Part shown: piece by piece, positions 1 through 64,000 of the stretch
Numbering within the stretch: position 1 is the first letter of the stretch
How the letters are laid out: every line of letters starts with the position of its first letter
Assembly: GCF_019263705.2 (NCBI RefSeq)
Contig: NZ_JADQDK010000001.1
Location: 2,232,001 to 2,296,000, forward strand
Source: Pseudonocardia abyssalis
Lineage (GTDB): Bacteria > Actinomycetota > Actinomycetes > Mycobacteriales > Pseudonocardiaceae
Direction: 5' to 3'
DNA: 64,000 nt
Translations under genes and position numbers: made by a program
The notes under the pieces: generated by a model
Seen by the model: only the letters and a program-made list of their open reading frames with translations
Databases searched by the model: none
Told to the model about the DNA's origin: nothing

Positions 1-272
1 ACCCCGCGCTGACCGGCTACGCCCAGCTCACCGACGTCGCCGACCCCGGCCGGGTCCCGCCGGACCCCGCCCACGAGGCCCGGCACGAGCGGGTGCCGCC
101 GGGCCACGGCGGGCTGCCGCTCGCGGTGTTCGTGGCGGGGCTGCCGGTGGGGACCCCGCTCGCCGTCGAGGTCCAGTCGGACGCGCTGGCGGCGGACCTG
201 GCCCCGCGCGACCGGGCCGTGCTGGTGCGGACCGCGGCCGAGGCCGTGCTCCGCGGAACAGGGAGGAACTGA
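1..272 (+). CDS. Sugar phosphate isomerase/epimerase family protein (C-terminal part)
   Basis: Only the last ~90 residues are inside the window, read in frame from base 3 to the TGA at 270-272. They contain GYAQLTDVA, then a Pro/Arg/Glu stretch, PPGHGGLPL and PLAVEVQS. This is the usual end of xylose-isomerase-like TIM-barrel proteins, where a conserved Gln/Asp (QLTD) and a late Glu (VEVQS) line the metal/substrate site. The substrate cannot be told. The gene ends one base before the next start, and its last codons carry that gene's GGGAGG ribosome site, so the two are co-transcribed. Confidence 0.6.
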   Translation, partial: PALTGYAQLTDVADPGRVPPDPAHEARHERVPPGHGGLPLAVFVAGLPVGTPLAVEVQSDALAADLAPRDRAVLVRTAAEAVLRGTGRN

Positions 273-273
273 C

Positions 274-1032
274 GTGGGACGTGCGATCGAGGGGATGTCG
301 GTGCTGGTCACCGGCGGCGGGTCGGGCATCGGCGAGGCGGTGGTGGCGCGGCTCGCCGCGGCCGGCGCGCGGGTGACCCTGTCGGGGAGGCGTGCGGAGA
401 AGGTCGCCGCGGTCGCCGACGCCACCGGGGCGCGCGGCGTCGTCGGCGACGTCACCTCGGCGGCGGACCGGCAGACGATGGTCGACGCGACCGTGGAGCA
501 CGGCGGCGGGATCGACGCCGTCGTCCACGGGGCGGGCAACATGTACCGCGGACCGCTGGAGGAGCTGACGGAGCAGGGCCTGCACGACGTGTTCGCCTCC
601 AACACCGTCGGCCCGATGCTGCTCACCGGCCTCGCGCTTGCCCACCTGCGGGAACGCCGCGGCGCGGTGGTGTTCTTCGGGTCGGTGCACACGCAGCGGG
701 CGTTCCCCGGCGCGTCGCCCTACGCGGCCACCAAGGGAGCGCTGGAGACGCTGACCGGCGTGCTCGCCGCCGAGCTGGGCCCCCAGGGCGTGCGCGTGAG
801 CTGCGTGCGACCGGGCGGCGTCCTCACCGAGATCAACCAGCGCGCCGGGGTCTTCGACGACGCCACCGCGGCGGCCCGGATGGAGTCGCTCGGCCCGGCG
901 CACGCGCTCGGTCGCCCCGGCACCGTCGACGAGGTCGCCGAGGCCGTCGAGTACCTGCTCGCCGCGGAGTGGGCCACCGGAGCCGTCCTCACGATCGACG
1001 GCGGGCTCGGCCTGGGCGTGACGAACGCCTGA
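274..1032 (+). CDS. SDR family NAD(P)-dependent oxidoreductase
   Basis: This 252-aa classical short-chain dehydrogenase has the dinucleotide-binding TGGGSGIGE at residues ~13-21, a catalytic YAATK (Tyr/Lys) near 150 and a C-terminal TIDGGLGLG that closes the fold. It should oxidise or reduce a hydroxyl/keto group in the cytoplasm; the substrate is unknown. The GTG at 274 is chosen because GGGAGGA lies 6 nt upstream and it follows the previous stop by one base, as in an operon. Its TGA and the stop of the opposing regulator abut in the palindrome TGATCA at 1030-1035, so the genes converge with no spacer. Confidence 0.85.
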   Translation: MGRAIEGMSVLVTGGGSGIGEAVVARLAAAGARVTLSGRRAEKVAAVADATGARGVVGDVTSAADRQTMVDATVEHGGGIDAVVHGAGNMYRGPLEELTEQGLHDVFASNTVGPMLLTGLALAHLRERRGAVVFFGSVHTQRAFPGASPYAATKGALETLTGVLAAELGPQGVRVSCVRPGGVLTEINQRAGVFDDATAAARMESLGPAHALGRPGTVDEVAEAVEYLLAAEWATGAVLTIDGGLGLGVTNA

Positions 1033-1926
1033 TCAGGTACCGGTGCTGCGCCGGCCCCGGCGCGGCGGGGCGCTGGCCCCGGCCGGACCCCGCTTCAGCA
1101 GCGCCGCGGGGATGCCGTGGTCGGCTCGGAGCCTGCGCAGGGCCGGGTCCGTCGTCCAGAAGCTCTCGAAGTCGTCGGGGGCGAACCGCTCCGCGATGAG
1201 GTGCATGGCGATGTCGTGGCGCACGTACTCGACGGCGACCAGCACCACGGCCGGGTCGTCGGTGTAGACGCCCCACGCGTCACCGTTCACGACGCCGCCG
1301 ATGACGGCCTGCTCCCGGTCCGCGGAGACGACCAGCAACCGGCAGCCGAGGTTCTCCAGCACCACCTCCGGCGTGGAGAAGCGGTGCAGGGTGGTGTTGC
1401 CGACCGGGTCCTCGTCCTCCCCGAAGGACACCACCGACACCTCGACCCCCTCGGCCTCGGCGCGGCGCACCACGGGCTTGAGCGGCTCGATCTCGGCGGG
1501 CCAGCCGGACAGGAACAGGTCGTTGCGGGCCGCGGCCACCACGTCCTCGGCCCGGGCCAGCAGCGACGCCCGGTCGGTGAGGTTGTGCACCAGGCGCACC
1601 TGGGGCGGGGAGGCGACCTGGGGCAGGGCGTCGCGCAGCGTGTCGATCGAGGCGTCGAACTCCCGGCGCATCCGGTCCAGCAGCGCCGAGGGCGGCAGCG
1701 AGATGTACCCGACGCTGGCCTCGCCGGCCCGCACCTCGTAGGCCGCACCCCGGCTGACGAGCTTGCCGAGCGTCTCGTAGACGGTGCTGCGCGGCACGCC
1801 GGAGCGCTTCGCGACCTCGTAGCCGTTGAGCGGGGTGCCCGCGGCGATCAGCGCCACATAGGCCTTCGCCTCGTACCCGGACATCCCGAGGCGCTGCAGC
1901 TCCGAGATCACGCTCTCCTGGGACAT
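1033..1926 (-). CDS. TrmB-family transcriptional regulator
   Basis: This 297-aa protein starts at the ATG at 1926. Residues ~5-70 form a TrmB/IclR-like winged helix (LGMSGYEAKAYVALI, then SGVPRSTVYETLGKL). The rest matches the C-terminal effector half of TrmB proteins, a PLD-like fold with a conserved LFLSGWP stretch and a GDAWGVYTDDP region. TrmB proteins bind palindromic operators and respond to a small molecule, classically a sugar. It lies 20 nt downstream of an SDR gene on the same strand. It is the only local-type regulator in the first 16 kb, so it is the best candidate for the shared 22-bp operator seen at six promoters. That assignment is inference. Confidence 0.8.
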   Translation of the reverse strand: MSQESVISELQRLGMSGYEAKAYVALIAAGTPLNGYEVAKRSGVPRSTVYETLGKLVSRGAAYEVRAGEASVGYISLPPSALLDRMRREFDASIDTLRDALPQVASPPQVRLVHNLTDRASLLARAEDVVAAARNDLFLSGWPAEIEPLKPVVRRAEAEGVEVSVVSFGEDEDPVGNTTLHRFSTPEVVLENLGCRLLVVSADREQAVIGGVVNGDAWGVYTDDPAVVLVAVEYVRHDIAMHLIAERFAPDDFESFWTTDPALRRLRADHGIPAALLKRGPAGASAPPRRGRRSTGT

Positions 1927-1946
1927 GCGGTCATCGTCCCATCCGG

Positions 1947-2777
1947 TCAGTCGTCGCTGCTCACACCCGTCGGGTCGACGCCCACCGGGTCGACGCCCAC
2001 CGGGTCGACGCCCACCGAGTCCACGCTGCGCGGGCGCGGCATCGCGTTCAGCGCGCCCTTGGTGATGCCCCCGTCGACGGCGAGGGTCTGGCCGGTGACG
2101 TAGGCGGCCTTGTCGGAGCCGAGGAACAGCACGGCGTCGGCGACGTCGGCGGCGGAGCCGAGCCGGTTGAGCGGGACGCGGCCCGACCGCAACCGCCGGA
2201 CCTCGGGGTCGGCGTAGATCGCGTCGGACATCCCCGCGTCGATCAGGCCCGGCGCCACCGCGTTGACCCGTACGCCGCCGGCCGCCCACTCCAGCGCCAT
2301 GTGCTCGGTGAGCATGATGATGCCCGCCTTCGACGCCGTGTAGGCGCCCGCGTTCGGGGCGGCGGCGAGCCCGTTGACCGAGGCGATGTTGACGATCGAC
2401 CCGCCCCCCGCGGCGAGCATCCGCGCGGCCACCGTGCGCGCGACGAGGAACGTGCCGGTCAGGTTGACGTCGACCGCGAGGCGCCAGTCGGCGGCGGGCA
2501 GGTCCAGCAGCGGCCCGAAGCGCACGACCCCGGCGTTGTTGACGAGCAGGTCGGGCGCCTGCGGCAGCGCGGCGACCGCGGCCAGCACCGACTCCTCGTC
2601 CGCCACGTCCACGCGCACGGGCACACAGGCGTCGCCGATGCCGTCGGCCACGGCACGGGCCGCGTCCTCGTCGACGTCCCAGGCGGCGACCCGGTACCCC
2701 TCCTTGACCGCAGCCTCGGCGATCACGGCCCCGATGCCGTTGCCGGCCCCGGTGACCACGGCCCACTTGGTCGTCAC
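1947..2777 (-). CDS. SDR family oxidoreductase with VGVDP-repeat tail
   Basis: This is a 276-aa classical SDR (FabG-like): VVTGAGNGIG at the N-terminus, NNAGV, catalytic YTASK and a C-terminal TLAVDGGITKG. I chose the GTG at 2777 because a GAGGGG ribosome site lies just upstream; an ATG 36 nt further up is possible. Beyond the normal SDR end the protein carries about 25 extra residues with three copies of VGVDP, encoded by three perfect 15-bp repeats. The tail is probably unstructured. The gene precedes the TrmB-type regulator in one transcript. Its upstream region holds a copy of the 22-bp operator shared by five other promoters. Confidence 0.82.
   Translation of the reverse strand: MTTKWAVVTGAGNGIGAVIAEAAVKEGYRVAAWDVDEDAARAVADGIGDACVPVRVDVADEESVLAAVAALPQAPDLLVNNAGVVRFGPLLDLPAADWRLAVDVNLTGTFLVARTVAARMLAAGGGSIVNIASVNGLAAAPNAGAYTASKAGIIMLTEHMALEWAAGGVRVNAVAPGLIDAGMSDAIYADPEVRRLRSGRVPLNRLGSAADVADAVLFLGSDKAAYVTGQTLAVDGGITKGALNAMPRPRSVDSVGVDPVGVDPVGVDPTGVSSDD
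1971..2015. repeat. 15-bp tandem repeat (3 perfect copies)
   Basis: Three head-to-tail copies of CGGGTCGACGCCCAC are followed by a degenerate fourth. The unit is a multiple of three, so on the minus strand it adds VGVDP units to the C-terminus of the SDR without shifting frame. Confidence 0.9.
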
Positions 2778-2827
2778 GGCTGTCCCCTCGTCGTCGAACA
2801 CGCTGAGCGCCACAGGTCGAACCCGAA

Positions 2828-2849
2828 CGGCGTTGGCACGATAACGACG
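2828..2849. promoter_or_regulatory. 22-bp operator candidate, copy A
   Basis: Arms CGGCGTTGG and ATAACGACG are separated by CACG. This matches the 9-4-9 architecture and the CGTTAG/CTAACG core of copies at 6856, 8371, 10076 and 17311. It lies 51 bp upstream of the minus-strand SDR start. Confidence 0.6.
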
Positions 2850-2926
2850 CTACTGGCCCACCTCCTCGCCCGTCCAGACTCTCGCACCCCCCGCGGGGAC
2901 GTGCCAGACTGACCGCCGACCCGACT

Positions 2927-2948
2927 AGTCGTCAGTACGCTGACGCAC
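2927..2948. promoter_or_regulatory. 22-bp operator candidate, copy B
   Basis: Arms AGTCGTCAG and CTGACGCAC flank TACG; the inner 6-bp arms CGTCAG/CTGACG are perfect inverted repeats. It lies 33 bp upstream of the plus-strand amidohydrolase start, opposite copy A in the divergent promoter region. Confidence 0.65.
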
Positions 2949-2981
2949 AGTCCGCGAGTTCCCCAGCCGAGGAGGCGCGCC

Positions 2982-4337
2982 GTGCCGGACGGAATCCTGA
3001 TCACCGGCGGCACGGTCGTCGACGGAACGGGAGCGCCCGCGCGCCCCGGCGAGGCGGTGCTGCTGCGGGGCGGGCGGATCGTCGCGCTCGGTGCGGACGC
3101 ACTGGCCCGGGTCGCCCCGGACGATGCGCGCATCGACGCCACCGGGAAGACCGTCATGCCCGGCCTGATCGACGCGCACACGCACCTCACGTTCGGCGAG
3201 CCCACCGGCAACGACGAGCTGTTCCACCACCGGACCGAGGCCTACAGCTCGATGCTCTCGGCCTACAACGCGCGCAAGGTGCTGCGGGCGGGCGTCACGA
3301 GCGTGCTCGACGCCGACTGCCTGTGGAACATCGGCTGCGAACTCCGCGACGCCATCGACTCCGGCATCGTGGAGGGCCCGCGGATGCGCGCGGGCGGCCA
3401 GGCGCTGATGACGATGCTCGGCGGCACCGCGGGCCGGATGATCGCCGACGAGGGCACCACCGCCTACGCCACCGTGGTGCGCGGGCGGGACATGATGGTC
3501 AACGAGATCCGGCGGCAGATCAAGTACGGCGTCGACTGGATCAAGATCATGGTGACGGGACTGATCCCGTCGATGAAGGGCCCCGAGGTCAAGGTCTGGA
3601 ACTTCGACGAGCTGCGCCTGGTCTGCGACACCGCGCACGACCTCAACACCAAGGTCGTCGCGCACTGCCGCAACTCCGAGAGCACCCGCGACGCGGCCCG
3701 CGCGGGCGTCGACCTGATCTACCACGCGTCCTACATGGACGACGAGGCCCTGGAGGCCGTCCTCGAGGCGGGCAGCGCGCTGTGCCCCACGTTCACGCTG
3801 CTCGGCAACCTCGCCGACTACGGCTCCAAGGTGGGCAGCGCTCCGGAGCTGCTCGAGGTGTTCCGCGCCGAGATCGCGGTGACGGCCAAGCAGATGGCGA
3901 AGGCGCACGCGGCGGGGGTCCCGTTCCTCACGGGGTCGGAGACCGGGTTCGCCGTCACGCCGGTCGGCGAGTGGCACGCCCGCGAGCTGGAGATGTTCGT
4001 CGAGTACATGGACATGTCGCCGATGGACGCGATCGTCGCCGCCACCCGCAACGGCGCGTTCGCGATGCGGATGGAGGGCGAGCTCGGCACGCTGGAGGAG
4101 GGCCGGATCGCCGACGTCCTGATCGTCGACGGCGACCCGCTGGCCGACGTGACGGTGCTGCAGCGCAAGGACGCGATCGCCGAGGTGATCAAGGGCGGGA
4201 AGCGGATCGACATCACCACCCCGATCCCCGAGCAGAAGCTGCGGACCTCGGACCAGGTGCGGTTCCTCGCCTCCTGCCCGCTCACGCGGTCGCTGGCGTT
4301 CACCGAGGAGCAGCTGGAGAAGCTCTCGCATGTCTGA
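2982..4337 (+). CDS. Amidohydrolase family protein (imidazolonepropionase-like)
   Basis: This is a 451-aa metal-dependent amidohydrolase. Visible landmarks are the first metal site GLIDAHTHLT (~residues 61-70), a likely carbamylated Lys in WIKIMVTG (~187), VVAHCRNSE and IYHASYMD carrying the next two His ligands, and the C-terminal LEEGRIADVLIVDGDP typical of the small beta-sandwich domain. It presumably hydrolyses a C-N or similar bond in a cyclic or amide substrate. The position usually held by the catalytic Asp (GTDxG) reads GSETG, a conservative but unusual Glu. The GTG start has a GAGGAGG site 6-7 nt upstream. It overlaps the next amidohydrolase by 8 nt, so both are translated from one message. 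Confidence 0.8.
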   Translation: MPDGILITGGTVVDGTGAPARPGEAVLLRGGRIVALGADALARVAPDDARIDATGKTVMPGLIDAHTHLTFGEPTGNDELFHHRTEAYSSMLSAYNARKVLRAGVTSVLDADCLWNIGCELRDAIDSGIVEGPRMRAGGQALMTMLGGTAGRMIADEGTTAYATVVRGRDMMVNEIRRQIKYGVDWIKIMVTGLIPSMKGPEVKVWNFDELRLVCDTAHDLNTKVVAHCRNSESTRDAARAGVDLIYHASYMDDEALEAVLEAGSALCPTFTLLGNLADYGSKVGSAPELLEVFRAEIAVTAKQMAKAHAAGVPFLTGSETGFAVTPVGEWHARELEMFVEYMDMSPMDAIVAATRNGAFAMRMEGELGTLEEGRIADVLIVDGDPLADVTVLQRKDAIAEVIKGGKRIDITTPIPEQKLRTSDQVRFLASCPLTRSLAFTEEQLEKLSHV

Positions 4338-5325
4338 GGTCCCAACGGGCACCATCGACGTCCACGCCCACGCCGTCCTCGCCTCCTCGGAGGGGGCGGC
4401 GGGCGCCGCCGGACCCGAGCTCGGGACGTCGCAGGACGGGCGGCCGTTCTACCGCGTCGGCGACTACGTGCTGCACGGCGTGCGCTACGCGGGCAGCCCG
4501 TTCATGGACGTCGACGTGCGCCTGGCCGCGATGGACGACGCCGGGATCGCCCGGCAGCTCCTGTCCCCCAACCCGCTGACGTACTTCGGGTCGCTGCCGG
4601 TCGCCGATGGCGTCGCGTTCGCGCGGTCGTACAACGACGGGCTCGCGGAGCTGGTCGGCCGGCACCCGGACCGGCTGCTGGCCTGCGCCCAGCTCCCCGT
4701 GCAGGACGTCGGCGCGGCCGTCGCCGAGGCCCGCCGCGCCGTGCGGGACCTGGGTATGGCCGGGATCTACCTCGACACCGATCCCGCGGGCCGCACGCTC
4801 GACGACCCGGCGCTCGACCCGCTCTACGAGACGATCGTGGAGCTGGACGTGCCGCTGTTCGTGCACCCCTCGCCGCTGGGCCCGGACGGCCCGCCCGGCG
4901 ACGTCCGGCTGCGCCGCTTCGATCTCGACCTGCTGCTGGGCTTCGCCTACGACGAGACGCTCGCGGTGGCCGCGCTCGTGTTCGGCGGGGTGCTGGAGCG
5001 CCATCCCGGACTCGACGTGTGCGTCTCCCACGGCGGCGGAGCGGCGGCGTTCCTGTCCGGCCGGTTCGCCGCGGCCGTGGAGAAGCGGCCGTGGGCGTCC
5101 CAGGCGTTGCGCGCCAACGGGTTCGAGCACTGGTACCGGCGGATCTGGTTCGACACCCACGTGCACGACGCACGGTCGCTGGAGCTGCTCGTGGCCCACG
5201 CCGGTGCCGACCGCCTGGTGTTCGGCACCAACTTCGCGGGGTGGGACTCCGGCGCCCACGACGCCCCGGCGGGCGACCTCGGCGCCGCGCTCACCGCCAA
5301 CGCCGCCCGCCTGCTGCGTCTCTGA
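4330..5325 (+). CDS. Amidohydrolase 2 / ACMSD-like decarboxylase-hydrolase
   Basis: This 331-aa protein starts with an ATG that overlaps the preceding gene by 8 nt. It has the amidohydrolase-2 signature: TIDVHAHA metal site near the N-terminus, LFVHPSP with the next His, VSHGGGA with another, and the terminal RLVFGTNFAGWD with the metal-binding region. The family includes aminocarboxymuconate-semialdehyde decarboxylase, gamma-resorcylate decarboxylase and 2-pyrone-4,6-dicarboxylate hydrolases, so it may decarboxylate or hydrolyse a ring-cleavage product. Two amidohydrolases in tandem suggest successive steps of one pathway. The stop codon (TGA, 5323-5325) is followed at once by a MITE-like element. 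Confidence 0.82.
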   Translation: MSEVPTGTIDVHAHAVLASSEGAAGAAGPELGTSQDGRPFYRVGDYVLHGVRYAGSPFMDVDVRLAAMDDAGIARQLLSPNPLTYFGSLPVADGVAFARSYNDGLAELVGRHPDRLLACAQLPVQDVGAAVAEARRAVRDLGMAGIYLDTDPAGRTLDDPALDPLYETIVELDVPLFVHPSPLGPDGPPGDVRLRRFDLDLLLGFAYDETLAVAALVFGGVLERHPGLDVCVSHGGGAAAFLSGRFAAAVEKRPWASQALRANGFEHWYRRIWFDTHVHDARSLELLVAHAGADRLVFGTNFAGWDSGAHDAPAGDLGAALTANAARLLRL

Positions 5326-5326
5326 G

Positions 5327-5493
5327 CTAGAGCCTGTCCCGTGGATCGATGGCGAGCGAGCGCCGGCCAGGTGCGCGCATCGCCAGGCGGAGGAGTCCCT
5401 GATCCCGGGGTTGGATCAGGGACGACGACAACGCCGCGAGGTGCGTGCCCGGGCGTCGCGTAGCCGGCTGGAGATCCACGGGACAGGCTCTAG
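5327..5493. mobile_element. 167-bp MITE-like element with 21-bp perfect terminal inverted repeats
   Basis: Bases 5327-5347 and 5473-5493 are perfect inverted repeats of each other (outer end CTAGAGCCTGTCCC...). The outermost CTAG fits the YTAR-type targets of IS5-family elements, though this family assignment is inference. The interior has no coding potential. It carries a second perfect inverted repeat, TCCCTGATCC/GGATCAGGGA (5396-5405 and 5413-5422, 7-nt loop), which could act as a hairpin. The right end overlaps the transporter's 3' end and supplies its stop codon. Confidence 0.75.
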
Positions 5494-6800
5494 TCCGTGC
5501 GCAACGGCTTCCCCGCGGTCTCCTTCACCAGCAGCACCGCGGGCAGCGACACCAGCGCCAGCGCCATCACGTAGAACGCCCCCACCATGCTGCTTCCCGT
5601 CACCCCGCCCAGCCAGGTCAGCAGGTAGGGCGCCGAGCCGCCGAAGAGCGCCACCGACATGTTGTAGGTGATGCCGTGCCCGCTCACCCGCACGCGGGTC
5701 GGGAACATCTCGGTGAGCGTGGAGTTGGTGACGGCGGAGTAGGCGCCGGCGAGGAACCCGAACACGACGAGCCCGCAGACGATCAGGCCGAACGACCCGG
5801 ACGTGATCAGCAGGAAGCTCGGGTAGGACAGCACGAGCAGCCCGAGGCCACTGCCCAGCAGCACCGGCCGGCGCCCGATCCGGTCCGACCACCACGCGCC
5901 GACCACCTGCGCGACGAGGCAGGCGACCAGCGCGATCACCGACGGGGCGAACGCCTGCACGCCGGTGAGCGCGAGGCTCTTCGTCGCGAAGCTCGGCAGG
6001 TAGCCGACGATCATGTAGAACGACGACGCGTTCACCGCGATCAGGCAGAACGCCTTGACCAGCAGGTTCCACTGCTCGCGGCCGCGCAGGGCCGCGACCA
6101 CCGGGTTGCGCTCGCGCGAGCGCTCCTCGCGCAGCGCCAGGAAGTGCGGGGTCTCGTCGAGCCTGCGGCGGATGTAGAGGCCCACCACGCCCATCGGCAG
6201 GGCGAGCAGCAGCGGCAGCCGCCAGCCCCACGACTGCATGGCCTCGGTCGAGAGCGTCAGCAGCAGCACCCCCGGGATCAGGCTCCCGAGCAACGTCCCC
6301 AGCACCGACCCCACGGAGATCATCCCGACGTAGAGTCCGCGGCGGTGCACCGGCGAGTGCTCGGCGATGAACGACACCGCCCCCGAGATCTCCCCGCCCG
6401 CGGAGAACCCCTGCAGGAAGCGCAGCACGATGAGCAGCACCGGAGCCGCGACCCCGATCACCGCGTAGCCGGGCAGCAGGCCCATCAGCGTGGTGGCGAC
6501 GGACATCAGGATCACGGTCAGCGCGAGCGTCCGCTTGCGGCCGATCCGGTCCCCGATCGCGCCCCAGACGAAACCGCCGAGCGGGCGGGCGAAGAACGCC
6601 ACCGCGAACACGGCCAGTGCCGACAGCAGCGCCGTCGCCGGGTCGGCGGCGGGGAAGAACACGACGGCCAGCGTGGTGGCCAGCACGGCGTAGACGGAGA
6701 ACTCGTAGAACTCGACGAACGAGCCGACGACCCCGCCGAGCACCGTGCGGCGCACTGCATGGGTCGTCGTCTCGTCCACCTCGGGCACGGTCCTCGTCAT
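5490..6800 (-). CDS. MFS transporter, metabolite:H+ symporter (MHS) type
   Basis: This 436-aa membrane protein has about 12 hydrophobic segments. The MHS subfamily is shown by FVEFYEFSVYA in TM1, the loop motif GAIGDRIGRKRTL between TM2 and TM3, LRFLQGFSAGGE in TM4, and the repeat WWSDRIGRRPVLL in the second half. Such proteins import organic acids or small aromatics with protons, so it probably brings in the pathway substrate. Its stop codon (TAG, complement of 5490-5492) lies inside the terminal repeat of the MITE, so the native C-terminus may have been altered slightly. It has its own upstream operator copy (6856-6877) although the ferredoxin-P450 pair is on the same strand. Confidence 0.87.
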   Translation of the reverse strand: MTRTVPEVDETTTHAVRRTVLGGVVGSFVEFYEFSVYAVLATTLAVVFFPAADPATALLSALAVFAVAFFARPLGGFVWGAIGDRIGRKRTLALTVILMSVATTLMGLLPGYAVIGVAAPVLLIVLRFLQGFSAGGEISGAVSFIAEHSPVHRRGLYVGMISVGSVLGTLLGSLIPGVLLLTLSTEAMQSWGWRLPLLLALPMGVVGLYIRRRLDETPHFLALREERSRERNPVVAALRGREQWNLLVKAFCLIAVNASSFYMIVGYLPSFATKSLALTGVQAFAPSVIALVACLVAQVVGAWWSDRIGRRPVLLGSGLGLLVLSYPSFLLITSGSFGLIVCGLVVFGFLAGAYSAVTNSTLTEMFPTRVRVSGHGITYNMSVALFGGSAPYLLTWLGGVTGSSMVGAFYVMALALVSLPAVLLVKETAGKPLRTD

Positions 6801-6855
6801 GGCGGGCTCCCCAGGTCGACGGCGTCGTCGTCGACGGTCACCCCGTCGAGGAAAG

Positions 6856-6877
6856 CGACGTTAGAAAGCTGACGACG
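6856..6877. promoter_or_regulatory. 22-bp operator candidate, copy C
   Basis: Arms CGACGTTAG and CTGACGACG are separated by AAAG. It lies 56 bp upstream of the transporter start, in the gap after the ferredoxin gene. The left arm is identical to that of the perfect copy at 17311. Confidence 0.7.
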
Positions 6878-6907
6878 CTTTGTCAACGACCGGCTCGGTC
6901 GAGCCCG

Positions 6908-7132
6908 TCAGCCGACGTCGATCTGCTCGCCGGACCCCGTGTCGTGCACCCGCAGGGCGCCGGAGGGGCACGCGCGGGCGAGGTCGAGCTGCACCGCGTC
7001 GGCTGGCTGCACGGCACCGGGGACGAGCACGGCGAGGTCGTCGTCGTCGAAGTCGAATACGTCCGGGGCATCGGCGACGCACTTGCCGGAGCTGATGCAG
7101 ACGTCCCGGTCGACGGTGATGCGGTAGCTCAT
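6908..7132 (-). CDS. 3Fe-4S ferredoxin (P450 redox partner)
   Basis: This 74-aa ferredoxin has three cysteines arranged as CISSGKC near residue 12 and ACPSGAL near 55. The missing second Cys of the 4Fe-4S pattern points to a [3Fe-4S] cluster, the usual electron donor for actinobacterial P450s. An acidic stretch (DFDDDD) follows the first cysteines and probably forms the docking surface. Its ATG overlaps the stop of the upstream P450 gene (ATGA at 7129-7132), so the two proteins are made together. No ferredoxin reductase gene is seen in the window. Confidence 0.92.
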   Translation of the reverse strand: MSYRITVDRDVCISSGKCVADAPDVFDFDDDDLAVLVPGAVQPADAVQLDLARACPSGALRVHDTGSGEQIDVG

Positions 7133-8325
7133 CGCGCCTCCCCCAGCAGGACCGGGTAGCTGCCCCAGTACGGACGGGCGGTGGCGGCGTCGCGCTGCGG
7201 CGGACGGTCCGGGTCGCGCCGCACGCCGGCGGCGAACATCTGCCCGACCGCGCCGGTGACCAGCCCGTAGAGGTGCGCGTCCGGGTCGGTGTCCGGCCGC
7301 GCGACGACGCCGGCGGCCAGGTCCTGCCCGATGCAGACGTGCATGCCGGCCGCGAAGCTCAGCCCGAACGGGGCGACGCCCGGCGGCAGCACGCGGTCGG
7401 GATCGAACTCGGCGGCGTCGGGACCGAACAGGTCGACGTCGCGGTTGACCGTCATCAGGTCGATGACGACCGTCGCGCCCTCCGCGATCTCGACGCCCGA
7501 GCGCAGCCGCACCGGGGCCAGCGCCCGGCGGCGGCCGGTCGGGCTGGACGGGTTGAGGCGCACCGTCTCGTGGATGCAGCGCTGCACGAACAGCGGATCG
7601 GCGGCCCGCTCCCGCTCCGCGGGGCGGGTGTCGAACCAGCCGAGCATGTGGTCGATGGCCCGCACGAACGCGGTGGCGCTGGTGTGGCCCCCCGCCAGCA
7701 GGTAGAACGCCACCTCCCGGCGGACGACGTGCGGCGCCAACCCCAGCTCGTCCTGGTTCTGCAGCAGCGTCGACAGCACGTCGCGGGGCTGCTGGTCGGG
7801 CGGCAGGGCGCGGCGGCGGGCGATCGACGGGGCGAGGAACTCCGCGTCCCAGTCCTCCAGCGCCTGCGCCACCTCCGCCGCCTCGGCCGCCTTGTCGCCG
7901 GTGGAGTGCGCGAGGGTGGCGCCCGTGATGAACCGCATCATGTAGGCGTAGAGGCGGCCGGTCTCCTCGGCGGTCCCCTGCGGCCGGTCGATGCCCGCCG
8001 TCAGCGCCGCGAGGTTGAGCATCAGCTCGTGGCCCAGGTGCACCAGGTCCACCCCGCCCGCCTCGATGTACGGCGCCAGCGTGCTCGCGGTGACCTCGGG
8101 GAACAGGTCGCGCTCGTAGCGCTCGAAGACCTCGCGCCGGAACATCTTGTTCTCCACCCGGCGGCGGTCGCGGTGCTCGGTGCCGTGCAGGTTGACCAGG
8201 ACGTCGGCCATCACGACCTCGCCCTCGTCGTAGAGCGACTGCCGGAGGTCCTTGCTGCGGTAGGCGTCCTTGGCGTCGGCGAACGACGTCAGGGTGACGA
8301 CCTCGGGGACGACTGCTGCGGTCAT
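7129..8325 (-). CDS. Cytochrome P450
   Basis: This 398-aa soluble bacterial P450 has all the usual landmarks: I-helix AGGHTS (~211-216) for oxygen activation, ExxR at E253-R256 (ETVR), and the heme loop SFAAGMHVCIG with Cys331 as thiolate ligand. It is coupled to a 3Fe-4S ferredoxin gene by a 4-nt overlap and is divergent from a second P450. The substrate is unknown. The amidohydrolases, epoxide-hydrolase-like protein and transporter nearby suggest oxidation of a cyclic or terpene-like compound. The ATG at 8325 is preceded by a GGAG-type site. The divergent promoter region contains operator copy D. Confidence 0.93.
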   Translation of the reverse strand: MTAAVVPEVVTLTSFADAKDAYRSKDLRQSLYDEGEVVMADVLVNLHGTEHRDRRRVENKMFRREVFERYERDLFPEVTASTLAPYIEAGGVDLVHLGHELMLNLAALTAGIDRPQGTAEETGRLYAYMMRFITGATLAHSTGDKAAEAAEVAQALEDWDAEFLAPSIARRRALPPDQQPRDVLSTLLQNQDELGLAPHVVRREVAFYLLAGGHTSATAFVRAIDHMLGWFDTRPAERERAADPLFVQRCIHETVRLNPSSPTGRRRALAPVRLRSGVEIAEGATVVIDLMTVNRDVDLFGPDAAEFDPDRVLPPGVAPFGLSFAAGMHVCIGQDLAAGVVARPDTDPDAHLYGLVTGAVGQMFAAGVRRDPDRPPQRDAATARPYWGSYPVLLGEAR

Positions 8326-8370
8326 GGCTGACTCCTCGGACGCCGACGGCCTCTACCTTCGCCAGAAGAT

Positions 8371-8392
8371 AGTCGTTAGACTCCTCACGTCA
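8371..8392. promoter_or_regulatory. 22-bp operator candidate, copy D
   Basis: Arms AGTCGTTAG and CTCACGTCA flank ACTC. It sits in the 89-bp divergent gap between the two P450 genes, where one bound regulator could control both directions. Confidence 0.65.
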
Positions 8393-8414
8393 AACGAGCC
8401 AGCGAGGCGGACCC

Positions 8415-9644
8415 ATGCAGACCATCACGCTCGACGGGTACGCGGAGGTCCGCGAGGCCTACCGCCAGCACGACCTGGAGCAGGCCCTCTACGACGCGGG
8501 CGGGGTCGTGATGGCCGACAGCCTGCTCGTGCTGCACGGCGGCGAGCACCGGCGCCGCCGCCGGGTGGAGAACCGCCTGTTCCGCCGCGGCACGTTCCGG
8601 TACTGGGAGCACACGTTCCTGCGCGACGTCGTGCGCGACACGCTCGCGCCCTTCCGCGCAGCGGGCCGGGCCGACCTGTTGGAGATCGGCTACCGGACGG
8701 TCATGAACCTCACGGCGATGGTGGCCGGGATCGACCAGCCGACGGGGGGCCCCGAGGAGACCGCCGAGCTGTACCGCCTGGCCAGGAAGTTCTCCGAGGG
8801 CGCGACGATGGTGCACACCACCCGCGATCCCGACGTCGTGCGCGCCGAGGTGCAGGCGGCGCTCGACGACTTCGACCGGATCTTCCTGCAGCCCTCGGTC
8901 GTCCGGCGCCGGGCGCTGCTGGAGCGGTTCGGGGCCGGCGAGATCGGTGAGGACGACCTGCCCCGCGACGTCCTCACCGCGCTGCTGCGCAACTGGGACG
9001 AGCTGGGCATCGACGAGGACGTCCTGCGCCGCGAGTGCGCCTTCTACCTGCAGGCGGGGTCGCACAGCACCGCGAACGCGTTCACCCACGCCGCCGACGA
9101 CTGGTTCGCCTGGGCCGCGCGCGACCCGCTGGCAGCGGACCGGGCCCGCTACGATCCGGCGCTGCTGCAGCGCTGCGTCCACGAGACGTTGCGACTGCAC
9201 CCCGCGAGCCCGGTCGCCCAGCGCCGGGCGCTCGCGCCCGTCACGCTGCGCGGCGGTACCGAGATCCCCGAGGGCTCGTTCGTCGTGCTGGACATCGCCG
9301 CCGCCAACCGCGACGCGCGGGTCTTCGACCGGCCCGGGGAGTACGACCCGCTGCGCGAGGTCCCGGCCGACGTCCCGCGCTGGGGCCACGCCTTCGGCGG
9401 CGGCATGCACGCCTGCATCGGCACCGAGCTCGCCGGCGGCGTCCCCTCCCCGGAGCGGGCGGCAGCCGAGCAGGGGACCCCCGAGCAGGCGGACCCCGAT
9501 CAGGTGCTCGGCACCGTCACGCTCATGCTCGACGCCCTGCTCACGGCCGGGGGCCGGCCCGACCCGCAGGACCCGCCCCGGCTCGATCCGCACTCGGCGC
9601 GCGAGCACTTCGCGAGCTACCCGGTGCTGTTCACTGCTCCGTGA
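8415..9644 (+). CDS. Cytochrome P450 (second, divergent)
   Basis: This 409-aa P450 has I-helix AGSHST (~214-219), ExxR at E257-R260 (ETLR) and the heme loop FGGGMHACIG with Cys334. It is clearly a paralogue of the divergent P450: both share the EVREAY/DAKDAY-like start, the VVMAD region, an R-V-E-N motif near residue 52 and LNP/LHPxSP after ExxR. The unusual Ser in the I-helix triad (GSHST rather than GGHTS) may alter proton delivery. Its stop overlaps the GTG of the following epoxide-hydrolase-like gene (9641-9644). It presumably uses the ferredoxin encoded on the other strand. Confidence 0.92.
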   Translation: MQTITLDGYAEVREAYRQHDLEQALYDAGGVVMADSLLVLHGGEHRRRRRVENRLFRRGTFRYWEHTFLRDVVRDTLAPFRAAGRADLLEIGYRTVMNLTAMVAGIDQPTGGPEETAELYRLARKFSEGATMVHTTRDPDVVRAEVQAALDDFDRIFLQPSVVRRRALLERFGAGEIGEDDLPRDVLTALLRNWDELGIDEDVLRRECAFYLQAGSHSTANAFTHAADDWFAWAARDPLAADRARYDPALLQRCVHETLRLHPASPVAQRRALAPVTLRGGTEIPEGSFVVLDIAAANRDARVFDRPGEYDPLREVPADVPRWGHAFGGGMHACIGTELAGGVPSPERAAAEQGTPEQADPDQVLGTVTLMLDALLTAGGRPDPQDPPRLDPHSAREHFASYPVLFTAP

Positions 9645-10054
9645 CCGGCCGGCCGGGGATCGACGGCGATACCGCGGTCGAGCGGGTCGTCCGCCGGTTC
9701 CTCGACGCCGTCGAGAGCCGCGACCCGGACGCCGTGGCCGCCTGCTTCGCCCCGGACGCGACGTACGCGAACGTGCCGCACCCGCCCGTCGTCGGGCCGG
9801 CGGGGGTGCGCGGGCTGTTCGCCCCGATCCTGGGTCGCGCCGAGCACGTGCACTGGGAGATCGTCACCGCCTGCGTCGCCGGACACCGCGGCTGGCTGGA
9901 ACGCGTCGACCGGTTCCGCATCGACGGGCGCGAGTACGCCGTGGAGTGCAACGGCGTGGTCGAGGTCGACGGGGTGCGCGCGCTGATCACCGACTTCCGC
10001 GACTACACCGACCTCGGGGTGTGGCGGGCCCGGCTCGGCGACGTGCTGGGCTGA
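9641..10054 (+). CDS. Limonene-1,2-epoxide hydrolase-like / NTF2-fold protein
   Basis: This is a 137-aa SnoaL/NTF2-fold protein. Its residues line up with the limonene-1,2-epoxide hydrolase active site: Y42-x-N44 (TYANVP), R88-V-D90 (ERVDRF) and D121 in FRDYTD, matching the family's Tyr, Asn, Arg, Asp and Asp set. It may therefore open an epoxide made by a neighbouring P450 to a diol. The assignment rests on motif comparison from memory; ketosteroid-isomerase-like or polyketide-cyclase roles remain possible. The GTG start overlaps the P450 stop (GTGA), indicating translational coupling. Confidence 0.7.
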   Translation: MTGRPGIDGDTAVERVVRRFLDAVESRDPDAVAACFAPDATYANVPHPPVVGPAGVRGLFAPILGRAEHVHWEIVTACVAGHRGWLERVDRFRIDGREYAVECNGVVEVDGVRALITDFRDYTDLGVWRARLGDVLG

Positions 10055-10075
10055 ACCCCGCCGGGCCGGATCGAG

Positions 10076-10097
10076 CGGAAGTAGAGGTCTAACGACG
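10076..10097. promoter_or_regulatory. 22-bp operator candidate, copy E
   Basis: The right arm CTAACGACG is a strong match; the left arm CGGAAGTAG is poor (about 5 of 9). The spacer AGGT keeps the 4-bp distance. It lies upstream of the first molybdenum hydroxylase gene pair. Confidence 0.5.
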
Positions 10098-10388
10098 CCT
10101 CCGGCCCCGGGTTACGGCAGCGGGACGGACCGCGTCCATCGCCACAACTTCCCCCGATCGGGTGACGATTCGGCCCGAGCGGCCCTCCGACCGGCCGTCC
10201 GGGGCCCGGAACGTCGCGTCCGGAGACCCGTCGACGGCGCCCGACGAGCGCCCGTCGGCGCTCCATCACCGAGCGTGAGCGAAAACAGTTCGGTGCGTAG
10301 TGAGGAGCTTGACGCCGCTCTCGCCGCTCTGCCAGCGTCCGCCGCCACGGTCAGGTCGACCGGATCCCTCACGACGGAGTGGACGAGG

Positions 10389-12737
10389 ATGACATCACGC
10401 GCTCGGCACACCACCACGGCACCGGACCCCGGCCCGTCCGGCAGCGGCAGGCACCGGGTCGCGAGCACCCTCGCGGTGCAGGTCGGCCGCCGACGGATCC
10501 TGGCCTACCTGGTCGCCGCACCGGTGCTGGCCGTGGCCACCCGCATCACGATCGACGCCGCCGCCCCCGACACGGCCTCCGCCGCCGTGCCGTCCGGCCC
10601 CTCGGTCGAAGAGCTCTTCGACATCGCCGACGCGATCATCCTGGCCGGTGCGCCGACCATGCCGCTGGTGACGCTCGAGATCGGCCTCGACGGTGTCGCC
10701 CGCCTCGAGGTCCCCCGAGCCGAGTCCGGGCAGGGCATCACGACGGCGCTGGCGATGATCCTGGCCGAGGAGCTCGACCTCCCCGTCGGCTCCGTGCAGG
10801 TGACCTGCGCCGACGCCCGCCCGGAGCTGCTGTTCAACCAGCTGACCGCAGGCTCCGCCTCGGTCCGCGCCTTCTACGACCCGCTGCGCGTCCTGGCCGC
10901 CACCGCCCGGGCCCGGATGGTGGCCGCCGCGGCGCTGCGCTGGGGCGTGCCGGCCACCGGGCTGAGCACCGCGGACGGCACGGTCGTCGCGCCCGACGGG
11001 CGCACCGCCGACTACGGCTCGCTGACCGCCGAGGCGGCCCGGACGTCGCTGGGCGAGATCACCGTGACGCCCAAGCCGGAGTCCGAGCACCGCGTGGTCG
11101 GCACGCCGGTACGGCGGGCCGACGGGTTCGACATCGTCACGGGCCGCAAGAAGTTCACGATGGACCTCGACGTGCCCGGCGCCACGCCGACGCTGCTGCG
11201 GCGCCCCCCGACGATGAACGGCACCGTCGAGGAGCTGCTCAACCGGGCCGAGGTCGAGGCCATGCCCGGGGTGCTCGGGGTCGTGGTGCTCCCCAGCGGC
11301 GTCGCCGTGGCGGCCGAGACGTTCGAGCAGGCCAGGGCCGCGGCCGACGTCGTCGACGCGCGGTACGGGGCGGGGCCTGTGCCCGACGAGTCGAACGAGA
11401 CGATCATGGCGAAGCTCCGCGCGGCCGTGCCGCCGCTGCTCGCGCCCGACCTGGGCTCCCTCCCGCTCGGTGCGACCACCATCGACGCCGAGTTCGAGTG
11501 GCCCGCGGCCTGCCACGCACCGCTGGAGACCGAGTGCGCGGTCGCCGACGTCCGCGCCGACCGCGCCGAAGTGTGGAGCGGCTTCCAGGCCCCGATCGTC
11601 GCCCAGCAGACGATCGCGATCGAGCTCGGGCTCCCCCAGGACCGCGTCACGGCGCACGTCGTGCCGTCCGGCGGGGCGTTCGGCCGCCGGGTCTTCTTCG
11701 AGGCGGCGATCGAGGCCGCGAAGGTGTCGCAGGCGCTGGAGCGTCCGATCAAGCTGATGTGGCCGCGCGTCGACGACATGCGCCACGGCCGCGTCCGGCC
11801 CCCCAACTTCCACCGCCTTCGGGCCACGGTGGCCGCCGGGCAGGTGCTGACCTTCGAGCAGCGCGTGGCGGGCGTGTCCACCGACTACCGGCACGGGCTC
11901 GGCGAGATCCTCACCGCCACCGCCACGGCCCTGCCCGAAGGCAGCCGGCAGGCCGTCGGCAACGACGCCTTCGGCCAGGCCGTCTTCCTGACGATGGTGG
12001 CCTCGCCCTACAACTTCGGGGTCTACACGAAGAACCAGTTCGACGTGAACCTCGGCATGCCGACCGCGAGCTACCGCAGCGTGCCCTGCCAGACGGCGCG
12101 GGGCTCCGAGGAGATCATGGTCGACGAGGTCGCCGCCGCGCTGGGCCGCGACCCCGTCGAGTTCCGGCTGGAGTTCCTCAAGGAGGAGCGGGCCAAGGCG
12201 GTGGTCCGGGCCGTGGCCGAGGCCGGGGACTGGGGCCGCAGCCTCCCCGACGGGGTCGCCCAGGGCGTCGGCTACCACATGGAGAGCCGCGCCCACACCG
12301 CCGCGCTGATCGAGCTGGACGCCCGCGACCCGGAGCACCCCGTGGTCACCCGGGCCGTCATCGCCGTCGACGTCGCCCGCACCGTCAACCCGCTCGGGCT
12401 GGAGGCCCAGATGCTCGGCTGCCTGGCCGAGGCCATCTCGCTGACCCTCACGGCCGGGCTGCACATCGAGAACGGGCTGCCCCTGGAGGGCAGCTACTCG
12501 CAGTACCACTTCGTGCGCCAGCGGGACTACCCCGCCGACGTCCAGGTGATCATCATGCCGGACAACGACGGCCGGCTCGGCGGCGCGGGCGAGGTCGGCA
12601 TGGCCGCCCCCACGGGCGCGATCGCCAACGCCTTCACGAAGGCCACCGGCATCAAGGCCCGCACGTTCCCCCTCAACTTCCCCGTCGACTTCACCCCCTT
12701 CGCCCCCGGCGTGCTCCCCCCGCCGGCCTTCGTCTGA
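10389..12737 (+). CDS. Xanthine dehydrogenase family, IorB-like molybdopterin-binding subunit
   Basis: About 782 aa from the ATG at 10389; an upstream GTG at 10275 would add 38 residues. The N-terminus has a twin-arginine-like stretch GRRRILAYLVAAP followed by hydrophobic residues, typical of isoquinoline 1-oxidoreductase beta-type subunits that are exported by Tat with their partner. Moco-site features include GGAFGRRVFFEAA, PLETECAVADV, ASYRSVPCQT and the C-terminal LGGAGEVGMAAPTGAIANA with the catalytic Glu. It should hydroxylate an N-heterocycle or oxidise an aldehyde using water. It is paired with the 2Fe-2S gene 11 nt downstream; no FAD subunit is present, as expected if cytochrome c is the acceptor. 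Confidence 0.85.
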   Translation: MTSRARHTTTAPDPGPSGSGRHRVASTLAVQVGRRRILAYLVAAPVLAVATRITIDAAAPDTASAAVPSGPSVEELFDIADAIILAGAPTMPLVTLEIGLDGVARLEVPRAESGQGITTALAMILAEELDLPVGSVQVTCADARPELLFNQLTAGSASVRAFYDPLRVLAATARARMVAAAALRWGVPATGLSTADGTVVAPDGRTADYGSLTAEAARTSLGEITVTPKPESEHRVVGTPVRRADGFDIVTGRKKFTMDLDVPGATPTLLRRPPTMNGTVEELLNRAEVEAMPGVLGVVVLPSGVAVAAETFEQARAAADVVDARYGAGPVPDESNETIMAKLRAAVPPLLAPDLGSLPLGATTIDAEFEWPAACHAPLETECAVADVRADRAEVWSGFQAPIVAQQTIAIELGLPQDRVTAHVVPSGGAFGRRVFFEAAIEAAKVSQALERPIKLMWPRVDDMRHGRVRPPNFHRLRATVAAGQVLTFEQRVAGVSTDYRHGLGEILTATATALPEGSRQAVGNDAFGQAVFLTMVASPYNFGVYTKNQFDVNLGMPTASYRSVPCQTARGSEEIMVDEVAAALGRDPVEFRLEFLKEERAKAVVRAVAEAGDWGRSLPDGVAQGVGYHMESRAHTAALIELDARDPEHPVVTRAVIAVDVARTVNPLGLEAQMLGCLAEAISLTLTAGLHIENGLPLEGSYSQYHFVRQRDYPADVQVIIMPDNDGRLGGAGEVGMAAPTGAIANAFTKATGIKARTFPLNFPVDFTPFAPGVLPPPAFV

Positions 12738-12748
12738 GGAGACCCCCC

Positions 12749-13207
12749 GTGCCGAACCACTCGTTCACCCTCAACGGCGAGACGGTGGACGTCGACGCCC
12801 CCGACGACCTGCCCCTGCTCTGGGCCCTGCGTGACAAGCTGGGGGTGACCGGCCCCAAGTACGGCTGCGGCATCAACGTCTGCAAGGCGTGCACGAGCCT
12901 GCTCGGGGACGAGGCGATCAACCCGTGCTCGGTGCCGGTGTCCGCCGTCGAGGGCCAGGAGGTCACCACGATCGAGGGCCTGGCCGACGGCGACGTCCTG
13001 CACCCCGTGCAGGAGGCGTGGCTGGAGCAGGACGTCGCGCAGTGCGGCTACTGCCAGCCGGGCCAGATCATGGCCGCGGTCGCGCTGCTGCGGCGCACCA
13101 GCACGCCGACCGACGAGGACATCCGCGCGATCGAGAACGTCTGCCGGTGCGGCACCTACTTCCGCATCCGCAAGGCCATCGAGAGCGCGGCGGCGAAGAT
13201 GGCGTGA
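12749..13207 (+). CDS. (2Fe-2S)-binding protein, IorA-like small subunit
   Basis: This 152-aa protein carries two [2Fe-2S] clusters. The plant-type N-terminal site is YGCGINVCKACTSLL plus a later Cys (NPCSVPV). The alpha-helical second site is QCGYCQPGQIM and CRCGTYFRIR. The QPGQ and GTYFRIR variants are those of isoquinoline-oxidoreductase-type alpha subunits rather than CODH-type. It passes electrons from the Moco subunit encoded just upstream. The GTG at 12749 follows the upstream stop by 11 nt with GAGGAG in between. The gene converges with the indolepyruvate oxidoreductase gene, 4 nt away. Confidence 0.9.
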   Translation: MPNHSFTLNGETVDVDAPDDLPLLWALRDKLGVTGPKYGCGINVCKACTSLLGDEAINPCSVPVSAVEGQEVTTIEGLADGDVLHPVQEAWLEQDVAQCGYCQPGQIMAAVALLRRTSTPTDEDIRAIENVCRCGTYFRIRKAIESAAAKMA

Positions 13208-13211
13208 AGGC

Positions 13212-16200
13212 TCAGGCCCCCGCCTCGGCCAGCCGCGCGCGGTAGCGGGCCACGGACTCGAGCTTGACGTCCTCGTACCCGCGCACCATGTCCGGGAGCC
13301 CCGCGATGTCGACGGCCGCGGCGTGGGTGGCGGGGGTCAGGCCGGCCACGAGCCGGTCGACCACCGCCCGGTACTCGACGACCAGCTCCCGCTCCAGCCG
13401 CCGCACGCGGGCGTACCCGAACACGTCGAACGGGGTGCCGCGCAGCCGGCGCATGGCCCGGAGCAGCCGGAACACCGGGGCGGACCGGCGACCGAGGGTG
13501 ATCTTGCGCTGCATCCCCAGCGCGCGGAGCGCCGGCGGGTGCAGCCGCCACGCGAAGGTCGCGCCCGCCCCGAACCGCTCCTGCACCTCGGCGGCCAGGG
13601 CCGGGTCCAGCGACAGGCGCGCGACCTCGTACTCGTCCTTGTAGGTCACCAGCTTGTGCAGGTGCACCGCGACGGTCTCGGCGAGCGCGGTCGACCCGGG
13701 CACCGCGGCGGCCTCGGTCGCCCGCACGCGCTCGACGTCGGCGACGTAGCGGTCGGCACAGGCCGCGTCCTGGTAGGCCACGAGCTCGGGCACCCGGATC
13801 CCGACCAGGCGGGCGAGCTCCGAGCCCGCGGGCGCGCCCAGGGCGGGGACGGCGACCGGCCCAGAAGTGGTCACGGCGGCCGTGGCCGGCCGCTCGTCCA
13901 GCGCCCCCGGGTCGGCGACGACCTGCCGCCCGCGCCGGAACGCCTGCACGTTCGCGGCCACCGCCACGCCGTTCAGCTCGATCGCCCGCTCGATCTGCGC
14001 CGCGGGCAGCGGCAGCGCGCCGGTCTGGTACGCCGCGCCGACCAGCAGCATGTTGGCGTACTGGTCCTCCCCGAAGAGCCGCTCGGCCAGCGCGCGGGCG
14101 TCGAACCAGGTGCCCGAGCGCACGGCGTCGGAGATCCGCCGGGACACGGCGTCGACGTCGGGGAACGCGGCCGTGGTGTCGACGACCATCGCGCCGGTCG
14201 GCACGCGGGTGGTGGACACGACCGCGACGGTCCGCGCGGGATCGGTGACCGCGAGCGTCGCGGGGTCGGCGGCGACGAGCAGGTCGGCGCCGAGGTAGAG
14301 ATCGCACTCCCGCGCGGCCAGGCGCCCCGCGGCCTCCACCGGTCCGGCGGTGATCCGCAGGTCGGAGACCACGGCGCCGCCCTTCTGCGCGAGGCCGGTC
14401 TGGTCGAGCCCGCGGACGTGGCGCCCGGCGAGGACCGCGGCCGCGGCCAGCACCTGCGCCACCGTGACGATGCCGGTGCCGCCGACGCCGGCCAGCCGCA
14501 CGGACACCGCGGCGCGGCCGGTGGCCACCGGCTCCGGCAGGTCGTCGGGCCCCAGCGGCGCGGGCGTGCGGCGCACCGACTCCCCCGGGGTGACCGTCAG
14601 GAACGACGGGCAGTCGCCCTCGAGGCAGGAGAAGTCGAGGTTGCAGGAGGACTGGTCGATCCGGGTCTTGCGCCCGAACTCGGTGTCGACGGGCTGCACG
14701 GACAGGCAGTTCGACTTCTTCCCGCAGTCCCCGCACCCCTCGCAGACCCGCTCGTTGATCATCACGCGCTCGACGGGCGTCGGGACCGTGCCCCGCTTGC
14801 GCTTGCGGCGCTTCTCCGCGGCGCAGGCCTGGTCGTGGATCAGCACGGTGACGCCGGGGACGGTGGCGAGCACCTCCTGCGCCTCGCCGAGCCGCTCGCG
14901 GGGCCAGACCTCGACCCCCGGGGCGAGGCGGACGCCCCGGTAGCGGCGGGGCTCGTCGGTGGTGACGATCGTGCGCGCCACACCCTCCGCCGCCAGCAGC
15001 CGCGTGATCGCGGGCACCGACAGCGCGCCGACGGCGTCCTGGCCGCCGGTCATCGCGACCGTGCCGTTGTGCAGCAGCTTGTAGGTGATGTCGACGCCCG
15101 AGGCCACCGCGGCCCGGACGGCCAACGACCCGGAGTGGTGGAACGTGCCGTCGCCGAGGTTCTGCACGAGGTGCCGGGCCCGCACGAACGGCGCCATCCC
15201 GATCCACTGGGTGCCCTCGCCACCCATCTGCGTCAGCCCGGTGACCTCGCCGACCTGGCCCGGCTCCATCAGCAGCACCATCGCGTGGCAGCCGATCCCG
15301 CCCCCGACCAGCGAGTCCTCCGAAGCGGGCTTCGTCGACGAGTTGTGCGGGCAGCCGGAGCAGAAGTACGGGGTGCGCGTGGTGATCGGCAGGGTGATCG
15401 GGCCGCGGCGGCGTGCGCGCCGGGCGTCGTTCCAGGCGACGACGGACGGCAGGTCGGCCAGCCGCGAGGCCAGCGCGATCGCGATCGCGTCGGGTTCCAG
15501 CTCGCCGTGCTCGGCCAGCAGCACCGCGCCGTCCGGGGCGCGCTTGCCGTGCACCGCGGGGGCGCCGGGCCGTCCGTAGAGCAGGTCCTTGACGCCGGAT
15601 TCGACGAACGCGCGCTTCTCCTCGACCACCACGATCTCGCGCAGCCCGGAGGCGAACTCCTCGACGATGCCGGGCTCCAGCGGCCACACCATGCCCAGCT
15701 TGAGCAGCCGGACGCCGCGGCGGCGCAGCTCGGTGTCGTCGAGTCCGAGCGCGGTGAGCGCCTGGCGCAGGTCGAGCCAGGTCTTGCCGGCGGCGACGAT
15801 CCCGATCCGGTCGTCGGCGGTGCGCACCGGGATCGTGTTCAGCCGGTTCAGCGCGGCGTAGCGGCGGGCCAGCTCCAGGCGGCCGCGGTGCAGGTCGCGC
15901 TCCAGCGTGCCGAGGACGGGCTGCAGCAGGTGCCCGGTGACGGTGTGCCTCCACGGGCGGCCGTCGAGCTCCAGCTCGGGCACGACGGGCCGGAAGTCCG
16001 GCTCGAACCGCGCGGTCGCCGACCCGTCGGCCACGGCCGTGGCCATCTTCAGCCCGGCCCACAGGCCGCTCGCCCGCGACAGCGCGATGCCGTGCAGCCC
16101 GAGCGCGACGACCTCGCCCGGGTCGGCCGGGTAGAGCGTCGGGATCGCGAGGTCGGCGAGCGCGAACTCGGACGCGCACGGCACGCTGGAGGACTTGGCG

Positions 16201-16673
16201 CCGGGATCGTCGCCCACGGCGGCGAGCACGCCGCCGGTGCGGTGGGTGCCCATCAGGTTGGCGTGGCGGATCGCGTCGCAGGCGCGGTCCAGGCCCGGCG
16301 CCTTGCCGTACCAGAGCCCGGCGACGCCGTCGTGGCGCAGCTGAGGGTGCAGGGGCCCGCCCGAGACGGCCGCGAGCTGGGTGCCCTGCACCGCCATCGC
16401 GGCGGCCTCCTCGTTCAGGCCCGGGGTGAACACGACACCGTGCTCGTCGAGCAGCGCGCGGCGGCGGCCCAGCTCCAGGTCCAGCCCGGCCAGCGGCGAC
16501 CCCTCGTACCCCGAGACGAACGTGCGGGTGTCCAGCCCGCGGGCGCGGTCGTGGCGCTGCTGCTCCAGCACCAGCCGCACGAGCGCCTGGACCCCCGTCA
16601 GGTACGTCTGCGGCGCGTCGTACCGGTCGGCCGGCGAGAACGGGGCCTGCGGTCGGTTGTCGACGATCGTCAT
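13212..16673 (-). CDS. Indolepyruvate ferredoxin oxidoreductase family protein (fused subunits)
   Basis: This 1153-aa fused 2-oxoacid:ferredoxin oxidoreductase starts at the ATG at 16673. In order it has an N-terminal TPP-dependent alpha region (FVSGYEGSPLAGLD), a TPP-pyrophosphate region (GIGCHAM, later TGGQDAVG), a ferredoxin-like Cys cluster near residue 635-660 (CEGCGDCGKKSNC, then CNLDFSCLEGDC), and a C-terminal gamma-type domain beginning AGVGGTGIVTVAQVL. It decarboxylates aryl- or branched 2-oxoacids to acyl-CoA with ferredoxin reduction; fused aerobic homologues exist in actinobacteria and proteobacteria. A divergent Lrp regulator suggests amino-acid-linked control. Confidence 0.9.
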   Translation of the reverse strand: MTIVDNRPQAPFSPADRYDAPQTYLTGVQALVRLVLEQQRHDRARGLDTRTFVSGYEGSPLAGLDLELGRRRALLDEHGVVFTPGLNEEAAAMAVQGTQLAAVSGGPLHPQLRHDGVAGLWYGKAPGLDRACDAIRHANLMGTHRTGGVLAAVGDDPGAKSSSVPCASEFALADLAIPTLYPADPGEVVALGLHGIALSRASGLWAGLKMATAVADGSATARFEPDFRPVVPELELDGRPWRHTVTGHLLQPVLGTLERDLHRGRLELARRYAALNRLNTIPVRTADDRIGIVAAGKTWLDLRQALTALGLDDTELRRRGVRLLKLGMVWPLEPGIVEEFASGLREIVVVEEKRAFVESGVKDLLYGRPGAPAVHGKRAPDGAVLLAEHGELEPDAIAIALASRLADLPSVVAWNDARRARRRGPITLPITTRTPYFCSGCPHNSSTKPASEDSLVGGGIGCHAMVLLMEPGQVGEVTGLTQMGGEGTQWIGMAPFVRARHLVQNLGDGTFHHSGSLAVRAAVASGVDITYKLLHNGTVAMTGGQDAVGALSVPAITRLLAAEGVARTIVTTDEPRRYRGVRLAPGVEVWPRERLGEAQEVLATVPGVTVLIHDQACAAEKRRKRKRGTVPTPVERVMINERVCEGCGDCGKKSNCLSVQPVDTEFGRKTRIDQSSCNLDFSCLEGDCPSFLTVTPGESVRRTPAPLGPDDLPEPVATGRAAVSVRLAGVGGTGIVTVAQVLAAAAVLAGRHVRGLDQTGLAQKGGAVVSDLRITAGPVEAAGRLAARECDLYLGADLLVAADPATLAVTDPARTVAVVSTTRVPTGAMVVDTTAAFPDVDAVSRRISDAVRSGTWFDARALAERLFGEDQYANMLLVGAAYQTGALPLPAAQIERAIELNGVAVAANVQAFRRGRQVVADPGALDERPATAAVTTSGPVAVPALGAPAGSELARLVGIRVPELVAYQDAACADRYVADVERVRATEAAAVPGSTALAETVAVHLHKLVTYKDEYEVARLSLDPALAAEVQERFGAGATFAWRLHPPALRALGMQRKITLGRRSAPVFRLLRAMRRLRGTPFDVFGYARVRRLERELVVEYRAVVDRLVAGLTPATHAAAVDIAGLPDMVRGYEDVKLESVARYRARLAEAGA

Positions 16674-16807
16674 GGGGGGGGCTCCTCGGGTGGGGACGGC
16701 CCGGACGCTAGGAACCGGGTGGACATCCGTCCAGACTGGATATCGCCGCACCGGGCCATCGGCCCGGTCGTGTGCGCCGGAACCGACCACGAGAGGGCCA
16801 ACGGACC

Positions 16808-17290
16808 ATGCGCCTCGACGAGCTCGACCGATCCCTGCTGGTGCTGCTGCTGGAACGGCCGCGCGCGGGCCTGCGCGAGCACGCCCGCACCCTCGGCGTC
16901 GCCCGCGGCACCGTCGCCGCCCGGTTCCTGCGCCTGCAGGAGTCCGGGGTGGTCTCCGGGCTCGCGCCGCAGGTGTCGCCGCGCGCCTTCGGCTACGCGA
17001 TGCTCGCCTTCGTGCACCTCGACCTCGCGCAGGGCCGGCTCGACCCCGTGGTCGAGGACCTCACCGCGATCCCCGAGGTGATCGAGGCGCACACCATCAC
17101 CGGGGACGGCGACCTGCTCTGCCGCGTCGTCGCCCGGGACACCGCCGAGCTGGAGCGGGTGATCCAGCGGCTGATCGAGATCCCCGGGGTGACGCGGACG
17201 CGCTCCCAGATGGCCCTGACCCAGCGCATCCCGCCCCGCGTCCTGCCGCTGGTGCGCAGCAGCCGGTGGTCGACCGACCGCCCACGGTGA
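16808..17290 (+). CDS. Lrp/AsnC family transcriptional regulator
   Basis: This 160-aa protein has an N-terminal helix-turn-helix (LDELDRSLLVLLL..., GVARGTVAARFLRLQ) and a C-terminal RAM/AsnC effector domain (IPEVIEAHTITGDGDLLCRVVA). Lrp proteins bind amino acids or 2-oxoacids and often control the gene divergent to them. Here that is the indolepyruvate oxidoreductase 134 bp away, which handles deaminated amino acids. The shared gap contains a short inverted GGAC/GTCC pair around 16730 that could be its site. The ATG at 16808 is preceded by GAGAGG. Confidence 0.88.
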   Translation: MRLDELDRSLLVLLLERPRAGLREHARTLGVARGTVAARFLRLQESGVVSGLAPQVSPRAFGYAMLAFVHLDLAQGRLDPVVEDLTAIPEVIEAHTITGDGDLLCRVVARDTAELERVIQRLIEIPGVTRTRSQMALTQRIPPRVLPLVRSSRWSTDRPR

Positions 17291-17310
17291 ACCTTGCCCT
17301 CCCCGTCGAG

Positions 17311-17332
17311 CGACGTTAGGTTCCTAACGTCG
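17311..17332. promoter_or_regulatory. 22-bp operator, copy F (perfect palindromic arms)
   Basis: Arms CGACGTTAG and CTAACGTCG are exact inverted repeats with the spacer GTTC. It lies 50 bp upstream of the CoxL-like start. This is the best copy and defines the consensus for the other five. Confidence 0.8.
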
Positions 17333-17382
17333 ACTTTCGGTGACCGTCGACACACGGTGGTGGAGACGAGGAGGTCCGCGGC

Positions 17383-19716
17383 ATGGGATCCATGGTCGGC
17401 GCATCGGTGGTCCGCAAGGAGGACCCCGCACTGCTCACCGGACGCGGCACGTTCGTCGACGACATCCGGCTCTCCGGCACCGTGCACATGGTGTTCGTGC
17501 GCAGCTACACCGCCCACGCCCGGATCCTGTCGATCGACACGACCGGGGCCGCCCGGCTCCCCGGTGTGCTCGGGGTGTGGACGAACGCCGACCTCGAGGG
17601 CCTGCCCGCGTCGCGCTCCGTCCCCGGCATGCAGCGGCCGTGCCTGGCGAAGGACACGGTCCACTTCGTCGGCGAGCCCGTCGCCGTCGTCGTGGCCACC
17701 GACCGCTACCTCGCCGCCGACGCCGCCGAGGCCGTCCTGGTGGAGTACGAGGACCTGCCCGTCATGGCCTCGATCGCCGCGGCCACGGCCGAGGGCGCGA
17801 CACCGATCATGGACGGCCTGCCGTCGAACGTGGTGCTGGAGCAGCAGCTCTCGGCCACCGACGCGGAGGCAGAGCTGGCCGCGGCCCCGCACCGGCTCGC
17901 GATCGCGCTGGTCAACCAGCGCTGCGCCGCGGTGCCGATGGAGCCGACCGTCTGCCTGGCCGACTGGCAGTCCTCGGGACTGACGATCTGGGCCACCAGC
18001 CAGACCCCGCACCACATGCGCAACGAGATCGCGCAGATGTTCGGCCTGTCCCAGCAGGAGGTGCGGTTCGTCGCGCCCGACGTCGGCGGCGGGTTCGGCG
18101 CGAAGGCCTCGTTCTACCCGGAGTTCCTGCTCACCGCGGAGCTCTCCCGCCGCCTGCGCCGCCCCGTGAAGTACGTGGAGACGCGCAGCGAGAACATGAC
18201 GTCGATGGTCCACGGGCGGGCCCAGGAACACGACGTCGAGGTCGGCTTCGACGACGAGGGGCACCTGCTCGCCCTGCGCGTGCGCATCACCCAGGACTGC
18301 GGCGGCTGGCCGGACTCCACCGGTATCGGCCTGCCCACGCTCACCTCGTTCATGTCCGGCGGCTGCTACAAGATCCCGACGATCGCGCCGAGCTTCCGGT
18401 CCGTCGTCACCAACACCACGCCGGTCGGCTCCTACCGCGGCGCCGGCCGCCCCGAGGCCTCGTACATGATCGAGCGGGTCGTCGACCACGTCGCCGCCGA
18501 GCTCGGCATCGATCCCCTCGACGTGCGCCGCCGCAACTTCGTCCAGCCCGGCGAGATGCCCTACGCCACGCAGTTCGAGGGCATCGTCTACGACGAGGCG
18601 GACTTCCCCGGCGCGCTCGACAAGCTCCTCGAGCACGTCGACTACGAGGCGCTCCGCACGGAGCAGGCGGCCCGCCGCGAGGACCCGACCGCCCCGCTGC
18701 TGGGCATCGGCTTCTCCACGTTCGTCGAGATGGGCGGCTTCGGCCCGACGCCGCTGTTCGAGCAGTTCGGCTACGTCGGCGGGTGGGAGTCGGCCAACGT
18801 GCGGCTCAACGTCGACGGGTCGGCGGTGATCAAGGTCGGCACCAGCCCGCACGGGCAGGGCCACCAGACCGCGTTCGCGCAGATCGTGGCCGACCAGCTC
18901 TCGGTACCGTTCGAGCGGATCACGCTGATCCATGGCGACACCGCCACCGTGCAGGAGGGCATCGGCACGATGGGCAGCCGCGGCGTCCCCGTCGGCGGCT
19001 CGGCGGTGTTCAAGGCGGCCAACAAGGTCCGCGACAAGGCGATCCGCATCGCGGCGCACATGCTGGAGGCCGACGAGTCCGACATCGAGCTCGCCGACGG
19101 CCGGTTCTCCGTGCGCGGCGCGCCCGACCAGGGCGTCGACATGGCCGAGGTCGCGGTGCGCGCGTTCAAGCCGCACCTGCTGCCCGACGGCTTCGACCTC
19201 GGCCTCGACGAGACAGCGTTCCACGAACCGACCAACCTGTCCTACCCCTCGGGCGCGCACTGCTGCGTGGTGGAGATCGACCGCGACACCGGCAAGGTCC
19301 TCATCAGGCGCTACGTCGCGGTCGACGACTGCGGCGTCGTGATCAACCCGCTGATGGCGAAGGGGCAGATCCACGGGGGTGTCGCGCAGGGCATCGCGCA
19401 GGCGCTGATCGAGGAGGTCACCTACGCCGAGAACGGGCAGCCCGGCGCGGGCACCCTCGTCGACTACACGGTCCCGTCGGCGAAGGACCTCCCGCGGTAC
19501 GAGACCGACCACCTGGTCACGCCCACCAGCTTCAACCCGCTCGGCGCGAAGGGCCTCGGCGAGTCCGGGGCCACCGCGGCGCCGCAGGCCGTCGTGAACG
19601 CCGTCGTCGACGCGATGGGCCACCTCGGCGTCCGCACGATCGACATGCCCTGCACCCCGCAGAAGGTCTGGCGGGTCCTGAACGCCGCGCTCGCGGCGCA
19701 CGAGAACGGGAGCTGA
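17383..19716 (+). CDS. Xanthine dehydrogenase family molybdopterin-binding subunit (CoxL-like)
   Basis: This 777-aa large subunit of an aerobic molybdenum hydroxylase has VGASVVRKEDPALLTGRG at the N-terminus, VGGGFGAK near 240, the active-site loop GSYRGAGRPEA, SPHGQGHQT and a C-terminal GLGESGATAAPQA with the catalytic Glu. The loop lacks the Cys of true CO dehydrogenase (AYRCSFR), so it is a hydroxylase or aldehyde oxidase rather than form-I CODH. ATG 17383 has GAGGAGG 8 nt upstream. The 2Fe-2S gene follows after 8 nt and then an SDR, but no FAD (CoxM) subunit is present. Operator copy F is just upstream. Confidence 0.9.
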   Translation: MGSMVGASVVRKEDPALLTGRGTFVDDIRLSGTVHMVFVRSYTAHARILSIDTTGAARLPGVLGVWTNADLEGLPASRSVPGMQRPCLAKDTVHFVGEPVAVVVATDRYLAADAAEAVLVEYEDLPVMASIAAATAEGATPIMDGLPSNVVLEQQLSATDAEAELAAAPHRLAIALVNQRCAAVPMEPTVCLADWQSSGLTIWATSQTPHHMRNEIAQMFGLSQQEVRFVAPDVGGGFGAKASFYPEFLLTAELSRRLRRPVKYVETRSENMTSMVHGRAQEHDVEVGFDDEGHLLALRVRITQDCGGWPDSTGIGLPTLTSFMSGGCYKIPTIAPSFRSVVTNTTPVGSYRGAGRPEASYMIERVVDHVAAELGIDPLDVRRRNFVQPGEMPYATQFEGIVYDEADFPGALDKLLEHVDYEALRTEQAARREDPTAPLLGIGFSTFVEMGGFGPTPLFEQFGYVGGWESANVRLNVDGSAVIKVGTSPHGQGHQTAFAQIVADQLSVPFERITLIHGDTATVQEGIGTMGSRGVPVGGSAVFKAANKVRDKAIRIAAHMLEADESDIELADGRFSVRGAPDQGVDMAEVAVRAFKPHLLPDGFDLGLDETAFHEPTNLSYPSGAHCCVVEIDRDTGKVLIRRYVAVDDCGVVINPLMAKGQIHGGVAQGIAQALIEEVTYAENGQPGAGTLVDYTVPSAKDLPRYETDHLVTPTSFNPLGAKGLGESGATAAPQAVVNAVVDAMGHLGVRTIDMPCTPQKVWRVLNAALAAHENGS

Positions 19717-19724
19717 GCCCCCCC

Positions 19725-20234
19725 ATGTCCCACCACAAGGTCCGGATCACCGTCAACGGCACGGCGGGCGAGGACGAGGTCGAGGCCCGCCAGCTCCTCG
19801 TGCACTACCTGCGCGAGACGCGCGGGCTGACCGGCACCCACGTCGGGTGCGACACCTCCAACTGCGGCGCGTGCACCGTGCTGCTCGACGGGCGGACGGT
19901 GAAGTCCTGCACGGTCTTCACCGTCACCGCCGACGGAACCGACGTGCTCACCGTCGAGGGCCTCGACGAGCACGGCGAGATGTCGCCCGTGCAGCAGGGC
20001 TTCCAGGCGTGCCACGGGTTGCAGTGCGGCTACTGCACGCCGGGGATGGTCATGTCCGCCACGGGACTCCTGCTGGAGCAGCCCGACCCCGACGACGACG
20101 CCATCCGCGACGGCATCGAGGGGAACCTCTGCCGCTGCACGGGCTACGACATGATCGTCGACTCCGTGCGGTGGGCCGCCGCCCACGGCGGAGCCGGCAC
20201 CGCCGCCACCGCACACGCCGAAGGGAAGGTCTGA
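19725..20234 (+). CDS. (2Fe-2S)-binding protein, CoxS-like small subunit
   Basis: This 169-aa iron-sulfur subunit carries two [2Fe-2S] sites: GCDTSNCGACTVLL with KSCTVF, and QCGYCTPGMVM with GNLCRCTGY. The TPGM and CRCTGY forms are those of CoxS/XDH-type partners, distinct from the IorA-like protein at 12749. It carries electrons from the Moco subunit encoded 8 nt upstream. A low-complexity tail (GGAGTAATAHAEG) ends the protein. The following SDR gene starts one base after its stop. Confidence 0.93.
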   Translation: MSHHKVRITVNGTAGEDEVEARQLLVHYLRETRGLTGTHVGCDTSNCGACTVLLDGRTVKSCTVFTVTADGTDVLTVEGLDEHGEMSPVQQGFQACHGLQCGYCTPGMVMSATGLLLEQPDPDDDAIRDGIEGNLCRCTGYDMIVDSVRWAAAHGGAGTAATAHAEGKV

Positions 20235-20235
20235 C

Positions 20236-21078
20236 GTGGCCGCCGTGCTCCGCGGGCTCGAGGGGAAGAACGTCCTGATCACCGGGGCGGCGAAGGGGCA
20301 GGGCTTCAGCCACGCCAAGGCGTTCGCCGACGCGGGGGCCGACATCGCCGCACTCGACATCACCGAGCCGATCGCCGACATCTACCCGCTGGCCACCGCC
20401 GGGATGCTGGACGCGACCGTCGCGGCCATCGAGGACCTGGACCGGCGCGTCATCCCGCTGCCGTGCGACCTCCGTGACGAGAGCCAGGTCGAGTCCTCCG
20501 TCGCGAAGGCGCTGGACTTCTTCGACGGCCGCATCGACGTGCTCGTCTGCAACGCGGGCGTCGCCGCGCTGGACTCGATCCAGGGCATGCGCAGCCACGT
20601 GCTGGACGCGGTGTTCGACACGATCGTCAAGGGGCACATGTACGTGGCGAAGTTCGTCGTCCCGAACATGATCGAGCGGCGGTCCGGGAAGATCGTCAAC
20701 ATCTCCTCGGGCGTGACGGGGTCGGGCCACGCCCAGCTCTCGCACTACGTCGCGGCCAAGCACGCCATCCAGGGCCTGACGTCGGCGTGGGCGTTCGAGC
20801 TCGCGGAGTTCGACATCAACGTCAACTGCGTCGCCCCGGCCACGATCCGCCCCGGCGACGGCCAGGGGTCGGGGATGGTGCTGGGGCTGGCCGGCGAGGT
20901 CGGCATGACCGCCGACGACGCCTATGAGATGTTCTCCGCCGCCGGCAACATGCCCGGGCCCAAGTGGCGCACGGAGATGCAGAACATCACCGACGCCGTG
21001 CTGTTCCTCGCCTCCGACAACGCCGACCAGATCACCGGTCACGTCCTGCGCGTCGACGCGGGGCAGGGCGCCCGCTGA
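20236..21078 (+). CDS. SDR oxidoreductase, mycofactocin-coupled type
   Basis: This 280-aa SDR has the mycofactocin-coupled family's pattern: ITGAAKGQGFSHAKAFADAG at the NAD site, a long insertion after strand 2 (DITEPIADIYPLATAG) and CDLRDESQVE. NISSGVTGSG, YVAAK and a standard C-terminal RVDAGQGAR follow. Members keep NAD tightly bound and pass electrons to the peptide cofactor mycofactocin. The family match is from recalled motifs. It is the third gene of the CoxL-CoxS operon (one-base gap), so it probably oxidises an alcohol to the aldehyde used by the molybdenum enzyme, or its product. No mycofactocin biosynthesis genes are in the window. Confidence 0.78.
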   Translation: MAAVLRGLEGKNVLITGAAKGQGFSHAKAFADAGADIAALDITEPIADIYPLATAGMLDATVAAIEDLDRRVIPLPCDLRDESQVESSVAKALDFFDGRIDVLVCNAGVAALDSIQGMRSHVLDAVFDTIVKGHMYVAKFVVPNMIERRSGKIVNISSGVTGSGHAQLSHYVAAKHAIQGLTSAWAFELAEFDINVNCVAPATIRPGDGQGSGMVLGLAGEVGMTADDAYEMFSAAGNMPGPKWRTEMQNITDAVLFLASDNADQITGHVLRVDAGQGAR

Positions 21079-21103
21079 CCGCACGGGCCCTCGGGTCCGG
21101 CCC

Positions 21104-21499
21104 TCAGGGGACCGGCTCGATCGCGACGGCCCGCCGGTCGGGGTCCCGGACGACGATCCGCCCGGTCGGGGTGCACCCCGGGACGGGCACGCCCTCGCCG
21201 AGCAGCCGGCGGCGCAGGGCCCGCACGTCCCGGGCACCGAGCCGGATCCAGGGGTCCTCCGCCACGGGCTCGCCGGACGGCGTCCGCCGTCCGGCCTGGA
21301 CCAGCACGAACGTGACGGCCTGGCAGCGCAGCAGGACCCACCCGTCGGCCGCGCGCACGACGTCGCACCCCAGCCGGAGGTAGAAGTCCAGGGAGCGGGT
21401 CATGTCCGTCACCTCCGCCCGCGGCACGCGGGCGGGGCGGTCGGGCACTCGGTCGGCCCCTGCGGGGCGGACGGAGGTGGGGCTGAGCGTCGCGGTCAT
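21104..21499 (-). CDS. VOC family protein (glyoxalase/bleomycin resistance fold)
   Basis: This 131-aa single-domain VOC protein includes AEVTDMTRSLDFYLRLGCDVV, a WVLLRCQAVTFVLVQAG strand pair and VRDPDRRAVAIEPV. The usual metal-binding His/Glu pattern is not obvious, so it may be a binding or resistance protein rather than an active dioxygenase or glyoxalase. The ATG at 21499 has a GGAGG site. It is transcribed toward the mycofactocin-type SDR (25-bp convergent gap) and faces away from mycothione reductase. Confidence 0.7.
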   Translation of the reverse strand: MTATLSPTSVRPAGADRVPDRPARVPRAEVTDMTRSLDFYLRLGCDVVRAADGWVLLRCQAVTFVLVQAGRRTPSGEPVAEDPWIRLGARDVRALRRRLLGEGVPVPGCTPTGRIVVRDPDRRAVAIEPVP

Positions 21500-21550
21500 C
21501 GGGCCTCCGGTCGGGATGACGGTCACGGGCGGGACGAACGTCCCGCGGGT

Positions 21551-21587
21551 CGGTGCGCCGGGCCGGGTCGACAGCCCCGGCGCACCG
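21551..21587. other. Strong hairpin in the 400-bp gap upstream of mtr
   Basis: Bases 21551-21562 and 21576-21587 form a perfect 12-bp stem (CGGTGCGCCGGG with its complement) and a 13-nt loop, without a T-tract. No gene is supported between 21500 and 21898. The rest is GC-rich leader with a relatively AT-rich patch (GCATAAAGCC) near 21745 that may lie close to the mtr promoter. Confidence 0.4.
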
Positions 21588-21898
21588 GGTCGCGCGGGCC
21601 GCAGCCGGCCGGTGGGGTCGATCGGGCCGCCGCCGGACCACCCGGGGACGCGGATCGTGCGGCGCCCGCCGGGCTGCCGCACCCACCCACGAGAAAACCC
21701 CGCACCTCGGGCTGTCGCGGTCGACGCGATACACCGGGTCCGGGGCATAAAGCCGAGCAGCTGTCGCGCTCGGACCCTCACCGTAGGGTCGGGGTGCCCG
21801 AGCGGCAACTGGTGGGAACGGGTTGCGGGAGGCACCCCGCGGGTAGGTACCGGGCACGGACGTCGACCACGGGGTCCGCGCCCCCGGAGGAGTCCGCG

Positions 21899-23260
21899 AT
21901 GCCGTCCGTCCACCACCAGCTCGTCGTCGTCGGCACCGGCTCGGGCAACACCGTGATCGACGACTCCTTCGCCGACCTCGACGTCGCGATCGTCGAGCGC
22001 GAGGAGCGCTTCGGCGGGACCTGCCTCAACGTCGGCTGCATCCCGACGAAGATGCTCGCTTACACCGCCGAGGTGGTCGACACCGTCGAGCGCGCGGGCC
22101 GGTTCGGCGTCGACGCCGAGCTGGGCGGGATGCGCTGGACCGACGTCCGCGACCGCGTCCTCGGACGGGTCGACCCGATCGCGCGGGAGGGTCGCGACGG
22201 CCGCCGCGACACCTCGTGGATCACGGTGCACACCGGCCACGCCCGGTTCACCGGACCGCGGACCCTCGACGTCGACGGCACCACGGTCACCGCCGACCGG
22301 ATCGTGCTCGCCTCCGGCAGCAGGCCGCTGGTCCCGCCGCCCGTCGCCGAGTCCGGGCTGCCCTACGAGACCTCCGACACCATCATGCGCCGGGACGGGG
22401 TCCCCGGCCGGCTCGCGGTGCTGGGCGGCGGCTACATCGCCGCCGAGTTCGCGCACGTGTTCGCGGTCGCCGGGTCCGAGATCGTGATCATCGAGCAGGG
22501 CGGGACCCTGCTGGGCCCACAGGACGAGACCGTCGCGGAGGAGTTCACCGCACTCGCCGCGAAGCGCTACGAGCTGCACCTGGGCCGCGAGCTCACCGGG
22601 GTGTCGGGGTCGCCGGGGGCGCTGCGGCTGACGCTGGACGACGGGTCGACCGTCGAGGCCGACACGCTGCTCGTCGCCGTGGGCCGCATCCCCAACGGCG
22701 ACCTGATGGACCTCGCCGAAGGCGGCGTGGAGGTCGACGAGAAGGGACTCGTGCTCGTCGACGAGCACCAGCGCACCACCGCCGAGGGCGTGTGGGCGCT
22801 CGGCGACGTCTGCTCCCCGGTCCCGCTCAAGCACGTCGCCAACCGGGAGGCCGACGTCGTGCGGCACAACCTGCTCCACCCCGACGACCTGCGGTCCGCC
22901 GACCACGACACCGTCCCGTCCGCGGTGTTCACCGACCCGCAGATCGCCCAGGTCGGGGCCACCGAGCAGGAGCTGCGCGAGGCGGGCACGCCCTACCGGG
23001 TCGGGACCACCCGCTTCGGCGACACCGCCTACGGCTGGGCGATGGAGGACGACACCGGGTTCTGCAAGGTCCTCACCGACCCCGACACCGGCACGATCCT
23101 CGGCGCACACGTCATGGGACCGCAGGCCCCCACCCTCATCCAGCCCCTCGTCCTCGCCGTCACCCTCGCCATCCCCGCCCGCACGCTCGTCGACCGGCCG
23201 TACTGGATCCACCCGGCGCTCACCGAGGTCGTCCAGCAGGCGCTCATCGCGGCCACCTGA
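21899..23260 (+). CDS. mtr: Mycothione reductase
   Basis: This 453-aa flavoprotein disulfide reductase has the redox-active [15 protein letters not shown] near residues 38-52, a FAD-binding VVGTGSGN at the start, NADPH-binding [13 protein letters not shown] mid-protein, a second FAD motif [11 protein letters not shown], and the C-terminal dimer-interface [12 protein letters not shown] with the catalytic His-Glu pair. GTGSGN rather than GGGPGG at the N-terminus and the overall length are typical of mycothione reductase, which recycles mycothiol disulfide with NADPH. That thiol is found only in actinobacteria, so this gene anchors the taxonomy. The ATG has a GGAGGAG site. Confidence 0.92.
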
Positions 23261-23272
23261 CCCTCCCCCGGC

Positions 23273-23299
23273 GGACAACACCGGGGCAGCCCGTTGTCC
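23273..23299. promoter_or_regulatory. GGACAA-N15-TTGTCC inverted repeat upstream of the plus-strand BMC-H gene
   Basis: Perfect 7-bp arms GGACAAC and GTTGTCC are separated by 13 bp, spanning 27 bp in all. The same 27-bp architecture recurs at 31925-31951 in front of the other shell operon. It lies 95 bp upstream of the BMC-H start. Confidence 0.65.
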
Positions 23300-23393
23300 T
23301 GCGCGGACAGCTCCCGGCGCCGCCCGACGGGTTAGCGTCGAGCCCTCGGGAGAGCGAGGGCGCGCCGGACGCCACCCGGAGGAGGAGACCGCC

Positions 23394-23681
23394 GTGGCAG
23401 GTGCAGTGGGATTCGTCGAGACCAAGGGCCTGGTCGGGGCCATCGAGGCGGCCGACGCGATGGTCAAGTCCGCGAACGTCGTGATCGAGGGCTATCGCAC
23501 CATGCGCAACGGCCAGGTCTCCATCGTGGTGCGCGGCGACGTCGGGGCCGTCACGGCGGCGGTCGCCGCGGGCAGGGCCGCCGCGCTGCGGGTGGGCGAG
23601 CTGTACACCAGCCACGTCATCGCTCGCCCGCACGACGAGACCGAGGGCGTGCTCGCTCAGGCGATCACCCCGACCGCGTGA
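23394..23681 (+). CDS. BMC-H shell hexamer protein (PduA/EutM/CcmK type)
   Basis: This 95-aa single-BMC-domain protein begins [20 protein letters not shown] and continues [25 protein letters not shown] and [11 protein letters not shown]. These are hallmarks of hexamer-forming microcompartment shell proteins that tile the facets. It is 95 residues, a normal length. The GTG start follows GGAGGAGG by 6 nt. Unlike the other shell genes it is on the plus strand, on its own, converging with the PucR-type regulator 12 bp away. Its promoter carries the same inverted repeat as the main shell operon. Confidence 0.96.
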
Positions 23682-23693
23682 CCCTCCGGGCCG

Positions 23694-25856
23694 TCAGCCG
23701 GTCTCCTCGGTGGCGGTCCGGTTGATCTGGAGCAGGCGCAGCGCGAAGTCGGCCCGCATGCGGTCCTCGTGGCGGCTCAGGTCGAGGCCGGTGAGCTGAC
23801 GGATCCGCTCGAGGCGGTAGCGCAGGGTCTTGTGGTGGATGAACAGCCGCTCCGCCGCGACGCGCTGCGAGCAGTCGGACTCGAAGAAGACCCGCAGGGA
23901 CCGGACCAGTGCCCCGTCGTTGTCGCGGTCGTAGGCGACGAGGGGCCCGGTCACGTCGTCGATGAAGGTCTGCAGGTCCGGGTCGTCACCGGTGCCGAGC
24001 AGCAGGCGCACGATGCCGAGCTCCTCGTAGAGGAACGCGGTGTGCCCGCCGAGCCGCCGGGCGGCCGACAGCGCGGTGCGGGCCTCGTTCAGGGCGCTGG
24101 GGAGCTCGATGGCGTCGTCGTGCTCGCGGCTGACCCCCCAGGTGACCCGCAGCCCGGGCTGGTCGCGGTGGACCGCGGCCGAGACGGCCGCGACGAGGTC
24201 CTTCGCCGCGGCCGGGTCGATGTCGGCGGCGATCGCGACGAGCAGGTCCCCGCGCAGGCTCGCGAGCGTCAGCCCGCGGCCGTCGTCGAGGGACCGGACC
24301 GTGCGCAGCACGTCGCGACGGACCCGGTCGGTCTGCGAGGTGTCCCAGCCCTCCTGCGCGGCGAGGTCCTCGACGTTGTCGATCTGCCCATGCACGACGC
24401 GCAGGGCGCCGGTCAGGGTGACGCCCAGCTGCTGCGCGCGGGTGCGGGCGGCGACGCGGTGCTCGACCGGCCCCTGCAGGAGGTCCCACAGGACCTGCTC
24501 GATCGCCTCGGACCGGGCCCGGCTCGCCGCGCGCTGGCGCAGCAGGGCCAGCGAGCACGCCATCGCGACCTGCCCGGCGACGGCCTCCATCAGTTCCGAG
24601 GACTGGCGCCCCTGGACCAGCAGCACCCGGCCGACCTGGTCGCCGTCGGCGTAGACGGGCCGGATCCAGTGGGTCGGCTCCCGCGGGACCGCGCGCCGGG
24701 TGGCCGCCGACTCCGGCAGCCGCCCGGGCAGCGATCCGACGACCTGCGACCCGGTGTGCGAGGCGATCATCGCGCCGTCCGGGCCGTAGACGCCGACCTC
24801 ACAGTCGAGCTCGACGGCGACGGTGCGGGCGATCGCGGGTAGCCCGCCGCCCTCGATGACGGTGGTCAGCAGCGTCTGCTGCAGCCGGGAGGAATGGTCA
24901 AGCACGGCGACCTGGTGCTGCAGCGCGTCGCGGGCACGCTCGGTCTCCGCGGTGGACGCGGCCTGCTCGTCGTGCAGCCGCGCGTTGTCGATCGCGATCG
25001 TGGCGAAGTCGGCCAGGGTGACCATCCGGCGGATGTCGTGCTCGGTGAAGATCGACCGGCGCCGCCGCCACACCTCGAGGACGCCGATGAACTCGCCCTG
25101 CAGCCGCAGCGGCACGGCCAGCGCGGACCGCGTCTCCTCGCGCTCGGCCAGCGACATGAAGTCGTGGCTGATCGTCTCGTCGTCGAGGTAGGAGTCGACC
25201 TTCGCCGGCTCACCGGTCAGGAACACCAGCCCCGCGACGCCCTGGCCGCGGTGCATCCGCAGACGCGCGGTCTCCGCGACGCGGTTGCCCACGCACGAGC
25301 GCATCCGGACCACGTCGCCCTCGCGCAGCATCACCCCGCAGATGTCGGCGTCGAGCAGGCCCATGGTGCGTTCGGCCACCGACAGCAGCAGGCGGTCGAC
25401 GTCGCGCACGGACAGCAGCTGGCGGACGACGTCCCGGATGACCCCGGCCTCCGCCCCCGCCGCGTCGATCTCCCGGGTGGTGGTCTGCTGCCGTAGCAGC
25501 AGCGACAGCCACGCGCACGCCTGCCGCAGGAGGCTCGTCCACTCGGGCTCCCACCGGGCCGAGGGGTCCCAGCAGACGGCGACCGATCCGCCGTCGGCGG
25601 CGATCACCCCTTGACGGGACCGGCAGCTCCCGTTCGTCACACCGGTCTGGGGCAGGCCCGCGACACCGGTGCCGGGCCCCGCGAGGGCGGTCCAGCGCTC
25701 CCCCGTCCATGCCGCGACCGTGACGGGCGTGCCGGAGAGCAGCGAGGCGCGTCCGGCGAGGTCACCGGCGGCCTCGCCGACGTCGGCGGGCAGGGTCTGC
25801 AGCAGGTCGGCGAGGCTGTCGCGCTGGGCCCGCAGATCCAGCTCGGACAGGGTCAT
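23694..25856 (-). CDS. GAF-domain PucR/CdaR-type transcriptional regulator
   Basis: This 720-aa regulator has an N-terminal region of unclear fold, a GAF sensor domain near residues ~150-300 (RLLLSVAERTMGLLDADICGV... AVPLRLQGEFIGVLEVW), a central GGDEF-like CdaR segment (~500-600), and a C-terminal PucR helix-turn-helix (ERLFIHHKTLRYRLERI). PucR-type proteins activate catabolic operons upon ligand binding. It is the last gene of the main microcompartment operon, 15 nt after the alcohol dehydrogenase gene, and so is the likely regulator of this locus. The GGACAA-N15-TTGTCC sites are candidate targets (inference). Confidence 0.88.
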   Translation of the reverse strand: MTLSELDLRAQRDSLADLLQTLPADVGEAAGDLAGRASLLSGTPVTVAAWTGERWTALAGPGTGVAGLPQTGVTNGSCRSRQGVIAADGGSVAVCWDPSARWEPEWTSLLRQACAWLSLLLRQQTTTREIDAAGAEAGVIRDVVRQLLSVRDVDRLLLSVAERTMGLLDADICGVMLREGDVVRMRSCVGNRVAETARLRMHRGQGVAGLVFLTGEPAKVDSYLDDETISHDFMSLAEREETRSALAVPLRLQGEFIGVLEVWRRRRSIFTEHDIRRMVTLADFATIAIDNARLHDEQAASTAETERARDALQHQVAVLDHSSRLQQTLLTTVIEGGGLPAIARTVAVELDCEVGVYGPDGAMIASHTGSQVVGSLPGRLPESAATRRAVPREPTHWIRPVYADGDQVGRVLLVQGRQSSELMEAVAGQVAMACSLALLRQRAASRARSEAIEQVLWDLLQGPVEHRVAARTRAQQLGVTLTGALRVVHGQIDNVEDLAAQEGWDTSQTDRVRRDVLRTVRSLDDGRGLTLASLRGDLLVAIAADIDPAAAKDLVAAVSAAVHRDQPGLRVTWGVSREHDDAIELPSALNEARTALSAARRLGGHTAFLYEELGIVRLLLGTGDDPDLQTFIDDVTGPLVAYDRDNDGALVRSLRVFFESDCSQRVAAERLFIHHKTLRYRLERIRQLTGLDLSRHEDRMRADFALRLLQINRTATEETG

Positions 25857-25871
25857 CGGTGCCTCCGCCGC

Positions 25872-26906
25872 TCAGAACGCGATCAGCGACTTGAGCGTAC
25901 GTCGCTGCGCCATGCGCCGATACGCGTCCGGAACGCCGTCGATGTCAACCGTCTCGGACGCGACGACGGTCGGATCGACCGCCCCGGAGCGCACGAGGGC
26001 GAGCAGCGCGTCGCCGTCGCGCATGAGGTCGCCGATGGCGAACCGCAGCGTCAGCTCGTCGGCGAACGCCCTGGCGACCGGCAACGGCCAGGTCGGGTCC
26101 GCGTGCACCCCCACCGAGACGATCGTCCCCCGCCGACGGACGAGCCCGAACGCGGACTCGAGCCCGCGCGGACCGCCGATGGCGTCGATCACCGCGTCGG
26201 CCCCGCGGCCGTCGGTGACCTCGTCCACGAGGGCGCGCGCCCCGTCGGGATCGGTGCCCAGTGCGCCCTCGCCCGCGGCCAGCGCCCGCCGCTGCTCGAC
26301 CGGCTCGCTCACCACCACGACCCCCGCCCCGCAGGCCTGCGCGGCGAGGCTCGTGAGCTGCCCGACCGGTCCGCCGCCCAGTACCGCGACCGTGTCGCCC
26401 GGACGCAGGCCGCAGCGCTGCACGGCCGCGTAGCCGGTGGCGAGGGTGTCGCCCAGGAACACCGCGGCGTCCAGCGCGACGTCGTCGGGCACCGCACACA
26501 GGACGGTGTCGGCGAACGGGACCCGCACCAGCTCGGCCTGGGACCCGGCCAGCGCCGGACCGAACGCGGCTCCGGTGCCGAAGAACCGGCGCTGCCCGCA
26601 CTCCCAGTGGTCACCGCGGCGGCACCACCAGCAGGTGCCGCAGGCGGTGAAGTCGGCCCCGACCACCCGGTCGCCGACGCGGTGGCCCACCACCGCGGGC
26701 CCGACCTCGACGACCTCCCCGGCGAACTCGTGCCCGAGGACCGTGCCCCGCGGCACGTGCTCGGCGTGGGAGACGATGTGCAGGTCGGTGCCGCAGACCG
26801 CGGCGCGGCGGACCCGCACGACGGCGTCGGTGGGGTCGGCGACCGCGGCGTCGGTGACCGACTCCACGCTCACCCGGCCGTCGCCGCCGAACACGACCGC
26901 CCTCAT
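25872..26906 (-). CDS. Zinc-dependent alcohol dehydrogenase (MDR family)
   Basis: This 344-aa medium-chain dehydrogenase has the catalytic zinc site from CGTDLH (~38-43) and LGHEFAG (~57-63), a structural zinc site as C-x2-C-x2-C-x7-C (CGTCWWCRRGDHWECG), and the NAD-binding VAVLGGGPVGQL. It probably interconverts the aldehyde of this pathway with its alcohol, either feeding the pathway or recycling NAD+ inside the microcompartment. Its ATG overlaps the stop of the malate-dehydrogenase-like gene (ATGA, 26903-26906). No obvious encapsulation peptide is seen. Confidence 0.88.
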   Translation of the reverse strand: MRAVVFGGDGRVSVESVTDAAVADPTDAVVRVRRAAVCGTDLHIVSHAEHVPRGTVLGHEFAGEVVEVGPAVVGHRVGDRVVGADFTACGTCWWCRRGDHWECGQRRFFGTGAAFGPALAGSQAELVRVPFADTVLCAVPDDVALDAAVFLGDTLATGYAAVQRCGLRPGDTVAVLGGGPVGQLTSLAAQACGAGVVVVSEPVEQRRALAAGEGALGTDPDGARALVDEVTDGRGADAVIDAIGGPRGLESAFGLVRRRGTIVSVGVHADPTWPLPVARAFADELTLRFAIGDLMRDGDALLALVRSGAVDPTVVASETVDIDGVPDAYRRMAQRRTLKSLIAF

Positions 26907-28276
26907 CCCGGGACCGCCAGTGCTCCGACGCGCTCGCGGATCCGGTCGGCGGCGGCGCGCAGCGCGGCGAGCTCGTCGGGGCGCAGGTCCAGCTCGACGA
27001 TCTCGCGGACCCCGCCGCGTCCCAGGCGCACCGGCAGGCCGACGTAGACGTCGCGGATGCCGTAGCTGCCGTCGGCCAGCACCGCGGCGGGCATGACCTC
27101 GCCGCTGTCGGCGGCCATGGCCAGCACCATCCGCGCCGCCGACGTCCCCGGCGCCAGGAACGCACTGCCCGTCCTCAGCAGCCCTACGACCTCGGCCCCC
27201 GACCCGCGGGCCCGGTCGACGACGGCGTCGACCTCCGGGCCCAGCGGCCGTCCGTCGGCGCTGGCCTGCGACAGCGGGATGACCATCTCCTCGCCGTGGC
27301 TGCCGAGCGCCCAGCCCTCGATCCGGTCGGCGCGGGTGGTGCCGCCCAGGGAGGCCAGTGCCCGGAAGCGCGCGGTGTCGAGCACCCCGGCCATGCCGAG
27401 CACGCGCTCCGGGGGGAAGCCCGACGCCCGCCAGGCGTGCTGGGTCATCTCGTCGAGCGGGTTGGTGACCACGACGACCACCGCACGCGGCGAGGTGTCC
27501 GCGACCCGTGCGGCGACGTCGCCGACGATCGCGGCGTTCGAACTGATCAGGTCCGACCGGCTCATCCCCGGCTGCCGGGCCTTCCCCGCGGTGATGACCA
27601 CGTAGTCGGCGGCCCCCGCCGCCTCGACCGTGCCGGCCCCGCGCACGCGCGTGGCGAACCCGCTCAGCGCCGCGGTGTGCGTGAGGTCCAGCGCGATGCC
27701 CGCGGCGCGGCCCTCGTCGACGTCGACCAGTACGACCTCGTCGAACACGTCGGCGTCGGCCAGGCGCATCCCGATGATCGTCCCGACGTTCCCCGCGCCG
27801 ACGACGACGACCCGTCCACCGGCGCGGTGCCCCGGGCCGCCGGGCCGGCCGGGCCCGGTGCCGGCGGGGCGGACCTCGGGCGGCAGCGGTGCGCCACGGC
27901 GGTACAGCGCGCCCGACGGCGGGCGGACGGGCGGCGGGGCCACCTCGGCGCGGTGCCCCACCGCGGCCCGGCTCGCTGCGGCACCGGCGGGCGACGGCAT
28001 GGGCCGCCCCGCAGCCGGGGGCCGCACCGCGGCGGAGGTGGCGGACGACGGGGTCCCGGGCGACCCGGCGCCGCGACCCGGCTGCGGCACCGACGACGAC
28101 GGATACCTGCGGTCCCCCGCCACCGCGGCGGCGGTGCCCGGGGTGGCGAGGACGATCTCGACGCCCAGCTCCCGGGCCCGCTCGCGGGCCAGCGGGGTCA
28201 CGATGTCGCGGGCCCCGACCGCCAGGATGCCGCGCCGCGCCGCCTCGTCGACGTCGGAGGCGCCGAAGACCGTCAC
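26903..28276 (-). CDS. Malate/lactate dehydrogenase-fold protein with N-terminal BMC-cargo-like module
   Basis: A 457-aa fusion. Residues 1-46 form a short module (SDVDEAARRG, DIVTPLARERAREL) like the N-terminal segments on other microcompartment enzymes. Residues ~47-154 are a Pro/Ala/Gly-rich linker. From 155 on there is a complete MDH/LDH domain: GAGNVG (160-165), NAD-specifying D186, substrate Arg234 and Arg240 in KARQPGMSR, D300/R303 and catalytic His327 in GSHGEE. The two-arginine loop favours malate/oxaloacetate over lactate. It probably recycles NADH made by the acylating aldehyde dehydrogenase. The GTG start overlaps the BMC-T stop (GTGA). The targeting role is inferred. Confidence 0.85.
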   Translation of the reverse strand: MTVFGASDVDEAARRGILAVGARDIVTPLARERARELGVEIVLATPGTAAAVAGDRRYPSSSVPQPGRGAGSPGTPSSATSAAVRPPAAGRPMPSPAGAAASRAAVGHRAEVAPPPVRPPSGALYRRGAPLPPEVRPAGTGPGRPGGPGHRAGGRVVVVGAGNVGTIIGMRLADADVFDEVVLVDVDEGRAAGIALDLTHTAALSGFATRVRGAGTVEAAGAADYVVITAGKARQPGMSRSDLISSNAAIVGDVAARVADTSPRAVVVVVTNPLDEMTQHAWRASGFPPERVLGMAGVLDTARFRALASLGGTTRADRIEGWALGSHGEEMVIPLSQASADGRPLGPEVDAVVDRARGSGAEVVGLLRTGSAFLAPGTSAARMVLAMAADSGEVMPAAVLADGSYGIRDVYVGLPVRLGRGGVREIVELDLRPDELAALRAAADRIRERVGALAVPG

Positions 28277-28914
28277 TTCTTGTCCTCCCGGCCGTGCATC
28301 CCCTCCAGCGCGGCGACGGCGGCGTCGCGGGCGGTCTGCACCTCGCTCTCCGTACCGGAGAGGAACATGCGCCCGAACCGGCCGACGGCGCGCAGCTCGA
28401 TCACCGTGATGTTGGCGGCCTTCTCGGCCTCGTTGGCCGCGACGGCGATGTAGGCGGCCGGGGCCACCTCCATCACGAACAGGCTCTGGCCCGGCATCAT
28501 CATCGAACCCTTGCGCCACTTGTTGAGCAGCTGCGCCTGGTAGGCGTGGACGTTCGTGATGAACTGGGTCGAGTGGATCACCGGCTTGATCCGGTCGGCC
28601 TCGGTGAGGCCCATCTCGTCGAGCACGGCCTGGCCGGACGCGAGCACCTCGGCCTGCTGCTCGGAGTGGATCTCCAACAGGCCGAACTCGCGCTCGATGA
28701 TCTGCAGCGCCGGGCGCACACCCGCGGCCTTGAGGGCGATGTCGGCGGCCCGGAACACCTCGTTGCCGGGGGCCATCTCGATGTAGAGCTCCGCCATCCC
28801 GGCCAGCGGGACGTCGCCGGGGCTGGTCGCCGCGATGTGCGCCGCGCACTGCGGCTGCATGCGGTCGACGAAGGCGTAGGTGCGCAGGGTGGGGGTCGGG
28901 CGGGGGCTGCTCAT
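28273..28914 (-). CDS. BMC-T tandem-domain shell protein
   Basis: This 213-aa protein has two tandem BMC domains that assemble as a pseudohexameric trimer. The first contains IEMAPGNEVFRAADIALKA and FGLLEIHSE; the second contains GQSLFVMEVAPAAYIAVAAN, EAEKAANI and GRFGRMFLSG. The order of motifs closely resembles the mycobacterial RMM shell protein MSM0275, which forms stacked trimers with a gated pore. Such trimers are thought to pass larger molecules such as cofactors. ATG 28914 overlaps the EutJ-like gene's stop, and the gene's own stop overlaps the next GTG. Confidence 0.93.
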   Translation of the reverse strand: MSSPRPTPTLRTYAFVDRMQPQCAAHIAATSPGDVPLAGMAELYIEMAPGNEVFRAADIALKAAGVRPALQIIEREFGLLEIHSEQQAEVLASGQAVLDEMGLTEADRIKPVIHSTQFITNVHAYQAQLLNKWRKGSMMMPGQSLFVMEVAPAAYIAVAANEAEKAANITVIELRAVGRFGRMFLSGTESEVQTARDAAVAALEGMHGREDKK

Positions 28915-29723
28915 GCCGCGGACCTCGCGATGCCGATCGGGGTGATGAGCAGGGCGTGCGGATAGGACACGACGGTGCGCTCCAGGTACTCGGCCAGCAC
29001 GTCTCCCGCGCCGGTGATCATCAGGGCCCCACCCGCGAGGTGCAGCGGCAGCTCCTCGGCGTCGCGGGTCATGGCCCGCACCGACTCGGCGATGCGCTGC
29101 AGCCCGGGGACGAGGACGGGCAGTGACTCCCGCTGGTGTGCGCGCTTGTGCACCTCGGCGTCCTCGACGGACAGCCCGAGGGCCCCCGCCAGCACCAGGT
29201 CGAGGTGGTGTCCGCCGCCCGCGCGGTCGTCGAGGGCGTCGAGCCGCCCGCTGCGGAACACCCCGACGCCGGTCGAGCCGCCACCGACGTCGACGACGAC
29301 ACCGTCGACGACCTTCAGTGTCCGCTGCGCCGCGGTGACCTCGTCGACGAGCACGACGTCGGTGAAGCCGGCCGACTCGCACACGTAGGTGCACGCGCGC
29401 GCGTCCTTCACGGGGATGCACGGCGGGTACGCGGTGGCCACCGACGTGAGTACGACGCCGAGTGCCTCCTCCGCCCGGTTCCTCAGCAGCCGCACCGTGG
29501 CGGTCGCCCGTGCGACGTCGACGACCACCCCGTCGCGCAGGGCCGCGGAGGGGTGGCTGTCGACCCAGACCGGCCGGTCGTCGGCGTCCAGCACGACCAG
29601 CACACAGCTGGCCGTGCCCAGGTCGACGCCCACCCGAAGCGGACCGGCCGGGGGCCCGTCCGGGGTCGCGCCGACCATCCCGGACGCCGTCTCGAGCAGC
29701 TGCCGCGGGTCTTCCCCGCTCAC
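28911..29723 (-). CDS. EutJ-like actin/Hsp70-fold ATPase
   Basis: This 270-aa protein has the nucleotide-binding motifs of the EutJ/DnaK-like superfamily: VGVDLGTASCVLVVLD (phosphate-1), VVDVGGGSTGVGVF (phosphate-2) and ALMITGAGDVL (adenosine). EutJ homologues are common in microcompartment loci and are assumed to be chaperones or reactivases for encapsulated enzymes; the precise role is not known. The GTG start overlaps the aldehyde dehydrogenase stop (GTGA, 29720-29723). There is no B12 or glycyl-radical enzyme here to reactivate, so its client must be something else. Confidence 0.85.
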   Translation of the reverse strand: MSGEDPRQLLETASGMVGATPDGPPAGPLRVGVDLGTASCVLVVLDADDRPVWVDSHPSAALRDGVVVDVARATATVRLLRNRAEEALGVVLTSVATAYPPCIPVKDARACTYVCESAGFTDVVLVDEVTAAQRTLKVVDGVVVDVGGGSTGVGVFRSGRLDALDDRAGGGHHLDLVLAGALGLSVEDAEVHKRAHQRESLPVLVPGLQRIAESVRAMTRDAEELPLHLAGGALMITGAGDVLAEYLERTVVSYPHALLITPIGIARSAA

Positions 29724-31108
29724 AGCTCCACCGGGTCGTACACGGTCCGCCACGGCCGCACCTCGTGGGCGATGCGCTTGATGTTGATCAGGTGCAGCGG
29801 GGTGACGTTGTCGGAGCAGATCGAGCCGCTCCAGGTGCCGGTGCCGAGCTGGAAGGACGGGTCGACGTCGGTCGAGTACCCCATCCCGCCGAACAGCGCC
29901 GGGGTGTTGATCACGATGCGACCGGCGGGGAGTGTCCCGAACGGGGCGATCTCCGCGGGATCGGCCGCGTGCACCGCGCAGGTGTGCCCCTCGCCGTCGA
30001 GGGCGAGGATCTCCCGGCACCGCGTCCAGCCCTGCGCGGCGTCGCGGACCCGGTAGACCGACAGCACCGGCCCGAGGATCTCCCGCGACAGCGGGGTGTC
30101 GACGCCCACCGAGTCCAGCTCGGCGGCCAGCACCCGGGTGGTCGTGGGCACCGCGAAGCCGGCGAGCTCGGCCAGCTTCACCGCGGTCTGGCCGACCGCG
30201 GCCGGTCGCAGCGCGCCGCGGTCGTCGAACAGCACCCGGATCAGGCGCTCCTGCTGGGGCGCGTTGAGCCAGAACGCGCCGCGCTCGGCGAACGCGGTGA
30301 GGAACGCCGCTGCGACCGCCTCGGCGACGACGACCGACTGCTCCGCGACGCACGCCGTGCCGTTGTCGAACGACTTCGAGGTGATGATCATTTCGGCGGC
30401 CTCGGCCGCGTCCGGGACGCTGACGCCGACGTAGGCCGGGACGTTGCCCGCGCCGACGGCGATCGTCGGCTTGCCGCTGGAGTACGCGGCCCGCACCATC
30501 CCGGGCCCGCCGGTCGCCAGCACCAGCGCGATCTCCGGGCGGCGCATGAGCTCCTGCGTGGCCGGGAGCGTCGGGTTCTCGATGCACGAGATCAGGCCCT
30601 CAGGGGCGCCGGCGGCGACCGCGGCCTCGGCCATGATCTCCGCCGTCCGCAGTGTGCACCTCGCGGCGCGCGGGTGCGGCGCGTGCACGATCGCGTTGCC
30701 CGACTTCACCGCCGCGAGGCTCTTGAACAGCGTGGTGGACGTCGGGTTGGTGACCGGGATGATCCCCGCGATCACGCCCATCGGGGTGCCGACGGCCGTG
30801 ACGCGGGACTGCTCGTCGACCCACAGCACACCGACGGCCCGCCGCTCCAGCATCCACTTCGCGACGAAGCCGGTGTTGTAGCGGTTCTTGTAGATCTTGT
30901 GCTCGTACAGGCCGTAACCGGTCTCGTCGACGGCGAGGCGTGCGAGCTCCTCGGCGGCCTTCGTGCCGGCCAGCGCCATCGCGCGGACGATGTGGTCCAG
31001 GGTCGCCTGGTCGGCGCCCTCGAGCTCGTCGAACGCCCGACGGGCCGCGCGGGCCTTCGCCCGCACGTCGGCCAGACCGGTCAGGTCGGCATCCAGGGAT
31101 GCGGTCAT
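29720..31108 (-). CDS. CoA-acylating aldehyde dehydrogenase (EutE/PduP/AdhE-N type)
   Basis: A 462-aa aldehyde dehydrogenase of the acylating group. The catalytic Cys253 lies in SFDNGTACVAEQS. VGTPMGVIAGIIPVTNPTST, SGNAIVHAPHP and GVGAGNVPAYV-like nucleotide/CoA segments precede it. The C-terminus GGMGYSTDVDPSFQLG with GSICSDNVTP is typical of AdhE/EutE-like enzymes. It converts an aldehyde plus CoA and NAD+ to acyl-CoA and NADH, the core reaction of metabolosomes. The N-terminal ~25 residues (LTGLADVRAKARAARRAF) could form an amphipathic targeting helix. It is third in the main shell operon. Confidence 0.93.
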   Translation of the reverse strand: MTASLDADLTGLADVRAKARAARRAFDELEGADQATLDHIVRAMALAGTKAAEELARLAVDETGYGLYEHKIYKNRYNTGFVAKWMLERRAVGVLWVDEQSRVTAVGTPMGVIAGIIPVTNPTSTTLFKSLAAVKSGNAIVHAPHPRAARCTLRTAEIMAEAAVAAGAPEGLISCIENPTLPATQELMRRPEIALVLATGGPGMVRAAYSSGKPTIAVGAGNVPAYVGVSVPDAAEAAEMIITSKSFDNGTACVAEQSVVVAEAVAAAFLTAFAERGAFWLNAPQQERLIRVLFDDRGALRPAAVGQTAVKLAELAGFAVPTTTRVLAAELDSVGVDTPLSREILGPVLSVYRVRDAAQGWTRCREILALDGEGHTCAVHAADPAEIAPFGTLPAGRIVINTPALFGGMGYSTDVDPSFQLGTGTWSGSICSDNVTPLHLINIKRIAHEVRPWRTVYDPVEL

Positions 31109-31126
31109 CTCCTACACCTCGAAGAC

Positions 31127-31150
31127 TCGGTCGGTCGGTCGGTCGGTCGG
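31127..31150. repeat. Six-copy TCGG tetranucleotide tract
   Basis: A 24-bp run of TCGG units lies between the BMC-H stop and the aldehyde dehydrogenase start, close to the latter's ribosome site. Such tracts can change length by slippage and alter spacing. Confidence 0.85.
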
Positions 31151-31170
31151 GGACGGGACGGAACCGGCCG

Positions 31171-31494
31171 TCAGGCCTTCGGGCGCGTGAGGATCGCGAG
31201 GATGCCCTCGGTCTCGTCGTGCGGGCGCGGGATCACGTGGACGGAGACGACCTCGCCGGCCTTCGCCGCCGCGACGGCGCCCGCGTCGGTCGCGGCCTTC
31301 ACCGCGCCGACGTCGCCGCGCACCATCACCGTGACGAGACCGCCACCGATCTCGCGGTGCCCGACGATCTGCACGTTGGCCGACTTCACCATCGCGTCGG
31401 CCGCCTCGATCGCGCCGACCAGGCCCTTCGTCTCGATCAGCCCGAGCGCTCCGCGCATCGCGGGAGCTCCGGTGCCACCGGTCGGTGTCGCCAT
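31171..31494 (-). CDS. BMC-H shell hexamer protein (second copy)
   Basis: This is a 107-aa single-BMC protein. The core [20 protein letters not shown] and [20 protein letters not shown] is nearly the same as in the plus-strand BMC-H, and the tail [17 protein letters not shown] also matches. A 13-residue Gly/Thr-rich N-terminal extension ([12 protein letters not shown]) precedes the domain; the ATG may instead be the internal one at the end of this extension. Second gene of the main shell operon, after the vertex protein. Confidence 0.96.
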
Positions 31495-31535
31495 GCGGTC
31501 CTCCGTGTGAGTCGTGTGTCGTGGTCGGTCGTGCG

Positions 31536-31829
31536 TCAGGTGTTGCGGTAGGTGACCGAGCCGCCGCGGATCACCGTGTCGGCGATGGCCACCACCGCCC
31601 GGTCGGTCGGAGCGTCGGCTCCCGCGGCGACCCGCGCCGCACCGCCCGAGGCCACCAGGACGATCTCGCCGACGCCGGCGCCGACGAGGTCGACGGCCAC
31701 GTAGACGGGGCCGTCGACATCCTGCGGGCCCTCACCGGTGGAGTCCTGGAGCAGGAGGAGCGTGAACCGGTCGAGTCCCGACTGCTTGACCGTCGAGACG
31801 ACCTGGCCCAGCACTCTGGCCAACTGCAT
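31536..31829 (-). CDS. BMC-P vertex pentamer protein (EutN/CcmL family)
   Basis: This 97-aa EutN/CcmL-type protein begins [15 protein letters not shown] and continues [35 protein letters not shown] and [12 protein letters not shown]. The family forms pentamers that cap the vertices of the microcompartment shell. It is the first gene of the main operon. ATG 31829 is preceded by GGAGGTGA at good spacing. Its 220-bp upstream region is shared with the divergent lipocalin-like gene and holds the second GGACAA-N15-TTGTCC site. Confidence 0.95.
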
Positions 31830-31924
31830 GGCGGTCACCTCCGTCGGTGCCGGTGGCATCACGGGGCGAGCTGCCGACGGCCGGACAGTAGGTCGACGGA
31901 TCGACACCTGGCCCTATCCCGCCG

Positions 31925-31951
31925 GGACAAGGTCGCGCGGAGCCGTTGTCC
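31925..31951. promoter_or_regulatory. GGACAA-N15-TTGTCC inverted repeat in the divergent shell-operon promoter
   Basis: GGACAA (31925-31930) and TTGTCC (31946-31951) occur with exactly the same spacing as at 23273-23299. The right arm extends to CCGTTGTCC in both. It lies between the vertex gene and the plus-strand lipocalin-like gene and could control both. Confidence 0.65.
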
Positions 31952-32049
31952 GCGTACGCACTGGATCGCTCCCACCCGACCGGACACTCTGGGCGGGTCC
32001 GGAGGCGCACCAGGCGTGTCCGGGGCACCGACGCGAGGAGGGTTCATCG

Positions 32050-33048
32050 GTGATCCGTCCCGAGGACGCGCAGTTCCATGCCCCGACCAGCGACGACCCG
32101 CTGTGGGCCGAGACCAACTACTTCGGCCTCTACGCGGGCCAGGACACCGACACCCCGATGAACATCGGCGTGTACGGCCTGTTCCGCGAGCCGATCGGGG
32201 TCGTCGGATCGACGGTGTCGGTCAACAGCCGCCGCGTGACGATGCCGTGGGCGGCCGACTACTGGGACGCCTGGGAGCACCTCGTGGTCCCGCAGCCGTC
32301 GAACCTGCTCGACTACCGGCTGGCCAACGGGCTGAAGGTGGTCTGCAGCGAGCCCAACAAGGTCTGGGACGTCGACTACTCCGACCCCGACGCCGATCTC
32401 GAGCTGCACTTCCGCTTCACCGGACTGTCGGTCCCCTACGACGTCAACGACCCCGAGCAGGACCCGATGGCCGCCGACAAGGACATGGACCTCACCTGGG
32501 GCCACGCCTACGCCGGTCACTTCGACCTCACCGGGCACGTCGAGGGCGAGATCCGCCTGCGCGGTGCCACCACCCCGATCGACTGCGTGTCCACCATGGA
32601 CCACAGCTGGGGTGTGCGGGCCGAGCGCCAGACATCGCGCCTGAGCTGGCTGCACGCGCACTTCTCGACGGACTTCGCGGTGCACGCGCTGTTCGACTTC
32701 GGAACCGGGGCCGGGCCGGACGGGGCGTCGCCCCTGACGATGACCCACGGCTACGTGCTCGACCACGGCGAGCTGCACGGGCTCAAGGCCGGTGGCGGCA
32801 CGACCCACCGCGCGGGCTTCTACCCCGACGCCATCGAGGTCTCGGTCACCGACTCCTCCGACCGCACCTGGGACCTGGAGGGCACCGCGCTCACCACCTT
32901 CCCGTGGCAGGCGTGGCCCGGCACCGTCGGGCACAACGCGCTGCTGCGCTGGACGTGCGGCGGGCAGACCGGCTACGGCGAGTGCATGGACTTCATCGGG
33001 CTCGGCGAGCTGGGCGCGGCGTACCACCGGGTCCACGGCACGGGGTGA
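32050..33048 (+). CDS. Uncharacterised lipocalin/CrtC-like protein (DUF7064/DUF7065-like)
   Basis: This 332-aa protein is rich in beta strands and aromatic residues. Features include DDPLWAETNYFGLYAG at the start, WDAWEHLVVP, a central VSTMDHSWGVR and the C-terminal GQTGYGECMDFIG. The pattern resembles the hydroxyneurosporene-synthase/AttH-like calycin fold now split as DUF7065 and DUF7064; I recall this only by pattern. Such proteins are common beside actinobacterial lipid and steroid catabolic genes and may bind or hydrate a hydrophobic substrate. GTG 32050 has GAGGAGGG upstream. It is the first of three plus-strand genes inserted between the two minus-strand operons of the BMC locus. Confidence 0.6.
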   Translation: MIRPEDAQFHAPTSDDPLWAETNYFGLYAGQDTDTPMNIGVYGLFREPIGVVGSTVSVNSRRVTMPWAADYWDAWEHLVVPQPSNLLDYRLANGLKVVCSEPNKVWDVDYSDPDADLELHFRFTGLSVPYDVNDPEQDPMAADKDMDLTWGHAYAGHFDLTGHVEGEIRLRGATTPIDCVSTMDHSWGVRAERQTSRLSWLHAHFSTDFAVHALFDFGTGAGPDGASPLTMTHGYVLDHGELHGLKAGGGTTHRAGFYPDAIEVSVTDSSDRTWDLEGTALTTFPWQAWPGTVGHNALLRWTCGGQTGYGECMDFIGLGELGAAYHRVHGTG

Positions 33049-33052
33049 CCCG

Positions 33053-34072
33053 GTGAGCGCCCCGCTCCCCCCGGTGCGCGCGGTGATCTTCGACCTGGAC
33101 GGCACGCTGGTCCAGACCCGGATCGCCTCGTGGGAGATCTTCGAGCGGATCAGCAAGCGGTTCGAGCTGGGCATCGACCGGCCCGAGCAGTACTTCGACC
33201 TGTTCCGCGGCAACGTCTTCGAGTCGATCCGCACGCTGTGCCGCGACGACGAGCACGCCGCGCAGGCGAAGGCGGCGTTCCTGGAACTGCTGCGGGAGGA
33301 GTACACGCCGCCGCTGGTCCCCGGGGTCACCGACGTCGTGCGCCGGCTCGCGGGCGAGTGCACGCTCGCGGTGATGTCGTCGAACGCCATGCAGGTGCTG
33401 CGGCGCGTGCTGGTGGCCAACGACCTCGCGTTCTGCTTCGCGCACGTGTTCGGCGGCGACGTGGCGCCCGACAAGCGGGCCGCGATCGGGGCGTTCCTCG
33501 CCGACTCCGGCAGCGGCTTCGGCCGCCGCTGCGCGGCCGACTACGACGAGGGCGGTCGGCGGCTCGACCCCGGCCCGTCCAGCACGGTGCTGGTCACCGA
33601 CACCGCGGGCGACGTCCGCGACGCACTGGCCGCCGGTATCCGCGTGGTCGGCGTCGCCTGGGGCATGCACTCGGTGGAGGAGCTGACGGCGGCGGGCGCG
33701 GAGTTCGTGGCGCTGTGGCCGCAGGAGATCGCGGCGCACCTGCTGGGCGACGCCGCGTCGCGGCCGGCGGAGGGGGCGTGCGCGGTTCCCGCGGGGCCCC
33801 CGGCGGTGGCGACACGATCAGCGGCGGCGGCACCGGCGGTGGCGGGCGGCGACGGGACGGCGGCCGCGCAGGTCCGGGCCGCGGCTGCGGTCCGCCGGGC
33901 CCGCCGGACCGGTGCGTCGTCGGCGGCGTCCGACTCCCCGGCCGGTCACTCCCCGGCCGCCGCTCCGTCGGCCGCGTCCCGACCGGATTCGGCCCGACCC
34001 GGGCGGATGTCCGCGCCGGCCGCGTCCGAGGAGCTCCTCGACGCGGTGCGACGGGTGTGCCGACGTGGCTGA
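33053..34072 (+). CDS. HAD-family phosphatase with C-terminal encapsulation-peptide-like helix
   Basis: This 339-aa protein's first ~230 residues are a Gph-like HAD hydrolase: FDLDGT with Asp14/Asp16, VMSSN motif II, a Lys in PDKRAAIG and VTDTAGDVRDAL. They are followed by a ~90-residue Ala/Pro/Ser-rich linker and a final short helix (SEELLDAVRRVCRRG), amphipathic when drawn on a wheel. A catalytic domain, flexible linker and short terminal helix is the classic layout of microcompartment cargo. So a phosphomonoester is probably hydrolysed inside the shell. GTG 33053 is 4 nt after the upstream stop; the stop overlaps the next gene's GTG. Confidence 0.82.
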   Translation: MSAPLPPVRAVIFDLDGTLVQTRIASWEIFERISKRFELGIDRPEQYFDLFRGNVFESIRTLCRDDEHAAQAKAAFLELLREEYTPPLVPGVTDVVRRLAGECTLAVMSSNAMQVLRRVLVANDLAFCFAHVFGGDVAPDKRAAIGAFLADSGSGFGRRCAADYDEGGRRLDPGPSSTVLVTDTAGDVRDALAAGIRVVGVAWGMHSVEELTAAGAEFVALWPQEIAAHLLGDAASRPAEGACAVPAGPPAVATRSAAAAPAVAGGDGTAAAQVRAAAAVRRARRTGASSAASDSPAGHSPAAAPSAASRPDSARPGRMSAPAASEELLDAVRRVCRRG

Positions 34073-34793
34073 GGAACGGGCCAGGGCCATCGAGGGCGCG
34101 TTCAACTTCCGCGACCTCGGCGGCCTGCGGACCCAGGACGGCCGGGCGATCCGGCGGGGCGCCCTGTTCCGCAGCGACACCCTCCAGGCGCTGAGCCCCG
34201 CAGACGTCTCCTACCTCGTCGACGAGCTGGGCCTGGAGCTGATCGTCGACCTGCGGATCGGTCCCGAGGCCGTCACGGAGGGTCGGGGACCGCTCGCGGC
34301 GACGCCCGTGAGCTACCTCAACGCCCCGCTGCGCGACCTCCCCGTTTCCGACCTGCCCCCGGCCGAGCAGAGCCTGCAATTCTCCCTCGAGCACCTCGGG
34401 TCGCCGGCGTCGCCGCTGGCCACGGTGGTGCGGGTCGTGAGCGCGCTCGCCGGACGCCCGGTGCTGGTGCACTGCGCCGCGGGCAAGGACCGGACCGGGC
34501 TCGTCACCGCGATGCTGCTGCGGCTCCTGGGCGTCGACGACGAGGAGATCGTCGCCGACTACCTCCGCACCGGGGAGAACATGGCGCGCGTGATCGAGCG
34601 GTTCCGCGGCTGGCCCCGCTACCGCGACCACATGGCGGCGGTCCCCGCCGAGGTCTACCAGGCCCACGAGCACACGATCCGCGGCTTCCTCGACGGCCTC
34701 GACCGGCTCCACGGCGGGGCGCAGGGGTGGTCGCGCTCACGCGGCATCGACGACGGGGTCCTGGACCGCCTGCGCGCGGGCCTGCTGGCCTGA
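34065..34793 (+). CDS. Tyrosine-protein phosphatase-like protein (Y_phosphatase3 family)
   Basis: This 242-aa protein has the family's N-terminal GAFNFRDLGGL, a RGALFRSDTL segment, and the P-loop VHCAAGKDRTGL (~residues 134-145) with catalytic Cys and Arg. The GKDRTG loop is that of the lipid/tyrosine dual phosphatases such as mycobacterial PtpB. In this context it might dephosphorylate a small phosphoester made by the neighbouring phosphotransferase operon, or a phosphoprotein. It overlaps the HAD gene by 8 nt, so both phosphatases are co-translated. Confidence 0.85.
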   Translation: MAEERARAIEGAFNFRDLGGLRTQDGRAIRRGALFRSDTLQALSPADVSYLVDELGLELIVDLRIGPEAVTEGRGPLAATPVSYLNAPLRDLPVSDLPPAEQSLQFSLEHLGSPASPLATVVRVVSALAGRPVLVHCAAGKDRTGLVTAMLLRLLGVDDEEIVADYLRTGENMARVIERFRGWPRYRDHMAAVPAEVYQAHEHTIRGFLDGLDRLHGGAQGWSRSRGIDDGVLDRLRAGLLA

Positions 34794-34805
34794 ACCGACC
34801 CGACG

Positions 34806-34832
34806 GACGCCCCGCCGGGGAAGCGGGGCGTC
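34806..34832. terminator. Bidirectional hairpin between convergent operons
   Basis: GACGCCCCGC (34806-34815) and GCGGGGCGTC (34823-34832) form a perfect 10-bp GC stem with a 7-nt loop. It lies in the 60-bp gap between the converging phosphatase and PPDK-like genes. There is no long T-tract, as is usual in high-GC actinobacteria. Confidence 0.6.
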
Positions 34833-34853
34833 GGTCGTCCTCCGTACGTGGGT

Positions 34854-37319
34854 TCAGACCCCCAGCGCCGCCCGGCCCAGAGCCAGTACGAGCGGGCGAG
34901 TCTCCGCGGCGTCGACCGCGAAGCGCCGGAACCCCAGCCCGAGCAGCTGCCCGGCGGCCTCCTGGGAGACCTCGCCGGACAGGCGCAGCCCGACCCGGCA
35001 CCCCGGCACCGCCGCCGCCGCGTCGGCGACGTGCGCGAGCAGCGTCTGCACCGACGGGTCGACGGTGGTGCGCGGGTCACACGACAGCATTCCCCGGGCC
35101 AGGTACCCGTCGAGCGGTTCGGCCGTGAGCAGCTGCCGGGCGGGCAGCCCGAACATCGCGGCCTGGACCGCCCGGACCTCCAGCCACACGACGTCGCCCG
35201 CCTCGGCGATGGCACCCGCACCGAGTGCTCCACGCGGGCTGGTCAGGTAGGCGCCGACGCCGATCCCCGTGCCCTCGCCGAGTGCGCGCAGCGCCCGGGC
35301 CTCCGCCGGGTCGGACAGGTGGCGTACCGCGAGGTGCACCGTCGCCCGCCCGCCGGAGTCCGCCAGGGCCCTGGCCAGCCCGGAGAGCTGCGCCTCGATC
35401 AGGGCCGGGCGGCCCAGCGGCACCGACAGCTCCGGGTGCCGGGTCGTCACGGCGGTCTGCTGCAGCAGCTCGCGGGCCTCGTCGGCGACGAGGTCGATCG
35501 CCCGCACGCCCACCTCCCCGTCGCCCGCCGCCTCCAGGATCGGGGTGAACTCCTGCGCGACGAGGTCGGCGATGCGGTCGATGCCGTCGCCGTCGCCCAG
35601 CAGGCTCGCGACGAGACCGTCGAGGTGCCCGGTGGCCGCGAGCACGTCGTCGACGGCGGTGACCAGGCCGGCCGCCCCGGCGTCGCGCGCCGCGGCGACG
35701 TCGGCGGGCAGCGTGACGCGGCTCAGCACCGCGCACCCGCTCGCCCCGGCCGCGAGGCCGAGGAGCTCACCGAGCGCGGCGGTGGCCGCGGCCGGGGTGG
35801 AGGTCGTGAAGCCACCGGCGAACAGCTCACCGGAGGCCCCGTCGAGCGAGACCTCGTCCCCCTCGGCCAGGGTGCGGTCGCCGACGCGCACCGTGCGGGC
35901 GGACTCGTCCACGACGATCTCCGACGCCCCGACCACGCAGGTGGTGCCGAGCGCCCGCGCGACGACGGCGGCGTGGCTGGTGGAGCCGCCGGTGGCGGTG
36001 ACGATGCCCTGCGCCGCGATCATCCCGTGCAGGTCGGCGGGGCTGGTGACCGGCCGCGCGAGGATGACCGGCCTCCCGGCGTCGGCTTGCTCCTTGGCCC
36101 GGTCCGAGTCGAGGACGAGCGCACCGCTGACCTGGCCGGGGCAGGCCCCGATCCCGGTGGTGAGCAGCCGGTCCCCCGCCCGGGCGCGCTCGACCTCGGC
36201 GTCGTCGAAGCCCGGGCGCTGCACCTGCCGGATCTGCGCGGGCGTGACGTGGCGCAGCGCCTGCTCCAGGGGCAGGCCCTCGGACGCGAGGTCGGCGGCG
36301 ATCCGCACGGCGGCCTCCGCGGTGCGCTTGGCGCTGCGGACCTGCAGGAAGTACAGCGCCGACCGCTCGACGGTGAACTCGATGTCGAGCACGTCGCCGT
36401 GGTTGCGCTCGAGGTCGTCGCAGGTGGTGCGCAGCTCGTCGAGCACGTCGGGGGCGAGCGCCTCGGTGACCGGATCGGGCGTGCGGGTGCCGGCGACGAC
36501 GTCCTCGCCCTGGCTGTGCGCGAGGTACTCACCGAACAGTCCCGGCTCCCCGGTCACCGGGTTGCGGGTGAACACGACCCCGGACCCGGAGTCGGCCGAG
36601 AGGTTGCCGAACACCATCGACTGCACGACGACGGCGGTGCCGAGGTCGTGCGGGATGCCGTGGTGGTCGCGGTAGGTGCGGGCGCGGCGGGTGTTCCAGG
36701 AGCGGAAGACCGCCTCGATCGCGCCGACGAGCTGCGCGCGCGGGTCGTCGGGGACGGAGTCGCCCGTGTCGTCGGCGAGCGCCTGCTCGCACGCGGCCCA
36801 GACCCGGTCGTAGACCGGACCCGCGTCCTCGCCCGGGTCGACCGCCTCGACGAGTGCGTCGATCCCGGCACCGGGGTCGAGCGCGTCCAGCACCGTCTCG
36901 GCGTACATCGCGTGGAAGCGGGCGACGAGGTCGGCGACGAACCGTGCGTCGCCCGTCGCCTCGGCGAGGGCGACCGCGGCGCCCCGGTCCAGGCCGAGGT
37001 TGAGGATGGTGTCCATCATCCCCGGCATCGAGACCGGCGCGCCCGAGCGCACGGAGAGCAGCAGCGGGACCGGCCCGCCCCCGAACGCCTTGCCCGTGGC
37101 CGCCTCGAGCTCGGTGAGCCGGGCGAAGACCTCGTCGACCAGCCCGCCCGGCACCGCCTTCTCCGCCAGGTAGCTGCGGCAGGCGTCGGTGCCGATCACG
37201 TACCCGGGCGGCACCCGCAGGCCCTGCTGCGTCATCCGCGCCAGCCCGGCGCCCTTGCCGCCGAGCCGGTCGACGTCGGCGGGATCGGCCTCGGTGAAGG
37301 TCAGCGTCAGACCGGTCAT
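34854..37319 (-). CDS. PPDK/PEP-synthase-like phosphotransferase with degenerate PEP/pyruvate barrel
   Basis: 821 aa. Residues 1-~340 are a complete PPDK ATP-grasp (LGGKGAGLARM, SVRSGAPVSMPGMMD, SGVVFTRNPVTGE, EFTVERSALYFLQVR). Residues ~385-480 are the swivel domain with phospho-acceptor His449 in TGGSTSHAAVVAR. Residues ~490-821 align with the PEP/pyruvate barrel but have lost its signatures: the GLxRTEHM loop reads GLVTAVDDV, the metal-binding MIE and FGTNDLTQ positions read YLTSP and WLEVRAVQ, and the CGEHGG catalytic Cys loop reads RLSGEV. It may therefore phosphorylate itself from ATP but not make PEP. ATG 37319 overlaps the 204-aa gene's stop. Confidence 0.85.
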   Translation of the reverse strand: MTGLTLTFTEADPADVDRLGGKGAGLARMTQQGLRVPPGYVIGTDACRSYLAEKAVPGGLVDEVFARLTELEAATGKAFGGGPVPLLLSVRSGAPVSMPGMMDTILNLGLDRGAAVALAEATGDARFVADLVARFHAMYAETVLDALDPGAGIDALVEAVDPGEDAGPVYDRVWAACEQALADDTGDSVPDDPRAQLVGAIEAVFRSWNTRRARTYRDHHGIPHDLGTAVVVQSMVFGNLSADSGSGVVFTRNPVTGEPGLFGEYLAHSQGEDVVAGTRTPDPVTEALAPDVLDELRTTCDDLERNHGDVLDIEFTVERSALYFLQVRSAKRTAEAAVRIAADLASEGLPLEQALRHVTPAQIRQVQRPGFDDAEVERARAGDRLLTTGIGACPGQVSGALVLDSDRAKEQADAGRPVILARPVTSPADLHGMIAAQGIVTATGGSTSHAAVVARALGTTCVVGASEIVVDESARTVRVGDRTLAEGDEVSLDGASGELFAGGFTTSTPAAATAALGELLGLAAGASGCAVLSRVTLPADVAAARDAGAAGLVTAVDDVLAATGHLDGLVASLLGDGDGIDRIADLVAQEFTPILEAAGDGEVGVRAIDLVADEARELLQQTAVTTRHPELSVPLGRPALIEAQLSGLARALADSGGRATVHLAVRHLSDPAEARALRALGEGTGIGVGAYLTSPRGALGAGAIAEAGDVVWLEVRAVQAAMFGLPARQLLTAEPLDGYLARGMLSCDPRTTVDPSVQTLLAHVADAAAAVPGCRVGLRLSGEVSQEAAGQLLGLGFRRFAVDAAETRPLVLALGRAALGV

Positions 37320-37930
37320 TCCGTGCGTTCCCGGCCGAGGGTGCGCAGCAGATCCTCGTGGAGCTCGAACCAGATGTTGTGCACCGAGTCCTTCGTCGGG
37401 GACGACACGAAGTCGTGCTGCCCGGCGTCGATCGTCTCGATCGTCGCGGCGAACCGGCGCGGGTACGCGGCGAACCGGCCGTCGTGCCCGGCGAGCCCGG
37501 CGAGCAGCGGCCCGAGCCGCGCGACGAGCTTCTCGATGCGGGAGATCACCTTGTCGTCGTACTCGGAGTCGGTGTGGTCGTTGGCGACCTTGCGGCCCCC
37601 GACGTCGATCTGCTGCCAGGACGACATCGTGGTCAGGAACTGGGAGTTCACCGTCTCGAACTTCTCCACCAGCTCCCCGACCTCGGGATCGCCGCGCAGG
37701 TCGGCGTAGTACTCCGAGGCGGCTGCGGCGAGCGCGGGCTCCGCCTCGTCGGTCGGCAAGGCGGCGTCACCGACGACGACGACGAGTCCCTGCGCGGACA
37801 GCCGGGCCAGTGCGGCAGTCACGTCGGCGGCGTCGACGCCGGTGTCGATGGCGATCGTCGGTGCGGACGCCATCTTCTTGAGCGCCACGACGTTCAGCAC
37901 GTCGTAGTCGACCTTGTCCAGATCGGACAT
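37316..37930 (-). CDS. Uncharacterised 204-aa protein with winged-helix-like N-terminus
   Basis: Not recognised. Residues ~8-70 look like a small winged helix (YDVLNVVALKKM, TGVDAADVTAALARLSAQGLVVV). Residues 75-204 are mostly helical and charged, with FLTTMSSWQQIDVGG and SVHNIWFELHEDLLRTLGRE. Position and spacing (ATGA-type overlap with the PPDK-like gene) suggest an accessory or scaffold subunit of the phosphotransfer complex rather than a free regulator. ATG 37930 has GGAGGG upstream. What it might bind is unknown. Confidence 0.75.
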   Translation of the reverse strand: MSDLDKVDYDVLNVVALKKMASAPTIAIDTGVDAADVTAALARLSAQGLVVVVGDAALPTDEAEPALAAAASEYYADLRGDPEVGELVEKFETVNSQFLTTMSSWQQIDVGGRKVANDHTDSEYDDKVISRIEKLVARLGPLLAGLAGHDGRFAAYPRRFAATIETIDAGQHDFVSSPTKDSVHNIWFELHEDLLRTLGRERTE

Positions 37931-37949
37931 GGGTATCCCTCCACGGGAC

Positions 37950-37981
37950 CGGGCGGCGCGGCGGGGTGGCCGCGCCGCCCG
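37950..37981. other. 12-bp GC stem-loop within the phosphotransfer operon
   Basis: CGGGCGGCGCGG (37950-37961) and its complement (37970-37981) flank an 8-nt loop in the 87-nt gap between the 477-aa and 204-aa genes. No T-tract follows on the minus strand. It may act as a partial terminator or an mRNA-processing or stability element that sets different levels of the two halves. Confidence 0.5.
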
Positions 37982-38017
37982 GATGATCGGCTGGGGTGGG
38001 AGGTGGGACCTACTCCG

Positions 38018-39451
38018 CTACAGCCAGCGGCCCTTCGAGTTGCGCAGGTCGGCGTTGTCGGAGAAGGGCAGGTAGCCCGCTCCGGAGAAGATCTTGCTGG
38101 GCACCGTCTCCTGCGCGAAGCCGCGCTTGGTGATGTCGTAGTAGTAGTTGGAGACGCGCTGGTCGATCTCCCACAGGTCGTAGTCGCGGCAGGCCTTCTC
38201 GTACGTGCCGGCCTTGCGCAGGTGCGGGAGGATCATGTCGATGTAGTAGACGTACTGCCCGTTCCAGATCAGGTCGCGGCGGCACATCTTCGACGTCTTC
38301 GTGTAGAGCTTCAGCGTCGCGGTCCGGACGCGTTCCAGGTGCTCACCGAGGTCGTCGATCTTGATCGGGTAGACCTCGCCCATCGGGGTGTTCCACTTCT
38401 CGCGGGCGAACACCGCCCCGCCCACGATGGCCTCGATGTAGTTCTTCGGCCGCGTGAACGTGGTCGAGATGTCGTTGACCCGGATCTCGTTGAGGCCCAT
38501 CCGGTTCGGGTCGATCACCAGCGCGAGCGTGTAGCAGTGCGGGAGCTTCGCGTCCTCGCAGACGTCGCTCCAGTGGAAGACCTCCTCGTTCACGAACAGG
38601 TCGCGCAGGATGAGGATGTTCCCGTCCGGCAGCTCGTAGGGCCCGGTGTCGCCCAGGCCCAGCCGGCAGTCGTAGTGGTCGAGGAACGACAGCAGCTCCG
38701 CGGCCGCGTTGAACTGCGTGAACGCGCTGTGCTTCGGGCTGCCGTGCTCGATCGGCTCGACCTGGGCCACCAGCTGGTCGAGGAAGTCCTGCTCGTGGAT
38801 CTGGCAGCGGTAGCGGTCCTGCGAGTTGAGCAGGTAGCCGTCCTGGCGCTTGCCCCACAGCACGCGCTGCATGAACTTGAGGATCTCGTTGGACTCGGGG
38901 ATGTAGTCGTCGGCGCCGATCGTCTCCAGCGCGAGCAGGCCGCAGCGCCCCATGCCGAACCCGACCGCGCCGATGGCCCAGTCGTGCACGGAGTTGACCT
39001 TGGTGCCGATCTCCCGGCGGGCGCTGGCCCCGATGTCCATGACGCCCTGGGCCCCGCCGACCTCCGCGGTGGTCATGCGCAGGATCTCCGGCCACCGGTA
39101 GAACTCGTGCATGAAGGCCAGGATCTCGTACTCCTGGCGCGGGATCATGCCCGACTCGCCCTCGGTGGCCCGCATGACGAGCACGTCCCAGATGTTCCAG
39201 GCGAGGTAGTTGTTGAGGTCGTTCAGCTCGTCGATCGAGAACTGGTCCTTGAGGACGTCGTCCTTGGAGACCTTCTCCAGCACCCCGCTCTTCGCGCGGG
39301 CCTTCATCATCTTGTCGCCCTTGATCCCGTCGGTGACGGGTTCCATGCCGACGAAGTTGCCGGTGTAGGTGAGGTCCTGGAAGCGGAGGCCGTCGTCGCC
39401 GGCCTCGTACCGCTGCTTGTAGGTGGCGCGCTTGCCCTCGGTCGTCGTCAC
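38018..39451 (-). CDS. Uncharacterised 477-aa protein of the phosphotransfer operon
   Basis: I do not recognise the family. The protein is soluble, with no signal peptide or membrane segment, and unusually rich in Tyr, Asp, Asn and Lys for this genome. Distinct stretches are GMEPVTDGIKGDKMMKAR, AEVGGAQGVMDIGASARR, GFGMGRCGLLALETIGADDY, DRYRCQIHEQDFLDQL, PYELPDGNILILRDLFVNEE, LPHCYTLALVIDPNRMGLNE and TRPKNYIEAIVGGAVF. It lies between the free swivel-domain gene and the ATP-grasp enzyme, so it is the best candidate for the substrate-binding subunit that accepts the phosphoryl group; this is inference from position. The start is a GTG at 39451 with AGGAG 9 nt upstream. Confidence 0.8.
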   Translation of the reverse strand: MTTTEGKRATYKQRYEAGDDGLRFQDLTYTGNFVGMEPVTDGIKGDKMMKARAKSGVLEKVSKDDVLKDQFSIDELNDLNNYLAWNIWDVLVMRATEGESGMIPRQEYEILAFMHEFYRWPEILRMTTAEVGGAQGVMDIGASARREIGTKVNSVHDWAIGAVGFGMGRCGLLALETIGADDYIPESNEILKFMQRVLWGKRQDGYLLNSQDRYRCQIHEQDFLDQLVAQVEPIEHGSPKHSAFTQFNAAAELLSFLDHYDCRLGLGDTGPYELPDGNILILRDLFVNEEVFHWSDVCEDAKLPHCYTLALVIDPNRMGLNEIRVNDISTTFTRPKNYIEAIVGGAVFAREKWNTPMGEVYPIKIDDLGEHLERVRTATLKLYTKTSKMCRRDLIWNGQYVYYIDMILPHLRKAGTYEKACRDYDLWEIDQRVSNYYYDITKRGFAQETVPSKIFSGAGYLPFSDNADLRNSKGRWL

Positions 39452-39497
39452 TGCTGTGTGCTCCTGTCCGGTCGGCGGGGAGGTCGGTGGTCGGGGC

Positions 39498-39917
39498 TCA
39501 GTCGTCGGCCACGATGCGGCCGACCTCGTCGTCGGTGCAGTCGAGCCGGACCTTCTTGCCGTCGAGCTCCCGCGCGATCTCCGCGAAGTGCTCGTCGCTG
39601 GTGGCGCCCACGACGTAACGGGAGTCGCTACCGGTCAGGTGGGCCGTCATCACGCACGGCGTCTGGAACTCGCGCGAGAGGATCCCCAAGTGCGACTCGG
39701 GCGCACCCGACATCGTGATCACGCCGATCGCGCCCATGCTCAGCGCCGGCGCCAGGAAGGTGGTGGTCCCGCCGCGGACCAGGAGGATGTGCTCCTGGAG
39801 CTTGCCGGACTGGATGAGGCTGATGACGTCGGCGGGCGAGGACAGGTACTTCACCGTCCCGCTGGGGGACTTGGACGTGTCGAAGACGTTGTAGCCCTCG
39901 GCCAGAACGTCGGCCAT
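39498..39917 (-). CDS. Stand-alone PEP-utilising-enzyme mobile (phospho-histidine swivel) domain
   Basis: This 139-aa protein is a complete swivel domain. GTVKYLSSPADVISLIQSG leads into HILLVRGGTTTFLAPALS and MGAIGVITMSGAPESHL, with GILSREFQTPCVM after it. His76 corresponds to the phospho-accepting His of PEP synthase, PPDK and rifampin phosphotransferase, though the usual GGxxSH is GAPESH. As a separate subunit it could relay phosphate from His449 of the PPDK-like protein to the substrate site. It is first in its operon; ATG 39917 has a strong AAGGAGG site. Split PEP-synthase-like systems are known, for example phenylphosphate synthase. Confidence 0.85.
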   Translation of the reverse strand: MADVLAEGYNVFDTSKSPSGTVKYLSSPADVISLIQSGKLQEHILLVRGGTTTFLAPALSMGAIGVITMSGAPESHLGILSREFQTPCVMTAHLTGSDSRYVVGATSDEHFAEIARELDGKKVRLDCTDDEVGRIVADD

Positions 39918-40540
39918 ACCGGTTCCTCCTTGAACGTGATGGTGCGCTGTCGTCGTTCCGGTCGACCCGACCACGGATCCGACCGTTCCGTTACCGCCGT
40001 CACAGTGCCCTGCGTCACCCTCGGCAGCCGATGGGTCGCGCAGATAGAAGAACGCGATCCCGTTGTCCGGACGAGACAGGGCAGGGCTGGGCACCGCCGC
40101 CGGGACGGTGCGGGGCCGGAAACCCCACGGCCCGGGTTCGGTCGTGCCCAGGACCGGACGTGAGTGCACGCCCAGCACATGATCGACGAGATCGGCCCCG
40201 GCGGCGCCTCGCACCAGCAGCAGAACGCGCTCCCGAAGCGCCCCGGAGAGCTACCCGGACGGACACCGGCGGGGCCGGCGCCGTGGCCTCGGCCCGGCCC
40301 GGTCTCCCGCACCAGCCAGAGACCGGGCCGGGTCTGCGGCATCAGGTCCTCCGGCATGCCCCCCGGGACGAGCGGCGGGTTCTGCACCGAGACCCGCGCG
40401 GCGACCCGCGCGACCCGTCCGCCGGCGACGGGGGCAGGGCCGACAGCTCCCGGCGCAGTGCCTCCGCGATCGCCCCGGCGAGCGTGCCCCCGTCCGTCAC
40501 GCCCGGCCGCTCCCGCAGGCGGCCGCGTTCCGCCGAACCG
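39918..40540. other. Gap of about 620 bp without a supported gene
   Basis: Apart from the half-site near 40062 nothing convincing was seen. Short open frames on both strands have biased composition, no family motifs and no good ribosome sites. Confidence 0.5.
40062..40068. promoter_or_regulatory. Half-site GTTGTCC upstream of the swivel-domain operon
   Basis: CCGTTGTCC, the right arm of the two shell-promoter inverted repeats, recurs here 145 bp upstream of the swivel gene. The matching left arm at the 27-bp distance is weak (AGATAG, 3 of 6), so this is only a possible third site. Confidence 0.35.
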
Positions 40541-40885
40541 TCACGGGTGCGCCCCGTCGCCGGCCTCCGCCCCACGCTCGGCCTCCGCCCGGCGCTCGGC
40601 CCCCGTCTCGCCGGCGTGGCCGAGGTCGTCGCCCGCGGTCCGCCCCACGAACTCGCCGGTGCGACCCGTCCCGGTGACCGACCCCGGGTCGCCGGTCAGG
40701 TCGGTGTGCTCGTCACCGGTGTCGCGGTTCGACGCCAGTGCCGCGTCCCCGGCCACGTCCTCGCCGGACACCCGGCCGTCGGGATCGGTCCACCCGGAAC
40801 CGGTGGGCCTGCTCCACAGGCTCATCGCGCCCCGTCGGTGACGCCGTTCGCCGGGGTTGGGGTCGTCGATCACGGGGATGGTCAT
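40541..40885 (-). CDS. Small acidic hypothetical protein (114 aa)
   Basis: Not recognised. From the ATG at 40885 (GGGAGGG upstream) the protein starts TIPVIDDPNPGERRHRRGAM and is then dominated by Gly, Asp, Thr and Glu (GEDVAGDAALASNRDTGDEH, TGRTGEFVGRTAGDDLG), with an Ala/Glu/Arg tail. It is probably disordered. Composition and ribosome site support a real gene, but no homology is known to me. Confidence 0.5.
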   Translation of the reverse strand: MTIPVIDDPNPGERRHRRGAMSLWSRPTGSGWTDPDGRVSGEDVAGDAALASNRDTGDEHTDLTGDPGSVTGTGRTGEFVGRTAGDDLGHAGETGAERRAEAERGAEAGDGAHP

Positions 40886-40998
40886 GGCGCCCTCCCTGCC
40901 GCCGGCGGACCGGCGGTGGGTGCGGAGGTGCGGCCCCCGGTCGGGGACCGCGGTGCGGATCGGCACCACCCCGACCGCGTACCCGCCCCCGCGACGCT

Positions 40999-41079
40999 CT
41001 GGGCTGGGCGCCGCGGGTGAGCCTCGACGAGGGGTTCGCGCTGCTCGCCGCGGCGACCCGGACCCCGCCGCCCGGTTAG
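40999..41079 (+). pseudogene. Remnant: C-terminus of an NAD-dependent epimerase/dehydratase
   Basis: The frame LGWAPRVSLDEGFALLA ending at TAG 41077-41079 is the standard end of extended SDR sugar epimerases (LGWxPxxSLxEGL). Nothing upstream in any frame continues the epimerase fold, so only ~27 codons survive. It overlaps the stop of the opposing LLM gene. Confidence 0.5.
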
Positions 41080-42149
41080 CCCGAGGTCCTCGCCCCGGAC
41101 GCCCGGCCCGCGGTGCCGTCGACCAGCGGGACGACCTTCGACCCCAGCAGCTCGATGCTGCGCAGCATCGTCTCGTGCGGCATCCGCCCGTTCGTCATCT
41201 GGACGGTGAGGCGCGAGATGCCGCCGAGCTCGTCGGAGATGCCCCGGGCCCGGTTCGCCACCGTCTCGGCGTCGCCGACCAGGAACGGTCCGTCCGGTCC
41301 GCGCTGCGCCTCGTACCCGGCGCGCGTGACGGGGGCGAAGCCCCGTTCGCGCCCGATCCGCGTGAACATCTCGGCGTGGCCGGGGTAGAAGTCGTCCGCG
41401 GCCTGCCGGTCGGTGTCGCCCACGAACCCGATGCAGTGCACCCCGACCTTCAGCTGCTCCGCCGGGTGCCCCGCCCGCCGTCCGGTCTCCCGGTAGAGGT
41501 CGATCAGGGGCCGGAAGCGACGCGGCGCGCCGCCGATGATCGCGACCATCAGGGGCAGCCCGAGCGCCCCGGCCCGGACGAACGACGACGGCGTGCCGCC
41601 GACGCCCAGCCAGATCGGCAGCTGCGCCTGGTGCGGACGGGGGAACACGCCCTGGCCGGTCAGCGGGGCGCGCAGGCGGCCGGACCAGTGCGGGTGCGCG
41701 TCGTCGCGGATCCGCAGCAGCAGGTCGAGCTTCTCCTCGAACAGGTCGTCGTAGTCCGCCAGGTCGAGGCCGAACAGCGGGAACGCCTCGGTGAAGGAGC
41801 CGCGGCCGACCACGAGCTCCGCCCGGCCCCGCGAGATCAGGTCGAGCGTCGCGTAGCTCTCGAAGACGCGCACCGGGTCGTCGGCGCTGAGCACCGTGAC
41901 CGCGCTGCGCAGCCGGATCCGCTCGGTGATCGCCGCCGCGGCGGCGAGGATCGTGACGGGCGCGGAGTCGAGGAAGCCCTCCCGGTGGTGCTCGCCGATC
42001 CCGAAGGTGTGCACGCCCGCGCTGTCGGCCCGCGCGATCTGGGCGAGCACGTCCTGCATCTGCTGCGCCGGGTCGACGGCCGGGTCGGCCGCCACGAAGT
42101 TGTCGATCCCGATCTCCATCGGGGCACCTTCCTGGTCGTCCGTGCTCAT
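41076..42149 (-). CDS. LLM class flavin-dependent oxidoreductase
   Basis: This 357-aa luciferase-like monooxygenase has the F420/FMN-barrel features of the LLM family: GVHTFGIGEHHREGF, RIRLRSAVTVLSADDPVRVFE, LVVGRGSFTEAFPLFG and LPIWLGVGGTPSSFVRAGALG. It probably oxidises an unknown substrate with reduced flavin supplied by another protein. The ATG at 42149 lies inside a four-copy 14-bp repeat that also presents other in-repeat ATGs; an internal ATG ten codons in (MEIGID) aligns best with relatives and is an alternative start. TPR protein upstream on the same strand. Confidence 0.88.
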   Translation of the reverse strand: MSTDDQEGAPMEIGIDNFVAADPAVDPAQQMQDVLAQIARADSAGVHTFGIGEHHREGFLDSAPVTILAAAAAITERIRLRSAVTVLSADDPVRVFESYATLDLISRGRAELVVGRGSFTEAFPLFGLDLADYDDLFEEKLDLLLRIRDDAHPHWSGRLRAPLTGQGVFPRPHQAQLPIWLGVGGTPSSFVRAGALGLPLMVAIIGGAPRRFRPLIDLYRETGRRAGHPAEQLKVGVHCIGFVGDTDRQAADDFYPGHAEMFTRIGRERGFAPVTRAGYEAQRGPDGPFLVGDAETVANRARGISDELGGISRLTVQMTNGRMPHETMLRSIELLGSKVVPLVDGTAGRASGARTSG

Positions 42150-42193
42150 CGGTCCGTGCTCATCGGTCCGTGCTCATCGGTCCGTGCTCATCG
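42138..42193. repeat. 14-bp tandem repeat (4 copies) across a gene junction
   Basis: Four perfect copies of GTCCGTGCTCATCG span the LLM start codon and the TPR gene's stop. Each copy carries an ATG on the minus strand, and as 14 is not a multiple of three these ATGs fall in different frames. Confidence 0.9.
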
Positions 42194-42532
42194 GTCTGCG
42201 CCCATCGCCGCGGCGATCCGCAGCGGCCCCGCGGCCTCGGCATGCCGGCTCTGACGTTCCAGCGTCCGCCCGAGCAGCAGGTGGGCGTAGCCGTTCGCGG
42301 GGTCCGCGGCGAGCACCGCGCGCGTCTGCGCCTCGGCGCGGTGCAGCTGCGCGGAGTGGTAGTACGCGCGGGCCAGCAGCAGGCGCACGGTCAGGGCATC
42401 GGCGCTGGTCTCGTCGCCCAGTCCCGACGCCAGCTCCGCGAGTATCGACGCAGCAGCGGCGAACTCACCCACGTCGAAGAGGCCGTGTGCGCGGGCGAAC
42501 AGCGTGCTGGGCGGGGTCCGGGTGCTCGTCAT
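42188..42532 (-). CDS. Tetratricopeptide repeat protein (114 aa)
   Basis: This small helical protein has about two to three TPR units: LFARAHGLFDVGEFAAAASIL, LLLARAYYHSAQLHRAEAQ and PANGYAHLLLGRTLERQSRH. Such short TPR proteins act as binding adaptors; the partner is unknown. The start ATG 42532 has a weak GGAGG upstream. The 3' end lies in the 14-bp tandem repeat shared with the LLM gene start. Confidence 0.75.
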   Translation of the reverse strand: MTSTRTPPSTLFARAHGLFDVGEFAAAASILAELASGLGDETSADALTVRLLLARAYYHSAQLHRAEAQTRAVLAADPANGYAHLLLGRTLERQSRHAEAAGPLRIAAAMGADR

Positions 42533-42589
42533 GCGACCCTCCTTCAGTTCAGTGAACGCTCAAGTAAAACCGGGAGGGACACGTGGTAT

Positions 42590-42825
42590 TCCGGGGCTCG
42601 GCGCCACCCGCCGTCGACGGCCGGATCGCCTCGATCGACCCGATGTCGACGATCGACCCGCCCGCGCCCCGGGCCATCCGCGACCCGACCACCGCGGTGA
42701 GCCGGAACGGGCCGCGCAGGCTCGCGCGCCCCGCTCGACGAAGGCGAGCACCACCTCCCGCCCCATGCCCCGGATCCCGCCGGTCACCGCCACCACCTTG
42801 CCCTCGAGCTCGTCCGTGCGTGCTT
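42590..42825 (-). pseudogene. Decayed SDR gene
   Basis: One frame reads LEGKVVAVTGGIRGMGREVV followed by LAFVERGAR, the dinucleotide-binding start of an SDR. After a break the second frame reads GPFRLTAVVGSRMARG and GGSIVDIGSIEAIRPS, the middle of the same fold. About 70 residues between them and everything after the catalytic region are missing. It is therefore a gene remnant with a deletion and frameshift. Confidence 0.7.
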
Positions 42826-42960
42826 CCCACCCGGCGACCGGGCGGGCCGTCGGGGTCGGACCCGTCGACGGACAGGTGCCGTGACGGGACGAACCGGACG
42901 AGTCCCGGGTAGGCTCCCCGCCGTGCGCACCACGGCATCGGCCCAGCCGACGACCACCCG

Positions 42961-43914
42961 ATGAGCGGCCTCTTCGCGTTGCTCGACGACGTGGCCGCCC
43001 TCGTCAGGATCACCGCGGCGTCGCTCGACGACATCGCGGGTGCGGCCGGCCGGGCGGGGGTGAAGGCCGCGGGGGTCGTCGTCGACGACGCGGCCGTCAC
43101 CCCGCGGTACGTGCAGGGGCTGGAGCCGAAACGCGAGCTGTCGATCATCGGGCGGATCGCCCGGGGGTCGCTGCGCAACAAGCTGCTGTTCATCCTCCCC
43201 GCCGCGCTGCTGCTGAGCCAGTTCGCGCCGTGGGCCCTCACACCCATTCTCATGCTCGGCGGCACCTATCTCTGCTATGAGGGCGCGGAGAAGATCTGGG
43301 AGTTGATCGCCGGGCACCAGCCCGCACCGGAGGAGGCCCGCGAGACGGCGGCCGCCGACCCGGAGGGGCACGAGAAGAAGGTCGTCTCGGGTGCGGTGCG
43401 CACCGACTTCATCCTCTCCGCGGAGATCATGGTCATCGCGCTCAACGAGGTCGCGTCCGAGGGCCTGGTCGCCCGTGGTGCCATCCTGCTGGTAGTGGCG
43501 GTGGCGATCACGGCGCTCGTCTACGGCGCGGTGGCGCTGATCGTCAAGATGGACGACGCGGGTCTGGCACTGGCGAAGCGGGACTCCGCACCGGTGAGCG
43601 CACTCGGGCGCGGACTGGTCCGGGCGATGCCGATCGTGCTCTCGGTCCTGTCCACCGTCGGGATCGCGGCGATGCTCTGGGTCGGCGGGCACATCCTGCT
43701 CGTGGGCGTCGAGGACCTCGGATTCGCACCGCCGTACGCGTTCGTGCACCACGTCGAGGTGCTCGTGCACGACGCCACGGGCCCGCTCGGCGGGTTCCTC
43801 GGCTGGCTCACCAACACCGTCTTCTCGGCCATCGCCGGAGCGGTCGTGGGCGCCATCATCGTGGCGGTCATGCACGTGATCCCGAAGCGGACCGCGGGCG
43901 CCGCGCACGCCTGA
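42961..43914 (+). CDS. DUF808 family membrane protein (YedI-like)
   Basis: This 317-aa integral membrane protein has the DUF808 start SGLFALLDDVAALVRITAAS and DDIAGAAGRAGVKAAGVVVD-type segments, then GLEPKRELSIIGRIARGSL and several hydrophobic helices (LFILPAALLLSQFAPW, ILLVVAVAITALVYGAVALI, AIAGAVVGAIIVAVMHVI). The family is widespread, of unknown function, and located in the inner membrane. Single gene, ATG 42961; not obviously linked to its neighbours. Confidence 0.9.
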   Translation: MSGLFALLDDVAALVRITAASLDDIAGAAGRAGVKAAGVVVDDAAVTPRYVQGLEPKRELSIIGRIARGSLRNKLLFILPAALLLSQFAPWALTPILMLGGTYLCYEGAEKIWELIAGHQPAPEEARETAAADPEGHEKKVVSGAVRTDFILSAEIMVIALNEVASEGLVARGAILLVVAVAITALVYGAVALIVKMDDAGLALAKRDSAPVSALGRGLVRAMPIVLSVLSTVGIAAMLWVGGHILLVGVEDLGFAPPYAFVHHVEVLVHDATGPLGGFLGWLTNTVFSAIAGAVVGAIIVAVMHVIPKRTAGAAHA

Positions 43915-43971
43915 TCCCGCGCGCGGGACGCCGATCGCCCGGCACCGGTATCCGGCCGTAGGTTCGAACGG

Positions 43972-44352
43972 TCAGACCGAAACGGCGGGAGCGGGGCGCA
44001 GCGCGCACGCCATCGCGAGCTCCATCCCGCCGCCGAGCGCCCGGCCCTCGACCGCGGCGATCGTGACCCGGCCGGATCCGGCGAGCCGGGCGAGCACCGC
44101 GCGCAGCCGGTCGTCGTAGGCGGCGAACCCGGCCGCGTCGATCGTGGACGTGTGCGCGATGTCGGCGCCCGCGGCGAAGAAGCCGGGCAGCGCCGACGCG
44201 ACGACGACGGTGCGGGCGTCGCGCGCGTCGGCCTCGTCGAGTGCGGCGGCGAGCCCGTCGATGGTCTCGGGGCCCAGCGGGTTGACCGGGCGCAGGTCCA
44301 TCGAGGCGACGAGGACGCCGTCTGCGGCGTCCTCCGTGACGACCGCGCTCAT
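43972..44352 (-). pseudogene. Truncated enoyl-CoA hydratase (N-terminal half)
   Basis: The 126-aa frame has the first half of a crotonase: PVNPLGPETIDGLAAALDEA, FFAAGADIAHT (first oxyanion-hole segment) and the second GRALGGGMELAMACALR. It then stops after eight more residues (PAPAVSV), where a normal enzyme (~255 aa) would continue to the catalytic Glu and C-terminal helices. It is unlikely to be active. Its start overlaps the stop of the BadH-like SDR (44349-44352), so it was once the next gene of that operon. Confidence 0.8.
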
Positions 44353-45101
44353 GCCATCGTGAGGCCGCCGCTGACGGACAGCGTCTGGCCGGTGATGTAG
44401 CCGGTGGCGTCGGAGGCGAAGAAGGCGACGGCGGCGGCGACGTCGGCGGGCTGGGCGAGCCGGCGCATCGGGACGCTCCGGGTCATGCCGTCGAGCACCT
44501 TCGCGCCGTCGTCGGACTTCGCGGCGAACGCCTGCAGCATCGGGGTGTCGGTCGGGCCGGGGCAGACCGTGTTGGCGGTGATGCCGTGCCGCGCGACCTC
44601 ACGGGCGAGGGTCTTGGTGAACGCGATCGTGCCGCCCTTGGCGCCGGAGTAGACGGCCTCCAGCGACGAGCCGACGCGTCCGGCGTCGGACCCGATGTTG
44701 ACGACCCGGCCGAAGCCGCGCTCGATCATCCCGGGCACCACGGTGTGGGTGACCCGCAGCATGCCCTTGAAGTTGATGTCCAGGATGCGGTCCCAGAAGT
44801 CCTCGGTGGTGTCGACGAAGTTCATGAAGTCGTCCCAGCCGGCGTTGTTGACCGCGATCTCCACCGGCCCCAGCTCGGCGGTGACCGTCCTGACGGCGTC
44901 CTGCACCGACCCGGTGTCGGTGACGTCGGCGCGCACCGCCAGCGCGGTGCCCCCTGCCTCCGTGATCGACGAGGCGGTGGCCTGCGCGGCCTCCAGGTTG
45001 AGGTCGACGACGGCGACGCGGAAGCCGACGGCCCCCAACGTCGTCGCGATGCCCTGGCCGATGCCCTGGGCACCTCCGGTGACGAATGCCGTTCTGCTCA
45101 T
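44349..45101 (-). CDS. SDR, 2-hydroxycyclohexanecarboxyl-CoA dehydrogenase-like (BadH-like)
   Basis: This 250-aa SDR has VTGGAQGIGQGIATTLGAVG at the NAD site, VDLNLEAAQA (Asp, hence NAD), NNAGWDDFMNF, a catalytic Ser/Tyr/Lys in NIGSDAGRVGSS and YSGAKGG, and CPGPTDTPM. The NNAGWD, SDAxRVGSSxEAVY and CPGPTDT runs match BadH of the cyclohexanecarboxylate pathway as I recall it. The role is probably oxidation of a beta-hydroxyacyl-CoA. It lies between a truncated hydratase and a CoA-transferase, all overlapping by 4 nt. Confidence 0.78.
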   Translation of the reverse strand: MSRTAFVTGGAQGIGQGIATTLGAVGFRVAVVDLNLEAAQATASSITEAGGTALAVRADVTDTGSVQDAVRTVTAELGPVEIAVNNAGWDDFMNFVDTTEDFWDRILDINFKGMLRVTHTVVPGMIERGFGRVVNIGSDAGRVGSSLEAVYSGAKGGTIAFTKTLAREVARHGITANTVCPGPTDTPMLQAFAAKSDDGAKVLDGMTRSVPMRRLAQPADVAAAVAFFASDATGYITGQTLSVSGGLTMA

Positions 45102-46309
45102 CTCGATCCCTTCAGGAGTGTCTCGCGGTGCTGGGGAGCGGCGATCGCCGCGATGCGGGCCGGGCGGTCGGCGAGGGGGCAGCCCCGCAGGTGGGCCACG
45201 CCGTGCTCGGTGACGACGGTGTCGACGTCGGCGCGGGCGGTGGTGACGGTGCCGCCGTCCAGCAGCGGGACGATCGTCGAGGCCCCGCCGGAGGTGGACC
45301 GCAGCGCGATCACCGAGCGGGCACCGGTGCGGGCCGCGGCGCCGGAGAAGTCGGCCTGCCCGCCGACGCCGCCGAGGTAGCGGCCTCCGACCGACTCGCC
45401 GTTGACCTGGCCGGTGAGGTCGACCTGCAGCGCGGCGTTGATCGACACCAGCCGGGTGAGGCGGGCGAGCACGGCGGCGCCGTGCGTGTAGCCGGCGGGC
45501 CGGAACTCGATCGGCACGTCGCCGAGGCGGGAGTACAGCGAGGCGCTGCCCAGCGCCGCACCGGTGACGACGACTCCGGGGTCGATCTCCTTGTGGCGCC
45601 CCGTGACCACGCCCCTGTCGATCAGCCGCAGCACACCGTCGGTGATCATTCCGGAGTGGACGCCGAGGTCACGGTGCCCGGACAGGCCGTCGAGGACGGC
45701 GGCGGGCAGCGACCCGACGCCCAGCTGGATCGTGTCGCCGTCGGCGACCAGCCCGGCGACGTGCGCGGCGATCGCCTCGTCGACGTCGTCGGGGGCGCGG
45801 TCCGGGAACACCGGCAGCGGGCGGTCGGTCTCCACGACGGCGGCGAACCGGTCGAGCGGGATGCCCGGCGTGCCGCTGGTGCGCGGCATCCGGTGGTTGA
45901 TCTCCGCGATCAAGGTGCGCGACCAGCGGGCGGCGTCGGCGGCGTAGTCGACGCCGATCCCCAGCGAGCACGTGCCGTCCGGCCCCGGCGGCGCCACCTG
46001 CACCAGGCCGACGTCGCCGGGCAGCAGCCGCTGCGCGAACAGCCGCGGCAGCTGGGAGTAGTGCGCGGGCACGACCTCCAGCCCGGCGGTCCGTCGCAGC
46101 TCCCCCATCGCCCCGTAGGAGACGACGGTGAGGTGCTCGGGGCGGGGACGGCGGACCGGGGCGATCCCGCAGAACCCGCGGACCGGACCGATGTCGCCGA
46201 CCTGCTCGTACAGCGCGTCGACGAGCGGGGCGGCCTCGGCGGCCGCCTGGCCCCACCAGACCCCGTCCCCGGCGGCGACGTGGCGCCGCAGGTCGAGCAC
46301 CGGAGTCAC
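45098..46309 (-). CDS. Acetyl-CoA hydrolase/CoA-transferase family protein
   Basis: This 403-aa protein has the family's two-domain layout: an N-terminal half with PVRGFCGIAPVRRP and VAPPGPDGTCSLGIGVDY, and a C-terminal half with DTIQLGVGSLPAAVL, LGVHSGMITDGVLRL, QVNGESVGGRYLGGVGGQ and VTEHGVAHLRG. It moves CoA between short organic acids or hydrolyses acyl-CoA. The catalytic Glu probably lies in VNGESVGG. GTG 46309 overlaps the stop of a decayed SDR, and its own stop overlaps the BadH-like SDR. Confidence 0.85.
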   Translation of the reverse strand: MTPVLDLRRHVAAGDGVWWGQAAAEAAPLVDALYEQVGDIGPVRGFCGIAPVRRPRPEHLTVVSYGAMGELRRTAGLEVVPAHYSQLPRLFAQRLLPGDVGLVQVAPPGPDGTCSLGIGVDYAADAARWSRTLIAEINHRMPRTSGTPGIPLDRFAAVVETDRPLPVFPDRAPDDVDEAIAAHVAGLVADGDTIQLGVGSLPAAVLDGLSGHRDLGVHSGMITDGVLRLIDRGVVTGRHKEIDPGVVVTGAALGSASLYSRLGDVPIEFRPAGYTHGAAVLARLTRLVSINAALQVDLTGQVNGESVGGRYLGGVGGQADFSGAAARTGARSVIALRSTSGGASTIVPLLDGGTVTTARADVDTVVTEHGVAHLRGCPLADRPARIAAIAAPQHRETLLKGSR

Positions 46310-46590
46310 TGGATGACCGTACCGCCGTCGACGGGGAGCACCTGGCCGGAGATGGAGACGCCGCGTCGGAGGCGAGGAACACGAACGTCGCCGCGATCTC
46401 CGCGGGCTCGGCCCAGCGGAATCCGCTCCAGCGTCTTCGCGGCGGGCTTCTCGTTGCTGCGGATGCCCTCGGCCATCGAGGTGGCAGCCGGCGGCGCCAC
46501 CGCGTTCACGGCGACCTGGCGGCGCCGATCCCGCCGCCCCCGGTGACCAGCGCGGTGCGCCCGGCGAGGGAGGACACGTCCGGGAAGGAG
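46306..46590 (-). pseudogene. Decayed SDR gene (internal deletion and frameshift)
   Basis: The remnant starts as DVSSLAGRTALVTGGGGIGAA, jumps directly to VAVNAVAPPAATSMAEGI (normally ~140 residues later), then shifts frame and ends as FVFLASDAASISGQV and LPVDGGTVIQ. It is thus an SDR with its whole catalytic centre deleted. Confidence 0.75.
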
Positions 46591-46592
46591 AT

Positions 46593-47759
46593 CTAGTAGC
46601 TCCTCGGGAGACCCAGCACGTGCGAGCCCAGGTAGTTGAGCACCATCTCCTGCGAGAGCGGCGCGATCTTGAGCAGCCGGGCCTCCCTGAAGTACCGGGC
46701 CACGTGGTACTCCTCGGAGTACCCCATGCCGCCGTGGGTCTGCAGCGCCCGGTCGGCCGCCTCGAACCCGGCGTCGGCGCAGAGGTACTTCGCGGTGTTC
46801 GCCTCCCGCCCGCACGGTTCGCCCCGGTCGTAGAGCCAGGTGGCCTTGCGCAGCGTCAGCTCCGCGGCGTCGAGGCGGGCGAGGGAGTCGGCCAGCGGGA
46901 ACTGCAGCCCCTGGTTCATCCCTATCGGCCGGCCGAACACCTCGCGCTCGTTGCCGTACTCGACGGCGGCGTCCAGTGCGACCCGCCCGATCCCGAGTGC
47001 CTCCGCCGCGATGAGCATCCGCTCCGGGTTGAGCCCGTCGAGGATGTAGCGGAAGCCCTGGCCCTCCTCGCCGACCCGGTCCTCCACCGGCACCCGCAGG
47101 TCGTCGATGAACAGCTCGTTGGACGACACCGCGTTGCGGCCCATCTTGCGGATCGGCCGGATGTCGACGTGCGCGCGGTCGAGATCGGTGAGGAACAGCG
47201 TCATGCCGTCGGTCTTCTTCGCGCAGTCCTCGAACGTCGTCGTGCGCGTCAGGAGCAGGACCTTCTCCGACTCCTGCGCCTTGGAGATCCACACCTTCCG
47301 CCCGTTCACGACGTAGGAGTCGCCGACCCGCTTCGCGAACGTGGTGATCTTCGTGGTGTCCAGACCCGCTCCGGGCTCGGTCACCCCGAAGCAGACGTGC
47401 AGACTGCCGTCGACGATCCGGGGCAGCGTCCGGGCCTTGAGCTCCTCGGACCCGTGCAGGATCACCGGGTGCATCCCGAAGATCGACAGGTGGATCGCGC
47501 TGGCCGCGTTCATGCCCCCGCCCGAGCGCGCGACCTCCTCGAGGATGATCGACGCCTCGGTGATCCCGAGTCCGTGGCCGCCGTACTCCTCGGGCGTGGT
47601 GACACCGAGCCAGCCGCCGGAGGCGAGCGTGTCGTAGAACGCGGTGGGGAACTCGTGCTTCCGGTCGCACTCCATCCAGTAGTGGTCGTCGAACGTGCCG
47701 GCGATCTCCGCGACGACCTTGCGGATCGTCGTCTGGTCGTCCGTGAGATCGAAGTCCAC
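46593..47759 (-). CDS. Acyl-CoA dehydrogenase
   Basis: This 388-aa flavoprotein of the ACAD family has FDLTDDQTTIRKVVAEI at the N-terminus, GVTEPGAGLDTTKI and VNGRKVWISKAQ in the middle domain, NPERMLIAAEALGIGRVAL, and the C-terminal THGGMGYSEEYHVARYFREA. It removes two hydrogens from an acyl-CoA and passes them to ETF. It appears intact, unlike its immediate neighbours. ATG 47759 lies 18 bp from a GGACAGACC site like that in front of the FadR-type regulator, so it is probably under that regulator. Confidence 0.9.
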   Translation of the reverse strand: MDFDLTDDQTTIRKVVAEIAGTFDDHYWMECDRKHEFPTAFYDTLASGGWLGVTTPEEYGGHGLGITEASIILEEVARSGGGMNAASAIHLSIFGMHPVILHGSEELKARTLPRIVDGSLHVCFGVTEPGAGLDTTKITTFAKRVGDSYVVNGRKVWISKAQESEKVLLLTRTTTFEDCAKKTDGMTLFLTDLDRAHVDIRPIRKMGRNAVSSNELFIDDLRVPVEDRVGEEGQGFRYILDGLNPERMLIAAEALGIGRVALDAAVEYGNEREVFGRPIGMNQGLQFPLADSLARLDAAELTLRKATWLYDRGEPCGREANTAKYLCADAGFEAADRALQTHGGMGYSEEYHVARYFREARLLKIAPLSQEMVLNYLGSHVLGLPRSY

Positions 47760-47776
47760 GGATCGACCTTAACAAA

Positions 47777-47785
47777 GGACAGACC
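47777..47785. promoter_or_regulatory. FadR-type operator candidate (ACAD promoter)
   Basis: GGACAGACC, flanked by AAA on both sides, differs by one base from GGTCAGACC at 48207-48215 upstream of the FadR-type regulator gene. It lies 18 bp upstream of the acyl-CoA dehydrogenase start. Confidence 0.5.
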
Positions 47786-47799
47786 AAAACTACCCGCGG

Positions 47800-48150
47800 G
47801 GACGAGGTCCAGCGCCGCCGCCAACCGCTCGCTCCACGCGCTCGGTGACCCGAACAGGACGCGGTCGAGCTCGGCCCGCTCGCAGTAGAGCTGCAGGTCG
47901 CACTCCCAGGTGTGGCCGATCGCCCCGCGCTGCCCGAGCGCGGTGTCGGCCGCCTCCGCCGCTCCCGCCGTGACCAGCATCTGCGCCGACGCGTGCCTCA
48001 CCGCCTGCAACGAGCCGATCGGCACGCCGAACCGATGCCGCTGCCTACTCGACCGCCATCTCCAGCATCCGCTCGGTGACGCCCAGCGCGTCCGCCGACA
48101 CGAGCGCCACATCCCCCGGTGCCACATCCGCCCCTCTGAGGCCACCGGCG
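47800..48150 (-). pseudogene. Remnant of a second acyl-CoA dehydrogenase (C-terminal region)
   Basis: One frame reads GADVAPGDVALVSADALGVT and ERMLEMAVE, then a stop; a small deletion later the next frame continues RQRHRFGVPIGSLQAVRHAS and AQMLVTAGAAEAADTALG. Together they are the alpha-helical C-terminal domain of an acyl-CoA dehydrogenase, broken by a frameshift and lacking its N-terminal two thirds. Confidence 0.75.
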
Positions 48151-48206
48151 TGCCGGCGACCCCGGCTCGGCCGAGAGTTCCCATCGTGTGCGGTGATGCT
48201 AATTTG

Positions 48207-48215
48207 GGTCAGACC
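48207..48215. promoter_or_regulatory. FadR-type operator candidate (regulator promoter)
   Basis: GGTC-A-GACC is a perfect 4-1-4 palindrome with flanking TTT/TTT, matching the TGGTNNNACCA-like sites of FadR-family GntR proteins. It lies 27 bp upstream of the regulator start, suggesting autoregulation. Confidence 0.55.
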
Positions 48216-48241
48216 TTTGGACCAGAAGTACGGGGTGTCGC

Positions 48242-48997
48242 ATGGCCGCCGAGAACCGCTCGACGATCCGCCTGTCGCCGATGGAGGTGCCGAAGGCCTC
48301 CGACGTGCTCGCGAACGAGCTGCGCGAACGCATCCTGTCCGGCGAGTACCCGGAGGGCACCCCCCTGCCGCCCGAGCGCGAGCTGGCGGTCCAGACACGG
48401 ATGAGCCGCACCACCGTGCGCGAAGCGCTGCGCGTGCTGGAGGTCCAGGGCCTGGTGCGGATCAAGGCCGGCCGGGCCGGCGGTGCGTTCGTGCAGCGCC
48501 CCGGCGAGGAGTCGGTGGCCACCACGCTCGACCTGCTGATCCGCGGCCGCCAGATCCGACCGGCCTCGGTGCACGAGACACGCGAGGCGATCGAACCCTC
48601 CTGCGCCCGGCTCGCCGCGCTCAACCGCACCGCAGGCGACCTGCGCCGCCTCGAGGACGCCGACGAGGCGATCGCCGCCGGCGGCAGCCTGGAGTCGTTC
48701 CTGCAGGCCAACGTCGACTGGCACGTCGGCGTGGCGGCCGCGGGCCACAACGAGATCCTGACCGGGATCATGCTCGCCCTGTCCCGCGCGATCTACACCG
48801 TCACGCACAACGAGGGCTTCGTGAACGGCGAGGTCCGGGCCATCGCGGCCCAGGCACACCGGTCGGTGACCCGCGCGATCAGGGACAAGGACCCGGACGC
48901 GGCCGCGCGCCGCATGAGCCGTCACGTCCACGCGTACGCAGCAGCGGCCCTCGAGGTCGACGAGCGCACCGCGATCACCCTCCCGGACACGGACTGA
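48242..48997 (+). CDS. FadR/GntR family transcriptional regulator
   Basis: This 251-aa GntR protein has an N-terminal winged helix (SDVLANELRERILSGEYPEG, LPPERELAVQTRMSRTTVRE) and a C-terminal FCD domain with His/Asp metal-site residues (EPSCARLAAL, NVDWHVGVAAAGHNEIL, AHRSVTRAIRDKD). Such proteins repress acyl-CoA or organic-acid catabolic genes and are released by an acid or acyl-CoA. Divergent from the acyl-CoA dehydrogenase region, with matching candidate operators at 48207 and 47777. ATG 48242 follows the operator closely. Confidence 0.9.
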   Translation: MAAENRSTIRLSPMEVPKASDVLANELRERILSGEYPEGTPLPPERELAVQTRMSRTTVREALRVLEVQGLVRIKAGRAGGAFVQRPGEESVATTLDLLIRGRQIRPASVHETREAIEPSCARLAALNRTAGDLRRLEDADEAIAAGGSLESFLQANVDWHVGVAAAGHNEILTGIMLALSRAIYTVTHNEGFVNGEVRAIAAQAHRSVTRAIRDKDPDAAARRMSRHVHAYAAAALEVDERTAITLPDTD

Positions 48998-49004
48998 CCG
49001 CCTC

Positions 49005-49068
49005 CGGCCCGATCACCCTCCGGCCCGATCACCCTCCGGCCCGATCACCCTCTGGCCCGATCACCCTC
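49005..49068. repeat. 16-bp tandem repeat (4 copies)
   Basis: Three perfect copies of CGGCCCGATCACCCTC are followed by a fourth with one change. They start 7 bp after the regulator's stop and run into the stop of an acyl-CoA dehydrogenase remnant. Confidence 0.9.
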
Positions 49069-49141
49069 TGGGCAGCCCGAGCATGCGCTCGGCCACGATG
49101 TTGCGCTGGATGAACGTGGAGCCGCCCGCGATCGCCGTGCC
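49061..49141 (-). pseudogene. Remnant: last ~26 codons of an acyl-CoA dehydrogenase
   Basis: The frame GTAIAGGSTFIQRNIVAERM followed by LGLPRG and a stop at 49061-49063 is the typical C-terminus of acyl-CoA dehydrogenases (GGTSEIQRNIIAERxLGLPR). No upstream part of the gene is present; the sequence from 49142 to 49368 shows no supported gene. Confidence 0.75.
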
Positions 49142-49368
49142 ACGAGGGTGCCGGTCGTCGCCCTCCTCGCCGTCGTCGTCGGGACGGTGCTGGCCCGGCA
49201 CCTGCACGCCGTGCGTCCGGGCCCTGTCACGCCCCGAGGAGACGGCCGCCGGGGCGGCGGATCGCGGGGCGGAGGGGTCGCAGTACCCGTGAGGTCGGGC
49301 CGAGTGGTCCTGCCCGCGGCCGGCTGCCCCGAGCAGGCTGGCGGGACACCACAGACGAGGAGTCGAGC

Positions 49369-50286
49369 ATGGGTACCGAGGACGGACACCGTCACGACGC
49401 CGTGGTCGGGGTGGACGGGAGCGAGCACGCGCTGCACGCGGTCGGCTGGGCGGCGACCGAGGCGCAGCTGCGCGGCCTGACCCTGCGTATCGTGCACGCC
49501 GCCCCGCGGCCGGCCGATCCCGGCGCGACGCGGTCGGTCCCGGAGATCCTCGCCCGTGCCTTCACCGTCGCCCGCCGCGCCGCCCCCGACGTCGGTGTCT
49601 CGACGGCCCGGTCGCTGCAGGACCCTGCGGCCTCGTTGCTCGACGCGGCGGGCGACGCGGCCCTGCTGGTGGTCGGCATGGGCGGCGGTGACTCCGCGGG
49701 CGGGCCGCTCGTCGGGTCGGTCGCCCTCGACGTCAGCGGCCGCGCCCCCTGCCCCGTCGCCGTGGTCCGCGGCGGCCCGGTCCCGCCGAGGGGGCCCGTC
49801 CTGGTCGGCGTCGACACGTTCGGTGAGGACGGGCTCCACAGGGACGACGCCGCGCTCTCCGTCGCGTTCGCCGACGCCCGCCGGCACGGCGGACGGGTGA
49901 TCGTCCTGCACGCCCGGTTCGTGACCGGGCCGCGCTCGCCGGGCGACGAGCAGGCGGCCGACGTCGCCGTGCGGGACCGTTTGCGTGGCGAGCTCCGGCC
50001 GTGGACCGTCCGGTTCCCCGAGGTCCCGGTGCAGGTGAGCGTCGTGCACGGTAACCCGGCCGAGTCGCTGCTGCGGGCGGCCGAGGGGTGCCGGCTGGTG
50101 GTGCTGGGCACCCACGGCGACGGCGCCTACCCGCGGGACCTGTTCGGGTCGACCAGCCGCGAGGTGCTGCGCCGCAGCCCGGTCACCGTTCTGGTCGTCA
50201 ACCCCGACACCGTCGTCGCCGCACCCGACGAGCACGTACGCAGCACCCGGCTCGACCATCCGCACGACCGCAGCGTGCTGTTCTGA
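49369..50286 (+). CDS. Universal stress protein (two tandem USP domains)
   Basis: This 305-aa protein has two UspA folds. The first includes AVVGVDGSEHALHAVGWAA and ends ALLVVGMGGGD with VSGRAPCPVAVVR. The second starts GPVLVGVDTFGEDG and ends RLVVLGTHGDGAYPRD with LRRSPVTVLVVN. The G-x2-G-x9-G(S/T) ATP loop is best kept in the second domain (GTHGDG...GSTS). Tandem USPs of this length are common in actinobacteria and respond to hypoxia or redox stress. ATG 49369 follows GACGAGGAG. Not obviously linked to its neighbours. Confidence 0.9.
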   Translation: MGTEDGHRHDAVVGVDGSEHALHAVGWAATEAQLRGLTLRIVHAAPRPADPGATRSVPEILARAFTVARRAAPDVGVSTARSLQDPAASLLDAAGDAALLVVGMGGGDSAGGPLVGSVALDVSGRAPCPVAVVRGGPVPPRGPVLVGVDTFGEDGLHRDDAALSVAFADARRHGGRVIVLHARFVTGPRSPGDEQAADVAVRDRLRGELRPWTVRFPEVPVQVSVVHGNPAESLLRAAEGCRLVVLGTHGDGAYPRDLFGSTSREVLRRSPVTVLVVNPDTVVAAPDEHVRSTRLDHPHDRSVLF

Positions 50287-50530
50287 TCGGACGGGGACAC
50301 CTCGTGACCGCACCATCCGACCCGCGGGCGGCGTGCTCCGTGAGACAGAACCCAGCAGCCGCCGCCCGATCCGGCGGGGGCCGCCCGGTCCTCGCGAACA
50401 CCCGTCGGGCCGCTACGTGATCCGCCGGACGGTTCACCGTGTCTCTCGGTCGAACAGCGGAGGTCGGGTCGACACGGGCTCCCCGTCACGACGAGGGAGG
50501 AGATGATCAGCGGTCGGTGGGGCCGCCTCT

Positions 50531-51478
50531 TCAGAGGCGCTCGACACGGTCGGCCTGCGGGCCCCGGTCGCTCTGACGCACCGCGTACCGGACCCGGTCA
50601 CCCTTCTCCAACGGCCCCGACCCCACGATCACCGACACGTGGGCGAAGAGATCGTCACCGCCCGCATCCGGGGTGATGAAGCCGAAACCGCGGTCGCCGT
50701 CGTAGCGCGCGACGACGCCCTCGCCACCTCGCGCGGGCACATCCCGCAACACCGGCCCTGCGGCCACAGCAGCTGCCGACCGCTGCGACGCCACCCCGGG
50801 CTCGACACCCCGGACCAGGTACACCCCGCGAGCCTGCGGACCCTTGTCCCCACTGACCACCTCATAGGCGACGCGGTCACCCTCCGCGAGCCACGTCAGC
50901 CCCTCGACCAGAGCCCGGACGTGAACGAAGACGTCCCCGACCCCGGAGTCGGGGCTGATGAACCCGAAGCCCTTGCCCTCGTCGTACCAGGCCACCGTGC
51001 CGTCGGCACCGTCCGCGGTGCCGGTCGCAGCGGGTAGGCCCGCCCCCGCTCCCAGCGGGATCACGCTCCCGGCCTGCGGGCCGCGCTCGCCCTCGACGAC
51101 CAGGAAGGCCACCCGCTGCCCCTCGGTGACCACGCCGCCGGTCACGATGGCGGAGCTGTGCACGAAGATGTCGGCGCCGCCGCCATCCGGCGACGCGAAG
51201 CCGTACCCCTTGCCCGGCTCGTACCAGGTGACCGTGCCGAGCAGGCCCACGGCGCTGCCGACGGCCGCGTCGGCGGTGACGCGAACCTGCAGCGCCTGGG
51301 GCCCGCGATCGTTCTCGCCCACCTCGAACACGACGCCCTGGCCCTCGCGGAGCACCTTCGCGCCGCCGTCCCCGACGACCTCGGAGGCGTGCACGAACAC
51401 GTCCGGCGAGCCGTCCTCGGGCGCGAGGAAGCCGAAACCCCGTTCGGCGTCGAACCAACGGACGGTTCCCTGCGGCAT
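50531..51478 (-). CDS. Four-domain cold-shock protein
   Basis: This 315-aa protein is made of four tandem cold-shock domains, at about residues 3-67, 79-141, 159-222 and 252-315. Each keeps the nucleic-acid motifs: RNP1 as RGFGFL, KGYGFA, KGFGFI and RGFGFI; RNP2 as DVFVHA, DIFVHS, DVFVHV and DLFAHV. Short Gly/Ala linkers separate them, and the one between 3 and 4 is ~30 residues. Ordinary bacterial Csp proteins have one 67-70-residue domain, so this is an unusual single-strand RNA/DNA binder, perhaps able to hold longer RNA. Starts at ATG 51478. Confidence 0.92.
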
Positions 51479-52064
51479 CGACGGCTCCAGATCGGGAGGG
51501 CGGGCAATGCCCCAGTCTCCCCGACCGACCTCGCGGTCCGTCGGGCCGGGCCGACAGGCGGGCGGTGCGGGGCCAGGAGGCGGGCCGTCAGTCCAACATG
51601 GCGGCATCGGACGGTCCGTCGAGCACGAGTCGGCACAGGCGGCCCCCCACGCCGGGGGCCTGCCGGGCCCGCAGGCCGCCGCCAGGCCGTGTGCCCCGAA
51701 CCGCAGCCCAGCTGCGGCGGTATGTCGTGCCAGGAGCCGGTGCAGAGCACGATCCTCCGGTCGAGCCGCCGGTCGGGGGGCTCGAGCGACCGCGGCTGCG
51801 CCACCGCGACGCCACCCCGACGAGGAGGGCGTGGATCACGAGCTACCCGGACGGACCCACCGTGACCAGGTGGGACCATCGAGAGTCTCGCGGCGCCGGT
51901 TCGATCCGGATGCGCTTCGAGCCACCGGACGGGGCGACCACCCCGGGTTCCCCACAGACCAGTGCGGGGGCACGGATGCTCCGGCGCCCCCCTGCCGAAG
52001 TGCCGACGAACCGTTCCGCGGAACGCTCAGGATCCACGACGGCGCGCCGCTCCCTCACCAGCGA
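51479..52064. other. Gap of about 585 bp without a supported gene
   Basis: Several short frames on both strands exist but have no recognisable domain, no consistent codon bias and no good ribosome sites. No clear terminator or repeat was identified. Confidence 0.5.
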
Positions 52065-53834
52065 TCAATGGAACTTCGGGTAGTGGTGGTCGACGTGCTG
52101 CGCCCGGGCCGGCTCCTGCATCTCCTCGCGGGGAAGGTGCCAGAACATCTCCTTCGCGTACGCGCTGTCGTAGAGCGGGTGCGCGACGTCGCGGCTGGCC
52201 TGCACGTCGATGACGGCCGTGCGCCCGGACTCGAAGGACCGCTCCACCGCGCCGCGGATCTGGTCGGGCTCGGTCACGTGCTCGACGTGGGCGCCGACCG
52301 TCTCGTACATGCGGTCGTAGCGGATGTCGGGGGTGAAGTTGAACCCGCCGCGCGCCTTCGGCCCGAGCAGGGAGAAGTCCTTGCCGTAGCAGTAGTTCTC
52401 CAGCCCGGCGCAGAACCCGCCGTCGTTGTAGACCATGTAGACGACCGGCAGGCCGTAGCGGGCGGAGGTCTCGATGTCGCCGCCGCCAATGCCGATGCCG
52501 CCGTCGCCCATCATCACGAACACCGGCCCGCCCGTGCCGACGGCCGCGCCGATGCCCATGCCGACGCCGTGCCCGACCGCGGCGGAGTAGCCGGAGTCGA
52601 GCATCTGCGCACCGGCGTTCAGGGCGAGGTGCTCGCTCAGGAAGCTGGACCCGGTGAAGGAGTCGAGCACGACCGGCACGTCGCGCAGCAGGCCGCCCGA
52701 GAGCTCACCGGCCAGCGTGCGCGGGTGGATCGGCCGCTCTGCCGAGCGCTGCCCGGCCTCCTCGTCCAGGCCGGCCCGCCAGGCCGCGCGCGCGGCCGTG
52801 AGCCGGCCCGTCCAGTCCGGCCGGGCGGCGGGCGGCCCGTCGCCGAGCCGCTCCAGCAGGCCCTCCAGCGCGCTGGTCGTGTCGGCCTGCACCTCGACCG
52901 ACGTGGGCAGGTGCAGCGCGAACTCCCCCGGGTCGCTGCTCACCTGCACGAACCGGGCCCCGGTGCGCCAGGTGCCGAAGCTCTCGAAGTAGCCGACGTC
53001 GAGGCCGAGCAGGATCACCAGGTCCGCGTCCCGGATCAGGGGCTTGCGGACGGCCGCGGGCACGACGAGCGGGTGCGACTCGTCGATCGCGCCGCGGGCC
53101 ATCCGGCGCAGGCTCACCGGGAGGGCGGCGCGCTCGGCGAGCGCGGCCAGCAGCGGGCCGGACCGGTCCCAGTGCACCTTGTCGCCCGCGACCAGCAGAG
53201 GCCGCTCCGCGGCGGCGAGGAGGTCGGCGATCTCGTCCATCCGGGCCGACTCCGGGGCGACCCGCGGGCGGACGAGCGCGGGCGCCACGGCGGCGGAGTG
53301 CCCGACCTGGGCGGCGCGGCTGCCCGGCTCGAAGTTGAACGTGTCGAGCGGGAACTCGATCGCGACCGGGCCGTAGGGCGGGGTCATCGCGTCGCGGAAC
53401 GCCTTGGTCAGGTAGAAGCCGGTCTGCTCCGGCGTCGTGCACCGCGCCGTCCACTTGGTGACCGACCCGAGCACCTTCTCCGCGTCGGCCTCCTGCAGCG
53501 ACCCGCGCCCGCTCTCGCGGAGCTTGTGCCCGCCGAGCAGGCAGACCATCGGGCTCTGCGCGAGGTGCGCCATGTAGATGCCGGTGACCATGTTCGTCAT
53601 GCCCGGCCCGGCGGTGCCGAAGCAGACGCCGGGGGTGCGCGTCGTGCGGGCGAACCCGTCGGCGGCGTGCGCCCCGGCCTGCTCGTGGCGCACCTGGTGG
53701 ACGTCGATGCCGCCCCGGTAGGCGAAGTCCTGCAGCGCCTGGATGTGCCCGCCGGTGAGCCCGAACATCGCCCGGACGCCGTGTGCCTGCATCGTCTCGA
53801 CCGCGATCTGGGCCGGCCACACCTGGTCGCTCAC
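52065..53834 (-). CDS. ThDP-dependent lyase, 2-hydroxyacyl-CoA lyase-like
   Basis: This 589-aa member of the acetolactate synthase/oxalyl-CoA decarboxylase family has catalytic Glu51 in RHEQAGAHAADG, PGVCFGTAGPGMTNMVTG, and the ThDP/Mg motif VMMGDGGIGIGGGDIETS followed by VYNDGGF. About 45 extra C-terminal residues (HPLYDSAYAKEMFWHLPREE..., ending HHYPKFH) go beyond acetolactate synthases and recall the lid described for actinobacterial 2-hydroxyisobutyryl-CoA lyase, which yields acetone and formyl-CoA. The neighbouring acyl-CoA ligase would supply the CoA ester. Substrate is inferred only. Start is GTG 53834. Confidence 0.75.
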   Translation of the reverse strand: MSDQVWPAQIAVETMQAHGVRAMFGLTGGHIQALQDFAYRGGIDVHQVRHEQAGAHAADGFARTTRTPGVCFGTAGPGMTNMVTGIYMAHLAQSPMVCLLGGHKLRESGRGSLQEADAEKVLGSVTKWTARCTTPEQTGFYLTKAFRDAMTPPYGPVAIEFPLDTFNFEPGSRAAQVGHSAAVAPALVRPRVAPESARMDEIADLLAAAERPLLVAGDKVHWDRSGPLLAALAERAALPVSLRRMARGAIDESHPLVVPAAVRKPLIRDADLVILLGLDVGYFESFGTWRTGARFVQVSSDPGEFALHLPTSVEVQADTTSALEGLLERLGDGPPAARPDWTGRLTAARAAWRAGLDEEAGQRSAERPIHPRTLAGELSGGLLRDVPVVLDSFTGSSFLSEHLALNAGAQMLDSGYSAAVGHGVGMGIGAAVGTGGPVFVMMGDGGIGIGGGDIETSARYGLPVVYMVYNDGGFCAGLENYCYGKDFSLLGPKARGGFNFTPDIRYDRMYETVGAHVEHVTEPDQIRGAVERSFESGRTAVIDVQASRDVAHPLYDSAYAKEMFWHLPREEMQEPARAQHVDHHYPKFH

Positions 53835-53922
53835 GCCGTGCGGTCCTGTCGTCGGTCCATGGTGGTCCTGCTCCGTTCGTCCTCGGGTGCCGCGTGCTCG
53901 TGGATCAGGCGTGCTCGTGCGA

Positions 53923-55509
53923 TCAGGTGTGCTCGGCCCAGTGCCCCGAGCGCAGGGCCGACTTCTCGACCTTGCCCACCGGGTTCTTCGGCAGGTCGTC
54001 GCGCAGCTCGACCAGGCGGGGACGCTTGGCCCCCGAGAGCTGGGCGGCGCAGTGGGCCTGCACGTCCGGCCCGGTGAGCCCGCTGCCCGGCCGCGCGACG
54101 ACCACGGCCTTCACCAGCTCGCCCCACCTCCGGTCGGGCACGCCGACGACCGCGACCTCGCGCACGTCGGGGTGCAGGGCGATCACGTCCTCCACCTCGG
54201 TGGCGTACACGTTGGCCCCGCCGCTGATGATCACGTCCTTGGTGCGGTCGACGAGGTGGACGTAGCCCTCCTCGTCGGCGTAGCCGAGGTCGCCCGCGGT
54301 CATCCAGCCGCCGGGCCGGAACTGCGCGCGGGTGGCCTCCGGGTCGCCCAGGTACTCCGGGGCGATCATCAGGCCGCGCTTGCCGACCTCGCCGACCTCG
54401 CCGGGGGGCAGCTCCCGACCGTCGGCGTCGACGACGGCGACGGTCATCCCGAAGAACGGGCGGCCGACGCAGCGGGTCTTCCGGCGCTGGTCGACCGGCG
54501 GCAGGATCGTGGCGAAGCCGATCTCGGTGGAGCCGTAGTACTCGTGCAGACCGCCGTGCGGGAACGTCGCCTGGATCCGCTCCTTCGTCGAGGTCCGCAG
54601 CGGCGCGCCCGCGGTGACCATGGTGCGCACGGAGGACAGGTCGGCCGTGGCGGCGGCCGGGGCGTCGAGCAGCATCTCGTACAGCGTCGGCGCCATGACC
54701 AGGACCGAGACCCGCGAGCGCGCGATCTCGGCGAGCGCCTCCGCCGGGTCGAAGCCGCGCTGGACGACCACGGTGCCGCCGACCATCAGGTGGTGCATCG
54801 TGAACATGAACGCCTGCGAGTGGTAGTAGGGCGCGCAGAGCAGCAGCACGTCGTCGCCGGTGATCGGGAACTCCTGCGAGGTCAGCAGCCAGTTGAGCAG
54901 CAGCGTCCGGTGCCGGCCCACGCAGGCCTTCGGGCGTCCGGTGGTGCCGCCGGTGAACGCGAACCACAGCGGGTCGGTCGGCCCGGGCACCGGGAGCGGT
55001 CCGGCGGGCTCCGCCGGCGCGGTCCCCGATCCGGTCGTCAGCGCCGCGTACCCGCCGGGGCCGTCGTCGCCGACGAGGACGACCCGGTGCGCCGCGCCCG
55101 CGGACGCCTCGGCGACCACGTCGGCGAGGTCGCGGTCGGCGACGAGCAGGCGGGGCCGCGCGAGCTCGATCACGTGGCGCAGCTCGCGGGGCACCTGCCG
55201 GTAGCTCACCGGGGCGATGACGGCGCCGATCCGGGCGCAGGCGAGCGTGAGCTCGATGCACTCCCGGCCGTTGTGCATCGCGGTGACGACGACGTCGCCG
55301 CGCCCGAGTCCCGCCCGGTGCAGTGACTCCGCGACCCGGTGGACCCGGGCGGCCAGCTCGGCCCAGGACACCGCGCCGTGCGCGTCCACCACGGCGGGGC
55401 GGTCCCCGCGCGACGCGCTCGCCGCGTGGAAGTCGGCCCACCAGCCCACGCGGAAGAGGTCGTCGGTGCCGCCGTTCTCGGCGACGGCGAGCCCGCTGCA
55501 TGGCGTCAT
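53923..55509 (-). CDS. AMP-dependent acyl-CoA ligase
   Basis: This 528-aa ANL-superfamily ligase has the P-loop AFTGGTTGRPKA (~178-189), aromatic site YYGSTEIGFA, the hinge TAGDLGYADEEGYVHLVDRT and the catalytic Lys in PKNPVGKVEKSAL. It activates a carboxylic acid as acyl-AMP and then acyl-CoA. It is 88 bp upstream of the lyase gene on the same strand, so a hydroxy acid to hydroxyacyl-CoA to lyase sequence is plausible. ATG 55509 has GGGAGGA. The divergent gap to the Rieske gene holds two identical operator-like 16-mers. Confidence 0.9.
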   Translation of the reverse strand: MTPCSGLAVAENGGTDDLFRVGWWADFHAASASRGDRPAVVDAHGAVSWAELAARVHRVAESLHRAGLGRGDVVVTAMHNGRECIELTLACARIGAVIAPVSYRQVPRELRHVIELARPRLLVADRDLADVVAEASAGAAHRVVLVGDDGPGGYAALTTGSGTAPAEPAGPLPVPGPTDPLWFAFTGGTTGRPKACVGRHRTLLLNWLLTSQEFPITGDDVLLLCAPYYHSQAFMFTMHHLMVGGTVVVQRGFDPAEALAEIARSRVSVLVMAPTLYEMLLDAPAAATADLSSVRTMVTAGAPLRTSTKERIQATFPHGGLHEYYGSTEIGFATILPPVDQRRKTRCVGRPFFGMTVAVVDADGRELPPGEVGEVGKRGLMIAPEYLGDPEATRAQFRPGGWMTAGDLGYADEEGYVHLVDRTKDVIISGGANVYATEVEDVIALHPDVREVAVVGVPDRRWGELVKAVVVARPGSGLTGPDVQAHCAAQLSGAKRPRLVELRDDLPKNPVGKVEKSALRSGHWAEHT

Positions 55510-55559
55510 GTCGTTCCTCCCGCGGTGGTCGGGACCCACACGGCGTTTAGTCATCGCCG

Positions 55560-55575
55560 CCGAGTGATCGCTCGG
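55560..55575. promoter_or_regulatory. 16-bp operator candidate (ligase side)
   Basis: CCGAGTGATCGCTCGG is a near-perfect palindrome centred on GATC and is exactly the reverse complement of the site at 55676-55691. It lies 50 bp upstream of the ligase start. Confidence 0.65.
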
Positions 55576-55675
55576 CCGGGTCACAGTAGAACGGCGGCGC
55601 CGGTCCGTGTCAACCCCGGCGGACCCGGCCCGAAGCGGGTGATGCGCTCGGACCGGTGCGGGTGTTAGCGTTCTG

Positions 55676-55691
55676 CCGAGCGATCACTCGG
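55676..55691. promoter_or_regulatory. 16-bp operator candidate (Rieske side)
   Basis: CCGAGCGATCACTCGG is identical to the site at 55560-55575 in inverted orientation. It lies 44 bp upstream of the Rieske oxygenase start. Two facing sites in one divergent promoter suggest a dimeric TetR-type regulator. Confidence 0.65.
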
Positions 55692-55735
55692 GAACCGATG
55701 ATGAACGCAGGACCGCACACACCGAGGACGGACGC

Positions 55736-56725
55736 ATGACGCACCCCGCACTCCCCGCCTTCCCGCACGGCTGGTTCGCGGTGGCACTGGCGCACGAGGT
55801 CGCGGCGGGCGCCGTCGTCGCCCGTCGGCTGTGCGGCCACGACATCGTCGTCTGGCGCACGGCGGGCGGGCAGGTCCGCGTCAACGACGCCTACTGCATG
55901 CACCTGGGTGCGCACCTGGGGGTCGGCGGGTGGGTCAACGGCCAGTCGATCGTGTGCCCGTTCCACGGCTGGGAGTACGACGGCTCCGGGCGGTGCGTCC
56001 GGATCCCCTACGAGAAACGCCCGATGCGGGTGACCGTCGCGCCGTGGCACGTCCGCGAGCAGGACGAGGCGGTGCTGGTCTGGTTCCACCCCGAGGGCCT
56101 CCCGCCCACCTCCGAGGTGCCCGCGCTGGAATGGACCGGGTTCGCCCACCGCTCGCGGGAGTGGACCGTGCGCAGCCACCCGCAGGAGATCTGCGAGAAC
56201 ACCGCCGACGGCGCGCACTTCCGCTACATCCACAAGTTCCCCAACGTCATGGACGTCGCGGCCCGCGAGGACGGCGACAGCATCTGGTTCGACCTGCGCA
56301 TCCGCGACGGCGAGGTCGGGGAACGGGCGGCGGGCGAGCCGGTCCCCTTCGAGATCACCGGCCGGGCCGACAGCAACGTGACCGCGGTGCACGGGCCCGG
56401 CATGGCGTTCAACGAGACCCGCGCGAAGGGGCGGATCCTGCGCAACCGCCTCTACGCCACCCCCACCGACGAGGGTGTCGTGCGGCTGATCGGTGTGCAC
56501 AGCGTGGCCTTCGAGGACGGGCGCGATCCCGAGGAGCACATCGAGCGCACCATGGGATGGGCCGCGTTCGACGCCTGGGAGGACGACATCCCGATCTGGG
56601 AGAACAAGATCTACCGCCCCAAGCCGTTCGCGACCCACCCGTCGGAGGAGGCGCTCGTGCAGTTCCGCCGCTGGTACCAGCGCTGGTACGCCGACGCCGC
56701 GCCGGATCGCGCCGGGGCCCGGTGA
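55736..56725 (+). CDS. Rieske non-heme iron oxygenase, alpha subunit-like
   Basis: This 329-aa protein has an N-terminal Rieske [2Fe-2S] domain with ligands C54, H56, C74 and H77 (YCMHLGAHLG and IVCPFHGWEY), and a C-terminal catalytic domain with the mononuclear-iron His pair H161 and H166 in NTADGAHFRYIH. The length and motif order resemble single-component oxygenases acting on alicyclic or steroid-like substrates (KshA-like) or on alkyl ethers and alcohols. No reductase gene is adjacent. ATG 55736; divergent from the acyl-CoA ligase with paired operators. Confidence 0.88.
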   Translation: MTHPALPAFPHGWFAVALAHEVAAGAVVARRLCGHDIVVWRTAGGQVRVNDAYCMHLGAHLGVGGWVNGQSIVCPFHGWEYDGSGRCVRIPYEKRPMRVTVAPWHVREQDEAVLVWFHPEGLPPTSEVPALEWTGFAHRSREWTVRSHPQEICENTADGAHFRYIHKFPNVMDVAAREDGDSIWFDLRIRDGEVGERAAGEPVPFEITGRADSNVTAVHGPGMAFNETRAKGRILRNRLYATPTDEGVVRLIGVHSVAFEDGRDPEEHIERTMGWAAFDAWEDDIPIWENKIYRPKPFATHPSEEALVQFRRWYQRWYADAAPDRAGAR

Positions 56726-56772
56726 CCCGCACGGCCCACCGGCGGCGGCCGCACCCCGGGTAGTCTGCGCCG

Positions 56773-57732
56773 ATGGCCAGGCCGGACCGGTCGCTCTCCC
56801 CGCACGCGGCGCGCGGCGGCCGTGACACGCGCAGCGACACGCGCAGCGGCAGCGACATCGGCGACCGGGTCCGCGCGGTCCGCGAGCGCTCGGGGATGTC
56901 GCTGCGCGCGCTGGCCGACCGGATCGGCGTCAGCCCCACCACGATGAGCCAGCTGGAGATCGGGCGCACGCAGGTGAGCGCCGTCCGGCTGGCCGAGATC
57001 GCGGCCGCCCTCGACGTCGGGCTGCAGGAGCTGCTCGGTGCCGACCCGGCGCGTGGGCGGGCGGAGGGACCGGACCCCGTGCCCTCCTCGCGGACGCAGG
57101 GCCGCTCCGAGCGGGTCGACGCCCTCATCGGCGCGCACCCCGCCGAGTGGCGCGAGTTCCCCCCGCTGCGACTGGACCCCGTCCTGACCGCCGCCGTGGG
57201 CCTGTTCTCCGAGGCCGGCTACCACGGCACCACGATCCGTGACATCGCCGGACGCGCCGACGTGTCGACCCCCGCGCTGTACTACCACTACGCGAGCAAG
57301 CAGGACGTGCTCGCGATCGTGGTCGCCGTCGCCGCCCGGGAGACCCTGCGCCACGTCCGCGCCGCGGCGGCGGGGTCCGACGAGCCGGACGTCCGGCTCG
57401 CGCGCATGACCGAGGCGCTGGCGCTGTGCAACACCCTGCGCAACGACATCGCCACGGTCGCGTTCACCGAGTTCCGCCACCTCGATGCGGCCAGCCGCCG
57501 GGAGATCGCCCGCGACCGCAGCGCGATCCAGGGCCTGTTCGACTCCGTCGTCGAGAGCGGGGTCCGGCAGGCCCGGTTCGCCACCGCGCGCCCGCGCGAG
57601 TCCGCCCGCGCCGTGGTGATGCTGTGCACCGCGCTGATCACCTGGTTCCGCACCTCCGGCCCGGTGGGCGCCGAGCAGGTCGCGCGCGAGCACGCCGACT
57701 TCGCACTGCGGCTGGTGGAGGCCCGCCCCTGA
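56773..57732 (+). CDS. XRE-TetR fusion transcriptional regulator
   Basis: This 319-aa protein has two DNA-binding domains. Residues ~30-85 are an XRE/Cro helix-turn-helix (RVRAVRERSGMSLRALADRI, SPTTMSQLEIGR). From ~125 a complete TetR repressor follows (AVGLFSEAGYHGTTIRDIAG, STPALYYHYASKQDVL) with a helical ligand domain to the end. A ~40-residue charged linker joins them. It probably regulates the adjacent Rieske/ligase promoters, which contain paired 16-bp palindromes, and perhaps the converging thiolase operon. ATG 56773, 47 bp after the Rieske stop. Confidence 0.9.
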   Translation: MARPDRSLSPHAARGGRDTRSDTRSGSDIGDRVRAVRERSGMSLRALADRIGVSPTTMSQLEIGRTQVSAVRLAEIAAALDVGLQELLGADPARGRAEGPDPVPSSRTQGRSERVDALIGAHPAEWREFPPLRLDPVLTAAVGLFSEAGYHGTTIRDIAGRADVSTPALYYHYASKQDVLAIVVAVAARETLRHVRAAAAGSDEPDVRLARMTEALALCNTLRNDIATVAFTEFRHLDAASRREIARDRSAIQGLFDSVVESGVRQARFATARPRESARAVVMLCTALITWFRTSGPVGAEQVAREHADFALRLVEARP

Positions 57733-57738
57733 CGCCGG

Positions 57739-59019
57739 TCAGTCCGCGCGTTCGAGCACCACCGCGACCCCGCGGGAGCCCCCGACGCACATGGCGGTGG
57801 CGCCCAGCTCGGCGTCGGCGGCGACCATGCCGTGGGCCAGCTGGGTGAGCAGGCGGCCGCCGGTGGCGCCGAAGGGGTGCCCGAGCGCGATCGAGCCGCC
57901 CCAGAGGTTGATCCCCGCCGGGTCGACCGCCCCGACCGCCTCATCGCGCCCGAGGTGCCGGCGCGCGAAGTCCGTGGAGTCGAGCGCCCTGAGATTGGCC
58001 AGAACCTGCGCCGCGAAGGCCTCGTGCAGGTCGATCACGCCGAGGTCGGCGAGGTTCACCCCCGCCCGGGACAGCGCCACGGGCAGCGCGAACGCCGGGC
58101 CGAGCAGCACGCCGTCCTGCGGGTCGTGCGAGGTGAACGCCCAGGACCGGATCCACGCCAGCGGCCGCAGGTCGTGGCGGCGGCAGCCCTCCTCGGTGGC
58201 GACCAGCACGGCGGCCGCGCCGTCGGTCACCGCCGACGCCGAGGGCGCGGTGACGAGCCCGCCCAGGTCCGGGAACAGCGGACGTGCCTGCGCCAGCCGT
58301 TCCGCCGAGAGGTCCGCGTCGGGCACGGTGTCGTGGTCGAGGGTGCCGCCGGGCCCGTCGACCGGCACGATCGACCCGGCGAACCGGCCCGCGTCGCGCG
58401 CTGCCGCGGCCCGGCGGTGGCTCTGCAGCGTGAAGGCGTCCGCCTCCTCGCGGCCGACCGACCACTGCCCGCCGAGGCGCTCGGCGTACTCGGCGAGCGA
58501 GACGCCCGAATACGGCTCGGTGAAGGCGGGCGGCGGCGGCAGGACGTCGGCGGCGGTCAGCGCGTCGAGCATCGCCCGCCGCTGCTCCGGCCCCGCCTTC
58601 ATCGACCCGACGACGAACTCCCGCGCCGCGGCGTTCGTCGCGAGCGGCATCTGCGAGGTCGACTCCACTCCCCCGGCGATGCCGACCTCGGCGTCGCCGC
58701 TGGTCAGCTCCAGCACCGCGTCGACGGCGGTGCGCAGGCCGGTGCCGCACGCGTACTCGGCCGAGGACGCCTCCGTGGTGGTCCACCCCAGGCGGATCGC
58801 GGTCTCCCGGGCCAGGAAGCTGAACTCCGGGTAGGCCAGCGCCGACCCGACGCGGAGGGTGCCGATGTCGGAGCCCTTCAGGTCGTGCCGCCGCGCCAGT
58901 GCCTTGACGACGCCCAGCGTCAGGTCGAGCGGGCTGCTGCTGCGCAGCTCTCGGCGCGCCCGGGCGAACGGGGTTCGGCAGCCGTCCACGAGCGCGACAC
59001 GCGGTCGGTCCTCGGTCAT
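57739..59019 (-). CDS. Acetyl-CoA acetyltransferase (thiolase, FadI-like)
   Basis: This 426-aa thiolase has VDGCRTPFARAR at the start, nucleophilic Cys91 in EYACGTGL, a conserved HEAFAAQ (as VIDLHEAFAAQV), NLWGGSIALGHPFGATGGR with the catalytic His, and C-terminal MCVGGSRGVAVVLE with the second Cys. It cleaves 3-ketoacyl-CoA to acetyl-CoA and a shortened acyl-CoA. ATG 59019. It is the last gene of a long minus-strand operon and converges with the XRE-TetR gene, 6 bp away. Confidence 0.9.
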   Translation of the reverse strand: MTEDRPRVALVDGCRTPFARARRELRSSSPLDLTLGVVKALARRHDLKGSDIGTLRVGSALAYPEFSFLARETAIRLGWTTTEASSAEYACGTGLRTAVDAVLELTSGDAEVGIAGGVESTSQMPLATNAAAREFVVGSMKAGPEQRRAMLDALTAADVLPPPPAFTEPYSGVSLAEYAERLGGQWSVGREEADAFTLQSHRRAAAARDAGRFAGSIVPVDGPGGTLDHDTVPDADLSAERLAQARPLFPDLGGLVTAPSASAVTDGAAAVLVATEEGCRRHDLRPLAWIRSWAFTSHDPQDGVLLGPAFALPVALSRAGVNLADLGVIDLHEAFAAQVLANLRALDSTDFARRHLGRDEAVGAVDPAGINLWGGSIALGHPFGATGGRLLTQLAHGMVAADAELGATAMCVGGSRGVAVVLERAD

Positions 59020-59048
59020 CGGTGGGTCCCTTCGTGGGGCGGGTGGGT

Positions 59049-60647
59049 TCAGGAGTGCCGGGTGACCGTGATGCCGGCCGCCTCGCGGTCCCAGACGCGG
59101 TCGTGGACGCCCTCGTCGCGGAGCTCGGCCTTGCGGACCTTCATCGTCGGCGTCTTGGGCAGCTCGGGCACGAACTCGAGGAACCGCGGCACCATGAAGT
59201 AGGGCACCCGGTCGATGAGGAAGCGCGTCAGCTCCACCGGGTCGGCCTGTGCGCCCTCGCGCACCACGACCACGGCCTTCACCTCGTCCTCGTTGAACTC
59301 CGGCGACGGGACGCCGACCACCGCGCTCTCGTAGACGTCCGGGAACTGGTTGATCGCCGCCTCCAGCTCGAAGCTGGAGATGTTCTCTCCGCGGCGGCGC
59401 AGCGCGTCCTTGATCCGGTCGACGAAGCGGTAGTGCCCGTCGGCGTCCCGGGTGAAGGCGTCGCCGGTGTGCACCCACCCGTCCCGCACGGTGTCGGCGG
59501 TCTTCTCCGGGAGGTTGTGGTACGCCGCCAGCACGGTGTGCGGCACGTGCGGCCGGACGATGAGCTGGCCCACCGTCCCGTCCGGGACGTCGCGCCCGTC
59601 CTCGTCGACGAGGCGCAGGTCGTAGTTGCCCCGGGACGAACCGGCCTCCCCGGGGATGGTGTCCTCCGGGGCCGAGGTCATCACGCAACCGATCTCGCTC
59701 ATCCCGTAGACCGGGATCAGGCCGACGCCGAACCGGCTGCGGAAGGCGTCGATGTCGCTGGCGAGGGGGGCCATGATGGCGAGCTCGAGCGGGTTGTCGG
59801 CGTCGTCGGGTCCGGGCGCCTGCTGCTGCAGCAGCTCGGAGATCGCGCCCAGCATCGTGGTCATCGTGATGCGCTCGCGGCGGACCAGCGGCCAGAACCC
59901 GCTCACCGAGAACCCCGGCGCGAGGTAGGCGAACGCCTGCGCGACGAGGGCCTGGTAGATCCCGAACCCCTGGGCGGCCAGGTGGAACGTCGGGAGCGTC
60001 ACGAGGATGCGGTCGCGGCGGTGCGGGCGCTCGGCGTCCTCGCGGGAGCTGTAGGTGTAGCCGTGCGCGTGGGTCAGCTCCACGCCCTTCGACGCGCCCG
60101 TGGTGCCGGAGGTGTACATGTAGGCCATCAGCTCGTCCGGGCGCACGTCGACGCGGGCCGCGGCCGGCCCGTCGAGCAGCTCGGCGAACTCCAGGCGGCG
60201 CAGGCGGGTGCCGGCCAGCGCCTCCCCCGTGCCGCCGCGCACGACGACCGTCTGCAGGTGCCGCAGGTCGTCGAGCACCATCGCGATCCGCTCGCAGTAG
60301 CGCTCCTCGCAGACCAGCACGGTGGCGCCGCAGTCGTTGAGGATGTGGGTGAGGAACTCGCCCTTGTAGGCGGTGTTGATCGGCACCTCGACGCCGCCGG
60401 TCAGGGACAGGCCGAACCACGTGTGGATGCTGTCGAGGTGGTTGTCGAGCATGAGGGCGAGCACGTCGCCGCGCCCGACGCCGAGCCGCGCGGTGCCGCC
60501 CGCGATCAGCAGTGAGCGGTCGTGCACCTGGGCGAAGGTGTAGCGGCCGTCCTCCCCCGCCTGGGCCTCCTCGTCCGGCCGGGCGTCGAGCACCCGGTCG
60601 AAGGCGGCGCCGAGCGTCCGGCGTTCCAGTGGGGGCAGTCCGGTCAC
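59049..60647 (-). CDS. AMP-dependent acyl-CoA synthetase (second)
   Basis: This 532-aa ANL ligase has the P-loop MYTSGTTGASKGVEL, YGMSEIGCVMT, the hinge HTGDAFTRDADGHYRFVDRI, and catalytic Lys in LPKTPTMKVRKAEL. ALRRRGENISSFELE follows the hinge as in crotonobetaine/carnitine-CoA ligases (CaiC-like). It activates an organic acid for the thiolase and crotonase of the same operon. GTG 60647 overlaps the stop of the crotonase gene (GTGA) with GGAGG before it; its own stop is 29 bp before the thiolase start. Confidence 0.9.
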   Translation of the reverse strand: MTGLPPLERRTLGAAFDRVLDARPDEEAQAGEDGRYTFAQVHDRSLLIAGGTARLGVGRGDVLALMLDNHLDSIHTWFGLSLTGGVEVPINTAYKGEFLTHILNDCGATVLVCEERYCERIAMVLDDLRHLQTVVVRGGTGEALAGTRLRRLEFAELLDGPAAARVDVRPDELMAYMYTSGTTGASKGVELTHAHGYTYSSREDAERPHRRDRILVTLPTFHLAAQGFGIYQALVAQAFAYLAPGFSVSGFWPLVRRERITMTTMLGAISELLQQQAPGPDDADNPLELAIMAPLASDIDAFRSRFGVGLIPVYGMSEIGCVMTSAPEDTIPGEAGSSRGNYDLRLVDEDGRDVPDGTVGQLIVRPHVPHTVLAAYHNLPEKTADTVRDGWVHTGDAFTRDADGHYRFVDRIKDALRRRGENISSFELEAAINQFPDVYESAVVGVPSPEFNEDEVKAVVVVREGAQADPVELTRFLIDRVPYFMVPRFLEFVPELPKTPTMKVRKAELRDEGVHDRVWDREAAGITVTRHS

Positions 60648-61441
60648 GGGTCCTCCTGCGTCGTGGGGCCCGCGGACCAGCGCGGACTCCGTCTCTCGGC
60701 GAACGCCGCCGTTCCCTCGGCGGCGTCGGCACTGGCCAGGATCTCGGCCACCGCGGCGGCGTTGTACCGCCACAGGGCATCCTGGTCGTGATCTCCGTCG
60801 ATGCTGAGCCCCAGCAGGCGCTTGCTCGTCGTCACCGCGAGCGGGGCGTTCACGGCGATCTCGGCCGCCAGCCCCAGCGCCACCGCCAGCACCTGCCCGC
60901 GCGGCACGACCCGGTTGGCCAGGCCGAACCGGTAGGCCTCGGCCGCCGGCATCGGGGCACCGGTGAGCACCACCTCCGCGGCGACCTTCGGCGGGAGCTG
61001 GCGGCCCAGCCGCAGCAACCCACCCGCCCCGGCGACGAGCCCGCGACGGGGCTCGGGCAGGCCCAGCACCGCGTCGTCGGCCATCACCACGAGGTCGCAC
61101 GCCAGGGCCAGCTCCGTGCCGCCCCCCAGCGCGGCACCGTTGACGGCCGCGATGAGCGGGGCGTCCACCGGGTGCCGGACGAACCCCCCGAGCCCCCACT
61201 CCTCGTGGTCGGGGTCGTTCAGCGGCCGGCCCGCGGCGACAGCCTTGAGGTCGGCCCCGGCACAGAAGGCCGGCCCGGCACCGGTCAGCACCCCGACCCG
61301 CAGGTCCGGGTCGCCGTCGAGCAGCTCCAGCGCGGCACCGAGGGCGGCCGAGACGGTGGCGTCGATGGCGTTGCGGGCCTCGGGCCGGTCGAGGGTCATG
61401 AGCAGCACGGGGCCGCGCCGCTCCACCCGCACCGGGGTCAC
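60644..61441 (-). CDS. Enoyl-CoA hydratase/isomerase family protein (crotonase)
   Basis: This full-length 265-aa crotonase has LDRPEARNAID at the start, AFCAGADLKAV with the first oxyanion-hole residue, GAALGGGTELALACDLVVM with the second, and GLPEPRRGLVAGAGGLLRL carrying the usual acidic region. It hydrates, isomerises or hydrolyses an acyl-CoA. In contrast to the truncated paralogue at 43972 it looks intact. GTG 61441 overlaps the LLM gene's stop, and its stop overlaps the ligase's GTG. Confidence 0.88.
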   Translation of the reverse strand: MTPVRVERRGPVLLMTLDRPEARNAIDATVSAALGAALELLDGDPDLRVGVLTGAGPAFCAGADLKAVAAGRPLNDPDHEEWGLGGFVRHPVDAPLIAAVNGAALGGGTELALACDLVVMADDAVLGLPEPRRGLVAGAGGLLRLGRQLPPKVAAEVVLTGAPMPAAEAYRFGLANRVVPRGQVLAVALGLAAEIAVNAPLAVTTSKRLLGLSIDGDHDQDALWRYNAAAVAEILASADAAEGTAAFAERRSPRWSAGPTTQEDP

Positions 61442-62346
61442 GCGGGCACCCCGTCGGTGGCCGCCGCCAGGTGCTCGATGGCGCGCAGCGGGTCGCGGGC
61501 CGCGGGCGTGAGGACGAACCCGTCGACCCCCACGGCCCGGTACGCGGCCAGGTCCTCGGCGATCCGGCGGGGGTCACCGGCCAGCAGGTGGCGGTGCATG
61601 GCCGCGCCCGACTCCGCCCCGTAGGTGCGGGCGAGGAACGCCTGCGCCTCGGCCCGGTCGTCGGCGGACGGGCCCGCCGCGACGAAGACGTCGAGCACGA
61701 TCCGCGGGCGGCGGGCGCCCGCGGCGAGCTCGTCGAGCCGGTCGCGGGTGCGGCGCACGCGCTCCGGGCTCGACCAGATGCCCAGCCAGTCGGCGCCGTG
61801 GCGGACCGTGCGGCGCAGCGCGGCGTCGCTGCGCCCGCCCACGACGAGCGCGGGCAGCGGCGCTGCGGGGGTCAGGGCGGGGAACGGCCGGTCGTGCGGT
61901 GCAGGCAGCACGCCCGGCCGCCCGGCGAGCAGGCCGGGCAGGGCGTCGAGGAACACGTCGGTGCGCCGTCCGCGCCCGGTGACGGGCACGCCGGCCGCGG
62001 CCCACTCCGCGGGGCTCTCGCCCCCGACCCCGACCCCGAGCAGCAACCGGTCGCCGGAGAGCACCTGCAGCGTGGCGATCTGCTTCGCGAGCGCGACGGG
62101 CTCCCGCAGCGCGGGCAGCAGCACCGCCAGCCCGACGCCGACCCGGCGGGTCACCGCCGACACCGCGCCGAGCGTGACGAGCGCGTCCAGGATCGGGGCG
62201 TGGAACGCGAGGTGGTCGCCCACCCACACCGCGTCGAAGCCGGCCGACTCCGCGCGCACCGCGGCCTCCACGACGGGGAGCGCGCCGTCGCCGAACGGGT
62301 CGGACGTGGGCAGGCGGACGCCGACGCCGCACGGGTCGGGCGTCAC
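61438..62346 (-). CDS. LLM class flavin-dependent oxidoreductase (second)
   Basis: This 302-aa luciferase-like enzyme has GFDAVWVGDHLAFHAPIL, RVGVGLAVLLPALREPVALA, DRLLLGVGVGGESPAEW and LPALVVGGRSDAALRRTVRH, the TIM-barrel and flavin-binding segments of F420- or FMN-dependent LLM proteins. It may oxidise or reduce the acid fed to the operon's ligase. GTG 62346 overlaps the gamma-carbonic-anhydrase-like gene's stop. Member of the tightly coupled operon 63660-57739. Confidence 0.85.
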   Translation of the reverse strand: MTPDPCGVGVRLPTSDPFGDGALPVVEAAVRAESAGFDAVWVGDHLAFHAPILDALVTLGAVSAVTRRVGVGLAVLLPALREPVALAKQIATLQVLSGDRLLLGVGVGGESPAEWAAAGVPVTGRGRRTDVFLDALPGLLAGRPGVLPAPHDRPFPALTPAAPLPALVVGGRSDAALRRTVRHGADWLGIWSSPERVRRTRDRLDELAAGARRPRIVLDVFVAAGPSADDRAEAQAFLARTYGAESGAAMHRHLLAGDPRRIAEDLAAYRAVGVDGFVLTPAARDPLRAIEHLAAATDGVPA

Positions 62347-62861
62347 GACGGGCCGAACCCGTGCCGGCGGGCGCGGTCGACGTAGGCCGCGCACCCGGTG
62401 GCGAGCCAGCCGCGCTCGACCTCGGTCGTCGGCCGGACGGCGCGGGCCGGCACGCCGGCGAGCATCCAGCCCTCGGGGGCGTCGAGCGTCGGCAGGACGA
62501 GCGCGCCGGCCGCGACGACGCAGCCGCTGCGGACGCGGCTGCCGTTGATCACGGTGGCGTGCATGCCGATCAGGACGCCGGTCTCGATCGTGCAGCCGTG
62601 CAGCACGGCCCCGTGACCGACCTGGACGTCGTGGGCGATGACGACGGGGTGCCCGGCGTCGGTGTGCACGACGACTCCGTCCTGCAGGTTGGTGCGCGCA
62701 CCGACGATGATGTCGTCCTCCTCGCTGCGCAGCACCGCCTGGTACCACACGTTCACCTCGGATCCGAGCTGCACGCGTCCCGCCACCGTCGCCGACGGTG
62801 CGAGCAGCGCCGCGGGGTCGATCGCCGGCGCGCGCCCGTCCACTGCCACCACGAGGGCCAT
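62343..62861 (-). CDS. Gamma-carbonic-anhydrase-like hexapeptide protein (PaaY/CaiE type)
   Basis: This 172-aa left-handed beta-helix protein has repeating hexapeptides (GRVQLGSEVNVWYQAVLRSE, NLQDGVVVHTDAG, AHDVQVGHGAVLHGC) with the three His of the trimer's zinc site in HTD, GHG and LHG contexts. In catabolic operons such proteins (PaaY, CaiE) act as metal-dependent thioesterases or cofactor partners rather than true carbonic anhydrases. Context with CaiC-like ligase and crotonase supports that view. ATG 62861, one base after the upstream stop. Confidence 0.85.
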   Translation of the reverse strand: MALVVAVDGRAPAIDPAALLAPSATVAGRVQLGSEVNVWYQAVLRSEEDDIIVGARTNLQDGVVVHTDAGHPVVIAHDVQVGHGAVLHGCTIETGVLIGMHATVINGSRVRSGCVVAAGALVLPTLDAPEGWMLAGVPARAVRPTTEVERGWLATGCAAYVDRARRHGFGPS

Positions 62862-62862
62862 C

Positions 62863-63660
62863 TCAGCCGACCTCCGTCCGTTCGCCGGGCACGACGGCCC
62901 CGGTCCGACGCGCGCATCCCGCGCGCGGCAGCACGACAGTTCCTCCGACGGCGAGCTGGGACACGATGGCCCGGAACGCCCGCGCGTCGTCGTCGATCGC
63001 GCCCAGCACCAGCGGGTGCGCCCCGGCGGCCGGGTTCCCGGGTGAGATCTGCTCCAGTGCCCGGTGGGAGACGAAGCGGGCGCTCGGCCGCCGGCCCGGA
63101 CCTCCGGCGACGACCATCCACAGCGGATCGGTCGACCTGATCCGTGCGCGGTACCCGTCGAGGTCCCCCGTGTCTGCGAGGAGTGCGTCATACCCGTCCG
63201 GCCCCCGACGCCCGACCCGCACCACCGGGAAGTCGACGGCAGCACCGTCCCGGGCCTCGGCGACCAGGTCGGACAGCTCGTCATCGGTGACGAACAACCG
63301 AGGGCCAGCGAGCTCCATCACCCTGCCCAGCTCCGGTGCCGACCGGCCGTGACCGAGGGGGGCGATCACCGCACCGACACGTGCGCAGGCCAGGGCGAGC
63401 TCGACGCACTCCCTGCTGCCGCTCAGCAAGGTGACCACGACGTCGCCGGACCCGATACCCGCTCGGCCGAGGCCGGTGGCGAGCCGGGCCACCCGGCGGG
63501 CCAACTGCTCCCAGCTGACGTCACCGCGGACGTCCATCACTGCGGGACGGTGCCCCCTCGTGGGATCGGCTGCGTGCAGGTCAGGCCAGCGGCCGACGCA
63601 CCGGAGGTCGGCGTCGTGGTCGTCGACCGGTGTCGGCGCCCCCGGCGTCGTCGACGTCAT
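62863..63660 (-). CDS. Degenerate acyl-CoA ligase N-terminal domain (265 aa)
   Basis: This protein matches the first half of the ligase encoded at 53923: SWEQLARRVARLATGLGRAG, ECVELALACARVGAVIAPL and STDPLWMVVAGGPGRRPS line up with SWAELAARVHRVAESLHRAG, ECIELTLACARIGAVIAPV and PTDPLWFAFTGGTTGRPK. The P-loop Thr/Ser and Lys are lost, and the protein ends (VVPGERTEVG) before the adenylate-binding and hinge regions. It cannot be a functional ligase, yet the frame is open and coupled to both neighbours by 1-4 nt. Either a recent pseudogene without stops or a regulatory/scaffold relic. Confidence 0.75.
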   Translation of the reverse strand: MTSTTPGAPTPVDDHDADLRCVGRWPDLHAADPTRGHRPAVMDVRGDVSWEQLARRVARLATGLGRAGIGSGDVVVTLLSGSRECVELALACARVGAVIAPLGHGRSAPELGRVMELAGPRLFVTDDELSDLVAEARDGAAVDFPVVRVGRRGPDGYDALLADTGDLDGYRARIRSTDPLWMVVAGGPGRRPSARFVSHRALEQISPGNPAAGAHPLVLGAIDDDARAFRAIVSQLAVGGTVVLPRAGCARRTGAVVPGERTEVG

Positions 63661-64000
63661 CGGGCGCCCAGCAGCGTGATGAGGCAGGCGTTGGCGTCGA
63701 TGCCGGACACGCCGCCGCCCATCGTCTCGACGAGGCCGATCCGCGCACCCTCGACCTGGCGGCCGCCGGCGTCGCCGCGCAGCTGCCAGACGATCTCGGC
63801 GATCTGGGCGAGCCCGGTGGCGCCGAGCGGGTGCCCGCGGGCGAGCAGGCCGCCGGACGGGTTCACCGGGTGCGCGCCGCCGGGCCCGGTGTCACCCGCG
63901 GCGACCATCGCCCCCGCCTCCCCGCGTCCGGCGATGCCGAGGGCCTCCATGCCGACGATCTCGCCGATGGTGAAGGCGTCGTGCAGCTCGACGACGTCGA
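63657..64000 (-). CDS. Thiolase family protein, SCP-x type (C-terminal part; continues past the window)
   Basis: The last ~114 residues of a thiolase are seen: DVVELHDAFTIGEIVGMEAL, NPSGGLLARGHPLGATGLAQ and ETMGGGVSGIDANACLITLL. The GGLLARGHPLGATG and ETMGGG forms mark the lipid-transfer-protein/SCP-x thiolase group that degrades branched or sterol side-chain acyl-CoA. The start lies beyond base 64000. Its stop overlaps the ATG of the degenerate ligase (ATGA). Confidence 0.85.
   Translation of the reverse strand, partial: DVVELHDAFTIGEIVGMEALGIAGRGEAGAMVAAGDTGPGGAHPVNPSGGLLARGHPLGATGLAQIAEIVWQLRGDAGGRQVEGARIGLVETMGGGVSGIDANACLITLLGAR

Follow-up and report, generated by a model that had tools for sequence, protein, structure and literature searches.

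A conserved microcompartment locus of Pseudonocardia abyssalis with a proposed dikinase-lyase route to its aldehyde

How does a metabolosome obtain its aldehyde if neither a B12-dependent nor a glycyl-radical enzyme is encoded beside its shell genes? This question is raised by positions 23394-39917 of a 64,000-nucleotide stretch of Pseudonocardia abyssalis DNA (the window). A preliminary description had listed two BMC-H, one BMC-T and one BMC-P gene, an EutJ-like ATPase, an acylating aldehyde dehydrogenase, an alcohol dehydrogenase and a malate-dehydrogenase-fold enzyme, flanked by a split PPDK-like operon and two phosphatases. All of these were found (Table 1), with the HAD and PTP-type phosphatases on the forward strand and the PPDK-like operon at 34854-39917 on the reverse strand. 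As had also been claimed, no B12 lyase or dehydratase, glycyl-radical enzyme, aldolase, aminotransferase or aminoglycoside-type (APH-type) kinase was matched among the locus genes scanned. The DUF7065/DUF7064 gene within the same range had been missed.

Gene block, shell and dehydrogenases

The 16 genes form a single heritable block. For comparison, 19 named loci of Pseudonocardia, Actinomycetospora, Amycolatopsis and one Bradyrhizobium were used, all from other genomes and selected via their aldehyde dehydrogenase. The genes for BMC-H1, BMC-T, BMC-P, the EutJ-like ATPase and the DUF7064 protein were present in every one of them. The split PPDK-like operon lay within 10 kb of this core in 17 loci and was found on a different contig of the same genome in an eighteenth. 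Synteny extended to other genera, a Bradyrhizobium included, and the block is therefore conserved far beyond chance. The PucR/GAF regulator is a member of the block and was missing only from L007 and L013, both of which stop at a contig end.

Table 1. Genes of the block, with their positions in the window and their occurrence in the comparison loci.
Feature	Position	Strand	Match or motif	Loci
BMC-H shell protein 2	23394..23681	+	PF00936, 92 bits	15/19 (separate copy)
GAF + PucR-type transcriptional regulator	23694..25856	-	PF01590, PF13556	17/19
Zn-dependent alcohol dehydrogenase	25872..26906	-	PF08240/PF00107	18/19
Malate-dehydrogenase-fold enzyme	26903..28276	-	PF00056/PF02866 from residue 155	17/19
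BMC-T, CcmP-like tandem-domain shell protein	28273..28914	-		19/19
EutJ/MreB-like ATPase	28911..29723	-	PF06723 (MreB_Mbl), 33.7 bits	19/19
Acylating aldehyde dehydrogenase, EutE/AdhE-N type	29720..31108	-	TIGR02518, 476 bits	
BMC-H shell protein 1	31171..31494	-	PF00936, 98 bits	19/19
BMC-P vertex protein	31536..31829	-	PF03319, 79 bits	19/19
DUF7065/DUF7064 protein	32050..33048	+	CrtC/AttH fold (predicted)	19/19
HAD-family phosphatase	33053..34072	+	PF13419, 51 bits; FDLDGT	18/19
Y_phosphatase3, PTP-like	34065..34793	+	PF13350, 177 bits; HCAAGKDRTG	13/19
PPDK-derived ATP-grasp + phospho-His protein (proposed dikinase ATP subunit)	34854..37319	-	PF01326, PF00391	17/19
204-residue protein	37316..37930	-	weak MarR-like N-terminus	17/19
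477-residue protein o38018	38018..39451	-	no known family	17/19
Stand-alone swivel domain	39498..39917	-	PF00391, 32 bits; conserved His (SGAPESHLGI)	16/19

The BMC-T had been taken for an RMM-type protein. Its bit scores were higher with CcmP (216) and HO-5816 (202) than with the RMM proteins MSM0275 (164.5) and MSM0271 (137), and it reached 250 bits with the NCBIfam CcmP model, which is below the cut-off of 340. Judged by its sequence, it is thus CcmP-like and not RMM-like. The metabolosome core had been called complete, which does not hold: a genome-wide search for the PduL-type phosphotransacylase family PF06130 was negative in all 11 locus-carrying genomes searched and positive in the controls E. 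coli and T. maritima.

The aldehyde dehydrogenase stays below the TIGR02518 cut-off (620 bits) and matched 5j78 with 381 bits. It carries the catalytic Cys within GTACVAEQ, and the Cys motif was present in all 19 loci. The nearest solved structure to the Zn-alcohol dehydrogenase was 4cpd (227 bits), followed by 5yln and then by threonine and secondary-alcohol dehydrogenases. The closest solved chains to the malate-dehydrogenase-fold enzyme were malate dehydrogenases, and its loop TAG..R.PGM was found in 16 of the 19 loci. It has an N-terminal extension of about 150 residues composed of the motif ARDIVTPLARERARELGVEI and a linker. By pattern reading the motif occurs in six of the 19 loci; the Bradyrhizobium enzyme (L019) likewise has a fused extension.

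The proposed split dikinase and the DUF7064 protein

The PPDK-like protein is homologous to PPDK over its full length and scored 551 bits with TIGR01828 compared to 100 bits with PEP_synth; by these profiles it is PPDK-like and not PEP-synthase-like. Its ATP-grasp and phospho-histidine motifs are intact, with H449 invariant in the four orthologs aligned; a script recovered the pattern GG..SHAAVV.R from 17 of the 19 loci. In the C-terminal barrel, the Glu of MIEIPRAA, the Asn of GTNDLTQ and the Cys of GICGEH are replaced in all four orthologs and the Asp of GTND in three. We take these positions to be the residues with which PPDK binds pyruvate and Mg2+; on this assignment the barrel is devoid of the catalytic residues of the pyruvate/PEP site.

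The swivel protein starts at the ATG at 39917, preceded by a ribosome-binding-like site, and was not counted in L010, where the fetched flank stops just short of it. In L061, L062 and L075 this domain is fused to the family of the 477-residue protein o38018. The latter had no match in Pfam, NCBIfam or the PDB by sequence, and its structure model (pLDDT 91) gave no clear PDB match either. Its close relatives form one group with a support of 100/99; in L014, which is included in its count, it is in two pieces. Between P. abyssalis and Bradyrhizobium, o38018 is 76% conserved and the aldehyde dehydrogenase 68%. It is proposed that the PPDK-like protein, the second swivel protein and o38018 constitute a split dikinase in which o38018 serves as the acceptor-substrate subunit. 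The 204-residue protein is probably accessory to it, as its relatives occur in dikinase operons without BMC genes. A relative of Y_phosphatase3 (48%) is likewise encoded beside a dikinase operon that is not linked to BMC genes (L071).

The DUF7064 protein has a CrtC/AttH fold in its predicted model, and the best Foldseek match was the 25-phosphosteroid lyase, with 17% identity over the aligned residues. A profile search against the PDB matched no chain up to E 10, this lyase included. AttH and kievitone hydratase share the fold, with Z values 0.5 and 2.9 units lower than that of 25-phosphosteroid lyase. Elsewhere, DUF7064 genes often have a small-molecule kinase as neighbour or fusion partner, in 20 of 29 loci (14 of the 20 from one genus) as compared to two of 175 in the control, and the fusions include single-chain EcKL-DUF7064 proteins. 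A role as phosphoester (C-O) lyase is proposed.

Proposed route to the aldehyde and alternatives

The locus may encode a MIC1-like metabolosome with ATP-dependent dehydration as its signature reaction, which would yield an aldehyde without B12 or a glycyl radical; for this reading we see about an even chance. The split dikinase would move a phosphoryl group from ATP to histidine, on the PPDK-like and swivel proteins, and then to a hydroxyl group of the substrate bound by o38018, a small alcohol and most likely a vicinal diol. The DUF7064 protein would eliminate the phosphate, turning the diol via an enol into an aldehyde, which the acylating aldehyde dehydrogenase would convert to acyl-CoA inside the shell. 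Recycling of NAD+ would fall to the Zn-alcohol dehydrogenase and the malate-dehydrogenase-fold enzyme. Since no PduL-type phosphotransacylase was found, acyl-CoA or CoA would have to cross the shell, perhaps via the CcmP-like BMC-T. The two phosphatases might clear wrongly phosphorylated substrate. The linkage of the genes, the motifs kept and lost, the predicted folds and the pairing of kinases with DUF7064 are observations; the substrate, each of these reactions and the contents of the shell are inferred.

That a substrate is phosphorylated, converted to an aldehyde and captured as acyl-CoA had already been suggested. The suggestion survives with added support, because the phosphotransfer operon is conserved, and the second step now has a candidate in a conserved gene whose predicted fold resembles a phosphoester lyase. 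In its strongest form, the locus would encode a diol dehydratase that tolerates oxygen and needs neither B12 nor a radical: a small diol would be phosphorylated by a four-part PPDK-descended dikinase, and a CrtC-fold lyase would then release the phosphate to give the aldehyde. The pairing of kinases with DUF7065/7064, EcKL-DUF7064 fusions included, would be a general means of ATP-dependent dehydration in Actinobacteria. This strongest form as a whole is possible rather than probable.

Several other readings were weighed. Like HpeHI, CreHI and PpsAB, the dikinase could act on a phenolic or other aromatic substrate, with the phosphate as a transient handle removed by the two phosphatases, DUF7064 catalysing a hydration or a step on the ring, and side-chain cleavage as the source of the aldehyde. 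The split architecture resembles that of the phenol dikinases, and the Hpe product is later carboxylated and dephosphorylated, as far as the available text of PMC12167813 describes it. Related dikinase operons (L061, L071) moreover contain genes for biotin carboxylase, carboxyltransferase and an AMP-binding ligase. The block itself, however, has no conserved ring-cleaving, carboxylating or C-C cleaving enzyme, no rifampin-phosphotransferase-type chain was among the Foldseek and structural matches listed for o38018, and the ATP subunit is not of the PEP-synthase kind. We regard an aromatic substrate as unlikely.

It is very improbable that the dikinase merely supplies an ordinary metabolite, such as PEP from pyruvate, for anaplerosis or energy balance, while the Zn-alcohol dehydrogenase provides the aldehyde by oxidising a primary alcohol, in the manner of the ethanol-utilising type. 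Full-length homology to PPDK and the presence of an EutE/AdhE-type aldehyde dehydrogenase together with an alcohol dehydrogenase would fit such a scheme, but the presumed pyruvate- and Mg2+-binding residues are replaced in the four orthologs aligned, DUF7064 and the two extra proteins would be left without a role, and the acceptor protein is better conserved towards Bradyrhizobium than the aldehyde dehydrogenase. DUF7064 could also be a hydratase, like kievitone hydratase, or an isomerase, with an alkene or enol as its substrate; the group activated by the dikinase would then be a carbonyl or enol and not an alcohol, and the compartment's substrate would be unsaturated or ketone-derived. Its similarity in fold to AttH and kievitone hydratase is consistent with this, and the substrate natively phosphorylated by PPDK homologues is an enolate. 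Action on a phosphoester is nevertheless the simpler account of the fusion and adjacency of DUF7064 to kinases, and we regard a hydratase or isomerase as quite unlikely.

Comparison with known systems

The preliminary description had reported no known signature enzyme, and comparison with described types led to one for which none is named. The gene set fits MIC1 (metabolosome with incomplete core 1; Axen et al. 2014, PMC4207490), to which the available text of that paper assigns neither substrate nor signature enzyme. Both have, as far as that text describes MIC1, an aldehyde dehydrogenase, a lactate/malate-dehydrogenase (Ldh) pfam protein, a Zn-dehydrogenase, a hydrolase, a phosphatase and an MreB-like protein (here the HAD, Y_phosphatase3 and MreB_Mbl matches), and both are without a phosphotransacylase, here PF06130. 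MIC1 has a single CcmP homologue according to the part of PMC5853799 available, and the block has one BMC-T with CcmP as best match. No further dehydrogenase was seen in the block; for MIC1, the available text of PMC4207490 is ambiguous as to one more dehydrogenase beside the aldehyde dehydrogenase and two alcohol dehydrogenases. A word search of its main text for dikinase and PF01326 gave no mention. The dikinase-lyase module is proposed here as signature of this type.

MIC1 is listed without an aldehyde-making enzyme in the accessible text of PMC4207490, and so are MIC2-7 and others in that of PMC8217296. The conserved dikinase-lyase module tied to a MIC1-like shell is a concrete candidate for the aldehyde source. 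If true, ATP-driven dehydration would be an additional microcompartment route to an aldehyde, and the DUF7064-kinase pairing offers a function for an actinobacterial family that has no assigned role.

PDU, EUT and GRM loci share the shell classes, the acylating aldehyde dehydrogenase and the alcohol dehydrogenase, and in some cases the EutJ-like protein. Their aldehyde, however, is the product of a B12 or glycyl-radical enzyme, and a phosphotransacylase is part of the metabolosome paradigm; neither a signature enzyme of these kinds, among the locus genes scanned, nor a PduL-type phosphotransacylase is present here. RMM (Rhodococcus and Mycobacterium microcompartment) likewise has an actinobacterial host, a BMC-T of the CcmP/CsoS1D-like class and, in the available text of PMC5853799, no phosphotransacylase. 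The BMC-T described here is closer to CcmP and HO-5816, and the aminotransferase, small-molecule phosphotransferase and permease genes given for RMM in the accessible part of PMC4207490 had no counterpart among the locus genes scanned, in line with the preliminary description.

The two-component dikinases HpeHI, CreHI and PpsAB, as presented in the available text of PMC12167813, also belong to catabolic operons and carry ATP-grasp and swivel-His on separate polypeptides. In contrast to the HpeHI type, the ATP part is PPDK-like here and combines a His domain of its own with a barrel that has lost the catalytic residues, and swivel and acceptor are separate proteins. The 25-hydroxysteroid kinase consists of one protein, follows a sequential mechanism and is not a dikinase, and it works with the 25-phosphosteroid lyase on a tertiary steroid alcohol outside any microcompartment; still, phosphorylation by a kinase followed by phosphate elimination is the very logic proposed for this locus (PMC8449060, PMC7411048).

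Gene organisation and conservation of the locus

The window has a G+C content of 73.7% and lies in a genome of 6.3 Mb. Start sites of the genes were chosen from frame composition, overlaps and start codons; several genes of the shell operon overlap by four bases, and the malate-dehydrogenase-fold protein carries a long N-terminal extension. Upstream of the BMC block (13212-23260), genes for an indolepyruvate ferredoxin oxidoreductase, the large subunit of a molybdenum-dependent dehydrogenase and a mycofactocin-type SDR were observed as well as a candidate mycothione-reductase-like frame. These neighbours were not found in the related loci.

Features of the BMC block and its surroundings in window coordinates
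Feature	Position	Strand	Arrangement
BMC-H2	23394-23681	+	convergent with shell operon
Shell operon, in order: BMC-P, BMC-H1, acylating aldehyde dehydrogenase, EutJ/MreB-like, BMC-T, malate-dehydrogenase-fold protein, Zn-alcohol dehydrogenase, PucR regulator	31829 to 23694	-	
tRNA-Ala (ARAGORN call)	30208-30298	-	within aldehyde dehydrogenase gene; likely spurious
DUF7064, HAD, Y_phosphatase3		+	divergent from shell operon
Dikinase operon, in order: swivel protein, o38018, o37316, PPDK-like protein	from 39917	-	convergent with plus-strand genes
Swivel protein	39498-39917	-	
o38018 (477 residues)	38018-39451	-	
o37316 (204 residues)	37316-37930	-	

The aldehyde dehydrogenase, used as query in one scan of named genome contigs, retrieved 20 loci. 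Nineteen were kept as close relatives and an Arthrobacter fragment (38% over 69 residues) was left out. The 19 loci represent genomes of 18 records with Pseudonocardia endophytica counted twice; two block copies lie on one contig of its strain DSM 44969 (L005, L009). Aldehyde dehydrogenase identity was 83-95%, but 68% for Bradyrhizobium. All 19 loci contain aldehyde dehydrogenase, BMC-T, EutJ, BMC-H1, BMC-P and DUF7064, followed by the Zn-dehydrogenase and HAD (18 each), the malate-dehydrogenase-fold protein, PucR, the PPDK-like protein, o37316 and o38018 (17 each), the swivel protein (16), a separate BMC-H2 (15) and Y_phosphatase3 (13); part of the missing genes reflects loci truncated at a contig end or at the 10 kb flank. 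Concerning the two loci missing the dikinase, L013 is a 9.8 kb contig and o38018 was not found in its 3.5 Mb genome, and the genome of L022 holds the o38018 gene on a different contig. In Bradyrhizobium Ec3.3, DUF7064, HAD, swivel protein, o38018, o37316 and PPDK-like protein follow each other in this order; all six share a strand and diverge from the shell operon. Gene clustering across the 19 loci gave no additional family in at least three loci except frames antisense to block genes. On contig 4 of G573, which judging by its length also holds L014, the o38018 gene is present in two pieces approx. 1.3 kb apart (65878-68596; L037, L043), one of them containing TGA. It is apparently an interrupted copy, with the rest of the locus present.

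Among 200 genomes of the family (own genome included), o38018 matches were detected in 14, nine with at least 77% identity and five lower only, and all nine had the H/H/T shell set. PF00936 was found in 15 of the 200, six of them outside these nine. Five of the six contain only two weaker BMC-H and are putatively of the ARO type. In the sixth, G431, the shell genes BMC-P, BMC-H and BMC-T occur with an aldehyde dehydrogenase (51%) and an MDH-like gene; no dikinase lies within the 20 kb covered, and the locus is a related but different type. The shell genes of this locus (L070, contig 9, 7700-15372; BMC-T at 55%) adjoin genes for a glutamine synthetase and an FAD-dependent oxidoreductase (Pfam).

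At E 1e-5, o38018 occurred in 6 of 396 genomes of the phylum sample, namely, its own and five distant matches. At E 1e-60, it occurred in 4/394 genomes of the class (own, G665 and two distant) and 4/249 of the order (own, G462, G999 and G1009). G665, from another family, has three copies with 70-75% identity: one in a block with swivel, HAD, DUF7064, BMC-P, BMC-H, aldehyde dehydrogenase, EutJ, BMC-T, MDH, ADH and PucR, a second adjoining a BMC-H gene, and a third that has DUF7064 and PucR as neighbours but no shell gene within the stretch examined. G999 and G1009, from a further family, also carry the block, the G1009 stretch ending at the MDH gene. In a tree of 45 o38018 sequences, the 25 with at least 65% identity, a label given by identity and not by neighbourhood, share one side of a branch with a support of 100/99; L090 and L098 have no shell gene in the stretch examined, and L099 and the Bradyrhizobium locus L019 share one and the same gene.

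The predicted split dikinase and its relatives

Residues 7-553 of the PPDK-like protein match the PPDK model TIGR01828 with 551 bits, under the cut-off of 843, and a four-ortholog profile aligned with a solved PPDK over nearly the whole length (660 bits). Conservation covers the ATP-grasp and the His loop (H449). The C-terminal barrel, by contrast, has lost residues that belong to the Mg2+/pyruvate site in PPDK: the Glu of MIEIPRAA, the Asn of GTNDLTQ and the Cys of GICGEH are replaced in all four aligned rows, and the Asp neighbouring the Asn in three. With this combination, the protein can probably make phospho-histidine, but not PEP. The swivel protein is a second His domain; fusions of a swivel-type domain with an o38018-like one in L061, L062 and L075 show that the two belong together.

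o38018 had no match in Pfam or NCBIfam and no meaningful PDB sequence match, and the best 120 of its 463 database relatives are unnamed or labelled hypothetical or uncharacterised. Its structure is predicted with confidence (pLDDT 91), but the model gave no match in the PDB at E 0.001. Relatives with 23-41% identity are located in dikinase operons without shell genes, alongside biotin carboxylase, carboxyltransferase and AMP-binding genes (Pfam) in L061 and L071; the operons of L061, L062, L071 and L075 resemble pathways that carboxylate ketones or phenols. Two or three o38018 paralogues stand in a row in L061, L062 and L075. Others of these relatives have a P450 gene (L064) or an APH gene (L063, L067) as neighbour.

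Proposed pathway

We infer a pathway in which the dikinase, judging from domain homology and retained motifs, would phosphorylate a substrate hydroxyl, and the DUF7064 protein, a putative lyase by predicted fold and gene pairing, would then eliminate the phosphate. The resulting aldehyde would be trapped in the shell and oxidised there to acyl-CoA. With a vicinal diol, a candidate substrate on purely chemical grounds, dikinase and DUF7064 together would replace a diol dehydratase of the B12 or glycyl-radical kind and need neither cofactor. The malate-dehydrogenase-fold enzyme could possibly take part in a malate/oxaloacetate exchange for NAD+; its loop TAG..R.PGM, with Arg at the malate-type position, is kept in 16 of 19 loci. 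In the window itself, and by pattern match in 6/19 loci, its N-terminal extension contains a motif known from other BMC proteins. The two phosphatases may remove misplaced phosphate; according to part of PMC8449060, the 25-hydroxysteroid kinase phosphorylates a wrong, primary hydroxyl too.

PF06130 phosphotransacylase was found in none of 11 genomes, which leaves CoA recycling without this enzyme. The match of the aldehyde dehydrogenase to TIGR02518 ends at position 449 of 488; the C-terminal tail, which carries the encapsulation peptide in type I enzymes (PMC8217296), is thus apparently missing. The presence of the block's enzymes inside the shell is putative.

In the same class, at least 11 of 29 loci, mostly from one genus, encode an EcKL/APH-type kinase and DUF7065/7064 in one open frame (L108-L110, L112, L113, L116, L117, L120, L125, L127, L128). 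It is possible that this fusion is a single-chain ATP-dependent dehydratase, and the Rv3168-Rv3169 operon may be its split form.

Comparison with known systems

The shell type is already known and is assigned by matching features to MIC1 (metabolosome with incomplete core 1), as the passages on it in PMC4207490 fit the block. A word search of the main text of PMC4207490 retrieved no dikinase and no PF01326; the new contribution is a candidate signature module for this shell type. A part of the 2021 catalogue lists MIC2-7 among the types without signature enzyme (PMC8217296), and a section of PMC5853799 suggests cofactor passage gated through a CcmP-like pore for MIC1 and RMM. The two-component phenol dikinases HpeHI, CreHI and PpsAB (PMC12167813) are similar to the split dikinase, which differs from them in its PPDK-type ATP part and in showing no sign of their acceptor domain.
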